Of a stretch of DNA of 64,000 nt, positions 1 through 64,000 are shown in pieces. Position numbers and translations under genes: made by a program. How positions within the stretch are numbered: the first letter of the stretch is position 1; every line of letters starts with the position of its first letter. Under the pieces are notes generated by a model. That model was not told where the DNA came from. It worked only from the letters and a program-made list of their open reading frames with translations, and did not search any database. Origin of the DNA: Alitta virens (lineage: Eukaryota > Annelida > Polychaeta > Phyllodocida > Nereididae); assembly GCA_932294295.1 (NCBI GenBank), contig OW028574.1, positions 26,916,145 to 26,980,144 of the forward strand. The letters run 5' to 3'.

Positions 1-175
1 ATAGCCTTATGGAATGACGTGGCACAGTTAAATCATCAAGAGTACACACACAGCCATGTAGGAAGTGCACTTAGCAGTGAGATGCCAGACTCACAGGCCG
101 CGCCGATGAAGTAGTAAGGTAGGTGCACTTAGCACAGCCAATGAGAGGAAGAGGACGAAGCATGCATTATGATAA

Positions 176-183
176 CCACGTGG
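176..183 (+). other. Palindromic E-box/G-box CCACGTGG, representative site
   Basis: CACGTG within CCACGTGG is present at this position in types A, B, C, D and Dd, in the first half of F and the second halves of the 438-bp units, and as TCACGTGG in most short monomers. It is mutated in E (CCACGAGG), in the first half of F2 and F3 (CCACATGG) and in M2/M7 S2 copies (TTACGTGG). CACGTG is the core bound by many bHLH and bZIP factors. No binding is shown here, so only the sequence match and its type-specific loss are certain. Confidence 0.5.
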
Positions 184-186
184 GGC

Positions 187-203
187 ACTCGTGCGTAGCG
201 GGG
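187..203 (+). other. Imperfect CENP-B-box-like 17-mer, representative
   Basis: Compared with NTTCGNNNNANNCGGGN, the sequence ACTCGTGCGTAGCGGGG matches 7 of the 9 fixed positions at exact spacing; the mismatches are position 2 (C for T) and position 10 (T for A). It recurs in A, B and S1, in the first halves of F and F2, and in M1 C copies. It is worse in C copies with CTCTTGCTTAG, in D and E (CGGTG) and in S2 (CAGGG). A degenerate site of this kind could be chance. Confidence 0.25.
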
Positions 204-282
204 TCAAGGCCGTTGCAGAGAGCCAGGATGCTGACAAGAAAACAAACGACAACAACGCAACACCGAAGTGAAATACTCTATA

Positions 283-564
283 ATAGCCTTTTGCAACGAC
301 GTGGCACAGTTAAATTATCAAAAGTACACACACAGCCATGTAGGAAGTGCACTAAGCAGTGAGATGCCAGACTTGCAGACCGCGCCGATTAAGTAGTAAG
401 GTAGGTCCACTTGGCACAGCCAATGAGAGGAAGAGGACGAAGCGTGCATTATGATAGCCACGTGGGGCACTCATGCGTAGCGGGGTCAAGGCCGTTGCAG
501 AGAGCCAGGATGCTGACAAGAAAACAAACGACAACAACGCAACACCGAAGTGAAATACTCTATA
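283..564 (+). repeat. Monomer type B (282 bp), reference copy
   Basis: Head ATAGCCTTTTGCAACGACG. Carries ATCAAAAGTACACACACAGCC, GACTTGCAGACC, GTAGTAAGGTAGG and CACTTGGCACAGCC. The tail is GCAGAGAGCC, AAAACAAACG and ACCGAAGTGAAATACTC as in type A, which suggests that A and B share their distal half by conversion. B opens modules M1 and M7. The B copies at 27984, 39527 and 63264 read ACACAACCATG in place of ACACAGCCATG, but the copy at 55512 does not. Confidence 0.93.
411..423 (+). other. Inverted repeat TTGGC-ACA-GCCAA, representative
   Basis: Perfect 5-bp arms with a 3-bp spacer, found in B, B2 and the first halves of F, F2 and F3. Other types have TTAGC-ACA-GCCAA with one mismatch. It resembles the Nuclear Factor I site TTGGC-N5-GCCAA, but the spacer is 3 rather than 5, so NFI dimer binding is not predicted. 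It also contains a CCAAT pentamer. Confidence 0.4.
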
Positions 565-842
565 GTAGCGTCAGGGAACGACGTGGCACAGTTAAATTAT
601 CAAGAGTACACAAAAATGTAGGAAGTGCACTTAGCAGTGAGATGCCAGACTCACAGGCCGCGCCGATGAAGTAGTAAGTAAGGTCCACTTAGCACAGCCA
701 ATGAGAGGCAGAGGACGAAGCGTGCATTATGATAGCCACGTGGGGCACTCGTGCGTAGCGGGGTCAAGGCCGTTGGAGAGGGCCAGGATGCTGACAAGAA
801 AACTAACGACAACAACGCAACACCGAAGTTAAATACTCTATA
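565..842 (+). repeat. Monomer type C (278 bp), reference copy
   Basis: Head GTAGCGTCAGGGAACGACGTGGCACAG. Diagnostic ACACAAAAATGTAGG replaces ACACAGCCATGTAGG. Middle AGTAGTAAGTAAGGTCC, distal GTTGGAGAGGGCC and tail ACCGAAGTTAAATACTC. Copies in M2, M4, M5 and M6 mostly read CACTCTTGCTTAGCGG, copies in M1 read CACTCGTGCGTAGCGG and copies in M7 read CACTCGTTCGTAGCGG. Type C therefore carries a module-specific tag near monomer position 185. C always follows B, B2, F or G/F. Confidence 0.93.
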
Positions 843-1109
843 ATAGCCTTTTGGAACGAAGTGGCACAGTTAAATTATCAAGAGTACACAGCCATGTAGG
901 AAGTGCACTTAGCAGACTCACACACCGCGCCGATTAAGCAGCAAGTTATGTCCACTTAGCACAGCCAATGAGAGGAAGAGGACGAAGCGTGCAATATGAT
1001 AGCCACGTGGGGCAATCGTGCGTAGCGGTGTCAAGGCCGTTGTAGAGGGCCAGGATGCTGACAAGAAAACTAACGACAACAACGCGACACCAAAGTGAAA
1101 CACTCTATA
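843..1109 (+). repeat. Monomer type Dd: type D with an 11-bp deletion (267 bp)
   Basis: Head ATAGCCTTTTGGAACGAAGTGG. It equals type D (reference copy at 2912) except that AGCAG-TGAGATGCCAG-ACTCAC is shortened to AGCAGACTCAC. The 11-bp loss lies between two CAG triplets. D-type markers follow: CACACCGCG, GATTAAGCAGCAAGTTATGTCC, GGGGCAATCG, GCGGTGTC and GCGACACCAAAG. Dd occurs only in M1 and M7 (843, 5114, 12170, 17439, 28544, 40087, 63824), as the first part of the fused unit at 56071, and as the tail of the hybrid at 10939. It is thus a module marker. Confidence 0.93.
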
Positions 1110-1231
1110 ATAGCCTTATGTTAGTCACGTGGGGCACTCGTGCGTAGCGGGGTCAAGGCCGTTGTAGAGGGCCAGGATGCTGACAAGAAAACCAACGACA
1201 ACAACGCAACACTAAAGTGAAATACTCTATA
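1110..1231 (+). repeat. Short monomer S1 (122 bp), reference copy
   Basis: Reads ATAGCCTTATGTTAGTCACGTGG and then runs as the distal part of a full monomer to ACTAAAGTGAAATACTCTATA. Relative to type A it lacks 160 bp. The breakpoint sits at TTATG, which occurs at 7-11 and again at 167-171 of type A. The deletion therefore looks like a microhomology event that created a stable short class. It contains GTCACGTG at 1124-1131, an exact match to the yeast CDEI consensus RTCACRTG, where most full-length monomers have GCCACGTG. S1 usually follows D, Dd, F2 or F3; the S1b variant follows A. Confidence 0.94.
1124..1131 (+). other. CDEI-like octamer GTCACGTG in short monomers, representative
   Basis: Exact match to RTCACRTG, the CDEI element of budding yeast point centromeres bound by Cbf1. 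It occurs in S1, S1b and most S2 copies because these read GTTAGTCACGTGG, where full monomers read GATAGCCACGTGG. An 8-mer match is weak evidence of function. Confidence 0.35.
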
Positions 1232-1513
1232 ATAGCCTTATGGAATGACGTGGCACAGTTAAATCATCAAGAGTACACACACAGCCATGTAGGAAGTGCA
1301 CTTAGCAGTGAAATGCCAGACTCACAGGCCGCGCCGATGAAGTAGTAAGGTAGGTGCACTTAGCACAGCCAATGAGAGGAAGAGGACGAAGCATGCATTA
1401 TGATAACCACGTGGGGCACTCGTGCGTAGCGGGGTCAAGGCCGTTGCAGAGAGCCAGGATGCTGACAAGAAAACAAACGACAACAACGCAACACCGAAGT
1501 GAAATACTCTATA

Positions 1514-1791
1514 GTAGCGTCAGGGAACGACGTGACACAGTTAAATTATCAAGAGTACACAGCCATGTAGGAAGTGCACTTAGCAGTGAGATGCCAGACT
1601 CACAGACCGCGCCGATTAAGCAGCATGTTATGTCCACTTAGCACAGCCAATGAGAGGAAGAGGACGAAGCGTGCAATATGATAGCCACGAGGGGCACTCG
1701 TGCGTAGCGGTGTCAAGGCCGTTGTAGAGGGCCAGGATGCTGACAAGAAAACTAACGACAACAACGCGACACTAAAGTGAAACACTCTATA
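1514..1791 (+). repeat. Monomer type E (278 bp), reference copy
   Basis: Head GTAGCGTCAGGGAACGACGTGACACAG; GTGACACAG separates it from type C. Middle CACAGACCGCG and GATTAAGCAGCATGTTATGTCC. Its E-box is destroyed: GCCACGAGGGGC in place of GCCACGTGGGGC. Tail GCGACACTAAAGTGAAACACTC. The E2 form, with CCGTTTAAGCAGCATG in place of CCGATTAAGCAGCATG, follows G (first at 9545-9822). E almost always precedes S2. In the expanded M2 copy it directly precedes F3. Confidence 0.93.
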
Positions 1792-1913
1792 ATAGCCTTA
1801 TGTTAGTCACGTGGGGCACTCGTGCGTAGCAGGGTCAAGGCCGTTGTAGAGGGCCAGGATGCTGACAAGAAAACCAACGACAACAACGCAACACTAAAGT
1901 GAAATACTCTATA
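1792..1913 (+). repeat. Short monomer S2 (122 bp), reference copy
   Basis: Same 160-bp deletion form as S1, but with GCGTAGCAGGGTC in place of GCGTAGCGGGGTC, and always between E or E2 and F or F2. Copies in M1, M3, M4 and M5 keep GTCACGTGG. Copies in M2 and M7 read GTTACGTGG and also CCGTTTTAGAG, which breaks the CACGTG core. S1 and S2 appear to be descendants of one deletion event that then diverged by position within the higher-order repeat. Confidence 0.93.
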
Positions 1914-2351
1914 ATAGCCTTATAGAATGACGTGGCACAGTTAAATTATCAAGAGTACACAGCCATGTAGGAAGTGCACTAAGCAGTGAGATGCCAGACT
2001 CACAGACCGCGCCGATTAAGTAGTAAGGTAGGTCCACTTGGCACAGCCAATCAGAGGCAGAGGACGAAGCGTGCATTATGATAGCCACGTGGGGCACTCG
2101 TGCGTAGCGGGGTCAAGGCCGTTGCAGAGGGAAGTGCACTTAGCAGTGAGATGCCAGACTCACAGGCCGCGCCGATGAAGTAGTAAGTTAGGTCCGCTTA
2201 ACACAGCCAATGAGAGGCAGAGGACGAAGCGTGCAATATGATAGCCACGTGGGGCACTCATGCGTAGCGGGGTCAAGGCCATTGTAGAGGGCCAGGATGC
2301 TGAAAAGAAAACTAACGACAACAACGCAACACCGAAGTTAAATACTCTATA
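1914..2351 (+). repeat. Long monomer type F (438 bp), reference copy
   Basis: Head ATAGCCTTATAGAATGACG. It runs as a 278-type monomer to GTTGCAGAGG at 2130, then restarts at GAAGTGCACTTAGC and runs a second time through the centre to the end. It is a monomer with an internal 160-bp tandem duplication. First half marker: CAGCCAATCAGAGGC. Second half markers: GTTAGGTCCGCTTAACAC, CACTCATGCG, GGCCATTG and CTGAAAAG. F ends modules M1, M3, M4 and M5. Copies in the A/F hybrids and at 42838 share GGGGTAAAGGCC, a private variant that links those regions. Confidence 0.93.
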
Positions 2352-2633
2352 ATAGCCTTTTGCAACGACGTGGCACAGTTAAATTATCAAAAGTACACAC
2401 ACAGCCATGTAGGAAGTGCACTAAGCAGTGAGATGCCAGACTCGCAGACCGCGCCGATTAAGTAGTAAGGTAGGTGCACTTGGCACAGCCAATGAGAGGC
2501 AGAGGACGAAGCGTGCATTATGATAGCCACGTGGGGCACTCGTGCGTAGCGGGGTCAAGGCCGTTGCAGAGAGCCAGGATGCTGACAAGAAAACAAACGA
2601 CAACAACGCAACACCGAAGTGAAATACTCTATA
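2352..2633 (+). repeat. Monomer type B2 (282 bp), reference copy
   Basis: As type B, but with GACTCGCAGACC for GACTTGCAGACC and CAATGAGAGGCAGAGG for CAATGAGAGGAAGAGG. Copies in M1/M2 territory read GTAGGTGCACTTGGCAC; later copies (24102 onward) read GTAGGTCCACTTGGCAC. B2 opens M2 and M5. Both forms carry the inverted repeat TTGGC-ACA-GCCAA. Confidence 0.92.
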
Positions 2634-2911
2634 GTAGCGTCAGGGAACGACGTGGCACAGTTAAATTATCAAGAGTACACAAAAATGTAGGAAGTGCACT
2701 TAGCAGTGAGATGCCAGACTCACAGGCCGCGCCGATGAAGTAGTAAGTAAGGTCCACTTAGCACAGCCAATGAGAGGCAGAGGACGAAGCGTGCATTATG
2801 ATAGCCACGTGGGGCACTCTTGCTTAGCGGGGTCAAGGCCGTTGGAGAGGGCCAGGATGCTGACAAGAAAACTAACGACAACAACGCAACACCGAAGTTA
2901 AATACTCTATA

Positions 2912-3189
2912 ATAGCCTTTTGGAACGAAGTGGCACAGTTAAATTATCAAGAGCACACAGCCATGTAGGAAGTGCACTAAGCAGTGAGATGCCAGACTCA
3001 CACACCGCGCCGATTAAGCAGCAAGTTATGTCCACTTAGCACAGCCAATGAGAGGAAGAGGACGAAGCGTGCAATATGATAGCCACGTGGGGCAATCGTG
3101 CGTAGCGGTGTCAAGGCCGTTGTAGAGGGCCAGGATGCTGACAAGAAAACTAACGACAACAACGCGACACCAAAGTGAAACACTCTATA
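2912..3189 (+). repeat. Monomer type D (278 bp), reference copy
   Basis: Head ATAGCCTTTTGGAACGAAGTGG and AAGAGCACACAGCC, with the full AGCAGTGAGATGCCAGACTC segment that Dd lacks. Distal GGGGCAATCG, GCGGTGTC and GCGACACCAAAGTGAAACACTC. Variants mark lineages. ACAACACGACACC is found at 24662, 33687, 36205 and 52190. GCAAGTCATGTCC in place of GCAAGTTATGTCC is found at 43836, 45238, 58978 and 60380. D precedes S1. Confidence 0.93.
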
Positions 3190-3993
3190 ATAGCCTTATG
3201 TTAGTCACGTGGGGCACTCGTGCGTAGCGGGGTCAAGGCCGTTGTAGAGGGCCAGGATGCTGACAAGAAAACCAACGACAACAACGCAACACTAAAGTGA
3301 AATACTCTATAATAGCCTTATGGAATGACGTGGCACAGTTAAATCATCAAGAGTACACACACAGCCATGTAGGAAGTGCACTTAGCAGTGAGATGCCAGA
3401 CTCACAGTCCGCGCCGATGAAGTAGTAAGGTAGGTGCACTTAGCACAGCCAATGAGAGGAAGAGGACGAAGCATGCATTATGATAACCACGTGGGGCACT
3501 CGTGCGTAGCGGGGTCAAGGCCGTTGCAGAGAGCCAGGATGCTGACAAGAAAACAAACGACAACAACGCAACACCGAAGTGAAATACTCTATAGTAGCGT
3601 CAGGGAACGACGTGACACAGTTAAATTATCAAGAGTACACAGCCATGTAGGAAGTGCACTTAGCAGTGAGATGCCAGACTCACAGACCGCGCCGATTAAG
3701 CAGCATGTTATGTCCACTTAGCACAGCCAATGAGAGGAAGAGGACGAAGCGTGCAATATGATAGCCACGAGGGGCACTCGTGCGTAGCGGTGTCAAGGCC
3801 GTTGTAGAGGGCCAGGATGCTGACAAGAAAACTAACGACAACAACGCGACACTAAAGTGAAACACTCTATAATAGCCTTATGTTAGTTACGTGGGGCACT
3901 CGTGCGTAGCAGGGTCAAGGCCGTTTTAGAGGGCCAGGATGCTGACAAGAAAACCAACGACAACAACGCAACACTAAAGTGAAATACTCTATA

Positions 3994-4431
3994 ATAGCCT
4001 TATAGAATGACGTGGCACAGTTAAATTATCAAGAGTACACAGCCATGTAGGAAGTGCACTAAGCAGTGAGATGCCAGACTCACAGACCGCGCCGATTAAG
4101 TAGTAAGGTAGGTCCACTTGGCACAGCCAATCAGAGGCAGAGGACGAAGCGTGCATTATGATAGCCACATGGGGCACTCGTGCGTAGCGGGGTCAAGGCC
4201 GTTGCAGAGGGAAGTGCACTTAGCAGTGAGATGCCAGACTCACACACCGCGCCGATTAAGCAGCAAGTTATGTCCAATTAGCACAGCCAATGAGAGGAAG
4301 AGGACGAAGCGTGCAATATGATAGCCACGTGGGGCAATCGTGCGTAGCGGTGTCAAGGCCGTTTTAGAGGGCCAGGATGCCGACAAGAAAACTAACGACA
4401 ACAACGCGACACCAAAGTGAAACACTCTATA
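3994..4431 (+). repeat. Long monomer type F2 (438 bp), reference copy
   Basis: The first half matches F apart from GCCACATGGGGC, which breaks the E-box. The second half is D-like rather than F-like: CACACCGCG, CAGCAAGTTATGTCCAATTAGC, GGGGCAATCG, GCGGTGTC, CCGTTTTAGAGG and GATGCCGAC. F2 therefore looks like an F-type 160-bp duplication whose distal part was replaced by D sequence. It ends M2 and M7 and is followed by S1. Confidence 0.92.
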
Positions 4432-4553
4432 ATAGCCTTATGTTAGTCACGTGGGGCACTCGTGCGTAGCGGGGTCAAGGCCGTTGTAGAGGGCCAGGAT
4501 GCTGACAAGAAAACAAACGACAACAACGCAACACCGAAGTGAAATACTCTATA
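4432..4553 (+). repeat. S1x: S1/A fused short monomer (122 bp)
   Basis: Begins as S1, but its end reads AAAACAAACGACAACAACG and ACCGAAGTGAAATACTC, as in type A, where true S1 has AAAACCAACG and ACTAAAGTG. The next unit is B. The simplest reading is an in-register 282-bp loss between an S1-A pair, since S1-A-B is found at 11206-11891. The same fusion occurs at 16757-16878. It marks the M2 to M1 junction of the 4,271-bp repeat. Confidence 0.85.
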
Positions 4554-6622
4554 ATAGCCTTTTGCAACGACGTGGCACAGTTAAATTATCAAAAGTACAC
4601 ACACAGCCATGTAGGAAGTGCACTAAGCAGTGAGATGCCAGACTTGCAGACCGCGCCGATTAAGTAGTAAGGTAGGTCCACTTGGCACAGCCAATGAGAG
4701 GAAGAGGACGAAGCGTGCATTATGATAGCCACGTGGGGCACTCATGCGTAGCGGGGTCAAGGCCGTTGCAGAGAGCCAGGATGCTGACAAGAAAACAAAC
4801 GACAACAACGCAACACCGAAGTGAAATACTCTATAGTAGCGTCAGGGAACGACGTGGCACAGTTAAATTATCAAGAGTACACAAAAATGTAGGAAGTGCA
4901 CTTAGCAGTGAGATGCCAGACTCACAGGCCGCGCCGATGAAGTAGTAAGTAAGGTCCACTTAGCACAGCCAATGAGAGGCAGAGGACGAAGCGTGCATTA
5001 TGATAGCCATGTGGGGCACTCGTGCGTAGCGGGGTCAAGGCCGTTGGAGAGGGCCAGGATGCTGACAAGAAAACTAACGACAACAACGCAACACCGAAGT
5101 TAAATACTCTATAATAGCCTTTTGGAACGAAGTGGCACAGTTAAATTATCAAGAGTACACAGCCATGTAGGAAGTGCACTTAGCAGACTCACACACCGCG
5201 CCGATTAAGCAGCAAGTTATGTCCACTTAGCACAGCCAATGAGAGGAAGAGGACGAAGCGTGCAATATGATAGCCACGTGGGGCAATCGTGCGTAGCGGT
5301 GTCAAGGCCGTTGTAGAGGGCCAGGATGCTGACAAGAAAACTAACGACAACAACGCGACACCAAAGTGAAACACTCTATAATAGCCTTATGTTAGTCACG
5401 TGGGGCACTCGTGCGTAGCGGGGTCAAGGCCGTTGTAGAGGGCCAGGATGCTGACAAGAAAACCAACGACAACAACGCAACACTAAAGTGAAATACTCTA
5501 TAATAGCCTTATGGAATGACGTGGCACAGTTAAATCATCAAGAGTACACACACAGCCATGTAGGAAGTGCACTTAGCAGTGAAATGCCAGACTCACAGGC
5601 CGCGCCGATGAAGTAGTAAGGTAGGTGCACTTAGCACAGCCAATGAGAGGAAGAGGACGAAGCATGCATTATGATAACCACGTGGGGCACTCGTGCGTAG
5701 CGGGGTCAAGGCCGTTGCAGAGAGCCAGGATGCTGACAAGAAAACAAACGACAACAACGCAACACCGAAGTGAAATACTCTATAGTAGCGTCAGGGAACG
5801 ACGTGACACAGTTAAATTATCAAGAGTACACAGCCATGTAGGAAGTGCACTTAGCAGTGAGATGCCAGACTCACAGACCGCGCCGATTAAGCAGCATGTT
5901 ATGTCCACTTAGCACAGCCAATGAGAGGAAGAGGACGAAGCGTGCAATATGATAGCCACGAGGGGCACTCGTGCGTAGCGGTGTCAAGGCCGTTGTAGAG
6001 GGCCAGGATGCTGACAAGAAAACTAACGACAACAACGCGACACTAAAGTGAAACACTCTATAATAGCCTTATGTTAGTCACGTGGGGCACTCGTGCATAG
6101 CAGGGTCAAGGCCGTTGTAGAGGGCCAGGATGCTGACAAGAAAACCAACGACAACAACGCAACACTAAAGTGAAATACTCTATAATAGCCTTATAGAATG
6201 ACGTGGCACAGTTAAATTATCAAGAGTACACAGCCATGTAGGAAGTGCACTAAGCAGTGAGATGCCAGACTCACAGACCGCGCCGATTAAGTAGTAAGGT
6301 AGGTCCACTTGGCACAGCCAATCAGAGGCAGAGGACGAAGCGTGCATTATGATAGCCACGTGGGGCACTCGTGCGTAGCGGGGTCAAGGCCGTTGCAGAG
6401 GGAAGTGCACTTAGCAGTGAGATGCCAGACTCACAGGCCGCGCCGATGAAGTAGTAAGTTAGGTCCGCTTAACACAGCCAATGAGAGGCAGAGGACGAAG
6501 CGTGCAATATGATAGCCACGTGGGGCACTCATGCGTAGCGGGGTCAAGGCCATTGTAGAGGGCCAGGATGCTGAAAAGAAAACTAACGACAACAACGCAA
6601 CACCGAAGTTAAATACTCTATA
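4554..6622 (+). repeat. Module M1, copy 2 (2,069 bp)
   Basis: Unit starts: B 4554, C 4836, Dd 5114, S1 5381, A 5503, E 5785, S2 6063, F 6185. Private bases are GCCATGTGG at 5007-5015, which breaks the E-box, and GTGCATAGC at 6097. The A copy shares GTGAAATGCCAG with other M1 copies. Confidence 0.92.
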
Positions 6623-8824
6623 ATAGCCTTTTGCAACGACGTGGCACAGTTAAATTATCAAAAGTACACACACAGCCATGTAGGAAGTGCACTAAGCAGT
6701 GAGATGCCAGACTCGCAGACCGCGCCGATTAAGTAGTAAGGTAGGTGCACTTGGCACAGCCAATGAGAGGCAGAGGACGAAGCGTGCATTATGATAGCCA
6801 CGTGGGGCACTCGTGCGTAGCGGGGTCAAGGCCGTTGCAGAGAGCCAGGATGCTGACAAGAAAACAAACGACAACAACGCAACACCGAAGTGAAATACTC
6901 TATAGTAGCGTCAGGGAACGACGTGGCACAGTTAAATTATCAAGAGTACACAAAAATGTAGGAAGTGCACTTAGCAGTGAGATGCCAGACTCACAGGCCG
7001 CGCCGATGAAGTAGTAAGTAAGGTCCACTTAGCACAGCCAATGAGAGGCAGAGGACGAAGCGTGCATTATGATAGCCACGTGGGGCACTCTTGCTTAGCG
7101 GGGTCAAGGCCGTTGGAGAGGGCCAGGATGCTGACAAGAAAACTAACGACAACAACGCAACACCGAAGTTAAATACTCTATAATAGCCTTTTGGAACGAA
7201 GTGGCACAGTTAAATTATCAAGAGCACACAGCCATGTAGGAAGTGCACTAAGCAGTGAGATGCCAGACTCACACACCGCGCCGATTAAGCAGCAAGTTAT
7301 GTCCACTTAGCACAGCCAATGAGAGGAAGAGGACGAAGCGTGCAATATGATAGCCACGTGGGGCAATCGTGCGTAGCGGTGTCAAGGCCGTTGTAGAGGG
7401 CCAGGATGCTGACAAGAAAACTAACGACAACAACGCGACACCAAAGTGAAACACTCTATAATAGCCTTATGTTAGTCACGTGGGGCACTCGTGCGTAGCG
7501 GGGTCAAGGCCGTTGTAGAGGGCCAGGATGCTGACAAGAAAACCAACGACAACAACGCAACACTAAAGTGAAATACTCTATAATAGCCTTATGGAATGAC
7601 GTGGCACAGTTAAATCATCAAGAGTACACACACAGCCATGTAGGAAGTGCACTTAGCAGTGAGATGCCAGACTCACAGTCCGCGCCGATGAAGTAGTAAG
7701 GTAGGTGCACTTAGCACAGCCAATGAGAGGAAGAGGACGAAGCATGCATTATGATAACCACGTGGGGCACTCGTGCGTAGCGGGGTCAAGGCCGTTGCAG
7801 AGAGCCAGGATGCTGACAAGAAAACAAACGACAACAACGCAACACCGAAGTGAAATACTCTATAGTAGCGTCAGGGAACGACGTGACACAGTTAAATTAT
7901 CAAGAGTACACAGCCATGTAGGAAGTGCACTTAGCAGTGAGATGCCAGACTCACAGACCGCGCCGATTAAGCAGCATGTTATGTCCACTTAGCACAGCCA
8001 ATGAGAGGAAGAGGACGAAGCGTGCAATATGATAGCCACGAGGGGCACTCGTGCGTAGCGGTGTCAAGGCCGTTGTAGAGGGCCAGGATGCTGACAAGAA
8101 AACTAACGACAACAACGCGACACTAAAGTGAAACACTCTATAATAGCCTTATGTTAGTTACGTGGGGCACTCGTGCGTAGCAGGGTCAAGGCCGTTTTAG
8201 AGGGCCAGGATGCTGACAAGAAAACCAACGACAACAACGCAACACTAAAGTGAAATACTCTATAATAGCCTTATAGAATGACGTGGCACAGTTAAATTAT
8301 CAAGAGTACACAGCCATGTAGGAAGTGCACTAAGCAGTGAGATGCCAGACTCACAGACCGCGCCGATTAAGTAGTAAGGTAGGTCCACTTGGCACAGCCA
8401 ATCAGAGGCAGAGGACGAAGCGTGCATTATGATAGCCACATGGGGCACTCGTGCGTAGCGGGGTCAAGGCCGTTGCAGAGGGAAGTGCACTTAGCAGTGA
8501 GATGCCAGACTCACACACCGCGCCGATTAAGCAGCAAGTTATGTCCAATTAGCACAGCCAATGAGAGGAAGAGGACGAAGCGTGCAATATGATAGCCACG
8601 TGGGGCAATCGTGCGTAGCGGTGTCAAGGCCGTTTTAGAGGGCCAGGATGCCGACAAGAAAACTAACGACAACAACGCGACACCAAAGTGAAACACTCTA
8701 TAATAGCCTTATGTTAGTCACGTGGGGCACTCGTGCGTAGCGGGGTCAAGGCCGTTGTAGAGGGCCAGGATGCTGACAAGAAAACCAACGACAACAACGC
8801 AACACTAAAGTGAAATACTCTATA
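6623..8824 (+). repeat. Module M2, copy 2 (2,202 bp)
   Basis: Unit starts: B2 6623, C 6905, D 7183, S1 7461, A 7583, E 7865, S2 8143, F2 8265, S1 8703. Here the last short unit is a true S1 (AAAACCAACG, ACTAAAGTG), and A follows. The array leaves the M1-M2 series at this point. Confidence 0.92.
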
Positions 8825-10382
8825 ATAGCCTTATGGAATGACGTGGCACAGTTAAATCATCAAGAGTACACACACAGCCATGTAGGAAGTGCACTTAGCA
8901 GTGAGATGCCAGACTCACAGGCCGCGCCGATGAAGTAGTAAGGTAGGTGCACTTAGCACAGCCAATGAGAGGAAGAGGACGAAGCATGCATTATGATAAC
9001 CACGTGGGGCACTCGTGCGTAGCGGGGTCAAGGCCGTTGCAGAGAGCCAGGATGCTGACAAGAAAACAAACGACAACAACGCAACACCGAAGTTAAATAC
9101 TCTATAATAGCCTTTTAGAACGAAGTGGCCCAGTTAAATTATCAAGAGTACACAGTCATGTAGGACGTGCACTTAGCAGTGAGATGCCAGACTCACAGAC
9201 CGCGCCGATTAAGCAGCAAGTTATGTCCACTTAGCACAGCCAATGAGAGGAAGAGGACGAAGCGTGCAATATGATAGCCACGTGGGGCACTCGTGCGTAG
9301 CGGGGTCAAGGCCGTTGCAGAGGGAAGTGCACTTAGTAGTGAGATGCCAGACTCACAGGCCGCGCCGATGAAGTAGTAAGTTAGGTCCACTTAGCACAGC
9401 CAATGAGAGGCAGAGGACGAAGCGTGCAATATGATAGCCACGTGGGGCACTCGTGCGTGGCGGTATCAAGGCCGTTGTAGAGGGCCTGGATGCTGACAAG
9501 AAAACTAACGACAACAACGCGACACCGAAGTGAAATACTCTATAGTAGCGTCAGGGAACGACGTGACACAGTTAAATTATCAAGAGTACACAGCCATGTA
9601 GGAAGTGCACTTAGCAGTGAGATGCCAGACTCACAGACCGCGCCGTTTAAGCAGCATGTTATGTCCACTTAGCACAGCCAATGAGAGGAAGAGGACGAAG
9701 CGTGCAATATGATAGCCACGAGGGGCACTCGTGCGTAGCGGTGTCAAGGCCGTTGTAGAGGGCCAGGATGCTGACAAGAAAACTAACGACAACAACGCGA
9801 CACTAAAGTGAAACACTCTATAATAGCCTTATGTTAGTCACGTGGGGCACTCGTGCGTAGCAGGGTCAAGGCCGTTGTAGAGGGCCAGGATGCTGACAAG
9901 AAAACCAACGACAACAACGCAACACTAAAGTGAAATACTCTATAATAGCCTTATAGAATGACGTGGCACAGTTAAATTATCAAGAGTACACAGCCATGTA
10001 GGAAGTGCACTAAGCAGTGAGATGCCAGACTCACAGACCGCGCCGATTAAGTAGTAAGGTAGGTCCACTTGGCACAGCCAATCAGAGGCAGAGGACGAAG
10101 CGTGCATTATGATAGCCACGTGGGGCACTCGTGCGTAGCGGGGTCAAGGCCGTTGCAGAGGGAAGTGCACTTAGCAGTGAGATGCCAGACTCACAGGCCG
10201 CGCCGATGAAGTAGTAAGTTAGGTCCGCTTAACACAGCCAATGAGAGGCAGAGGACGAAGCGTGCAATATGATAGCCACGTGGGGCACTCATGCGTAGCG
10301 GGGTCAAGGCCATTGTAGAGGGCCAGGATGCTGAAAAGAAAACTAACGACAACAACGCAACACCGAAGTGAAATACTCTATA
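8825..10382 (+). repeat. Module M3, copy 1 (1,558 bp, allele a)
   Basis: Unit starts: A 8825, G 9107, E2 9545, S2 9823, F 9945. Carries the Ga allele shared with 21150 and 48678. C follows rather than B2. Confidence 0.9.
9107..9544 (+). repeat. Long monomer type G (438 bp), reference copy (allele Ga)
   Basis: Head ATAGCCTTTTAGAACGAAGTGGCCCAG, then ACACAGTCATGTAGGACGTGC. Like F it is duplicated internally by 160 bp at GCAGAGGGAAGTGC. The distal part reads GCGGTATCAAGG and GCGACACCGAAGTG. Three alleles exist. Ga (here, 21432, 48960) has TTAGTAGTGAG, GTGGCGG and GGCCTGG. Gb (inside M5) has TTAGCAGTG with GGCCTGG. Gc (30457, 42000, 57862) has CCTTTAAGAACG and GGCCAGG. These alleles are useful for tracking duplications. 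Confidence 0.9.
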
Positions 10383-10660
10383 GTAGCGTCAGGGAACGAC
10401 GTGGCACAGTTAAATTATCAAGAGTACACAAAAATGTAGGAAGTGCACTTAGCAGTGAGATGCCAGACTCACAGGCCGCGCCGATGAAGTAGTGAGTAAG
10501 GTCCACTTAGCACAGCCAATGAGAGGCAGAGGACGAAGCGTGCATTATGATAGCCACGTGGGGCACTCTTGCTTAGCGGGGTCAAGGCCGTTGGAGAGGG
10601 CCAGGATGCTGACAAGAAAACTAACGACAACAACGCAACACCGAAGTTAAATACTCTATA

Positions 10661-10938
10661 ATAGCTTTTTGGAACGAAGTGGCACAGTTAAATTATCAAG
10701 AGCACACAGCCATGTAGGAAGTGCACTAAGCAGTGAGATGCCAGACTCACACACCGCGCCGATTAAGCAGCAAGTTATGTCCACTTAGCACAGCCAATGA
10801 GAGGAAGAGGACGAAGCATGCATTATGATAACCACGTGGGGCACTCGTGCGTAGCGGGGTCAAGGCCGTTGCAGAGAGCCAGGATGCTGACAAGAAAACA
10901 AACGACAACAACGCAACACCGAAGTGAAATACTCTATA
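10661..10938 (+). repeat. Hybrid monomer D/A (278 bp)
   Basis: The head to about GAGGAAGAGGACGAAGC is type D, including CACACCGCG and CAGCAAGTTATG. The remainder is type A: GCATGCATTATGATAACC, GCAGAGAGCC and ACCGAAGTGAAATACTC. The same hybrid recurs at 22986, 32011 and 50514, always after C, so it was fixed in a module before the larger duplications. This copy also has a private ATAGCTTTTT start. The switch is in register with the monomer, as expected of homologous crossover. Confidence 0.88.
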
Positions 10939-11205
10939 GTAGCGTCAGGGAACGACGTGACACAGTTAAATTATCAAGAGTACACAGCCATGTAGGAAGT
11001 GCACTTAGCAGACTCACACACCGCGCCGATTAAGCAGCAAGTTATGTCCACTTAGCACAGCCAATGAGAGGAAGAGGACGAAGCGTGCAATATGATAGCC
11101 ACGTGGGGCAATCGTGCGTAGCGGTGTCAAGGCCGTTGTAGAGGGCCAGGATGCTGACAAGAAAACTAACGACAACAACGCGACACCAAAGTGAAACACT
11201 CTATA
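10939..11205 (+). repeat. Hybrid monomer E/Dd (267 bp)
   Basis: Starts as E (GTAGCGTCAGGG and GTGACACAG) but from about 11009 is Dd: AGCAGACTCACACACCGCG with the 11-bp deletion, CAGCAAGTTATG, GGGGCAATCG and GCGACACCAAAG. It is followed by S1 and A, as a Dd would be. I saw it once only. The matching position in the later copy (23264) holds a normal E. Confidence 0.86.
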
Positions 11206-11609
11206 ATAGCCTTATGTTAGTCACGTGGGGCACTCGTGCGTAGCGGGGTCAAGGCCGTTGTAGAGGGCCAGGATGCTGACAAGAAAACCAACGACAACAA
11301 CGCAACACTAAAGTGAAATACTCTATAATAGCCTTATGGAATGACGTGGCACAGTTAAATCATCAAGAGTACACACACAGCCATGTAGGAAGTGCACTTA
11401 GCAGTGAGATGCCAGACTCACAGGCCGCGCCGATGAAGTAGTAAGGTAGGTGCACTTAGCACAGCCAATGAGAGGAAGAGGACGAAGCATGCATTATGAT
11501 AACCACGTGGGGCACTCGTGCGTAGCGGGGTCAAGGCCGTTGCAGAGAGCCAGGATGCTGACAAGAAAACAAACGACAACAACGCAACACCGAAGTGAAA
11601 TACTCTATA

Positions 11610-13678
11610 ATAGCCTTTTGCAACGACGTGGCACAGTTAAATTATCAAAAGTACACACACAGCCATGTAGGAAGTGCACTAAGCAGTGAGATGCCAGACT
11701 TGCAGACCGCGCCGATTAAGTAGTAAGGTAGGTCCACTTGGCACAGCCAATGAGAGGAAGAGGACGAAGCGTGCATTATGATAGCCACGTGGGGCACTCA
11801 TGCGTAGCGGGGTCAAGGCCGTTGCAGAGAGCCAGGATGCTGACAAGAAAACAAACGACAACAACGCAACACCGAAGTGAAATACTCTATAGTAGCGTCA
11901 GGGAACGACGTGGCACAGTTAAATTATCAAGAGTACACAAAAATGTAGGAAGTGCACTTAGCAGTGAGATGCCAGACTCACAGGCCGCGCCGATGAAGTA
12001 GTAAGTAAGGTCCACTTAGCACAGCCAATGAGAGGCAGAGGACGAAGCGTGCATTATGATAGCCACGTGGGGCACTCGTGCGTAGCGGGGTCAAGGCCGT
12101 TGGAGAGGGCCAGGATGCTGACAAGAAAACTAACGACAACAACGCAACACCGAAGTTAAATACTCTATAATAGCCTTTTGGAACGAAGTGGCACAGTTAA
12201 ATTATCAAGAGTACACAGCCATGTAGGAAGTGCACTTAGCAGACTCACACACCGCGCCGATTAAGCAGCAAGTTATGTCCACTTAGCACAGCCAATGAGA
12301 GGAAGAGGACGAAGCGTGCAATATGATAGCCACGTGGGGCAATCGTGCGTAGCGGTGTCAAGGCCGTTGTAGAGGGCCAGGATGCTGACAAGAAAACTAA
12401 CGACAACAACGCGACACCAAAGTGAAACACTCTATAATAGCCTTATGTTAGTCACGTGGGGCACTCGTGCGTAGCGGGGTCAAGGCCGTTGTAGAGGGCC
12501 AGGATGCTGACAAGAAAACCAACGACAACAACGCAACACTAAAGTGAAATACTCTATAATAGCCTTATGGAATGACGTGGCACAGTTAAATCATCAAGAG
12601 TACACACACAGCCATGTAGGAAGTGCACTTAGCAGTGAAATGCCAGACTCACAGGCCGCGCCGATGAAGTAGTAAGGTAGGTGCACTTAGCACAGCCAAT
12701 GAGAGGAAGAGGACGAAGCATGCATTATGATAACCACGTGGGGCACTCGTGCGTAGCGGGGTCAAGGCCGTTGCAGAGAGCCAGGATGCTGACAAGAAAA
12801 CAAACGACAACAACGCAACACCGAAGTGAAATACTCTATAGTAGCGTCAGGGAACGACGTGACACAGTTAAATTATCAAGAGTACACAGCCATGTAGGAA
12901 GTGCACTTAGCAGTGAGATGCCAGACTCACAGACCGCGCCGATTAAGCAGCATGTTATGTCCACTTAGCACAGCCAATGAGAGGAAGAGGACGAAGCGTG
13001 CAATATGATAGCCACGAGGGGCACTCGTGCGTAGCGGTGTCAAGGCCGTTGTAGAGGGCCAGGATGCTGACAAGAAAACTAACGACAACAACGCGACACT
13101 AAAGTGAAACACTCTATAATAGCCTTATGTTAGTCACGTGGGGCACTCGTGCGTAGCAGGGTCAAGGCCGTTGTAGAGGGCCAGGATGCTGACAAGAAAA
13201 CCAACGACAACAACGCAACACTAAAGTGAAATACTCTATAATAGCCTTATAGAATGACGTGGCACAGTTAAATTATCAAGAGTACACAGCCATGTAGGAA
13301 GTGCACTAAGCAGTGAGATGCCAGACTCACAGACCGCGCCGATTAAGTAGTAAGGTAGGTCCACTTGGCACAGCCAATCAGAGGCAGAGGACGAAGCGTG
13401 CATTATGATAGCCACGTGGGGCACTCGTGCGTAGCGGGGTCAAGGCCGTTGCAGAGGGAAGTGCACTTAGCAGTGAGATGCCAGACTCACAGGCCGCGCC
13501 GATGAAGTAGTAAGTTAGGTCCGCTTAACACAGCCAATGAGAGGCAGAGGACGAAGCGTGCAATATGATAGCCACGTGGGGCACTCATGCGTAGCGGGGT
13601 CAAGGCCATTGTAGAGGGCCAGGATGCTGAAAAGAAAACTAACGACAACAACGCAACACCGAAGTTAAATACTCTATA
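11610..13678 (+). repeat. Module M1, copy 3 (2,069 bp)
   Basis: Unit starts: B 11610, C 11892, Dd 12170, S1 12437, A 12559, E 12841, S2 13119, F 13241. It aligns with copy 1 at an offset of 11,327 bp without internal length change. It lacks the two private bases of copy 2. Confidence 0.92.
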
Positions 13679-16600
13679 ATAGCCTTTTGCAACGACGTGG
13701 CACAGTTAAATTATCAAAAGTACACACACAGCCATGTAGGAAGTGCACTAAGCAGTGAGATGCCAGACTCGCAGACCGCGCCGATTAAGTAGTAAGGTAG
13801 GTGCACTTGGCACAGCCAATGAGAGGCAGAGGACGAAGCGTGCATTATGATAGCCACGTGGGGCACTCGTGCGTAGCGGGGTCAAGGCCGTTGCAGAGAG
13901 CCAGGATGCTGACAAGAAAACAAACGACAACAACGCAACACCGAAGTGAAATACTCTATAGTAGCGTCAGGGAACGACGTGGCACAGTTAAATTATCAAG
14001 AGTACACAAAAATGTAGGAAGTGCACTTAGCAGTGAGATGCCAGACTCACAGGCCGCGCCGATGAAGTAGTAAGTAAGGTCCACTTAGCACAGCCAATGA
14101 GAGGCAGAGGACGAAGCGTGCATTATGATAGCCACGTGGGGCACTCTTGCTTAGCGGGGTCAAGGCCGTTGGAGAGGGCCAGGATGCTGACAAGAAAACT
14201 AACGACAACAACGCAACACCGAAGTTAAATACTCTATAATAGCCTTTTGGAACGAAGTGGCACAGTTAAATTATCAAGAGCACACAGCCATGTAGGAAGT
14301 GCACTAAGCAGTGAGATGCCAGACTCACACACCGCGCCGATTAAGCAGCAAGTTATGTCCACTTAGCACAGCCAATGAGAGGAAGAGGACGAAGCGTGCA
14401 ATATGATAGCCACGTGGGGCAATCGTGCGTAGCGGTGTCAAGGCCGTTGTAGAGGGCCAGGATGCTGACAAGAAAACTAACGACAACAACGCGACACCAA
14501 AGTGAAACACTCTATAATAGCCTTATGTTAGTCACGTGGGGCACTCGTGCGTAGCGGGGTCAAGGCCGTTGTAGAGGGCCAGGATGCTGACAAGAAAACC
14601 AACGACAACAACGCAACACTAAAGTGAAATACTCTATAATAGCCTTATGGAATGACGTGGCACAGTTAAATCATCAAGAGTACACACACAGCCATGTAGG
14701 AAGTGCACTTAGCAGTGAGATGCCAGACTCACAGTCCGCGCCGATGAAGTAGTAAGGTAGGTGCACTTAGCACAGCCAATGAGAGGAAGAGGACGAAGCA
14801 TGCATTATGATAACCACGTGGGGCACTCGTGCGTAGCGGGGTCAAGGCCGTTGCAGAGAGCCAGGATGCTGACAAGAAAACAAACGACAACAACGCAACA
14901 CCGAAGTGAAATACTCTATAGTAGCGTCAGGGAACGACGTGACACAGTTAAATTATCAAGAGTACACAGCCATGTAGGAAGTGCACTTAGCAGTGAGATG
15001 CCAGACTCACAGACCGCGCCGATTAAGCAGCATGTTATGTCCACTTAGCACAGCCAATGAGAGGAAGAGGACGAAGCGTGCAATATGATAGCCACGAGGG
15101 GCACTCGTGCGTAGCGGTGTCAAGGCCGTTGTAGAGGGCCAGGATGCTGACAAGAAAACTAACGACAACAACGCGACACTAAAGTGAAACACTCTATAAT
15201 AGCCTTATAGAATGACGTGGCACAGTAAAATTATCAAGAGTACACAGCCATGTAGGAAGTGCACTAAGCAGTGAGATGCCAGACTCACAGACCGCGCCGA
15301 TTAAGTAGTAAGGTAGGTCCACTTGGCACAGCCAATCAGAGGCAGAGGACGAAGCGTGCATTATGATAGCCACATGGGGCACTCGTGCGTAGCGGGGTCA
15401 AGGCCGTTGCAGAGGGAAGTGCACTTAGCAGTGAGATGCCAGACTCACACACCGCGCCGATTAAGCAGCAAGTTATGTCCAATTAGCACAGCCAATGAGA
15501 GGAAGAGGACGAAGCGTGCAATATGATAGCCACGTGGGGCAATCGTGCGTAGCGGTGTCAAGGCCGTTTTAGAGGGCCAGGATGCCGACAAGAAAACTAA
15601 CGACAACAACGCGACACCAAAGTGAAACACTCTATAATAGCCTTATGTTAGTCACGTGGGGCACTCGTGCGTAGCGGGGTCAAGGCCGTTGTAGAGGGCC
15701 AGGATGCTGACAAGAAAACCAACGACAACAACGCAACACTAAAGTGAAATACTCTATAATAGCCTTATGGAATGACGTGGCACAGTTAAATCATCAAGAG
15801 TACACACACAGCCATGTAGGAAGTGCACTTAGCAGTGAGATGCCAGACTCACAGTCCGCGCCGATGAAGTAGTAAGGTAGGTGCACTTAGCACAGCCAAT
15901 GAGAGGAAGAGGACGAAGCATGCATTATGATAACCACGTGGGGCACTCGTGCGTAGCGGGGTCAAGGCCGTTGCAGAGAGCCAGGATGCTGACAAGAAAA
16001 CAAACGACAACAACGCAACACCGAAGTGAAATACTCTATAGTAGCGTCAGGGAACGACGTGACACAGTTAAATTATCAAGAGTACACAGCCATGTAGGAA
16101 GTGCACTTAGCAGTGAGATGCCAGACTCACAGACCGCGCCGATTAAGCAGCATGTTATGTCCACTTAGCACAGCCAATGAGAGGAAGAGGACGAAGCGTG
16201 CAATATGATAGCCACGAGGGGCACTCGTGCGTAGCGGTGTCAAGGCCGTTGTAGAGGGCCAGGATGCTGACAAGAAAACTAACGACAACAACGCGACACT
16301 AAAGTGAAACACTCTATAATAGCCTTATAGAATGACGTGGCACAGTAAAATTATCAAGAGTACACAGCCATGTAGGAAGTGCACTAAGCAGTGAGATGCC
16401 AGACTCACAGACCGCGCCGATTAAGTAGTAAGGTAGGTCCACTTGGCACAGCCAATCAGAGGCAGAGGACGAAGCGTGCATTATGATAGCCACATGGGGC
16501 ACTCGTGCGTAGCGGGGTCAAGGCCGTTGCAGAGGGAAGTGCACTTAGCAGTGAGATGCCAGACTCACACACCGCGCCGATTAAGCAGCAAGTTATGTCC

Positions 16601-16878
16601 AATTAGCACAGCCAATGAGAGGAAGAGGACGAAGCGTGCAATATGATAGCCACGTGGGGCAATCGTGCGTAGCGGTGTCAAGGCCGTTTTAGAGGGCCAG
16701 GATGCCGACAAGAAAACTAACGACAACAACGCGACACCAAAGTGAAACACTCTATAATAGCCTTATGTTAGTCACGTGGGGCACTCGTGCGTAGCGGGGT
16801 CAAGGCCGTTGTAGAGGGCCAGGATGCTGACAAGAAAACAAACGACAACAACGCAACACCGAAGTGAAATACTCTATA
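13679..16878 (+). repeat. Expanded module M2, copy 3 (3,200 bp)
   Basis: Unit starts: B2 13679, C 13961, D 14239, S1 14517, A 14639, E 14921, F3 15199, S1 15637, A 15759, E 16041, F3 16319, S1x 16757. S2 is absent (loss of 122 bp) and A-E-F3-S1 is present twice (gain of 1,120 bp), which accounts for 3,200 against 2,202 bp. Both events are confined to this copy. Confidence 0.9.
15199..15636 (+). repeat. Long monomer F3 (438 bp; F2 joined directly to E)
   Basis: As F2, but reads CACAGTAAAATTATC in place of CACAGTTAAATTATC, and follows E directly, with the usual S2 missing. Its twin at 16319-16756 carries the same substitution. The substitution therefore predates the 1,120-bp local duplication that made the pair. 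Confidence 0.9.
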
Positions 16879-18947
16879 ATAGCCTTTTGCAACGACGTGG
16901 CACAGTTAAATTATCAAAAGTACACACACAGCCATGTAGGAAGTGCACTAAGCAGTGAGATGCCAGACTTGCAGACCGCGCCGATTAAGTAGTAAGGTAG
17001 GTCCACTTGGCACAGCCAATGAGAGGAAGAGGACGAAGCGTGCATTATGATAGCCACGTGGGGCACTCATGCGTAGCGGGGTCAAGGCCGTTGCAGAGAG
17101 CCAGGATGCTGACAAGAAAACAAACGACAACAACGCAACACCGAAGTGAAATACTCTATAGTAGCGTCAGGGAACGACGTGGCACAGTTAAATTATCAAG
17201 AGTACACAAAAATGTAGGAAGTGCACTTAGCAGTGAGATGCCAGACTCACAGGCCGCGCCGATGAAGTAGTAAGTAAGGTCCACTTAGCACAGCCAATGA
17301 GAGGCAGAGGACGAAGCGTGCATTATGATAGCCACGTGGGGCACTCGTGCGTAGCGGGGTCAAGGCCGTTGGAGAGGGCCAGGATGCTGACAAGAAAACT
17401 AACGACAACAACGCAACACCGAAGTTAAATACTCTATAATAGCCTTTTGGAACGAAGTGGCACAGTTAAATTATCAAGAGTACACAGCCATGTAGGAAGT
17501 GCACTTAGCAGACTCACACACCGCGCCGATTAAGCAGCAAGTTATGTCCACTTAGCACAGCCAATGAGAGGAAGAGGACGAAGCGTGCAATATGATAGCC
17601 ACGTGGGGCAATCGTGCGTAGCGGTGTCAAGGCCGTTGTAGAGGGCCAGGATGCTGACAAGAAAACTAACGACAACAACGCGACACCAAAGTGAAACACT
17701 CTATAATAGCCTTATGTTAGTCACGTGGGGCACTCGTGCGTAGCGGGGTCAAGGCCGTTGTAGAGGGCCAGGATGCTGACAAGAAAACCAACGACAACAA
17801 CGCAACACTAAAGTGAAATACTCTATAATAGCCTTATGGAATGACGTGGCACAGTTAAATCATCAAGAGTACACACACAGCCATGTAGGAAGTGCACTTA
17901 GCAGTGAAATGCCAGACTCACAGGCCGCGCCGATGAAGTAGTAAGGTAGGTGCACTTAGCACAGCCAATGAGAGGAAGAGGACGAAGCATGCATTATGAT
18001 AACCACGTGGGGCACTCGTGCGTAGCGGGGTCAAGGCCGTTGCAGAGAGCCAGGATGCTGACAAGAAAACAAACGACAACAACGCAACACCGAAGTGAAA
18101 TACTCTATAGTAGCGTCAGGGAACGACGTGACACAGTTAAATTATCAAGAGTACACAGCCATGTAGGAAGTGCACTTAGCAGTGAGATGCCAGACTCACA
18201 GACCGCGCCGATTAAGCAGCATGTTATGTCCACTTAGCACAGCCAATGAGAGGAAGAGGACGAAGCGTGCAATATGATAGCCACGAGGGGCACTCGTGCG
18301 TAGCGGTGTCAAGGCCGTTGTAGAGGGCCAGGATGCTGACAAGAAAACTAACGACAACAACGCGACACTAAAGTGAAACACTCTATAATAGCCTTATGTT
18401 AGTCACGTGGGGCACTCGTGCGTAGCAGGGTCAAGGCCGTTGTAGAGGGCCAGGATGCTGACAAGAAAACCAACGACAACAACGCAACACTAAAGTGAAA
18501 TACTCTATAATAGCCTTATAGAATGACGTGGCACAGTTAAATTATCAAGAGTACACAGCCATGTAGGAAGTGCACTAAGCAGTGAGATGCCAGACTCACA
18601 GACCGCGCCGATTAAGTAGTAAGGTAGGTCCACTTGGCACAGCCAATCAGAGGCAGAGGACGAAGCGTGCATTATGATAGCCACGTGGGGCACTCGTGCG
18701 TAGCGGGGTCAAGGCCGTTGCAGAGGGAAGTGCACTTAGCAGTGAGATGCCAGACTCACAGGCCGCGCCGATGAAGTAGTAAGTTAGGTCCGCTTAACAC
18801 AGCCAATGAGAGGCAGAGGACGAAGCGTGCAATATGATAGCCACGTGGGGCACTCATGCGTAGCGGGGTCAAGGCCATTGTAGAGGGCCAGGATGCTGAA
18901 AAGAAAACTAACGACAACAACGCAACACCGAAGTTAAATACTCTATA
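16879..18947 (+). repeat. Module M1, copy 4 (2,069 bp)
   Basis: Unit starts: B 16879, C 17161, Dd 17439, S1 17706, A 17828, E 18110, S2 18388, F 18510. It lies 12,325 bp downstream of copy 2 and starts a long block that repeats 4554-10938. Confidence 0.92.
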
Positions 18948-21149
18948 ATAGCCTTTTGCAACGACGTGGCACAGTTAAATTATCAAAAGTACACACACAG
19001 CCATGTAGGAAGTGCACTAAGCAGTGAGATGCCAGACTCGCAGACCGCGCCGATTAAGTAGTAAGGTAGGTGCACTTGGCACAGCCAATGAGAGGCAGAG
19101 GACGAAGCGTGCATTATGATAGCCACGTGGGGCACTCGTGCGTAGCGGGGTCAAGGCCGTTGCAGAGAGCCAGGATGCTGACAAGAAAACAAACGACAAC
19201 AACGCAACACCGAAGTGAAATACTCTATAGTAGCGTCAGGGAACGACGTGGCACAGTTAAATTATCAAGAGTACACAAAAATGTAGGAAGTGCACTTAGC
19301 AGTGAGATGCCAGACTCACAGGCCGCGCCGATGAAGTAGTAAGTAAGGTCCACTTAGCACAGCCAATGAGAGGCAGAGGACGAAGCGTGCATTATGATAG
19401 CCACGTGGGGCACTCTTGCTTAGCGGGGTCAAGGCCGTTGGAGAGGGCCAGGATGCTGACAAGAAAACTAACGACAACAACGCAACACCGAAGTTAAATA
19501 CTCTATAATAGCCTTTTGGAACGAAGTGGCACAGTTAAATTATCAAGAGCACACAGCCATGTAGGAAGTGCACTAAGCAGTGAGATGCCAGACTCACACA
19601 CCGCGCCGATTAAGCAGCAAGTTATGTCCACTTAGCACAGCCAATGAGAGGAAGAGGACGAAGCGTGCAATATGATAGCCACGTGGGGCAATCGTGCGTA
19701 GCGGTGTCAAGGCCGTTGTAGAGGGCCAGGATGCTGACAAGAAAACTAACGACAACAACGCGACACCAAAGTGAAACACTCTATAATAGCCTTATGTTAG
19801 TCACGTGGGGCACTCGTGCGTAGCGGGGTCAAGGCCGTTGTAGAGGGCCAGGATGCTGACAAGAAAACCAACGACAACAACGCAACACTAAAGTGAAATA
19901 CTCTATAATAGCCTTATGGAATGACGTGGCACAGTTAAATCATCAAGAGTACACACACAGCCATGTAGGAAGTGCACTTAGCAGTGAGATGCCAGACTCA
20001 CAGTCCGCGCCGATGAAGTAGTAAGGTAGGTGCACTTAGCACAGCCAATGAGAGGAAGAGGACGAAGCATGCATTATGATAACCACGTGGGGCACTCGTG
20101 CGTAGCGGGGTCAAGGCCGTTGCAGAGAGCCAGGATGCTGACAAGAAAACAAACGACAACAACGCAACACCGAAGTGAAATACTCTATAGTAGCGTCAGG
20201 GAACGACGTGACACAGTTAAATTATCAAGAGTACACAGCCATGTAGGAAGTGCACTTAGCAGTGAGATGCCAGACTCACAGACCGCGCCGATTAAGCAGC
20301 ATGTTATGTCCACTTAGCACAGCCAATGAGAGGAAGAGGACGAAGCGTGCAATATGATAGCCACGAGGGGCACTCGTGCGTAGCGGTGTCAAGGCCGTTG
20401 TAGAGGGCCAGGATGCTGACAAGAAAACTAACGACAACAACGCGACACTAAAGTGAAACACTCTATAATAGCCTTATGTTAGTTACGTGGGGCACTCGTG
20501 CGTAGCAGGGTCAAGGCCGTTTTAGAGGGCCAGGATGCTGACAAGAAAACCAACGACAACAACGCAACACTAAAGTGAAATACTCTATAATAGCCTTATA
20601 GAATGACGTGGCACAGTTAAATTATCAAGAGTACACAGCCATGTAGGAAGTGCACTAAGCAGTGAGATGCCAGACTCACAGACCGCGCCGATTAAGTAGT
20701 AAGGTAGGTCCACTTGGCACAGCCAATCAGAGGCAGAGGACGAAGCGTGCATTATGATAGCCACATGGGGCACTCGTGCGTAGCGGGGTCAAGGCCGTTG
20801 CAGAGGGAAGTGCACTTAGCAGTGAGATGCCAGACTCACACACCGCGCCGATTAAGCAGCAAGTTATGTCCAATTAGCACAGCCAATGAGAGGAAGAGGA
20901 CGAAGCGTGCAATATGATAGCCACGTGGGGCAATCGTGCGTAGCGGTGTCAAGGCCGTTTTAGAGGGCCAGGATGCCGACAAGAAAACTAACGACAACAA
21001 CGCGACACCAAAGTGAAACACTCTATAATAGCCTTATGTTAGTCACGTGGGGCACTCGTGCGTAGCGGGGTCAAGGCCGTTGTAGAGGGCCAGGATGCTG
21101 ACAAGAAAACCAACGACAACAACGCAACACTAAAGTGAAATACTCTATA
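18948..21149 (+). repeat. Module M2, copy 4 (2,202 bp)
   Basis: Unit starts: B2 18948, C 19230, D 19508, S1 19786, A 19908, E 20190, S2 20468, F2 20590, S1 21028. This is the last full M1-M2 pair. From 21,150 on the array uses a different higher-order unit, although one M2 reappears at 44678. Confidence 0.92.
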
Positions 21150-22707
21150 ATAGCCTTATGGAATGACGTGGCACAGTTAAATCATCAAGAGTACACACAC
21201 AGCCATGTAGGAAGTGCACTTAGCAGTGAGATGCCAGACTCACAGGCCGCGCCGATGAAGTAGTAAGGTAGGTGCACTTAGCACAGCCAATGAGAGGAAG
21301 AGGACGAAGCATGCATTATGATAACCACGTGGGGCACTCGTGCGTAGCGGGGTCAAGGCCGTTGCAGAGAGCCAGGATGCTGACAAGAAAACAAACGACA
21401 ACAACGCAACACCGAAGTTAAATACTCTATAATAGCCTTTTAGAACGAAGTGGCCCAGTTAAATTATCAAGAGTACACAGTCATGTAGGACGTGCACTTA
21501 GCAGTGAGATGCCAGACTCACAGACCGCGCCGATTAAGCAGCAAGTTATGTCCACTTAGCACAGCCAATGAGAGGAAGAGGACGAAGCGTGCAATATGAT
21601 AGCCACGTGGGGCACTCGTGCGTAGCGGGGTCAAGGCCGTTGCAGAGGGAAGTGCACTTAGTAGTGAGATGCCAGACTCACAGGCCGCGCCGATGAAGTA
21701 GTAAGTTAGGTCCACTTAGCACAGCCAATGAGAGGCAGAGGACGAAGCGTGCAATATGATAGCCACGTGGGGCACTCGTGCGTGGCGGTATCAAGGCCGT
21801 TGTAGAGGGCCTGGATGCTGACAAGAAAACTAACGACAACAACGCGACACCGAAGTGAAATACTCTATAGTAGCGTCAGGGAACGACGTGACACAGTTAA
21901 ATTATCAAGAGTACACAGCCATGTAGGAAGTGCACTTAGCAGTGAGATGCCAGACTCACAGACCGCGCCGTTTAAGCAGCATGTTATGTCCACTTAGCAC
22001 AGCCAATGAGAGGAAGAGGACGAAGCGTGCAATATGATAGCCACGAGGGGCACTCGTGCGTAGCGGTGTCAAGGCCGTTGTAGAGGGCCAGGATGCTGAC
22101 AAGAAAACTAACGACAACAACGCGACACTAAAGTGAAACACTCTATAATAGCCTTATGTTAGTCACGTGGGGCACTCGTGCGTAGCAGGGTCAAGGCCGT
22201 TGTAGAGGGCCAGGATGCTGACAAGAAAACCAACGACAACAACGCAACACTAAAGTGAAATACTCTATAATAGCCTTATAGAATGACGTGGCACAGTTAA
22301 ATTATCAAGAGTACACAGCCATGTAGGAAGTGCACTAAGCAGTGAGATGCCAGACTCACAGACCGCGCCGATTAAGTAGTAAGGTAGGTCCACTTGGCAC
22401 AGCCAATCAGAGGCAGAGGACGAAGCGTGCATTATGATAGCCACGTGGGGCACTCGTGCGTAGCGGGGTCAAGGCCGTTGCAGAGGGAAGTGCACTTAGC
22501 AGTGAGATGCCAGACTCACAGGCCGCGCCGATGAAGTAGTAAGTTAGGTCCGCTTAACACAGCCAATGAGAGGCAGAGGACGAAGCGTGCAATATGATAG
22601 CCACGTGGGGCACTCATGCGTAGCGGGGTCAAGGCCATTGTAGAGGGCCAGGATGCTGAAAAGAAAACTAACGACAACAACGCAACACCGAAGTGAAATA
22701 CTCTATA
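21150..22707 (+). repeat. Module M3, copy 2 (1,558 bp, allele a)
   Basis: Unit starts: A 21150, G 21432, E2 21870, S2 22148, F 22270. Same Ga allele as at 8825. Opens the first 9,025-bp super-unit. Confidence 0.9.
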
Positions 22708-24101
22708 GTAGCGTCAGGGAACGACGTGGCACAGTTAAATTATCAAGAGTACACAAAAATGTAGGAAGTGCACTTAGCAGTGAGATGCCAGACTCACAGG
22801 CCGCGCCGATGAAGTAGTGAGTAAGGTCCACTTAGCACAGCCAATGAGAGGCAGAGGACGAAGCGTGCATTATGATAGCCACGTGGGGCACTCTTGCTTA
22901 GCGGGGTCAAGGCCGTTGGAGAGGGCCAGGATGCTGACAAGAAAACTAACGACAACAACGCAACACCGAAGTTAAATACTCTATAATAGCCTTTTGGAAC
23001 GAAGTGGCACAGTTAAATTATCAAGAGCACACAGCCATGTAGGAAGTGCACTAAGCAGTGAGATGCCAGACTCACACACCGCGCCGATTAAGCAGCAAGT
23101 TATGTCCACTTAGCACAGCCAATGAGAGGAAGAGGACGAAGCATGCATTATGATAACCACGTGGGGCACTCGTGCGTAGCGGGGTCAAGGCCGTTGCAGA
23201 GAGCCAGGATGCTGACAAGAAAACAAACGACAACAACGCAACACCGAAGTGAAATACTCTATAGTAGCGTCAGGGAACGACGTGACACAGTTAAATTATC
23301 AAGAGTACACAGCCATGTAGGAAGTGCACTTAGCAGTGAGATGCCAGACTCACAGACCGCGCCGATTAAGCAGCATGTTATGTCCACTTAGCACAGCCAA
23401 TGAGAGGAAGAGGACGAAGCGTGCAATATGATAGCCACGAGGGGCACTCGTGCGTAGCGGTGTCAAGGCCGTTGTAGAGGGCCAGGATGCTGACAAGAAA
23501 ACTAACGACAACAACGCGACACTAAAGTGAAACACTCTATAATAGCCTTATGTTAGTCACGTGGGGCACTCGTGCGTAGCAGGGTCAAGGCCGTTGTAGA
23601 GGGCCAGGATGCTGACAAGAAAACCAACGACAACAACGCAACACTAAAGTGAAATACTCTATAATAGCCTTATAGAATGACGTGGCACAGTTAAATTATC
23701 AAGAGTACACAGCCATGTAGGAAGTGCACTAAGCAGTGAGATGCCAGACTCACAGACCGCGCCGATTAAGTAGTAAGGTAGGTCCACTTGGCACAGCCAA
23801 TCAGAGGCAGAGGACGAAGCGTGCATTATGATAGCCACGTGGGGCACTCGTGCGTAGCGGGGTCAAGGCCGTTGCAGAGGGAAGTGCACTTAGCAGTGAG
23901 ATGCCAGACTCACAGGCCGCGCCGATGAAGTAGTAAGTTAGGTCCGCTTAACACAGCCAATGAGAGGCAGAGGACGAAGCGTGCAATATGATAGCCACGT
24001 GGGGCACTCATGCGTAGCGGGGTCAAGGCCATTGTAGAGGGCCAGGATGCTGAAAAGAAAACTAACGACAACAACGCAACACCGAAGTTAAATACTCTAT
24101 A
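22708..24101 (+). repeat. Module M4, copy 1 (1,394 bp)
   Basis: Unit starts: C 22708, D/A 22986, E 23264, S2 23542, F 23664. Here E is complete, unlike the E/Dd hybrid at 10939. C reads AGTAGTGAGTAAGG. Confidence 0.9.
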
Positions 24102-26619
24102 ATAGCCTTTTGCAACGACGTGGCACAGTTAAATTATCAAAAGTACACACACAGCCATGTAGGAAGTGCACTAAGCAGTGAGATGCCAGACTCGCAGACC
24201 GCGCCGATTAAGTAGTAAGGTAGGTCCACTTGGCACAGCCAATGAGAGGCAGAGGACGAAGCGTGCATTATGATAGCCACGTGGGGCACTCGTGCGTAGC
24301 GGGGTCAAGGCCGTTGCAGAGAGCCAGGATGCTGACAAGAAAACAAACGACAACAACGCAACACCGAAGTGAAATACTCTATAGTAGCGTCAGGGAACGA
24401 CGTGGCACAGTTAAATTATCAAGAGTACACAAAAATGTAGGAAGTGCACTTAGCAGTGAGATGCCAGACTCACAGGCCGCGCCGATGAAGTAGTAAGTAA
24501 GGTCCACTTAGCACAGCCAATGAGAGGCAGAGGACGAAGCGTGCATTATGATAGCCACGTGGGGCACTCTTGCTTAGCGGGGTCAAGGCCGTTGGAGAGG
24601 GCCAGGATGCTGACAAGAAAACTAACGACAACAACGCAACACCGAAGTTAAATACTCTATAATAGCCTTTTGGAACGAAGTGGCACAGTTAAATTATCAA
24701 GAGCACACAGCCATGTAGGAAGTGCACTAAGCAGTGAGATGCCAGACTCACACACCGCGCCGATTAAGCAGCAAGTTATGTCCACTTAGCACAGCCAATG
24801 AGAGGAAGAGGACGAAGCGTGCAATATGATAGCCACGTGGGGCAATCGTGCGTAGCGGTGTCAAGGCCGTTGTAGAGGGCCAGGATGCTGACAAGAAAAC
24901 TAACGACAACAACACGACACCAAAGTGAAACACTCTATAATAGCCTTATGTTAGTCACGTGGGGCACTCGTGCGTAGCGGGGTCAAGGCCGTTGTAGAGG
25001 GCCAGGATGCTGACAAGAAAACCAACGACAACAACGCAACACTAAAGTGAAATACTCTATAATAGCCTTATGGAATGACGTGGCACAGTTAAATCATCAA
25101 GAGTACACACACAGCCATGTAGGAAGTGCACTTAGCAGTGAGATGCCAGACTCACAGGCCGCGCCGATGAAGTAGTAAGGTAGGTGCACTTAGCACAGCC
25201 AATGAGAGGAAGAGGACGAAGCATGCATTATGATAACCACGTGGGGCACTCGTGCGTAGCGGGGTCAAGGCCGTTGCAGAGAGCCAGGATGCTGACAAGA
25301 AAACAAACGACAACAACGCAACACCGAAGTTAAATACTCTATAATAGCCTTTTAGAACGAAGTGGCCCAGTTAAATTATCAAGAGTACACAGTCATGTAG
25401 GACGTGCACTTAGCAGTGAGATGCCAGACTCACAGACCGCGCCGATTAAGCAGCAAGTTATGTCCACTTAGCACAGCCAATGAGAGGAAGAGGACGAAGC
25501 GTGCAATATGATAGCCACGTGGGGCACTCGTGCGTAGCGGGGTCAAGGCCGTTGCAGAGGGAAGTGCACTTAGCAGTGAGATGCCAGACTCACAGGCCGC
25601 GCCGATGAAGTAGTAAGTTAGGTCCACTTAGCACAGCCAATGAGAGGCAGAGGACGAAGCGTGCAATATGATAGCCACGTGGGGCACTCGTGCGTAGCGG
25701 TATCAAGGCCGTTGTAGAGGGCCTGGATGCTGACAAGAAAACTAACGACAACAACGCGACACCGAAGTGAAATACTCTATAGTAGCGTCAGGGAACGACG
25801 TGACACAGTTAAATTATCAAGAGTACACAGCCATGTAGGAAGTGCACTTAGCAGTGAGATGCCAGACTCACAGACCGCGCCGTTTAAGCAGCATGTTATG
25901 TCCACTTAGCACAGCCAATGAGAGGAAGAGGACGAAGCGTGCAATATGATAGCCACGAGGGGCACTCGTGCGTAGCGGTGTCAAGGCCGTTGTAGAGGGC
26001 CAGGATGCTGACAAGAAAACTAACGACAACAACGCGACACTAAAGTGAAACACTCTATAATAGCCTTATGTTAGTCACGTGGGGCACTCGTGCGTAGCAG
26101 GGTCAAGGCCGTTGTAGAGGGCCAGGATGCTGACAAGAAAACCAACGACAACAACGCAACACTAAAGTGAAATACTCTATAATAGCCTTATAGAATGACG
26201 TGGCACAGTTAAATTATCAAGAGTACACAGCCATGTAGGAAGTGCACTAAGCAGTGAGATGCCAGACTCACAGACCGCGCCGATTAAGTAGTAAGGTAGG
26301 TCCACTTGGCACAGCCAATCAGAGGCAGAGGACGAAGCGTGCATTATGATAGCCACGTGGGGCACTCGTGCGTAGCGGGGTCAAGGCCGTTGCAGAGGGA
26401 AGTGCACTTAGCAGTGAGATGCCAGACTCACAGGCCGCGCCGATGAAGTAGTAAGTTAGGTCCGCTTAACACAGCCAATGAGAGGCAGAGGACGAAGCGT
26501 GCAATATGATAGCCACGTGGGGCACTCATGCGTAGCGGGGTCAAGGCCATTGTAGAGGGCCAGGATGCTGAAAAGAAAACTAACGACAACAACGCAACAC
26601 CGAAGTGAAATACTCTATA
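24102..26619 (+). repeat. Module M5, copy 1 (2,518 bp)
   Basis: Unit starts: B2 24102, C 24384, D 24662, S1 24940, A 25062, G 25344, E2 25782, S2 26060, F 26182. D reads ACAACACGACACC and G is the Gb allele. Composed of an M2-like front and an M3-like back. Confidence 0.9.
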
Positions 26620-27983
26620 GTAGCGTCAGGGAACGACGTGGCACAGTTAAATTATCAAGAGTACACAAAAATGTAGGAAGTGCACTTAGCAGTGAGATGC
26701 CAGACTCACAGGCCGCGCCGATGAAGTAGTAAGTAAGGTCCACTTAGCACAGCCAATGAGAGGCAGAGGACGAAGCGTGCATTATGATAGCCACGTGGGG
26801 CACTCTTGCTTAGCGGGGTCAAGGCCGTTGGAGAGGGCCAGGATGCTGACAAGAAAACTAACGACAACAACGCAACACCGAAGTTAAATACTCTATAATA
26901 GCCTTTTGGAACGAAGTGGCACAGTTAAATTATCAAGAGCACACAGCCATGTAGGAAGTGCACTAAGCAGTGAGATGCCAGACTCACACACCGCGCCGAT
27001 TAAGCAGCAAGTTATGTCCACTTAGCACAGCCAATGAGAGGAAGAGGACGAAGCGTGCAATATGATAGCCACGTGGGGCAATCGTGCGTAGCGGTGTCAA
27101 GGCCGTTGTAGAGGGCCAGGATGCTGACAAGAAAACTAACGACAACAACGCGACACCAAAGTGAAACACTCTATAATAGCCTTATGTTAGTCACGTGGGG
27201 CACTCGTGCGTAGCGGGGTCAAGGCCGTTGTAGAGGGCCAGGATGCTGACAAGAAAACCAACGACAACAACGCAACACTAAAGTGAAATACTCTATAATA
27301 GCCTTATGGAATGACGTGGCACAGTTAAATCATCAAGAGTACACACACAGCCATGTAGGAAGTGCACTTAGCAGTGAGATGCCAGACTCACAGGCCGCGC
27401 CGATGAAGTAGTAAGGTAGGTGCACTTAGCACAGCCAATGAGAGGAAGAGGACGAAGCATGCATTATGATAACCACGTGGGGCACTCGTGCGTAGCGGGG
27501 TCAAGGCCGTTGCAGAGAGCCAGGATGCTGACAAGAAAACAAACGACAACAACGCAACACCGAAGTGAAATACTCTATAATAGCCTTAAGTTAGTCACGT
27601 GGGGCACTCGTGCGTAGCGGGGTCAAGGCCGTTGTAGAGGGCCAGGATGCTGACAAGAAAACCAACGACAACAACGCAACACTAAAGTGAAATACTCTAT
27701 AATAGCCTTATGGAATGACGTGGCACAGTTAAATCATCAAGAGTACACACACAGCCATGTAGGAAGTGCACTTAGCAGTGAGATGCCAGACTCACAGGCC
27801 GCGCCGATGAAGTAGTAAGGTAGGTGCACTTAGCACAGCCAATGAGAGGAAGAGGACGAAGCATGCATTATGATAACCACGTGGGGCACTCGTGCGTAGC
27901 GGGGTCAAGGCCGTTGCAGAGAGCCAGGATGCTGACAAGAAAACAAACGACAACAACGCAACACCGAAGTGAAATACTCTATA
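26620..27983 (+). repeat. Module M6, copy 1 (1,364 bp)
   Basis: Unit starts: C 26620, D 26898, S1 27176, A 27298, S1b 27580, A 27702. Contains the S1-A-S1b-A doublet with a 404-bp period. Confidence 0.9.
27580..27701 (+). repeat. Short monomer S1b (122 bp)
   Basis: An S1 copy that starts ATAGCCTTAAGTTAGTCACG in place of CCTTATGTTAG. It lies between two A monomers, so S1-A-S1b-A is a 404-bp tandem duplication. The same arrangement occurs at 39123, 55108 and 62860 and defines module M6. Confidence 0.9.
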
Positions 27984-30174
27984 ATAGCCTTTTGCAACGA
28001 CGTGGCACAGTTAAATTATCAAAAGTACACACACAACCATGTAGGAAGTGCACTAAGCAGTGAGATGCCAGACTTGCAGACCGCGCCGATTAAGTAGTAA
28101 GGTAGGTCCACTTGGCACAGCCAATGAGAGGAAGAGGACGAAGCGTGCATTATGATAGCCACGTGGGGCACTCGTGCGTAGCGGGGTCAAGGCCGTTGCA
28201 GAGAGCCAGGATGCTGACAAGAAAACAAACGACAACAACGCAACACCGAAGTGAAATACTCTATAGTAGCGTCAGGGAACGACGTGGCACAGTTAAATTA
28301 TCAAGAGTACACAAAAATGTAGGAAGTGCACTTAGCAGTGAGATGCCAGACTCACAGGCCGCGCCGATGAAGTAGTAAGTAAGGTCCACTTAGCACAGCC
28401 AATGAGAGGCAGAGGACGAAGCGTGCATTATGATAGCCACGTGGGGCACTCGTTCGTAGCGGGGTCAAGGCCGTTGGAGAGGGCCAGGATGCTGACAAGA
28501 AAACTAACGACAACAACGCAACACCGAAGTTAAATACTCTATAATAGCCTTTTGGAACGAAGTGGCACAGTTAAATTATCAAGAGTACACAGCCATGTAG
28601 GAAGTGCACTTAGCAGACTCACACACCGCGCCGATTAAGCAGCAAGTTATGTCCACTTAGCACAGCCAATGAGAGGAAGAGGACGAAGCGTGCAATATGA
28701 TAGCCACGTGGGGCAATCGTGCGTAGCGGTGTCAAGGCCGTTGTAGAGGGCCAGGATGCTGACAAGAAAACTAACGACAACAACGCGACACCAAAGTGAA
28801 ACACTCTATAATAGCCTTATGTTAGTCACGTGGGGCACTCGTGCGTAGCGGGGTCAAGGCCGTTGTAGAGGGCCAGGATGCTGACAAGAAAACCAACGAC
28901 AACAACGCAACACTAAAGTGAAATACTCTATAATAGCCTTATGGAATGACGTGGCACAGTTAAATCATCAAGAGTACACACACAGCCATGTAGGAAGTGC
29001 ACTTAGCAGTGAGATGCCAGACTCACAGTCCGCGCCGATGAAGTAGTAAGGTAGGTGCACTTAGCACAGCCAATGAGAGGAAGAGGACGAAGCATGCATT
29101 ATGATAACCACGTGGGGCACTCGTGCGTAGCGGGGTCAAGGCCGTTGCAGAGAGCCAGGATGCTGACAAGAAAACAAACGACAACAACGCAACACCGAAG
29201 TGAAATACTCTATAGTAGCGTCAGGGAACGACGTGACACAGTTAAATTATCAAGAGTACACAGCCATGTAGGAAGTGCACTTAGCAGTGAGATGCCAGAC
29301 TCACAGACCGCGCCGATTAAGCAGCATGTTATGTCCACTTAGCACAGCCAATGAGAGGAAGAGGACGAAGCGTGCAATATGATAGCCACGAGGGGCACTC
29401 GTGCGTAGCGGTGTCAAGGCCGTTGTAGAGGGCCAGGATGCTGACAAGAAAACTAACGACAACAACGCGACACTAAAGTGAAACACTCTATAATAGCCTT
29501 ATGTTAGTTACGTGGGGCACTCGTGCGTAGCAGGGTCAAGGCCGTTTTAGAGGGCCAGGATGCTGACAAGAAAACCAACGACAACAACGCAACACTAAAG
29601 TGAAATACTCTATAATAGCCTTATAGAATGACGTGGCACAGTTAAATTATCAAGAGTACACAGCCATGTAGGAAGTGCACTAAGCAGTGAGATGCCAGAC
29701 TCACAGACCGCGCCGATTAAGTAGTAAGGTAGGTCCACTTGGCACAGCCAATCAGAGGCAGAGGACGAAGCGTGCATTATGATAGCCACATGGGGCACTC
29801 GTGCGTAGCGGGGTCAAGGCCGTTGCAGAGGGAAGTGCACTTAGCAGTGAGATGCCAGACTCACACACCGCGCCGATTAAGCAGCAAGTTATGTCCAATT
29901 AGCACAGCCAATGAGAGGAAGAGGACGAAGCGTGCAATATGATAGCCACGTGGGGCAATCGTGCGTAGCGGTGTCAAGGCCGTTTTAGAGGGCCAGGATG
30001 CCGACAAGAAAACTAACGACAACAACGCGACACCAAAGTGAAACACTCTATAATAGCCTTATGTTAGTCACGTGGGGCACTCGTGCGTAGCGGGGTCAAG
30101 GCCGTTGTAGAGGGCCAGGATGCTGACAAGAAAACCAACGACAACAACGCAACACTAAAGTGAAATACTCTATA
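27984..30174 (+). repeat. Module M7, copy 1 (2,191 bp)
   Basis: Unit starts: B 27984, C 28266, Dd 28544, S1 28811, A 28933, E 29215, S2 29493, F2 29615, S1 30053. The front is M1-like (B, Dd) and the back is M2-like (CACAGTCCGCG in A, GTTACGTGG in S2, F2, S1), so M7 is an M1/M2 recombinant. C has CACTCGTTCG. Confidence 0.9.
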
Positions 30175-31732
30175 ATAGCCTTATGGAATGACGTGGCACA
30201 GTTAAATCATCAAGAGTACACACACAGCCATGTAGGAAGTGCACTTAGCAGTGAGATGCCAGACTCACAGGCCGCGCCGATGAAGTAGTAAGGTAGGTGC
30301 ACTTAGCACAGCCAATGAGAGGAAGAGGACGAAGCATGCATTATGATAACAACGTGGGGCACTCGTGCGTAGCGGGGTCAAGGCCGTTGCAGAGAGCCAG
30401 GATGCTGACAAGAAAACAAACGACAACAACGCAACACCGAAGTTAAATACTCTATAATAGCCTTTAAGAACGAAGTGGCCCAGTTAAATTATCAAGAGTA
30501 CACAGTCATGTAGGACGTGCACTTAGCAGTGAGATGCCAGACTCACAGACCGCGCCGATTAAGCAGCAAGTTATGTCCACTTAGCACAGCCAATGAGAGG
30601 AAGAGGACGAAGCGTGCAATATGATAGCCACGTGGGGCACTCGTGCGTAGCGGGGTCAAGGCCGTTGCAGAGGGAAGTGCACTTAGCAGTGAGATGCCAG
30701 ACTCACAGGCCGCGCCGATGAAGTAGTAAGTTAGGTCCACTTAGCACAGCCAATGAGAGGCAGAGGACGAAGCGTGCAATATGATAGCCACGTGGGGCAC
30801 TCGTGCGTAGCGGTATCAAGGCCGTTGTAGAGGGCCAGGATGCTGACAAGAAAACTAACGACAACAACGCGACACCGAAGTGAAATACTCTATAGTAGCG
30901 TCAGGGAACGACGTGACACAGTTAAATTATCAAGAGTACACAGCCATGTAGGAAGTGCACTTAGCAGTGAGATGCCAGACTCACAGACCGCGCCGTTTAA
31001 GCAGCATGTTATGTCCACTTAGCACAGCCAATGAGAGGAAGAGGACGAAGCGTGCAATATGATAGCCACGAGGGGCACTCGTGCGTAGCGGTGTCAAGGC
31101 CGTTGTAGAGGGCCAGGATGCTGACAAGAAAACTAACGACAACAACGCGACACTAAAGTGAAACACTCTATAATAGCCTTATGTTAGTCACGTGGGGCAC
31201 TCGTGCGTAGCAGGGTCAAGGCCGTTGTAGAGGGCCAGGATGCTGACAAGAAAACCAACGACAACAACGCAACACTAAAGTGAAATACTCTATAATAGCC
31301 TTATAGAATGACGTGGCACAGTTAAATTATCAAGAGTACACAGCCATGTAGGAAGTGCACTAAGCAGTGAGATGCCAGACTCACAGACCGCGCCGATTAA
31401 GTAGTAAGGTAGGTCCACTTGGCACAGCCAATCAGAGGCAGAGGACGAAGCGTGCATTATGATAGCCACGTGGGGCACTCGTGCGTAGCGGGGTCAAGGC
31501 CGTTGCAGAGGGAAGTGCACTTAGCAGTGAGATGCCAGACTCACAGGCCGCGCCGATGAAGTAGTAAGTTAGGTCCGCTTAACACAGCCAATGAGAGGCA
31601 GAGGACGAAGCGTGCAATATGATAGCCACGTGGGGCACTCATGCGTAGCGGGGTCAAGGCCATTGTAGAGGGCCAGGATGCTGAAAAGAAAACTAACGAC
31701 AACAACGCAACACCGAAGTGAAATACTCTATA
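30175..31732 (+). repeat. Module M3, copy 3 (1,558 bp, allele c)
   Basis: Unit starts: A 30175, G 30457, E2 30895, S2 31173, F 31295. A reads GATAACAACGTGG, which changes the palindromic E-box flank, and G is the Gc allele. Confidence 0.9.
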
Positions 31733-33126
31733 GTAGCGTCAGGGAACGACGTGGCACAGTTAAATTATCAAGAGTACACAAAAATGTAGGAAGTGCACTT
31801 AGCAGTGAGATGCCAGACTCACAGGCCGCGCCGATGAAGTAGTGAGTAAGGTCCACTTAGCACAGCCAATGAGAGGCAGAGGACGAAGCGTGCATTATGA
31901 TAGCCACGTGGGGCACTCTTGCTTAGCGGGGTCAAGGCCGTTGGAGAGGGCCAGGATGCTGACAAGAAAACTAACGACAACAACGCAACACCGAAGTTAA
32001 ATACTCTATAATAGCCTTTTGGAACGAAGTGGCACAGTTAAATTATCAAGAGCACACAGCCATGTAGGAAGTGCACTAAGCAGTGAGATGCCAGACTCAC
32101 ACACCGCGCCGATTAAGCAGCAAGTTATGTCCACTTAGCACAGCCAATGAGAGGAAGAGGACGAAGCATGCATTATGATAACCACGTGGGGCACTCGTGC
32201 GTAGCGGGGTCAAGGCCGTTGCAGAGAGCCAGGATGCTGACAAGAAAACAAACGACAACAACGCAACACCGAAGTGAAATACTCTATAGTAGCGTCAGGG
32301 AACGACGTGACACAGTTAAATTATCAAGAGTACACAGCCATGTAGGAAGTGCACTTAGCAGTGAGATGCCAGACTCACAGACCGCGCCGATTAAGCAGCA
32401 TGTTATGTCCACTTAGCACAGCCAATGAGAGGAAGAGGACGAAGCGTGCAATATGATAGCCACGAGGGGCACTCGTGCGTAGCGGTGTCAAGGCCGTTGT
32501 AGAGGGCCAGGATGCTGACAAGAAAACTAACGACAACAACGCGACACTAAAGTGAAACACTCTATAATAGCCTTATGTTAGTCACGTGGGGCACTCGTGC
32601 GTAGCAGGGTCAAGGCCGTTGTAGAGGGCCAGGATGCTGACAAGAAAACCAACGACAACAACGCAACACTAAAGTGAAATACTCTATAATAGCCTTATAG
32701 AATGACGTGGCACAGTTAAATTATCAAGAGTACACAGCCATGTAGGAAGTGCACTAAGCAGTGAGATGCCAGACTCACAGACCGCGCCGATTAAGTAGTA
32801 AGGTAGGTCCACTTGGCACAGCCAATCAGAGGCAGAGGACGAAGCGTGCATTATGATAGCCACGTGGGGCACTCGTGCGTAGCGGGGTCAAGGCCGTTGC
32901 AGAGGGAAGTGCACTTAGCAGTGAGATGCCAGACTCACAGGCCGCGCCGATGAAGTAGTAAGTTAGGTCCGCTTAACACAGCCAATGAGAGGCAGAGGAC
33001 GAAGCGTGCAATATGATAGCCACGTGGGGCACTCATGCGTAGCGGGGTCAAGGCCATTGTAGAGGGCCAGGATGCTGAAAAGAAAACTAACGACAACAAC
33101 GCAACACCGAAGTTAAATACTCTATA
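31733..33126 (+). repeat. Module M4, copy 2 (1,394 bp)
   Basis: Unit starts: C 31733, D/A 32011, E 32289, S2 32567, F 32689. It aligns with 22708-24101 at an offset of 9,025 bp. Confidence 0.9.
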
Positions 33127-35644
33127 ATAGCCTTTTGCAACGACGTGGCACAGTTAAATTATCAAAAGTACACACACAGCCATGTAGGAAGTGCACTAAG
33201 CAGTGAGATGCCAGACTCGCAGACCGCGCCGATTAAGTAGTAAGGTAGGTCCACTTGGCACAGCCAATGAGAGGCAGAGGACGAAGCGTGCATTATGATA
33301 GCCACGTGGGGCACTCGTGCGTAGCGGGGTCAAGGCCGTTGCAGAGAGCCAGGATGCTGACAAGAAAACAAACGACAACAACGCAACACCGAAGTGAAAT
33401 ACTCTATAGTAGCGTTAGGGAACGACGTGGCACAGTTAAATTATCAAGAGTACACAAAAATGTAGGAAGTGCACTTAGCAGTGAGATGCCAGACTCACAG
33501 GCCGCGCCGATGAAGTAGTAAGTAAGGTCCACTTAGCACAGCCAATGAGAGGCAGAGGACGAAGCGTGCATTATGATAGCCACGTGGGGCACTCTTGCTT
33601 AGCGGGGTCAAGGCCGTTGGAGAGGGCCAGGATGCTGACAAGAAAACTAACGACAACAACGCAACACCGAAGTTAAATACTCTATAATAGCCTTTTGGAA
33701 CGAAGTGGCACAGTTAAATTATCAAGAGCACACAGCCATGTAGGAAGTGCACTAAGCAGTGAGATGCCAGACTCACACACCGCGCCGATTAAGCAGCAAG
33801 TTATGTCCACTTAGCACAGCCAATGAGAGGAAGAGGACGAAGCGTGCAATATGATAGCCACGTGGGGCAATCGTGCGTAGCGGTGTCAAGGCCGTTGTAG
33901 AGGGCCAGGATGCTGACAAGAAAACTAACGACAACAACACGACACCAAAGTGAAACACTCTATAATAGCCTTATGTTAGTCACGTGGGGCACTCGTGCGT
34001 AGCGGGGTCAAGGCCGTTGTAGAGGGCCAGGATGCTGACAAGAAAACCAACGACAACAACGCAACACTAAAGTGAAATACTCTATAATAGCCTTATGGAA
34101 TGACGTGGCACAGTTAAATCATCAAGAGTACACACACAGCCATGTAGGAAGTGCACTTAGCAGTGAGATGCCAGACTCACAGGCCGCGCCGATGAAGTAG
34201 TAAGGTAGGTGCACTTAGCACAGCCAATGAGAGGAAGAGGACGAAGCATGCATTATGATAACCACGTGGGGCACTCGTGCGTAGCGGGGTCAAGGCCGTT
34301 GCAGAGAGCCAGGATGCTGACAAGAAAACAAACGACAACAACGCAACACCGAAGTTAAATACTCTATAATAGCCTTTTAGAACGAAGTGGCCCAGTTAAA
34401 TTATCAAGAGTACACAGTCATGTAGGACGTGCACTTAGCAGTGAGATGCCAGACTCACAGACCGCGCCGATTAAGCAGCAAGTTATGTCCACTTAGCACA
34501 GCCAATGAGAGGAAGAGGACGAAGCGTGCAATATGATAGCCACGTGGGGCACTCGTGCGTAGCGGGGTCAAGGCCGTTGCAGAGGGAAGTGCACTTAGCA
34601 GTGAGATGCCAGACTCACAGGCCGCGCCGATGAAGTAGTAAGTTAGGTCCACTTAGCACAGCCAATGAGAGGCAGAGGACGAAGCGTGCAATATGATAGC
34701 CACGTGGGGCACTCGTGCGTAGCGGTATCAAGGCCGTTGTAGAGGGCCTGGATGCTGACAAGAAAACTAACGACAACAACGCGACACCGAAGTGAAATAC
34801 TCTATAGTAGCGTCAGGGAACGACGTGACACAGTTAAATTATCAAGAGTACACAGCCATGTAGGAAGTGCACTTAGCAGTGAGATGCCAGACTCACAGAC
34901 CGCGCCGTTTAAGCAGCATGTTATGTCCACTTAGCACAGCCAATGAGAGGAAGAGGACGAAGCGTGCAATATGATAGCCACGAGGGGCACTCGTGCGTAG
35001 CGGTGTCAAGGCCGTTGTAGAGGGCCAGGATGCTGACAAGAAAACTAACGACAACAACGCGACACTAAAGTGAAACACTCTATAATAGCCTTATGTTAGT
35101 CACGTGGGGCACTCGTGCGTAGCAGGGTCAAGGCCGTTGTAGAGGGCCAGGATGCTGACAAGAAAACCAACGACAACAACGCAACACTAAAGTGAAATAC
35201 TCTATAATAGCCTTATAGAATGACGTGGCACAGTTAAATTATCAAGAGTACACAGCCATGTAGGAAGTGCACTAAGCAGTGAGATGCCAGACTCACAGAC
35301 CGCGCCGATTAAGTAGTAAGGTAGGTCCACTTGGCACAGCCAATCAGAGGCAGAGGACGAAGCGTGCATTATGATAGCCACGTGGGGCACTCGTGCGTAG
35401 CGGGGTCAAGGCCGTTGCAGAGGGAAGTGCACTTAGCAGTGAGATGCCAGACTCACAGGCCGCGCCGATGAAGTAGTAAGTTAGGTCCGCTTAACACAGC
35501 CAATGAGAGGCAGAGGACGAAGCGTGCAATATGATAGCCACGTGGGGCACTCATGCGTAGCGGGGTCAAGGCCATTGTAGAGGGCCAGGATGCTGAAAAG
35601 AAAACTAACGACAACAACGCAACACCGAAGTTAAATACTCTATA
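33127..35644 (+). repeat. Module M5, copy 2 (2,518 bp)
   Basis: Unit starts: B2 33127, C 33409, D 33687, S1 33965, A 34087, G 34369, E2 34807, S2 35085, F 35207. C has a private GTAGCGTTAGGG start. It is followed directly by another M5. Confidence 0.9.
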
Positions 35645-38162
35645 ATAGCCTTTTGCAACGACGTGGCACAGTTAAATTATCAAAAGTACACACACAGCCA
35701 TGTAGGAAGTGCACTAAGCAGTGAGATGCCAGACTCGCAGACCGCGCCGATTAAGTAGTAAGGTAGGTCCACTTGGCACAGCCAATGAGAGGCAGAGGAC
35801 GAAGCGTGCATTATGATAGCCACGTGGGGCACTCGTGCGTAGCGGGGTCAAGGCCGTTGCAGAGAGCCAGGATGCTGACAAGAAAACAAACGACAACAAC
35901 GCAACACCGAAGTGAAATACTCTATAGTAGCGTCAGGGAACGACGTGGCACAGTTAAATTATCAAGAGTACACAAAAATGTAGGAAGTGCACTTAGCAGT
36001 GAGATGCCAGACTCACAGGCCGCGCCGATGAAGTAGTAAGTAAGGTCCACTTAGCACAGCCAATGAGAGGCAGAGGACGAAGCGTGCATTATGATAGCCA
36101 CGTGGGGCACTCTTGCTTAGCGGGGTCAAGGCCGTTGGAGAGGGCCAGGATGCTGACAAGAAAACTAACGACAACAACGCAACACCGAAGTTAAATACTC
36201 TATAATAGCCTTTTGGAACGAAGTGGCACAGTTAAATTATCAAGAGCACACAGCCATGTAGGAAGTGCACTAAGCAGTGAGATGCCAGACTCACACACCG
36301 CGCCGATTAAGCAGCAAGTTATGTCCACTTAGCACAGCCAATGAGAGGAAGAGGACGAAGCGTGCAATATGATAGCCACGTGGGGCAATCGTGCGTAGCG
36401 GTGTCAAGGCCGTTGTAGAGGGCCAGGATGCTGACAAGAAAACTAACGACAACAACACGACACCAAAGTGAAACACTCTATAATAGCCTTATGTTAGTCA
36501 CGTGGGGCACTCGTGCGTAGCGGGGTCAAGGCCGTTGTAGAGGGCCAGGATGCTGACAAGAAAACCAACGACAACAACGCAACACTAAAGTGAAATACTC
36601 TATAATAGCCTTATGGAATGACGTGGCACAGTTAAATCATCAAGAGTACACACACAGCCATGTAGGAAGTGCACTTAGCAGTGAGATGCCAGACTCACAG
36701 GCCGCGCCGATGAAGTAGTAAGGTAGGTGCACTTAGCACAGCCAATGAGAGGAAGAGGACGAAGCATGCATTATGATAACCACGTGGGGCACTCGTGCGT
36801 AGCGGGGTCAAGGCCGTTGCAGAGAGCCAGGATGCTGACAAGAAAACAAACGACAACAACGCAACACCGAAGTTAAATACTCTATAATAGCCTTTTAGAA
36901 CGAAGTGGCCCAGTTAAATTATCAAGAGTACACAGTCATGTAGGACGTGCACTTAGCAGTGAGATGCCAGACTCACAGACCGCGCCGATTAAGCAGCAAG
37001 TTATGTCCACTTAGCACAGCCAATGAGAGGAAGAGGACGAAGCGTGCAATATGATAGCCACGTGGGGCACTCGTGCGTAGCGGGGTCAAGGCCGTTGCAG
37101 AGGGAAGTGCACTTAGCAGTGAGATGCCAGACTCACAGGCCGCGCCGATGAAGTAGTAAGTTAGGTCCACTTAGCACAGCCAATGAGAGGCAGAGGACGA
37201 AGCGTGCAATATGATAGCCACGTGGGGCACTCGTGCGTAGCGGTATCAAGGCCGTTGTAGAGGGCCTGGATGCTGACAAGAAAACTAACGACAACAACGC
37301 GACACCGAAGTGAAATACTCTATAGTAGCGTCAGGGAACGACGTGACACAGTTAAATTATCAAGAGTACACAGCCATGTAGGAAGTGCACTTAGCAGTGA
37401 GATGCCAGACTCACAGACCGCGCCGTTTAAGCAGCATGTTATGTCCACTTAGCACAGCCAATGAGAGGAAGAGGACGAAGCGTGCAATATGATAGCCACG
37501 AGGGGCACTCGTGCGTAGCGGTGTCAAGGCCGTTGTAGAGGGCCAGGATGCTGACAAGAAAACTAACGACAACAACGCGACACTAAAGTGAAACACTCTA
37601 TAATAGCCTTATGTTAGTCACGTGGGGCACTCGTGCGTAGCAGGGTCAAGGCCGTTGTAGAGGGCCAGGATGCTGACAAGAAAACCAACGACAACAACGC
37701 AACACTAAAGTGAAATACTCTATAATAGCCTTATAGAATGACGTGGCACAGTTAAATTATCAAGAGTACACAGCCATGTAGGAAGTGCACTAAGCAGTGA
37801 GATGCCAGACTCACAGACCGCGCCGATTAAGTAGTAAGGTAGGTCCACTTGGCACAGCCAATCAGAGGCAGAGGACGAAGCGTGCATTATGATAGCCACG
37901 TGGGGCACTCGTGCGTAGCGGGGTCAAGGCCGTTGCAGAGGGAAGTGCACTTAGCAGTGAGATGCCAGACTCACAGGCCGCGCCGATGAAGTAGTAAGTT
38001 AGGTCCGCTTAACACAGCCAATGAGAGGCAGAGGACGAAGCGTGCAATATGATAGCCACGTGGGGCACTCATGCGTAGCGGGGTCAAGGCCATTGTAGAG
38101 GGCCAGGATGCTGAAAAGAAAACTAACGACAACAACGCAACACCGAAGTGAAATACTCTATA
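35645..38162 (+). repeat. Module M5, copy 3 (2,518 bp, tandem duplicate)
   Basis: Unit starts: B2 35645, C 35927, D 36205, S1 36483, A 36605, G 36887, E2 37325, S2 37603, F 37725. It repeats the preceding module at an exact 2,518-bp offset and makes this super-unit 11,543 bp long instead of 9,025. Confidence 0.9.
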
Positions 38163-39526
38163 GTAGCGTCAGGGAACGACGTGGCACAGTTAAATTATCA
38201 AGAGTACACAAAAATGTAGGAAGTGCACTTAGCAGTGAGATGCCAGACTCACAGGCCGCGCCGATGAAGTAGTAAGTAAGGTCCACTTAGCACAGCCAAT
38301 GAGAGGCAGAGGACGAAGCGTGCATTATGATAGCCACGTGGGGCACTCTTGCTTAGCGGGGTCAAGGCCGTTGGAGAGGGCCAGGATGCTGACAAGAAAA
38401 CTAACGACAACAACGCAACACCGAAGTTAAATACTCTATAATAGCCTTTTGGAACGAAGTGGCACAGTTAAATTATCAAGAGCACACAGCCATGTAGGAA
38501 GTGCACTAAGCAGTGAGATGCCAGACTCACACACCGCGCCGATTAAGCAGCAAGTTATGTCCACTTAGCACAGCCAATGAGAGGAAGAGGACGAAGCGTG
38601 CAATATGATAGCCACGTGGGGCAATCGTGCGTAGCGGTGTCAAGGCCGTTGTAGAGGGCCAGGATGCTGACAAGAAAACTAACGACAACAACGCGACACC
38701 AAAGTGAAACACTCTATAATAGCCTTATGTTAGTCACGTGGGGCACTCGTGCGTAGCGGGGTCAAGGCCGTTGTAGAGGGCCAGGATGCTGACAAGAAAA
38801 CCAACGACAACAACGCAACACTAAAGTGAAATACTCTATAATAGCCTTATGGAATGACGTGGCACAGTTAAATCATCAAGAGTACACACACAGCCATGTA
38901 GGAAGTGCACTTAGCAGTGAGATGCCAGACTCACAGGCCGCGCCGATGAAGTAGTAAGGTAGGTGCACTTAGCACAGCCAATGAGAGGAAGAGGACGAAG
39001 CATGCATTATGATAACCACGTGGGGCACTCGTGCGTAGCGGGGTCAAGGCCGTTGCAGTGAGCCAGGATGCTGACAAGAAAACAAACGACAACAACGCAA
39101 CACCGAAGTGAAATACTCTATAATAGCCTTAAGTTAGTCACGTGGGGCACTCGTGCGTAGCGGGGTCAAGGCCGTTGTAGAGGGCCAGGATGCTGACAAG
39201 AAAACCAACGACAACAACGCAACACTAAAGTGAAATACTCTATAATAGCCTTATGGAATGACGTGGCACAGTTAAATCATCAAGAGTACACACACAGCCA
39301 TGTAGGAAGTGCACTTAGCAGTGAGATGCCAGACTCACAGGCCGCGCCGATGAAGTAGTAAGGTAGGTGCACTTAGCACAGCCAATGAGAGGAAGAGGAC
39401 GAAGCATGCATTATGATAACCACGTGGGGCACTCGTGCGTAGCGGGGTCAAGGCCGTTGCAGAGAGCCAGGATGCTGACAAGAAAACAAACGACAACAAC
39501 GCAACACCGAAGTGAAATACTCTATA
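38163..39526 (+). repeat. Module M6, copy 2 (1,364 bp)
   Basis: Unit starts: C 38163, D 38441, S1 38719, A 38841, S1b 39123, A 39245. The first A has a private GCAGTGAGCCAGG near 39057. Confidence 0.9.
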
Positions 39527-41717
39527 ATAGCCTTTTGCAACGACGTGGCACAGTTAAATTATCAAAAGTACACACACAACCATGTAGGAAGTGCACTAAG
39601 CAGTGAGATGCCAGACTTGCAGACCGCGCCGATTAAGTAGTAAGGTAGGTCCACTTGGCACAGCCAATGAGAGGAAGAGGACGAAGCGTGCATTATGATA
39701 GCCACGTGGGGCACTCGTGCGTAGCGGGGTCAAGGCCGTTGCAGAGAGCCAGGATGCTGACAAGAAAACAAACGACAACAACGCAACACCGAAGTGAAAT
39801 ACTCTATAGTAGCGTCAGGGAACGACGTGGCACAGTTAAATTATCAAGAGTACACAAAAATGTAGGAAGTGCACTTAGCAGTGAGATGCCAGACTCACAG
39901 GCCGCGCCGATGAAGTAGTAAGTAAGGTCCACTTAGCACAGCCAATGAGAGGCAGAGGACGAAGCGTGCATTATGATAGCCACGTGGGGCACTCGTTCGT
40001 AGCGGGGTCAAGGCCGTTGGAGAGGGCCAGGATGCTGACAAGAAAACTAACGACAACAACGCAACACCGAAGTTAAATACTCTATAATAGCCTTTTGGAA
40101 CGAAGTGGCACAGTTAAATTATCAAGAGTACACAGCCATGTAGGAAGTGCACTTAGCAGACTCACACACCGCGCCGATTAAGCAGCAAGTTATGTCCACT
40201 TAGCACAGCCAATGAGAGGAAGAGGACGAAGCGTGCAATATGATAGCCACGTGGGGCAATCGTGCGTAGCGGTGTCAAGGCCGTTGTAGAGGGCCAGGAT
40301 GCTGACAAGAAAACTAACGACAACAACGCGACACCAAAGTGAAACACTCTATAATAGCCTTATGTTAGTCACGTGGGGCACTCGTGCGTAGCGGGGTCAA
40401 GGCCGTTGTAGAGGGCCAGGATGCTGACAAGAAAACCAACGACAACAACGCAACACTAAAGTGAAATACTCTATAATAGCCTTATGGAATGACGTGGCAC
40501 AGTTAAATCATCAAGAGTACACACACAGCCATGTAGGAAGTGCACTTAGCAGTGAGATGCCAGACTCACAGTCCGCGCCGATGAAGTAGTAAGGTAGGTG
40601 CACTTAGCACAGCCAATGAGAGGAAGAGGACGAAGCATGCATTATGATAACCACGTGGGGCACTCGTGCGTAGCGGGGTCAAGGCCGTTGCAGAGAGCCA
40701 GGATGCTGACAAGAAAACAAACGACAACAACGCAACACCGAAGTGAAATACTCTATAGTAGCGTCAGGGAACGACGTGACACAGTTAAATTATCAAGAGT
40801 ACACAGCCATGTAGGAAGTGCACTTAGCAGTGAGATGCCAGACTCACAGACCGCGCCGATTAAGCAGCATGTTATGTCCACTTAGCACAGCCAATGAGAG
40901 GAAGAGGACGAAGCGTGCAATATGATAGCCACGAGGGGCACTCGTGCGTAGCGGTGTCAAGGCCGTTGTAGAGGGCCAGGATGCTGACAAGAAAACTAAC
41001 GACAACAACGCGACACTAAAGTGAAACACTCTATAATAGCCTTATGTTAGTTACGTGGGGCACTCGTGCGTAGCAGGGTCAAGGCCGTTTTAGAGGGCCA
41101 GGATGCTGACAAGAAAACCAACGACAACAACGCAACACTAAAGTGAAATACTCTATAATAGCCTTATAGAATGACGTGGCACAGTTAAATTATCAAGAGT
41201 ACACAGCCATGTAGGAAGTGCACTAAGCAGTGAGATGCCAGACTCACAGACCGCGCCGATTAAGTAGTAAGGTAGGTCCACTTGGCACAGCCAATCAGAG
41301 GCAGAGGACGAAGCGTGCATTATGATAGCCACATGGGGCACTCGTGCGTAGCGGGGTCAAGGCCGTTGCAGAGGGAAGTGCACTTAGCAGTGAGATGCCA
41401 GACTCACACACCGCGCCGATTAAGCAGCAAGTTATGTCCAATTAGCACAGCCAATGAGAGGAAGAGGACGAAGCGTGCAATATGATAGCCACGTGGGGCA
41501 ATCGTGCGTAGCGGTGTCAAGGCCGTTTTAGAGGGCCAGGATGCCGACAAGAAAACTAACGACAACAACGCGACACCAAAGTGAAACACTCTATAATAGC
41601 CTTATGTTAGTCACGTGGGGCACTCGTGCGTAGCGGGGTCAAGGCCGTTGTAGAGGGCCAGGATGCTGACAAGAAAACCAACGACAACAACGCAACACTA
41701 AAGTGAAATACTCTATA
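39527..41717 (+). repeat. Module M7, copy 2 (2,191 bp)
   Basis: Unit starts: B 39527, C 39809, Dd 40087, S1 40354, A 40476, E 40758, S2 41036, F2 41158, S1 41596. It aligns with 27984-30174 at an offset of 11,543 bp. Confidence 0.9.
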
Positions 41718-43275
41718 ATAGCCTTATGGAATGACGTGGCACAGTTAAATCATCAAGAGTACACACACAGCCATGTAGGAAGTGCACTTAGCAGTGAGAT
41801 GCCAGACTCACAGGCCGCGCCGATGAAGTAGTAAGGTAGGTGCACTTAGCACAGCCAATGAGAGGAAGAGGACGAAGCATGCATTATGATAACAACGTGG
41901 GGCACTCGTGCGTAGCGGGGTCAAGGCCGTTGCAGAGAGCCAGGATGCTGACAAGAAAACAAACGACAACAACGCAACACCGAAGTTAAATACTCTATAA
42001 TAGCCTTTAAGAACGAAGTGGCCCAGTTAAATTATCAAGAGTACACAGTCATGTAGGACGTGCACTTAGCAGTGAGATGCCAGACTCACAGACCGCGCCG
42101 ATTAAGCAGCAAGTTATGTCCACTTAGCACAGCCAATGAGAGGAAGAGGACGAAGCGTGCAATATGATAGCCACGTGGGGCACTCGTGCGTAGCGGGGTC
42201 AAGGCCGTTGCAGAGGGAAGTGCACTTAGCAGTGAGATGCCAGACTCACAGGCCGCGCCGATGAAGTAGTAAGTTAGGTCCACTTAGCACAGCCAATGAG
42301 AGGCAGAGGACGAAGCGTGCAATATGATAGCCACGTGGGGCACTCGTGCGTAGCGGTATCAAGGCCGTTGTAGAGGGCCAGGATGCTGACAAGAAAACTA
42401 ACGACAACAACGCGACACCGAAGTGAAATACTCTATAGTAGCGTCAGGGAACGACGTGACACAGTTAAATTATCAAGAGTACACAGCCATGTAGGAAGTG
42501 CACTTAGCAGTGAGATGCCAGACTCACAGACCGCGCCGTTTAAGCAGCATGTTATGTCCACTTAGCACAGCCAATGAGAGGAAGAGGACGAAGCGTGCAA
42601 TATGATAGCCACGAGGGGCACTCGTGCGTAGCGGTGTCAAGGCCGTTGTAGAGGGCCAGGATGCTGACAAGAAAACTAACGACAACAACGCGACACTAAA
42701 GTGAAACACTCTATAATAGCCTTATGTTAGTCACGTGGGGCACTCGTGCGTAGCAGGGTCAAGGCCGTTGTAGAGGGCCAGGATGCTGACAAGAAAACCA
42801 ACGACAACAACGCAACACTAAAGTGAAATACTCTATAATAGCCTTATAGAATGACGTGGCACAGTTAAATTATCAAGAGTACACAGCCATGTAGGAAGTG
42901 CACTAAGCAGTGAGATGCCAGACTCACAGACCGCGCCGATTAAGTAGTAAGGTAGGTCCACTTGGCACAGCCAATCAGAGGCAGAGGACGAAGCGTGCAT
43001 TATGATAGCCACGTGGGGCACTCGTGCGTAGCGGGGTCAAGGCCGTTGCAGAGGGAAGTGCACTTAGCAGTGAGATGCCAGACTCACAGGCCGCGCCGAT
43101 GAAGTAGTAAGTTAGGTCCGCTTAACACAGCCAATGAGAGGCAGAGGACGAAGCGTGCAATATGATAGCCACGTGGGGCACTCATGCGTAGCGGGGTAAA
43201 GGCCATTGTAGAGGGCCAGGATGCTGAAAAGAAAACTAACGACAACAACGCAACACCGAAGTTAAATACTCTATA
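41718..43275 (+). repeat. Module M3, copy 4 (1,558 bp, allele c)
   Basis: Unit starts: A 41718, G 42000, E2 42438, S2 42716, F 42838. Shares GATAACAACG and the Gc allele with 30175 and 57580. F has GGGGTAAAGGCC. M4 is missing after it. Confidence 0.9.
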
Positions 43276-44677
43276 ATAGCCTTTTGCAACGACGTGGCAC
43301 AGTTAAATTATCAAAAGTACACACACAGCCATGTAGGAAGTGCACTAAGCAGTGAGATGCCAGACTCGCAGACCGCGCCGATTAAGTAGTAAGGTAGGTC
43401 CACTTGGCACAGCCAATGAGAGGCAGAGGACGAAGCGTGCATTATGATAGCCACGTGGGGCACTCGTGCGTAGCGGGGTCAAGGCCGTTGCAGAGAGCCA
43501 GGATGCTGACAAGAAAACAAACGACAACAACGCAACACCGAAGTGAAATACTCTATAGTAGCGTCAGGGAACGACGTGGCACAGTTAAATTATCAAGAGT
43601 ACACAAAAATGTAGGAAGTGCACTTAGCAGTGAGATGCCAGACTCACAGGCCGCGCCGATGAAGTAGTAAGTAAGGTCCACTTAGCACAGCCAATGAGAG
43701 GCAGAGGACGAAGCGTGCATTATGATAGCCACGTGGGGCACTCTTGCTTAGCGGGGTCAAGGCCGTTGGAGAGGGCCAGGATGCTGACAAGAAAACTAAC
43801 GACAACAACGCAACACCGAAGTTAAATACTCTATAATAGCCTTTTGGAACGAAGTGGCACAGTTAAATTATCAAGAGCACACAGCCATGTAGGAAGTGCA
43901 CTAAGCAGTGAGATGCCAGACTCACACACCGCGCCGATTAAGCAGCAAGTCATGTCCACTTAGCACAGCCAATGAGAGGAAGAGGACGAAGCGTGCAATA
44001 TGATAGCCACGTGGGGCAATCGTGCGTAGCGGTGTCAAGGCCGTTGTAGAGGGCCAGGATGCTGACAAGAAAACTAACGACAACAACGCGACACCAAAGT
44101 GAAACACTCTATAATAGCCTTATGTTAGTCACGTGGGGCACTCGTGCGTAGCGGGGTCAAGGCCGTTGTAGAGGGCCAGGATGCTGACAAGAAAACCAAC
44201 GACAACAACGCAACACTAAAGTGAAATACTCTATAATAGCCTTATGGAATGACGTGGCACAGTTAAATCATCAAGAGTACACACACAGCCATGTAGGAAG
44301 TGCACTTAGCAGTGAGATGCCAGACTCACAGACCGCGCCGATTAAGTAGTAAGGTAGGTCCACTTGGCACAGCCAATCAGAGGCAGAGGACGAAGCGTGC
44401 ATTATGATAGCCACGTGGGGCACTCGTGCGTAGCGGGGTCAAGGCCGTTGCAGAGGGAAGTGCACTTAGCAGTGAGATGCCAGACTCACAGGCCGCGCCG
44501 ATGAAGTAGTAAGTTAGGTCCGCTTAACACAGCCAATGAGAGGCAGAGGACGAAGCGTGCAATATGATAGCCACGTGGGGCACTCATGCGTAGCGGGGTA
44601 AAGGCCATTGTAGAGGGCCAGGATGCTGAAAAGAAAACTAACGACAACAACGCAACACCGAAGTTAAATACTCTATA
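43276..44677 (+). repeat. Truncated M5-like module ending in A/F (1,402 bp)
   Basis: Unit starts: B2 43276, C 43558, D 43836, S1 44114, A/F 44236. It is M5 without G, E2 and S2. The A/F hybrid joins directly to the next B2, giving a 1,402-bp tandem period with 44678 onward. D carries GCAAGTCATG. Confidence 0.88.
44236..44677 (+). repeat. Hybrid monomer A/F (442 bp)
   Basis: The first about 90 bp are type A (TTATGGAATGACG, AAATCATCAAG, ACACACACAGCC). From the CACAGACCGCG and GATTAAGTAGTAAGG region it is F, including CAGCCAATCAGAGGC and the 160-bp duplication. The length is 442 because the A head brings the extra ACAC. B2 follows. It is the junction of a 1,402-bp tandem duplication. An identical junction occurs at 59378-59819. 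Confidence 0.88.
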
Positions 44678-46879
44678 ATAGCCTTTTGCAACGACGTGGC
44701 ACAGTTAAATTATCAAAAGTACACACACAGCCATGTAGGAAGTGCACTAAGCAGTGAGATGCCAGACTCGCAGACCGCGCCGATTAAGTAGTAAGGTAGG
44801 TCCACTTGGCACAGCCAATGAGAGGCAGAGGACGAAGCGTGCATTATGATAGCCACGTGGGGCACTCGTGCGTAGCGGGGTCAAGGCCGTTGCAGAGAGC
44901 CAGGATGCTGACAAGAAAACAAACGACAACAACGCAACACCGAAGTGAAATACTCTATAGTAGCGTCAGGGAACGACGTGGCACAGTTAAATTATCAAGA
45001 GTACACAAAAATGTAGGAAGTGCACTTAGCAGTGAGATGCCAGACTCACAGGCCGCGCCGATGAAGTAGTAAGTAAGGTCCACTTAGCACAGCCAATGAG
45101 AGGCAGAGGACGAAGCGTGCATTATGATAGCCACGTGGGGCACTCTTGCTTAGCGGGGTCAAGGCCGTTGGAGAGGGCCAGGATGCTGACAAGAAAACTA
45201 ACGACAACAACGCAACACCGAAGTTAAATACTCTATAATAGCCTTTTGGAACGAAGTGGCACAGTTAAATTATCAAGAGCACACAGCCATGTAGGAAGTG
45301 CACTAAGCAGTGAGATGCCAGACTCACACACCGCGCCGATTAAGCAGCAAGTCATGTCCACTTAGCACAGCCAATGAGAGGAAGAGGACGAAGCGTGCAA
45401 TATGATAGCCACGTGGGGCAATCGTGCGTAGCGGTGTCAAGGCCGTTGTAGAGGGCCAGGATGCTGACAAGAAAACTAACGACAACAACGCGACACCAAA
45501 GTGAAACACTCTATAATAGCCTTATGTTAGTCACGTGGGGCACTCGTGCGTAGCGGGGTCAAGGCCGTTGTAGAGGGCCAGGATGCTGACAAGAAAACCA
45601 ACGACAACAACGCAACACTAAAGTGAAATACTCTATAATAGCCTTATGGAATGACGTGGCACAGTTAAATCATCAAGAGTACACACACAGCCATGTAGGA
45701 AGTGCACTTAGCAGTGAGATGCCAGACTCACAGTCCGCGCCGATGAAGTAGTAAGGTAGGTGCACTTAGCACAGCCAATGAGAGGAAGAGGACGAAGCAT
45801 GCATTATGATAACCACGTGGGGCACTCGTGCGTAGCGGGGTCAAGGCCGTTGCAGAGAGCCAGGATGCTGACAAGAAAACAAACGACAACAACGCAACAC
45901 CGAAGTGAAATACTCTATAGTAGCGTCAGGGAACGACGTGACACAGTTAAATTATCAAGAGTACACAGCCATGTAGGAAGTGCACTTAGCAGTGAGATGC
46001 CAGACTCACAGACCGCGCCGATTAAGCAGCATGTTATGTCCACTTAGCACAGCCAATGAGAGGAAGAGGACGAAGCGTGCAATATGATAGCCACGAGGGG
46101 CACTCGTGCGTAGCGGTGTCAAGGCCGTTGTAGAGGGCCAGGATGCTGACAAGAAAACTAACGACAACAACGCGACACTAAAGTGAAACACTCTATAATA
46201 GCCTTATGTTAGTTACGTGGGGCACTCGTGCGTAGCAGGGTCACGGCCGTTTTAGAGGGCCAGGATGCTGACAAGAAAACCAACGACAACAACGCAACAC
46301 TAAAGTGAAATACTCTATAATAGCCTTATAGAATGACGTGGCACAGTTAAATTATCAAGAGTACACAGCCATGTAGGAAGTGCACTAAGCAGTGAGATGC
46401 CAGACTCACAGACCGCGCCGATTAAGTAGTAAGGTAGGTCCACTTGGCACAGCCAATCAGAGGCAGAGGACGAAGCGTGCATTATGATAGCCACATGGGG
46501 CACTCGTGCGTAGCGGGGTCAAGGCCGTTGCAGAGGGAAGTGCACTTAGCAGTGAGATGCCAGACTCACACACCGCGCCGATTAAGCAGCAAGTTATGTC
46601 CAATTAGCACAGCCAATGAGAGGAAGAGGACGAAGCGTGCAATATGATAGCCACGTGGGGCAATCGTGCGTAGCGGTGTCAAGGCCGTTTTAGAGGGCCA
46701 GGATGCCGACAAGAAAACTAACGACAACAACGCGACACCAAAGTGAAACACTCTATAATAGCCTTATGTTAGTCACGTGGGGCACTCGTGCGTAGCGGGG
46801 TCAAGGCCGTTGTAGAGGGCCAGGATGCTGACAAGAAAACCAACGACAACAACGCAACACTAAAGTGAAATACTCTATA
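44678..46879 (+). repeat. Module M2, copy 5 (2,202 bp)
   Basis: Unit starts: B2 44678, C 44960, D 45238, S1 45516, A 45638, E 45920, S2 46198, F2 46320, S1 46758. It is an isolated M2 inside the right-hand regime. A reads CACAGTCCGCG and S2 has a private GGGTCACGGCC at about 46241. D shares GCAAGTCATG with the preceding module, so the front has been copied locally. Confidence 0.89.
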
Positions 46880-48677
46880 ATAGCCTTATGGAATGACGTG
46901 GCACAGTTAAATCATCAAGAGTACACACACAGCCATGTAGGAAGTGCACTTAGCAGTGAGATGCCAGACTCACAGGCCGCGCCGATGAAGTAGTAAGGTA
47001 GGTGCACTTAGCACAGCCAATGAGAGGAAGAGGACGAAGCATGCATTATGATAACCACGTGGGGCACTCGTGCGTAGCGGGGTCAAGGCCGTTGCAGAGA
47101 GCCAGGATGCTGACAAGAAAACAAACGACAACAACGCAACACCGAAGTTAAATACTCTATAATAGCCTTTAAGAACGAAGTGGCCCAGTTAAATTATCAA
47201 GAGTACACAGTCATGTAGGACGTGCACTTAGCAGTGAGATGCCAGACTCACAGGCCGCGCCGATGAAGTAGTAAGTTAGGTCCGCTTAACACAGCCAATG
47301 AGAGGCAGAGGACGAAGCGTGCAATATGATAGCCACGTGGGGCACTCATGCGTAGCGGGGTCAAGGCCATTGTAGAGGGCCAGGATGCTGAAAAGAAAAC
47401 TAACGACAACAACGCAACACCGAAGTGAAATACTCTATAGTAGCGTCAGGGAACGACGTGGCACAGTTAAATTATCAAGAGTACACAAAAATGTAGGAAG
47501 TGCACTTAGCAGTGAGATGCCAGACTCACAGGCCGCGCCGATGAAGTAGTAAGTAAGGTCCACTTAGCACAGCCAATGAGAGGCAGAGGACGAAGCGTGC
47601 ATTATGATAGCCACGTGGGGCACTCTTGCTTAGCGGGGTCAAGGCCGTTGGAGAGGGCCAGGATGCTGACAAGAAAACTAACGACAACAACGCAACACCG
47701 AAGTTAAATACTCTATAATAGCCTTTTGGAACGAAGTGGCACAGTTAAATTATCAAGAGCACACAGCCATGTAGGAAGTGCACTAAGCAGTGAGATGCCA
47801 GACTCACACACCGCGCCGATTAAGCAGCAAGTTATGTCCACTTAGCACAGCCAATGAGAGGAAGAGGACGAAGCGTGCAATATGATAGCCACGTGGGGCA
47901 ATCGTGCGTAGCGGTGTCAAGGCCGTTGTAGAGGGCCAGGATGCTGACAAGAAAACTAACGACAACAACGCGACACCAAAGTGAAACACTCTATAATAGC
48001 CTTATGTTAGTCACGTGGGGCACTCGTGCGTAGCGGGGTCAAGGCCGTTGTAGAGGGCCAGGATGCTGACAAGAAAACCAACGACAACAACGCAACACTA
48101 AAGTGAAATACTCTATAATAGCCTTATAGAATGACGTGGCACAGTTAAATTATCAAGAGTACACAGCCATGTAGGAAGTGCACTAAGCAGTGAGATGCCA
48201 GACTCACAGACCGCGCCGATTAAGTAGTAAGGTAGGTCCACTTGGCACAGCCAATCAGAGGCAGAGGACGAAGCGTGCATTATGATAGCCACATGGGGCA
48301 CTCGTGCGTAGCGGGGTCAAGGCCGTTGCAGAGGGAAGTGCACTTAGCAGTGAGATGCCAGACTCACACACCGCGCCGATTAAGCAGCAAGTTATGTCCA
48401 ATTAGCACAGCCAATGAGAGGAAGAGGACGAAGCGTGCAATATGATAGCCACGTGGGGCAATCGTGCGTAGCGGTGTCAAGGCCGTTTTAGAGGGCCAGG
48501 ATGCCGACAAGAAAACTAACGACAACAACGCGACACCAAAGTGAAACACTCTATAATAGCCTTATGTTAGTCACGTGGGGCACTCGTGCGTAGCGGGGTC
48601 AAGGCCGTTGTAGAGGGCCAGGATGCTGACAAGAAAACCAACGACAACAACGCAACACTAAAGTGAAATACTCTATA
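46880..48677 (+). repeat. Rearranged block A, G/F, C, D, S1, F2, S1 (1,798 bp)
   Basis: Unit starts: A 46880, G/F 47162, C 47440, D 47718, S1 47996, F2 48118, S1 48556. Two collapses are visible. G and F fuse and lose the internal 160-bp copy, and S1 runs straight into F2. Compared with M6 plus M7 the second collapse would remove 2,317 bp. Confidence 0.87.
47162..47439 (+). repeat. Hybrid monomer G/F (278 bp)
   Basis: The head is the Gc allele (CCTTTAAGAACGAAGTGGCCCAG, TCATGTAGGACGTGC). After GCAGTGAGATGCCAG it switches to the second half of F (CAGGCCGCG, TTAGGTCCGCTTAACAC, GGCCATTG). Crossing from the first half of one 438-bp unit to the second half of another removes the 160-bp duplication and restores a 278-bp monomer. 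It recurs at 61622-61899. Confidence 0.87.
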
Positions 48678-50235
48678 ATAGCCTTATGGAATGACGTGGC
48701 ACAGTTAAATCATCAAGAGTACACACACAGCCATGTAGGAAGTGCACTTAGCAGTGAGATGCCAGACTCACAGGCCGCGCCGATGAAGTAGTAAGGTAGG
48801 TGCACTTAGCACAGCCAATGAGAGGAAGAGGACGAAGCATGCATTATGATAACCACGTGGGGCACTCGTGCGTAGCGGGGTCAAGGCCGTTGCAGAGAGC
48901 CAGGATGCTGACAAGAAAACAAACGACAACAACGCAACACCGAAGTTAAATACTCTATAATAGCCTTTTAGAACGAAGTGGCCCAGTTAAATTATCAAGA
49001 GTACACAGTCATGTAGGACGTGCACTTAGCAGTGAGATGCCAGACTCACAGACCGCGCCGATTAAGCAGCAAGTTATGTCCACTTAGCACAGCCAATGAG
49101 AGGAAGAGGACGAAGCGTGCAATATGATAGCCACGTGGGGCACTCGTGCGTAGCGGGGTCAAGGCCGTTGCAGAGGGAAGTGCACTTAGTAGTGAGATGC
49201 CAGACTCACAGGCCGCGCCGATGAAGTAGTAAGTTAGGTCCACTTAGCACAGCCAATGAGAGGCAGAGGACGAAGCGTGCAATATGATAGCCACGTGGGG
49301 CACTCGTGCGTGGCGGTATCAAGGCCGTTGTAGAGGGCCTGGATGCTGACAAGAAAACTAACGACAACAACGCGACACCGAAGTGAAATACTCTATAGTA
49401 GCGTCAGGGAACGACGTGACACAGTTAAATTATCAAGAGTACACAGCCATGTAGGAAGTGCACTTAGCAGTGAGATGCCAGACTCACAGACCGCGCCGTT
49501 TAAGCAGCATGTTATGTCCACTTAGCACAGCCAATGAGAGGAAGAGGACGAAGCGTGCAATATGATAGCCACGAGGGGCACTCGTGCGTAGCGGTGTCAA
49601 GGCCGTTGTAGAGGGCCAGGATGCTGACAAGAAAACTAACGACAACAACGCGACACTAAAGTGAAACACTCTATAATAGCCTTATGTTAGTCACGTGGGG
49701 CACTCGTGCGTAGCAGGGTCAAGGCCGTTGTAGAGGGCCAGGATGCTGACAAGAAAACCAACGACAACAACGCAACACTAAAGTGAAATACTCTATAATA
49801 GCCTTATAGAATGACGTGGCACAGTTAAATTATCAAGAGTACACAGCCATGTAGGAAGTGCACTAAGCAGTGAGATGCCAGACTCACAGACCGCGCCGAT
49901 TAAGTAGTAAGGTAGGTCCACTTGGCACAGCCAATCAGAGGCAGAGGACGAAGCGTGCATTATGATAGCCACGTGGGGCACTCGTGCGTAGCGGGGTCAA
50001 GGCCGTTGCAGAGGGAAGTGCACTTAGCAGTGAGATGCCAGACTCACAGGCCGCGCCGATGAAGTAGTAAGTTAGGTCCGCTTAACACAGCCAATGAGAG
50101 GCAGAGGACGAAGCGTGCAATATGATAGCCACGTGGGGCACTCATGCGTAGCGGGGTCAAGGCCATTGTAGAGGGCCAGGATGCTGAAAAGAAAACTAAC
50201 GACAACAACGCAACACCGAAGTGAAATACTCTATA
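48678..50235 (+). repeat. Module M3, copy 5 (1,558 bp, allele a)
   Basis: Unit starts: A 48678, G 48960, E2 49398, S2 49676, F 49798. Same Ga allele as at 8825 and 21150. It aligns with 21150 at an offset of 27,528 bp. Confidence 0.9.
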
Positions 50236-51629
50236 GTAGCGTCAGGGAACGACGTGGCACAGTTAAATTATCAAGAGTACACAAAAATGTAGGAAGTGCA
50301 CTTAGCAGTGAGATGCCAGACTCACAGGCCGCGCCGATGAAGTAGTGAGTAAGGTCCACTTAGCACAGCCAATGAGAGGCAGAGGACGAAGCGTGCATTA
50401 TGATAGCCACGTGGGGCACTCTTGCTTAGCGGGGTCAAGGCCGTTGGAGAGGGCCAGGATGCTGACAAGAAAACTAACGACAACAACGCAACACCGAAGT
50501 TAAATACTCTATAATAGCCTTTTGGAACGAAGTGGCACAGTTAAATTATCAAGAGCACACAGCCATGTAGGAAGTGCACTAAGCAGTGAGATGCCAGACT
50601 CACACACCGCGCCGATTAAGCAGCAAGTTATGTCCACTTAGCACAGCCAATGAGAGGAAGAGGACGAAGCATGCATTATGATAACCACGTGGGGCACTCG
50701 TGCGTAGCGGGGTCAAGGCCGTTGCAGAGAGCCAGGATGCTGACAAGAAAACAAACGACAACAACGCAACACCGAAGTGAAATACTCTATAGTAGCGTCA
50801 GGGAACGACGTGACACAGTTAAATTATCAAGAGTACACAGCCATGTAGGAAGTGCACTTAGCAGTGAGATGCCAGACTCACAGACCGCGCCGATTAAGCA
50901 GCATGTTATGTCCACTTAGCACAGCCAATGAGAGGAAGAGGACGAAGCGTGCAATATGATAGCCACGAGGGGCACTCGTGCGTAGCGGTGTCAAGGCCGT
51001 TGTAGAGGGCCAGGATGCTGACAAGAAAACTAACGACAACAACGCGACACTAAAGTGAAACACTCTATAATAGCCTTATGTTAGTCACGTGGGGCACTCG
51101 TGCGTAGCAGGGTCAAGGCCGTTGTAGAGGGCCAGGATGCTGACAAGAAAACCAACGACAACAACGCAACACTAAAGTGAAATACTCTATAATAGCCTTA
51201 TAGAATGACGTGGCACAGTTAAATTATCAAGAGTACACAGCCATGTAGGAAGTGCACTAAGCAGTGAGATGCCAGACTCACAGACCGCGCCGATTAAGTA
51301 GTAAGGTAGGTCCACTTGGCACAGCCAATCAGAGGCAGAGGACGAAGCGTGCATTATGATAGCCACGTGGGGCACTCGTGCGTAGCGGGGTCAAGGCCGT
51401 TGCAGAGGGAAGTGCACTTAGCAGTGAGATGCCAGACTCACAGGCCGCGCCGATGAAGTAGTAAGTTAGGTCCGCTTAACACAGCCAATGAGAGGCAGAG
51501 GACGAAGCGTGCAATATGATAGCCACGTGGGGCACTCATGCGTAGCGGGGTCAAGGCCATTGTAGAGGGCCAGGATGCTGAAAAGAAAACTAACGACAAC
51601 AACGCAACACCGAAGTTAAATACTCTATA
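50236..51629 (+). repeat. Module M4, copy 3 (1,394 bp)
   Basis: Unit starts: C 50236, D/A 50514, E 50792, S2 51070, F 51192. Matches 22708 at an offset of 27,528 bp. Confidence 0.9.
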
Positions 51630-54147
51630 ATAGCCTTTTGCAACGACGTGGCACAGTTAAATTATCAAAAGTACACACACAGCCATGTAGGAAGTGCACT
51701 AAGCAGTGAGATGCCAGACTCGCAGACCGCGCCGATTAAGTAGTAAGGTAGGTCCACTTGGCACAGCCAATGAGAGGCAGAGGACGAAGCGTGCATTATG
51801 ATAGCCACGTGGGGCACTCGTGCGTAGCGGGGTCAAGGCCGTTGCAGAGAGCCAGGATGCTGACAAGAAAACAAACGACAACAACGCAACACCGAAGTGA
51901 AATACTCTATAGTAGCGTCAGGGAACGACGTGGCACAGTTAAATTATCAAGAGTACACAAAAATGTAGGAAGTGCACTTAGCAGTGAGATGCCAGACTCA
52001 CAGGCCGCGCCGATGAAGTAGTAAGTAAGGTCCACTTAGCACAGCCAATGAGAGGCAGAGGACGAAGCGTGCATTATGATAGCCACGTGGGGCACTCTTG
52101 CTTAGCGGGGTCAAGGCAGTTGGAGAGGGCCAGGATGCTGACAAGAAAACTAACGACAACAACGCAACACCGAAGTTAAATACTCTATAATAGCCTTTTG
52201 GAACGAAGTGGCACAGTTAAATTATCAAGAGCACACAGCCATGTAGGAAGTGCACTAAGCAGTGAGATGCCAGACTCACACACCGCGCCGATTAAGCAGC
52301 AAGTTATGTCCACTTAGCACAGCCAATGAGAGGAAGAGGACGAAGCGTGCAATATGATAGCCACGTGGGGCAATCGTGCGTAGCGGTGTCAAGGCCGTTG
52401 TAGAGGGCCAGGATGCTGACAAGAAAACTAACGACAACAACACGACACCAAAGTGAAACACTCTATAATAGCCTTATGTTAGTCACGTGGGGCACTCGTG
52501 CGTAGCGGGGTCAAGGCCGTTGTAGAGGGCCAGGATGCTGACAAGAAAACCAACGACAACAACGCAACACTAAAGTGAAATACTCTATAATAGCCTTATG
52601 GAATGACGTGGCACAGTTAAATCATCAAGAGTACACACACAGCCATGTAGGAAGTGCACTTAGCAGTGAGATGCCAGACTCACAGGCCGCGCCGATGAAG
52701 TAGTAAGGTAGGTGCACTTAGCACAGCCAATGAGAGGAAGAGGACGAAGCATGCATTATGATAACCACGTGGGGCACTCATGCGTAGCGGGGTCAAGGCC
52801 GTTGCAGAGAGCCAGGATGCTGACAAGAAAACAAACGACAACAACGCAACACCGAAGTTAAATACTCTATAATAGCCTTTTAGAACGAAGTGGCCCAGTT
52901 AAATTATCAAGAGTACACAGTCATGTAGGACGTGCACTTAGCAGTGAGATGCCAGACTCACAGACCGCGCCGATTAAGCAGCAAGTTATGTCCACTTAGC
53001 ACAGCCAATGAGAGGAAGAGGACGAAGCGTGCAATATGATAGCCACGTGGGGCACTCGTGCGTAGCGGGGTCAAGGCCGTTGCAGAGGGAAGTGCACTTA
53101 GCAGTGAGATGCCAGACTCACAGGCCGCGCCGATGAAGTAGTAAGTTAGGTCCACTTAGCACAGCCAATGAGAGGCAGAGGACGAAGCGTGCAATATGAT
53201 AGCCACGTGGGGCACTCGTGCGTAGCGGTATCAAGGCCGTTGTAGAGGGCCTGGATGCTGACAAGAAAACTAACGACAACAACGCGACACCGAAGTGAAA
53301 TACTCTATAGTAGCGTCAGGGAACGACGTGACACAGTTAAATTATCAAGAGTACACAGCCATGTAGGAAGTGCACTTAGCAGTGAGATGCCAGACTCACA
53401 GACCGCGCCGTTTAAGCAGCATGTTATGTCCACTTAGCACAGCCAATGAGAGGAAGAGGACGAAGCGTGCAATATGATAGCCACGAGGGGCACTCGTGCG
53501 TAGCGGTGTCAAGGCCGTTGTAGAGGGCCAGGATGCTGACAAGAAAACTAACGACAACAACGCGACACTAAAGTGAAACACTCTATAATAGCCTTATGTT
53601 AGTCACGTGGGGCACTCGTGCGTAGCAGGGTCAAGGCCGTTGTAGAGGGCCAGGATGCTGACAAGAAAACCAACGACAACAACGCAACACTAAAGTGAAA
53701 TACTCTATAATAGCCTTATAGAATGACGTGGCACAGTTAAATTATCAAGAGTACACAGCCATGTAGGAAGTGCACTAAGCAGTGAGATGCCAGACTCACA
53801 GACCGCGCCGATTAAGTAGTAAGGTAGGTCCACTTGGCACAGCCAATCAGAGGCAGAGGACGAAGCGTGCATTATGATAGCCACGTGGGGCACTCGTGCG
53901 TAGCGGGGTCAAGGCCGTTGCAGAGGGAAGTGCACTTAGCAGTGAGATGCCAGACTCACAGGCCGCGCCGATGAAGTAGTAAGTTAGGTCCGCTTAACAC
54001 AGCCAATGAGAGGCAGAGGACGAAGCGTGCAATATGATAGCCACGTGGGGCACTCATGCGTAGCGGGGTCAAGGCCATTGTAGAGGGCCAGGATGCTGAA
54101 AAGAAAACTAACGACAACAACGCAACACCGAAGTGAAATACTCTATA
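51630..54147 (+). repeat. Module M5, copy 4 (2,518 bp)
   Basis: Unit starts: B2 51630, C 51912, D 52190, S1 52468, A 52590, G 52872, E2 53310, S2 53588, F 53710. Single here, as at 24102. A private GGCAGTTGG appears in C near 52116. Confidence 0.9.
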
Positions 54148-55511
54148 GTAGCGTCAGGGAACGACGTGGCACAGTTAAATTATCAAGAGTACACAAAAAT
54201 GTAGGAAGTGCACTTAGCAGTGAGATGCCAGACTCACAGGCCGCGCCGATGAAGTAGTAAGTAAGGTCCACTTAGCACAGCCAATGAGAGGCAGAGGACG
54301 AAGCGTGCATTATGATAGCCACGTGGGGCACTCTTGCTTAGCGGGGTCAAGGCCGTTGGAGAGGGCCAGGATGCTGACAAGAAAACTAACGACAACAACG
54401 CAACACCGAAGTTAAATACTCTATAATAGCCTTTTGGAACGAAGTGGCACAGTTATATTATCAAGAGCACACAGCCATGTAGGAAGTGCACTAAGCAGTG
54501 AGATGCCAGACTCACACACCGCGCCGATTAAGCAGCAAGTTATGTCCACTTAGCACAGCCAATGAGAGGAAGAGGACGAAGCGTGCAATATGATAGCCAC
54601 GTGGGGCAATCGTGCGTAGCGGTGTCAAGGCCGTTGTAGAGGGCCAGGATGCTGACAAGAAAACTAACGACAACAACGCGACACCAAAGTGAAACACTCT
54701 ATAATAGCCTTATGTTAGTCACGTGGGGCACTCGTGCGTAGCGGGGTCAAGGCCGTTGTAGAGGGCCAGGATGCTGACAAGAAAACCAACGACAACAACG
54801 CAACACTAAAGTGAAATACTCTATAATAGCCTTATGGAATGACGTGGCACAGTTAAATCATCAAGAGTACACACACAGCCATGTAGGAAGTGCACTTAGC
54901 AGTGAGATGCCAGACTCACAGGCCGCGCCGATGAAGTAGTAAGGTAGGTGCACTTAGCACAGCCAATGAGAGGAAGAGGACGAAGCATGCATTATGATAA
55001 CCACGTGGGGCACTCGTGCGTAGCGGGGTCAAGGCCGTTGCAGAGAGCCAGGATGCTGACAAGAAAACAAACGACAACAACGCAACACCGAAGTGAAATA
55101 CTCTATAATAGCCTTAAGTTAGTCACGTGGGGCACTCGTGCGTAGCGGGGTCAAGGCCGTTGTAGAGGGCCAGGATGCTGACAAGAAAACCAACGACAAC
55201 AACGCAACACTAAAGTGAAATACTCTATAATAGCCTTATGGAATGACGTGGCACAGTTAAATCATCAAGAGTACACACACAGCCATGTAGGAAGTGCACT
55301 TAGCAGTGAGATGCCAGACTCACAGGCCGCGCCGATGAAGTAGTAAGGTAGGTGCACTTAGCACAGCCAATGAGAGGAAGAGGACGAAGCATGCATTATG
55401 ATAACCACGTGGGGCACTCGTGCGTAGCGGGGTCAAGGCCGTTGCAGAGAGCCAGGATGCTGACAAGAAAACAAACGACAACAACGCAACACCGAAGTGA
55501 AATACTCTATA
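54148..55511 (+). repeat. Module M6, copy 3 (1,364 bp)
   Basis: Unit starts: C 54148, D 54426, S1 54704, A 54826, S1b 55108, A 55230. D has a private CAGTTATATTATC near 54451. Confidence 0.9.
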
Positions 55512-57579
55512 ATAGCCTTTTGCAACGACGTGGCACAGTTAAATTATCAAAAGTACACACACAGCCATGTAGGAAGTGCACTAAGCAGTGAGATGCCAGA
55601 CTTGCAGACCGCGCCGATTAAGTAGTAAGGTAGGTCCACTTGGCACAGCCAATGAGAGGAAGAGGACGAAGCGTGCATTATGATAGCCACGTGGGGCACT
55701 CGTGCGTAGCGGGGTCAAGGCCGTTGCAGAGAGCCAGGATGCTGACAAGAAACAAACGACAACAACGCAACACCGAAGTGAAATACTCTATAGTAGCGTC
55801 AGGGAACGACGTGGCACAGTTAAATTATCAAGAGTACACAAAAATGTAGGAAGTGCACTTAGCAGTGAGATGCCAGACTCACAGGCCGCGCCGATGAAGT
55901 AGTAAGTAAGGTCCACTTAGCACAGCCAATGAGAGGCAGAGGACGAAGCGTGCATTATGATAGCCACGTGGGGCACTCGTTCGTAGCGGGGTCAAGGCCG
56001 TTGGAGAGGGCCAGGATGCTGACAAGAAAACTAACGACAACAACGCAACACCGAAGTTAAATACTCTATAATAGCCTTTTGGAACGAAGTGGCACAGTTA
56101 AATTATCAAGAGTACACAGCCATGTAGGAAGTGCACTTAGCAGACTCACACACCGCGCCGATTAAGCAGCAAGTTATGTCCACTTAGCACAGCCAATGAG
56201 AGGAAGAGGACGAAGCGTGCAATATGATAGCCACGTGGGGCAATCGTGCGTAGCGGTGTCAAGGCCGTTGTAGAAGGCCAGGATGCTGACAAGAAAACCA
56301 ACGACAACAACGCAACACTAAAGTGAAATACTCTATAATAGCCTTATGGAATGACGTGGCACAGTTAAATCATCAAGAGTACACACACAGCCATGTAGGA
56401 AGTGCACTTAGCAGTGAGATGCCAGACTCACAGTCCGCGCCGATGAAGTAGTAAGGTAGGTGCACTTAGCACAGCCAATGAGAGGAAGAGGACGAAGCAT
56501 GCATTATGATAACCACGTGGGGCACTCGTGCGTAGCGGGGTCAAGGCCGTTGCAGAGAGCCAGGATGCTGACAAGAAAACAAACGACAACAACGCAACAC
56601 CGAAGTGAAATACTCTATAGTAGCGTCAGGGAACGACGTGACACAGTTAAATTATCAAGAGTACACAGCCATGTAGGAAGTGCACTTAGCAGTGAGATGC
56701 CAGACTCACAGACCGCGCCGATTAAGCAGCATGTTATGTCCACTTAGCACAGCCAATGAGAGGAAGAGGACGAAGCGTGCAATATGATAGCCACGAGGGG
56801 CACTCGTGCGTAGCGGTGTCAAGGCCGTTGTAGAGGGCCAGGATGCTGACAAGAAAACTAACGACAACAACGCGACACTAAAGTGAAACACTCTATAATA
56901 GCCTTATGTTAGTTACGTGGGGCACTCGTGCGTAGCAGGGTCAAGGCCGTTTTAGAGGGCCAGGATGCTGACAAGAAAACCAACGACAACAACGCAACAC
57001 TAAAGTGAAATACTCTATAATAGCCTTATAGAATGACGTGGCACAGTTAAATTATCAAGAGTACACAGCCATGTAGGAAGTGCACTAAGCAGTGAGATGC
57101 CAGACTCACAGACCGCGCCGATTAAGTAGTAAGGTAGGTCCACTTGGCACAGCCAATCAGAGGCAGAGGACGAAGCGTGCATTATGATAGCCACATGGGG
57201 CACTCGTGCGTAGCGGGGTCAAGGCCGTTGCAGAGGGAAGTGCACTTAGCAGTGAGATGCCAGACTCACACACCGCGCCGATTAAGCAGCAAGTTATGTC
57301 CAATTAGCACAGCCAATGAGAGGAAGAGGACGAAGCGTGCAATATGATAGCCACGTGGGGCAATCGTGCGTAGCGGTGTCAAGGCCGTTTTAGAGGGCCA
57401 GGATGCCGACAAGAAAACTAACGACAACAACGCGACACCAAAGTGAAACACTCTATAATAGCCTTATGTTAGTCACGTGGGGCACTCGTGCGTAGCGGGG
57501 TCAAGGCCGTTGTAGAGGGCCAGGATGCTGACAAGAAAACCAACGACAACAACGCAACACTAAAGTGAAATACTCTATA
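55512..57579 (+). repeat. Module M7, copy 3 with two deletions (2,068 bp)
   Basis: Unit starts: B 55512 (281 bp, one A lost from GACAAGAAAAC near 55751), C 55793, Dd/S1 56071, A 56338, E 56620, S2 56898, F2 57020, S1 57458. The length is 2,191 minus 1 minus 122. B here keeps ACACAGCCATG. Confidence 0.89.
56071..56337 (+). repeat. Hybrid monomer Dd/S1 (267 bp)
   Basis: Starts as Dd, including the 11-bp deletion, and changes after GTTGTAGA into the S1 tail (AAAACCAACG, ACTAAAGTGAAATACTC). A separate S1 is therefore missing. An in-register 122-bp deletion against the sister copy at 28544-28932 explains it. It also carries a private TAGAAGGCC where the others have TAGAGGGCC. Confidence 0.87.
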
Positions 57580-58977
57580 ATAGCCTTATGGAATGACGTG
57601 GCACAGTTAAATCATCAAGAGTACACACACAGCCATGTAGGAAGTGCACTTAGCAGTGAGATGCCAGACTCACAGGCCGCGCCGATGAAGTAGTAAGGTA
57701 GGTGCACTTAGCACAGCCAATGAGAGGAAGAGGACGAAGCATGCATTATGATAACAACGTGGGGCACTCGTGCGTAGCGGGGTCAAGGCCGTTGCAGAGA
57801 GCCAGGATGCTGACAAGAAAACAAACGACAACAACGCAACACCGAAGTTAAATACTCTATAATAGCCTTTAAGAACGAAGTGGCCCAGTTAAATTATCAA
57901 GAGTACACAGTCATGTAGGACGTGCACTTAGCAGTGAGATGCCAGACTCACAGACCGCGCCGATTAAGCAGCAAGTTATGTCCACTTAGCACAGCCAATG
58001 AGAGGAAGAGGACGAAGCGTGCAATATGATAGCCACGTGGGGCACTCGTGCGTAGCGGGGTCAAGGCCGTTGCAGAGGGAAGTGCACTTAGCAGTGAGAT
58101 GCCAGACTCACAGGCCGCGCCGATGAAGTAGTAAGTTAGGTCCACTTAGCACAGCCAATGAGAGGCAGAGGACGAAGCGTGCAATATGATAGCCACGTGG
58201 GGCACTCGTGCGTAGCGGTATCAAGGCCGTTGTAGAGGGCCAGGATGCTGACAAGAAAACTAACGACAACAACGCGACACCGAAGTGAAATACTCTATAG
58301 TAGCGTCAGGGAACGACGTGACACAGTTAAATTATCAAGAGTACACAGCCATGTAGGAAGTGCACTTAGCAGTGAGATGCCAGACTCACAGACCGCGCCG
58401 TTTAAGCAGCATGTTATGTCCACTTAGCACAGCCAATGAGAGGAAGAGGACGAAGCGTGCAATATGATAGCCACGAGGGGCACTCGTGCGTAGCGGTGTC
58501 AAGGCCGTTGTAGAGGGCCAGGATGCTGACAAGAAAACTAACGACAACAACGCGACACTAAAGTGAAACACTCTATAATAGCCTTATGTTAGTCACGTGG
58601 GGCACTCGTGCGTAGCAGGGTCAAGGCCGTTGTAGAGGGCCAGGATGCTGACAAGAAAACCAACGACAACAACGCAACACTAAAGTGAAATACTCTATAA
58701 TAGCCTTATAGAATGACGTGGCACAGTTAAATTATCAAGAGTACACAGCCATGTAGGAAGTGCACTAAGCAGTGAGATGCCAGACTCACAGACCGCGCCG
58801 ATTAAGTAGTAAGGTAGGTCCACTTGGCACAGCCAATCAGAGGCAGAGGACGAAGCGTGCATTATGATAGCCACGTGGGGCACTCTTGCTTAGCGGGGTC
58901 AAGGCCGTTGGAGAGGGCCAGGATGCTGACAAGAAAACTAACGACAACAACGCAACACCGAAGTTAAATACTCTATA
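57580..58977 (+). repeat. Module M3, copy 6, ending in F/C (1,398 bp, allele c)
   Basis: Unit starts: A 57580, G 57862, E2 58300, S2 58578, F/C 58700. GATAACAACG and Gc as at 41718. The fusion of F into C removes 720 bp relative to that copy. Confidence 0.88.
58700..58977 (+). repeat. Hybrid monomer F/C (278 bp)
   Basis: Head F (CTTATAGAATG, CAGCCAATCAGAGG) and tail C (CACTCTTGCTTAGCGG, GTTGGAGAGGGCC, ACCGAAGTTAAATACTC). D follows. Compared with 42838-43835 it removes 720 bp, equal to F plus B2. I saw it once. Confidence 0.86.
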
Positions 58978-61339
58978 ATAGCCTTTTGGAACGAAGTGGC
59001 ACAGTTAAATTATCAAGAGCACACAGCCATGTAGGAAGTGCACTAAGCAGTGAGATGCCAGACTCACACACCGCGCCGATTAAGCAGCAAGTCATGTCCA
59101 CTTAGCACAGCCAATGAGAGGAAGAGGACGAAGCGTGCAATATGATAGCCACGTGGGGCAATCGTGCGTAGCGGTGTCAAGGCCGTTGTAGAGGGCCAGG
59201 ATGCTGACAAGAAAACTAACGACAACAACGCGACACCAAAGTGAAACACTCTATAATAGCCTTATGTTAGTCACGTGGGGCACTCGTGCGTAGCGGGGTC
59301 AAGGCCGTTGTAGAGGGCCAGGATGCTGACAAGAAAACCAACGACAACAACGCAACACTAAAGTGAAATACTCTATAATAGCCTTATGGAATGACGTGGC
59401 ACAGTTAAATCATCAAGAGTACACACACAGCCATGTAGGAAGTGCACTTAGCAGTGAGATGCCAGACTCACAGACCGCGCCGATTAAGTAGTAAGGTAGG
59501 TCCACTTGGCACAGCCAATCAGAGGCAGAGGACGAAGCGTGCATTATGATAGCCACGTGGGGCACTCGTGCGTAGCGGGGTCAAGGCCGTTGCAGAGGGA
59601 AGTGCACTTAGCAGTGAGATGCCAGACTCACAGGCCGCGCCGATGAAGTAGTAAGTTAGGTCCGCTTAACACAGCCAATGAGAGGCAGAGGACGAAGCGT
59701 GCAATATGATAGCCACGTGGGGCACTCATGCGTAGCGGGGTAAAGGCCATTGTAGAGGGCCAGGATGCTGAAAAGAAAACTAACGACAACAACGCAACAC
59801 CGAAGTTAAATACTCTATAATAGCCTTTTGCAACGACGTGGCACAGTTAAATTATCAAAAGTACACACACAGCCATGTAGGAAGTGCACTAAGCAGTGAG
59901 ATGCCAGACTCGCAGACCGCGCCGATTAAGTAGTAAGGTAGGTCCACTTGGCACAGCCAATGAGAGGCAGAGGACGAAGCGTGCATTATGATAGCCACGT
60001 GGGGCACTCGTGCGTAGCGGGGTCAAGGCCGTTGCAGAGAGCCAGGATGCTGACAAGAAAACAAACGACAACAACGCAACACCGAAGTGAAATACTCTAT
60101 AGTAGCGTCAGGGAACGACGTGGCACAGTTAAATTATCAAGAGTACACAAAAATGTAGGAAGTGCACTTAGCAGTGAGATGCCAGACTCACAGGCCGCGC
60201 CGATGAAGTAGTAAGTAAGGTCCACTTAGCACAGCCAATGAGAGGCAGAGGACGAAGCGTGCATTATGATAGCCACGTGGGGCACTCTTGCTTAGCGGGG
60301 TCAAGGCCGTTGGAGAGGGCCAGGATGCTGACAAGAAAACTAACGACAACAACGCAACACCGAAGTTAAATACTCTATAATAGCCTTTTGGAACGAAGTG
60401 GCACAGTTAAATTATCAAGAGCACACAGCCATGTAGGAAGTGCACTAAGCAGTGAGATGCCAGACTCACACACCGCGCCGATTAAGCAGCAAGTCATGTC
60501 CACTTAGCACAGCCAATGAGAGGAAGAGGACGAAGCGTGCAATATGATAGCCACGTGGGGCAATCGTGCGTAGCGGTGTCAAGGCCGTTGTAGAGGGCCA
60601 GGATGCTGACAAGAAAACTAACGACAACAACGCGACACCAAAGTGAAACACTCTATAATAGCCTTATGTTAGTCACGTGGGGCACTCGTGCGTAGCGGGG
60701 TCAAGGCCGTTGTAGAGGGCCAGGATGCTGACAAGAAAACCAACGACAACAACGCAACACTAAAGTGAAATACTCTATAATAGCCTTATAGAATGACGTG
60801 GCACAGTTAAATTATCAAGAGTACACAGCCATGTAGGAAGTGCACTAAGCAGTGAGATGCCAGACTCACAGACCGCGCCGATTAAGTAGTAAGGTAGGTC
60901 CACTTGGCACAGCCAATCAGAGGCAGAGGACGAAGCGTGCATTATGATAGCCACATGGGGCACTCGTGCGTAGCGGGGTCAAGGCCGTTGCAGAGGGAAG
61001 TGCACTTAGCAGTGAGATGCCAGACTCACACACCGCGCCGATTAAGCAGCAAGTTATGTCCAATTAGCACAGCCAATGAGAGGAAGAGGACGAAGCGTGC
61101 AATATGATAGCCACGTGGGGCAATCGTGCGTAGCGGTGTCAAGGCCGTTTTAGAGGGCCAGGATGCCGACAAGAAAACTAACGACAACAACGCGACACCA
61201 AAGTGAAACACTCTATAATAGCCTTATGTTAGTCACGTGGGGCACTCGTGCGTAGCGGGGTCAAGGCCGTTGTAGAGGGCCAGGATGCTGACAAGAAAAC
61301 CAACGACAACAACGCAACACTAAAGTGAAATACTCTATA
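58978..61339 (+). repeat. Rearranged block D, S1, A/F, B2, C, D, S1, F2, S1 (2,362 bp)
   Basis: Unit starts: D 58978, S1 59256, A/F 59378, B2 59820, C 60102, D 60380, S1 60658, F2 60780, S1 61218. It follows 43836-45637 at an offset of 15,142 bp. It then skips A, E and S2 (682 bp) and continues like 46320 at an offset of 14,460. GCAAGTCATG in both D copies and GGGGTAAAGG in A/F confirm the relationship. Confidence 0.88.
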
Positions 61340-61899
61340 ATAGCCTTATGGAATGACGTGGCACAGTTAAATCATCAAGAGTACACACACAGCCATGTAG
61401 GAAGTGCACTTAGCAGTGAGATGCCAGACTCACAGGCCGCGCCGATGAAGTAGTAAGGTAGGTGCACTTAGCACAGCCAATGAGAGGAAGAGGACGAAGC
61501 ATGCATTATGATAACCACGTGGGGCACTCGTGCGTAGCGGGGTCAAGGCCGTTGCAGAGAGCCAGGATGCTGACAAGAAAACAAACGACAACAACGCAAC
61601 ACCGAAGTTAAATACTCTATAATAGCCTTTAAGAACGAAGTGGCCCAGTTAAATTATCAAGAGTACACAGTCATGTAGGACGTGCACTTAGCAGTGAGAT
61701 GCCAGACTCACAGGCCGCGCCGATGAAGTAGTAAGTTAGGTCCGCTTAACACAGCCAATGAGAGGCAGAGGACGAAGCGTGCAATATGATAGCCACGTGG
61801 GGCACTCATGCGTAGCGGGGTCAAGGCCATTGTAGAGGGCCAGGATGCTGAAAAGAAAACTAACGACAACAACGCAACACCGAAGTGAAATACTCTATA
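61340..61899 (+). repeat. A plus G/F hybrid pair (560 bp)
   Basis: A 61340 and G/F 61622. It aligns with 46880-47439 at an offset of 14,460 bp, with the same switch point, so it is one event copied rather than two independent fusions. Confidence 0.87.
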
Positions 61900-63263
61900 G
61901 TAGCGTCAGGGAACGACGTGGCACAGTTAAATTATCAAGAGTACACAAAAATGTAGGAAGTGCACTTAGCAGTGAGATGCCAGACTCACAGGCCGCGCCG
62001 ATGAAGTAGTAAGTAAGGTCCACTTAGCACAGCCAATGAGAGGCAGAGGACGAAGCGTGCATTATGATAGCCACGTGGGGCACTCTTGCTTAGCGGGGTC
62101 AAGGCCGTTGGAGAGGGCCAGGATGCTGACAAGAAAACTAACGACAACAACGCAACACCGAAGTTAAATACTCTATAATAGCCTTTTGGAACGAAGTGGC
62201 ACAGTTAAATTATCAAGAGCACACAGCCATGTAGGAAGTGCACTAAGCAGTGAGATGCCAGACTCACACACCGCGCCGATTAAGCAGCAAGTTATGTCCA
62301 CTTAGCACAGCCAATGAGAGGAAGAGGACGAAGCGTGCAATATGATAGCCACGTGGGGCAATCGTGCGTAGCGGTGTCAAGGCCGTTGTAGAGGGCCAGG
62401 ATGCTGACAAGAAAACTAACGACAACAACGCGACACCAAAGTGAAACACTCTATAATAGCCTTATGTTAGTCACGTGGGGCACTCGTGCGTAGCGGGGTC
62501 AAGGCCGTTGTAGAGGGCCAGGATGCTGACAAGAAAACCAACGACAACAACGCAACACTAAAGTGAAATACTCTATAATAGCCTTATGGAATGACGTGGC
62601 ACAGTTAAATCATCAAGAGTACACACACAGCCATGTAGGAAGTGCACTTAGCAGTGAGATGCCAGACTCACAGGCCGCGCCGATGAAGTAGTAAGGTAGG
62701 TGCACTTAGCACAGCCAATGAGAGGAAGAGGACGAAGCATGCATTATGATAACCACGTGGGGCACTCGTGCGTAGCGGGGTCAAGGCCGTTGCAGAGAGC
62801 CAGGATGCTGACAAGAAAACAAACGACAACAACGCAACACCGAAGTGAAATACTCTATAATAGCCTTAAGTTAGTCACGTGGGGCACTCGTGCGTAGCGG
62901 GGTCAAGGCCGTTGTAGAGGGCCAGGATGCTGACAAGAAAACCAACGACAACAACGCAACACTAAAGTGAAATACTCTATAATAGCCTTATGGAATGACG
63001 TGGCACAGTTAAATCATCAAGAGTACACACACAGCCATGTAGGAAGTGCACTTAGCAGTGAGATGCCAGACTCACAGGCCGCGCCGATGAAGTAGTAAGG
63101 TAGGTGCACTTAGCACAGCCAATGAGAGGAAGAGGACGAAGCATGCATTATGATAACCACGTGGGGCACTCGTGCGTAGCGGGGTCAAGGCCGTTGCAGA
63201 GAGCCAGGATGCTGACAAGAAAACAAACGACAACAACGCAACACCGAAGTGAAATACTCTATA
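61900..63263 (+). repeat. Module M6, copy 4 (1,364 bp)
   Basis: Unit starts: C 61900, D 62178, S1 62456, A 62578, S1b 62860, A 62982. It aligns with 26620 at an offset of 35,280 bp. Confidence 0.9.
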
Positions 63264-64000
63264 ATAGCCTTTTGCAACGACGTGGCACAGTTAAATTATC
63301 AAAAGTACACACACAACCATGTAGGAAGTGCACTAAGCAGTGAGATGCCAGACTTGCAGACCGCGCCGATTAAGTAGTAAGGTAGGTCCACTTGGCACAG
63401 CCAATGAGAGGAAGAGGACGAAGCGTGCATTATGATAGCCACGTGGGGCACTCGTGCGTAGCGGGGTCAAGGCCGTTGCAGAGAGCCAGGATGCTGACAA
63501 GAAAACAAACGACAACAACGCAACACCGAAGTGAAATACTCTATAGTAGCGTCAGGGAACGACGTGGCACAGTTAAATTATCAAGAGTACACAAAAATGT
63601 AGGAAGTGCACTTAGCAGTGAGATGCCAGTCTCACAGGCCGCGCCGATGAAGTAGTAAGTAAGGTCCACTTAGCACAGCCAATGAGAGGCAGAGGACGAA
63701 GCGTGCATTATGATAGCCACGTGGGGCACTCGTTCGTAGCGGGGTCAAGGCCGTTGGAGAGGGCCAGGATGCTGACAAGAAAACTAACGACAACAACGCA
63801 ACACCGAAGTTAAATACTCTATAATAGCCTTTTGGAACGAAGTGGCACAGTTAAATTATCAAGAGTACACAGCCATGTAGGAAGTGCACTTAGCAGACTC
63901 ACACACCGCGCCGATTAAGCAGCAAGTTATGTCCACTTAGCACAGCCAATGAGAGGAAGAGGACGAAGCGTGCAATATGATAGCCACGTGGGGCAATCGT
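63264..64000 (+). repeat. Module M7, copy 4, partial (737 bp to window end)
   Basis: Unit starts: B 63264, C 63546, Dd 63824 (177 bp, cut by the window edge). It has ACACAACCATG in B and CACTCGTTCG in C, as at 27984. A private change, ATGCCAGTCTCAC, lies near 63629. The array clearly continues beyond 64,000. Confidence 0.9.

What the first reader, a model, noticed from the sequence alone, without database searches (positions are those of the whole stretch)
283..64000. Nested higher-order repeat with at least three levels, and possibly four
Monomers (about 282 bp) group into seven module types of 1.4-2.5 kb. Modules group into a 4,271-bp unit on the left (M1+M2) and a 9,025-bp unit on the right (M3-M4-M5-M6-M7). 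The right-hand units themselves recur with a period near 27.5 kb. The arithmetic closes exactly: 2,069+2,202=4,271; 1,558+1,394+2,518+1,364+2,191=9,025; 9,025+2,518=11,543. Deep nesting of this kind with module shuffling is much more complex than simple monomeric satellite and would be a good new family to describe.
Basis: seen in the sequence. Interest (0 to 1): 0.75.

Follow-up and report, generated by a model that had tools for sequence, protein, structure and literature searches.

The report
Shuffled satellite block, probably near centromere
The window is a slice of a 1.27-million-base tandem repeat in a eukaryotic chromosome, probably at or beside its centromere, whose near-identical blocks were copied and shuffled in register; this is a known kind of DNA rather than a clean four-level nested pattern.

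Summary
The repeat structure is real but partly misread. The window is all satellite DNA: 279 head-to-tail units (mostly 122, 160, 278 or 282 bp) of 21 types and only 55 distinct sequences. They are not periods: 27528 is the sum of two neighbouring frames of unequal length (11543+15985), and in the 257 kb of array I could read it gives one copy pair. Duplicates of 2 kb or more use 700 different offsets; only 5 recur. So this is a mosaic of cassettes, close to published 'cascading' or 'local-nested' higher-order repeats, without a fixed top-level unit. Almost every copy keeps monomer register and some units are hybrids, which points to homologous unequal exchange. Outside the window, the array spans about 1.27 Mb on one contig (C2:26842298-28116310; about 20% read, the rest probed). 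A 14-17-bp satellite flanks it, about 2.4 Mb in one orientation on the left, 69-84 kb in the opposite orientation on the right. The two terminal monomers share an insertion not seen in the 257 kb read or in 37 interior probes, consistent with growth from the inside. Centromeric identity is inferred, not shown. Other chromosomes could not be surveyed.

The parts
1..64000 (+). Slice of a 1.27-Mb satellite array (C2:26842298-28116310); window = C2:26916145-26980144
205..4475 (+). N-frame 1, 4271 bp, 19 units: NDOABGACEIDFABGACHA
4476..11531 (+). N-frame 2, 7056 bp, 31 units, includes hybrid units P and T
11532..16800 (+). N-frame 3, 5269 bp, 23 units
16801..27905 (+). N-frame 4, 11105 bp, 49 units; a frame of the same length and unit order lies at C2:26875586, 57359 bp upstream
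27906..39448 (+). N-frame 5, 11543 bp, 51 units; lacks one 2080-bp cassette and has one extra 2518-bp cassette relative to frame 4
39449..55433 (+). N-frame 6, 15985 bp, 70 units, includes hybrid units R and S; frames 5+6 = 27528 bp, the supposed fourth level
55434..63185 (+). N-frame 7, 7752 bp, 34 units, includes hybrid units R and S
23241..31719 (+). First copy of the longest near-identical pair inside the window (8479 bp, 3 mismatches; second copy 34784-43262)
20233..28224 (+). First copy of the long pair at offset 27528 (7992 bp, 13 mismatches; second copy 47761-55752)
46120..46519 (+). 400-bp composite unit U (122+278, cutting motif mutated)

Best explanation
This is a non-coding satellite array. 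A 278/282-bp monomer first diverged into about 20 types (mean 93% identity) and gave rise to 122-bp and 160-bp shortened units. Later, blocks of about one to at least 13 kb were repeatedly duplicated and deleted by in-register homologous exchange (unequal crossing over, or break-induced replication out of register). That leaves a mosaic of near-identical cassettes with no fixed top-level unit, old monomers stranded at the edges and a homogenised middle. Shown: tandem structure, register, hybrid units, non-periodic duplications, divergent edges, flanking satellites. Inferred: the order of these steps, which exchange pathway, and that the whole satellite block of about 4 Mb is the (peri)centromere of this chromosome.
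For: 1106 of 1112 units in the 257 kb read have one of seven lengths; the other six are five units carrying an embedded minisatellite and one 400-bp unit with a mutated cutting motif. 2029 of 2033 copy pairs of at least 1 kb are in register. Units R, T and P are exact two-parent hybrids and S is one mismatch off. 706 pairs of 2 kb or more average 3.0 mismatches per kb, against 92.7% mean identity between types. 90.7% of the read array lies in such duplicates. The first three left-edge tiles have best second copies of 96.8, 95.8 and 98.2%, against an interior mean of 99.7% (lowest 97.4%); the right edge gives 85.6 and 96.0% for the two of four tiles with a near-full-length match. The terminal monomers, 1.27 Mb apart, are 23 and 27 bp longer than the interior form in one stretch; a diagnostic 20-base piece of it occurs once at each end and, on either strand, nowhere else in the 300 kb read or in 89 probe loci; the interior probes held 35 homologous stretches of the ordinary form. 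Satellites of other families adjoin on both sides, the whole lying at about 24.4-28.5 Mb of a 69.4-Mb contig.
Against: A crude exchange simulation without mutation did not match the counts: all 15 runs reused more offsets (33-1078, against 5 of 559) and gave longer longest runs (65-625 units, against 60). Same-type units are not clearly more alike when close together: Spearman rho -0.01 to 0.13, above the largest of 200 permutations for 1 of 5 types, and there barely (0.107 against 0.105), so homogenisation is not simply local. With 21 possible parents some two-parent fits come easily. No CENP-B-box match in the window and no chromatin data. Read depth could not be checked, so local misassembly is not excluded.
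Confidence: 0.83

Rival explanations
1. A true multi-level nested HOR with 4.27-kb, 9.0-kb and 27.5-kb periods.
For: All named offsets carry excess near-identical copies.
Against: 27528 and 11543 each occur as one pair of at least 1 kb in 257 kb; 700 distinct offsets carry copies of 2 kb or more and only 5 are reused; a periodic control made from frame 4 reuses 84 of 110 offsets.
Confidence: 0.07
2. Amplification by excision as circles, rolling-circle copying and reinsertion, rather than exchange within the array.
For: Long copies lie far apart: 13561 bp at offset 57359, and a 1-kb probe 1.12 Mb away 99.4% identical over 1000 of 1000 bases. Weak dependence of similarity on distance.
Against: Rolling-circle products should be runs of one fixed tandem unit, which the 257 kb read does not show; reinsertion would need to be in register and in one direction nearly every time, while one inverted stretch was met (27.24-27.26 Mb, 3 of 37 probes).
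Confidence: 0.12
3. Part of the mosaic is an assembly artefact (misjoined or mis-ordered near-identical copies).
For: Copies differ by 0-6 mismatches per kb over 2-8 kb, which is hard to assemble; the assembly method is not known here.
Against: No N in 300 kb; private variants, divergent edges and sharp junctions to unrelated satellites are resolved.
Confidence: 0.1

Closest known systems
Cascading alpha-satellite HORs (human chromosome 15; PMC11050224, abstract and passages seen)
   Same: Monomer types repeat within one HOR copy, giving several offset peaks and variant copies.
   Different: There 65% of 429 15mer copies are canonical (abstract); here no frame length exceeds 6 of 42. The monomer is unrelated in length (171 against 278/282 bp), and this family has 122- and 160-bp units.
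Local-nested HORs (HiCAT; PMC10053651, passages seen)
   Same: Sub-blocks duplicated inside a larger unit; hybrid monomers.
   Different: There the nesting is tandem amplification of a subunit within a recognisable canonical HOR; here long copies lie at 700 different offsets.
Human centromere layering, old monomers at the edges and young HOR core (PMC8997354, PMC9549924, passages seen)
   Same: Divergent edges, homogeneous middle, other satellites on the flanks.
   Different: No CENP-A data here; flanks are a 14-17-bp minisatellite; a monomer of the same old form lies at both ends.
Tribolium madens satellite blocks with macro-dyad symmetry (PMC13081366, abstract and passages seen)
   Same: Megabase blocks holding two satellites, with inverted stretches.
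   Different: There inverted subarrays of a few to several tens of kb lie within the arrays and are frequent; here one inverted stretch was sampled inside the core, and the flanking minisatellites have opposite orientations about 1.27 Mb apart.

Membership tests
Satellite DNA | Long head-to-tail tandem array | tested here: met
   257 kb contiguous; 36 of 37 probes between 27.105 and 28.115 Mb are this family
Satellite DNA | Non-coding | tested here: met
   No ORF of 150 aa or more in the window; 278, 122 and 160 are not multiples of 3
Regular (Willard-type) HOR | Fixed multi-monomer unit repeated in tandem | tested here: not met
   42 frames of 1109-48359 bp; 695 of 700 offsets used once; tested on 257 kb of 1.27 Mb
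Cascading / local-nested HOR | Same monomer type occurs more than once in a HOR copy; sub-blocks duplicated | tested here: met
   Unit string, e.g. A ten times in frame 4
Cascading / local-nested HOR | A dominant canonical copy | tested here: not met
   Most frequent frame length 6 of 42, the 1231-bp short frame
Alpha satellite | 171-bp monomer and CENP-B box | tested here: not met
   278/282-bp monomer; 0 box matches in the window (motif recalled)
Functional centromere | CENP-A or equivalent chromatin | not testable with these tools
   Only position and repeat content known
Macro-dyad satellite organisation | Large inverted subarrays | tested here: inconclusive
   Flanking minisatellite + on the left and - on the right; 282-bp family on the - strand in 3 of 37 probes

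The most novel reading that the evidence does not exclude
The 1.27-Mb core is the centromere of this chromosome and grew outward from one small founding locus. The two end monomers, which share an insertion seen nowhere else sampled, are the separated halves of that locus; the embedded minisatellite units record exchange with the neighbouring satellite; and the opposed orientation of the two minisatellite flanks makes a mirror-like centromere layout of a kind that one paper (PMC13081366) reports as documented only in Tribolium.
Probability: 0.2. Interest if true: 0.6.

Novelty: new member of a known kind. Interest (0 to 1): 0.33.

Why it matters
It gives a readable record of how a megabase satellite grows. 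The cassettes are few enough to read as a string, the copies are young, both ends can be seen, and monomers of an old form survive at both ends. With reads from several individuals it would let one count duplication and deletion events directly and test unequal exchange against break-induced replication. As a sequence pattern it is otherwise ordinary for satellite DNA.

Tried and rejected
A 27.5-kb fourth level: rejected, it is two frames of unequal length. An ancient internal dimer explaining 122+160 = 282: shuffles score as well (235 of 300 and 291 of 300), so the sum is left unexplained. CENP-B box: none in the window. RNA family: none in 1-12000 at gathering threshold. Stable folding of one monomer: no (DNA z 0.49, RNA z 1.44 and -0.45). 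Relatives in plasmids (window 1-3000, distant blastn), prokaryote genome contigs and viral contigs: none (the last two by one exact 24-base pattern each). A unit-level self-alignment with a low gap cost chained everything and was discarded. A lag scan timed out and was rewritten. Paper searches: 282-bp/nested HOR (20 of 34 listed), hybrid-monomer wording (no paper), cascading, truncated monomers (15 of 44 listed), the 14-base unit as letters (no paper), embedded minisatellite (12 of 20 listed), array edges (12 of 35 listed). Going by titles and abstract beginnings, none was recognisably about this family; the organism is unknown to me, so absence from print is not claimed.

The genome-wide distribution could not be surveyed. 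The one answered search scored only 40 of 1073 candidates; all 58 rows lie on C2, which does not exclude other contigs.

Full report
WHAT IS THERE. The window lies at C2:26916145-26980144 of a 671-Mb assembly in 23 contigs, so it is eukaryotic, by size. Cut at a conserved 11-base motif, it gives 279 head-to-tail units of 278 bp (113), 122 bp (62), 282 bp (55), 160 bp (39), 267 bp (8), 277 bp (1) and 400 bp (1). There are 55 distinct sequences in 21 clusters, named A to U. Clusters are 88-99% identical to each other, mean 92.7% over the 165 of 210 cluster pairs with at least 150 aligned bases. The order is far from random: 37 of 441 possible neighbour pairs occur, and the longest repeated run is 37 units, against a maximum of 6 in 500 shuffles and 24 in 500 Markov strings. 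No ORF of 150 aa or more exists in the window.

4271, 9025, 11543 and 27528 are real offsets between near-identical copies. The strongest single lag is 278 rather than 282. The longest pairs in the window are 8479 bp at 11543 (3 mismatches), 7992 bp at 27528 (13), 7026 bp at 12325 (4) and 7019 bp at 9025 (6). Cutting at the rare unit N explains them: frames are 4271, 7056, 5269, 11105, 11543, 15985 and 7752 bp. 27528 is frame 5 plus frame 6; 12325 is frame 2 plus frame 3; 9025 is frame 4 minus a 2080-bp cassette; 11543 is 9025 plus a 2518-bp cassette. The arithmetic closes because whole units are gained and lost, not because of a hierarchy of periods.

THE WHOLE ARRAY. I read 300 kb around and including the window. 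The array starts at C2:26842298 and is continuous to the end of the read stretch: 1112 units, 251 distinct sequences, 42 clusters at the same threshold, some of the window's clusters (A/Q, E/L, F/P) merging. No unit of the opposite strand was found in the first 260 kb of this stretch. 1106 of 1112 units have one of seven lengths, and 2029 of 2033 copy pairs of at least 1 kb are in register. Copies of 2 kb or more number 706 at 700 offsets, 5 of them reused, and cover 90.7% of the array. The longest is 13561 bp at offset 57359 with 8 mismatches, followed by 13290 bp at 12497 with 9. Frames run from 1109 to 48359 bp; the most frequent length occurs 6 times in 42.

HOW IT PROBABLY AROSE. Register keeping and hybrid units point to homologous recombination: R is B joined to C, T is G joined to O, P is F joined to B, all without mismatch, and S is J joined to E with one. 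With 21 possible parents some two-parent fits come easily, so only the rare types are used as evidence. The exchange pathway is not resolved. A simple exchange simulation differs from the observed counts in all 15 runs, and similarity between same-type units hardly depends on distance, so long-range exchange or mixing is needed. Published models are unequal exchange and break-induced replication (PMC8997354 and PMC8122249, passages seen).

SURROUNDINGS. Short probes trace the array right to a junction at C2:28116310, 1.27 Mb in all. Of 37 probes between 27.105 and 28.115 Mb, 36 are this family, 3 of them on the minus strand (27.24-27.26 Mb); the one at 27.45 Mb is minisatellite. On the left lies a 14-17-bp minisatellite (unit TTAATGTTGACAGC and relatives): 42.3 kb read directly and 17 of 17 probes from 24.5 to 26.79 Mb; probes at 24.0 to 24.4 Mb do not match it (0 of 5). 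On the right the same minisatellite runs in the opposite orientation (17 of 17 probes, 28.1175-28.185 Mb), followed by a third tandem repeat with a unit of roughly 24 bp, judged by eye (6 of 6 probes, 28.20-28.45 Mb); the probe at 28.5 Mb matches none of these. The 42 kb of minisatellite that was read also holds many long copies at mixed offsets.

EDGES. The end monomers at both junctions carry the same insertion: the stretch is 93 bp (left) and 97 bp (right) against 70 bp in all 723 interior units that the pattern caught, and a diagnostic 20-base piece is identical at both ends. That piece, with up to 4 mismatches and on either strand, occurs nowhere else in the 300 kb read or in 89 probe loci, 28.6 kb. 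The two edge monomers are identical at 198 of 213 aligned bases, gaps set aside. Edge tiles are more diverged than interior ones (two of the four right-edge tiles had no near-full-length match and gave no value). This is what growth from the inside predicts, and old monomers at array edges are known for human centromeres. About 80% of the core (27.1-28.115 Mb) was only sampled, so further copies of the edge form there are not excluded.

EMBEDDED MINISATELLITE. Five units inside the read array (425, 439 or 467 bp) contain the flanking 14-bp repeat at one monomer position, after CACAGTTAA, with three bases (TAA) repeated at the far side. The left array edge meets the minisatellite at about this same position. 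The right edge meets it elsewhere in the monomer. The two families have therefore probably exchanged sequence; the direction is not known.

VERDICT. A real, recent and highly rearranged satellite array, most likely in a (peri)centromeric block. Best filed as satellite DNA with cascading or local-nested HOR organisation and no dominant canonical unit. The claim of a four-level nested repeat is not supported.

Noticed in passing
C2:24.4-26.842 Mb (L009-L013, L043-L052, L058, L075-L080): About 2.4 Mb of a 14-17-bp minisatellite, adjoining the window's array; the 42 kb read is itself full of long shuffled copies.
   Followed up: partly
C2:28116310-28.19 Mb (L122, L088-L101, L064, L120, L121): The same minisatellite in the opposite orientation on the other side of the array.
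   Followed up: partly
C2:28.20-28.45 Mb (L065-L070): A third tandem repeat, unit about AAGGTGTGAACAACAAACCAAAAA, next to the right flank.
   Followed up: no
C2:26846344, 26892189, 26896249, 26904686, 26908746: Five units with the 14-bp minisatellite embedded at one fixed monomer position, with a 17-base lead-in not found in the 42 kb of flanking minisatellite read.
   Followed up: partly
C2:27.24-27.26 Mb (L105, L038, L106): A stretch of the 282-bp family in inverted orientation inside the core.
   Followed up: partly
window-wide: The two shortened unit lengths add up exactly to the full monomer (122+160 = 282) although their junctions lie at different places; no internal dimer was detected.
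   Followed up: partly
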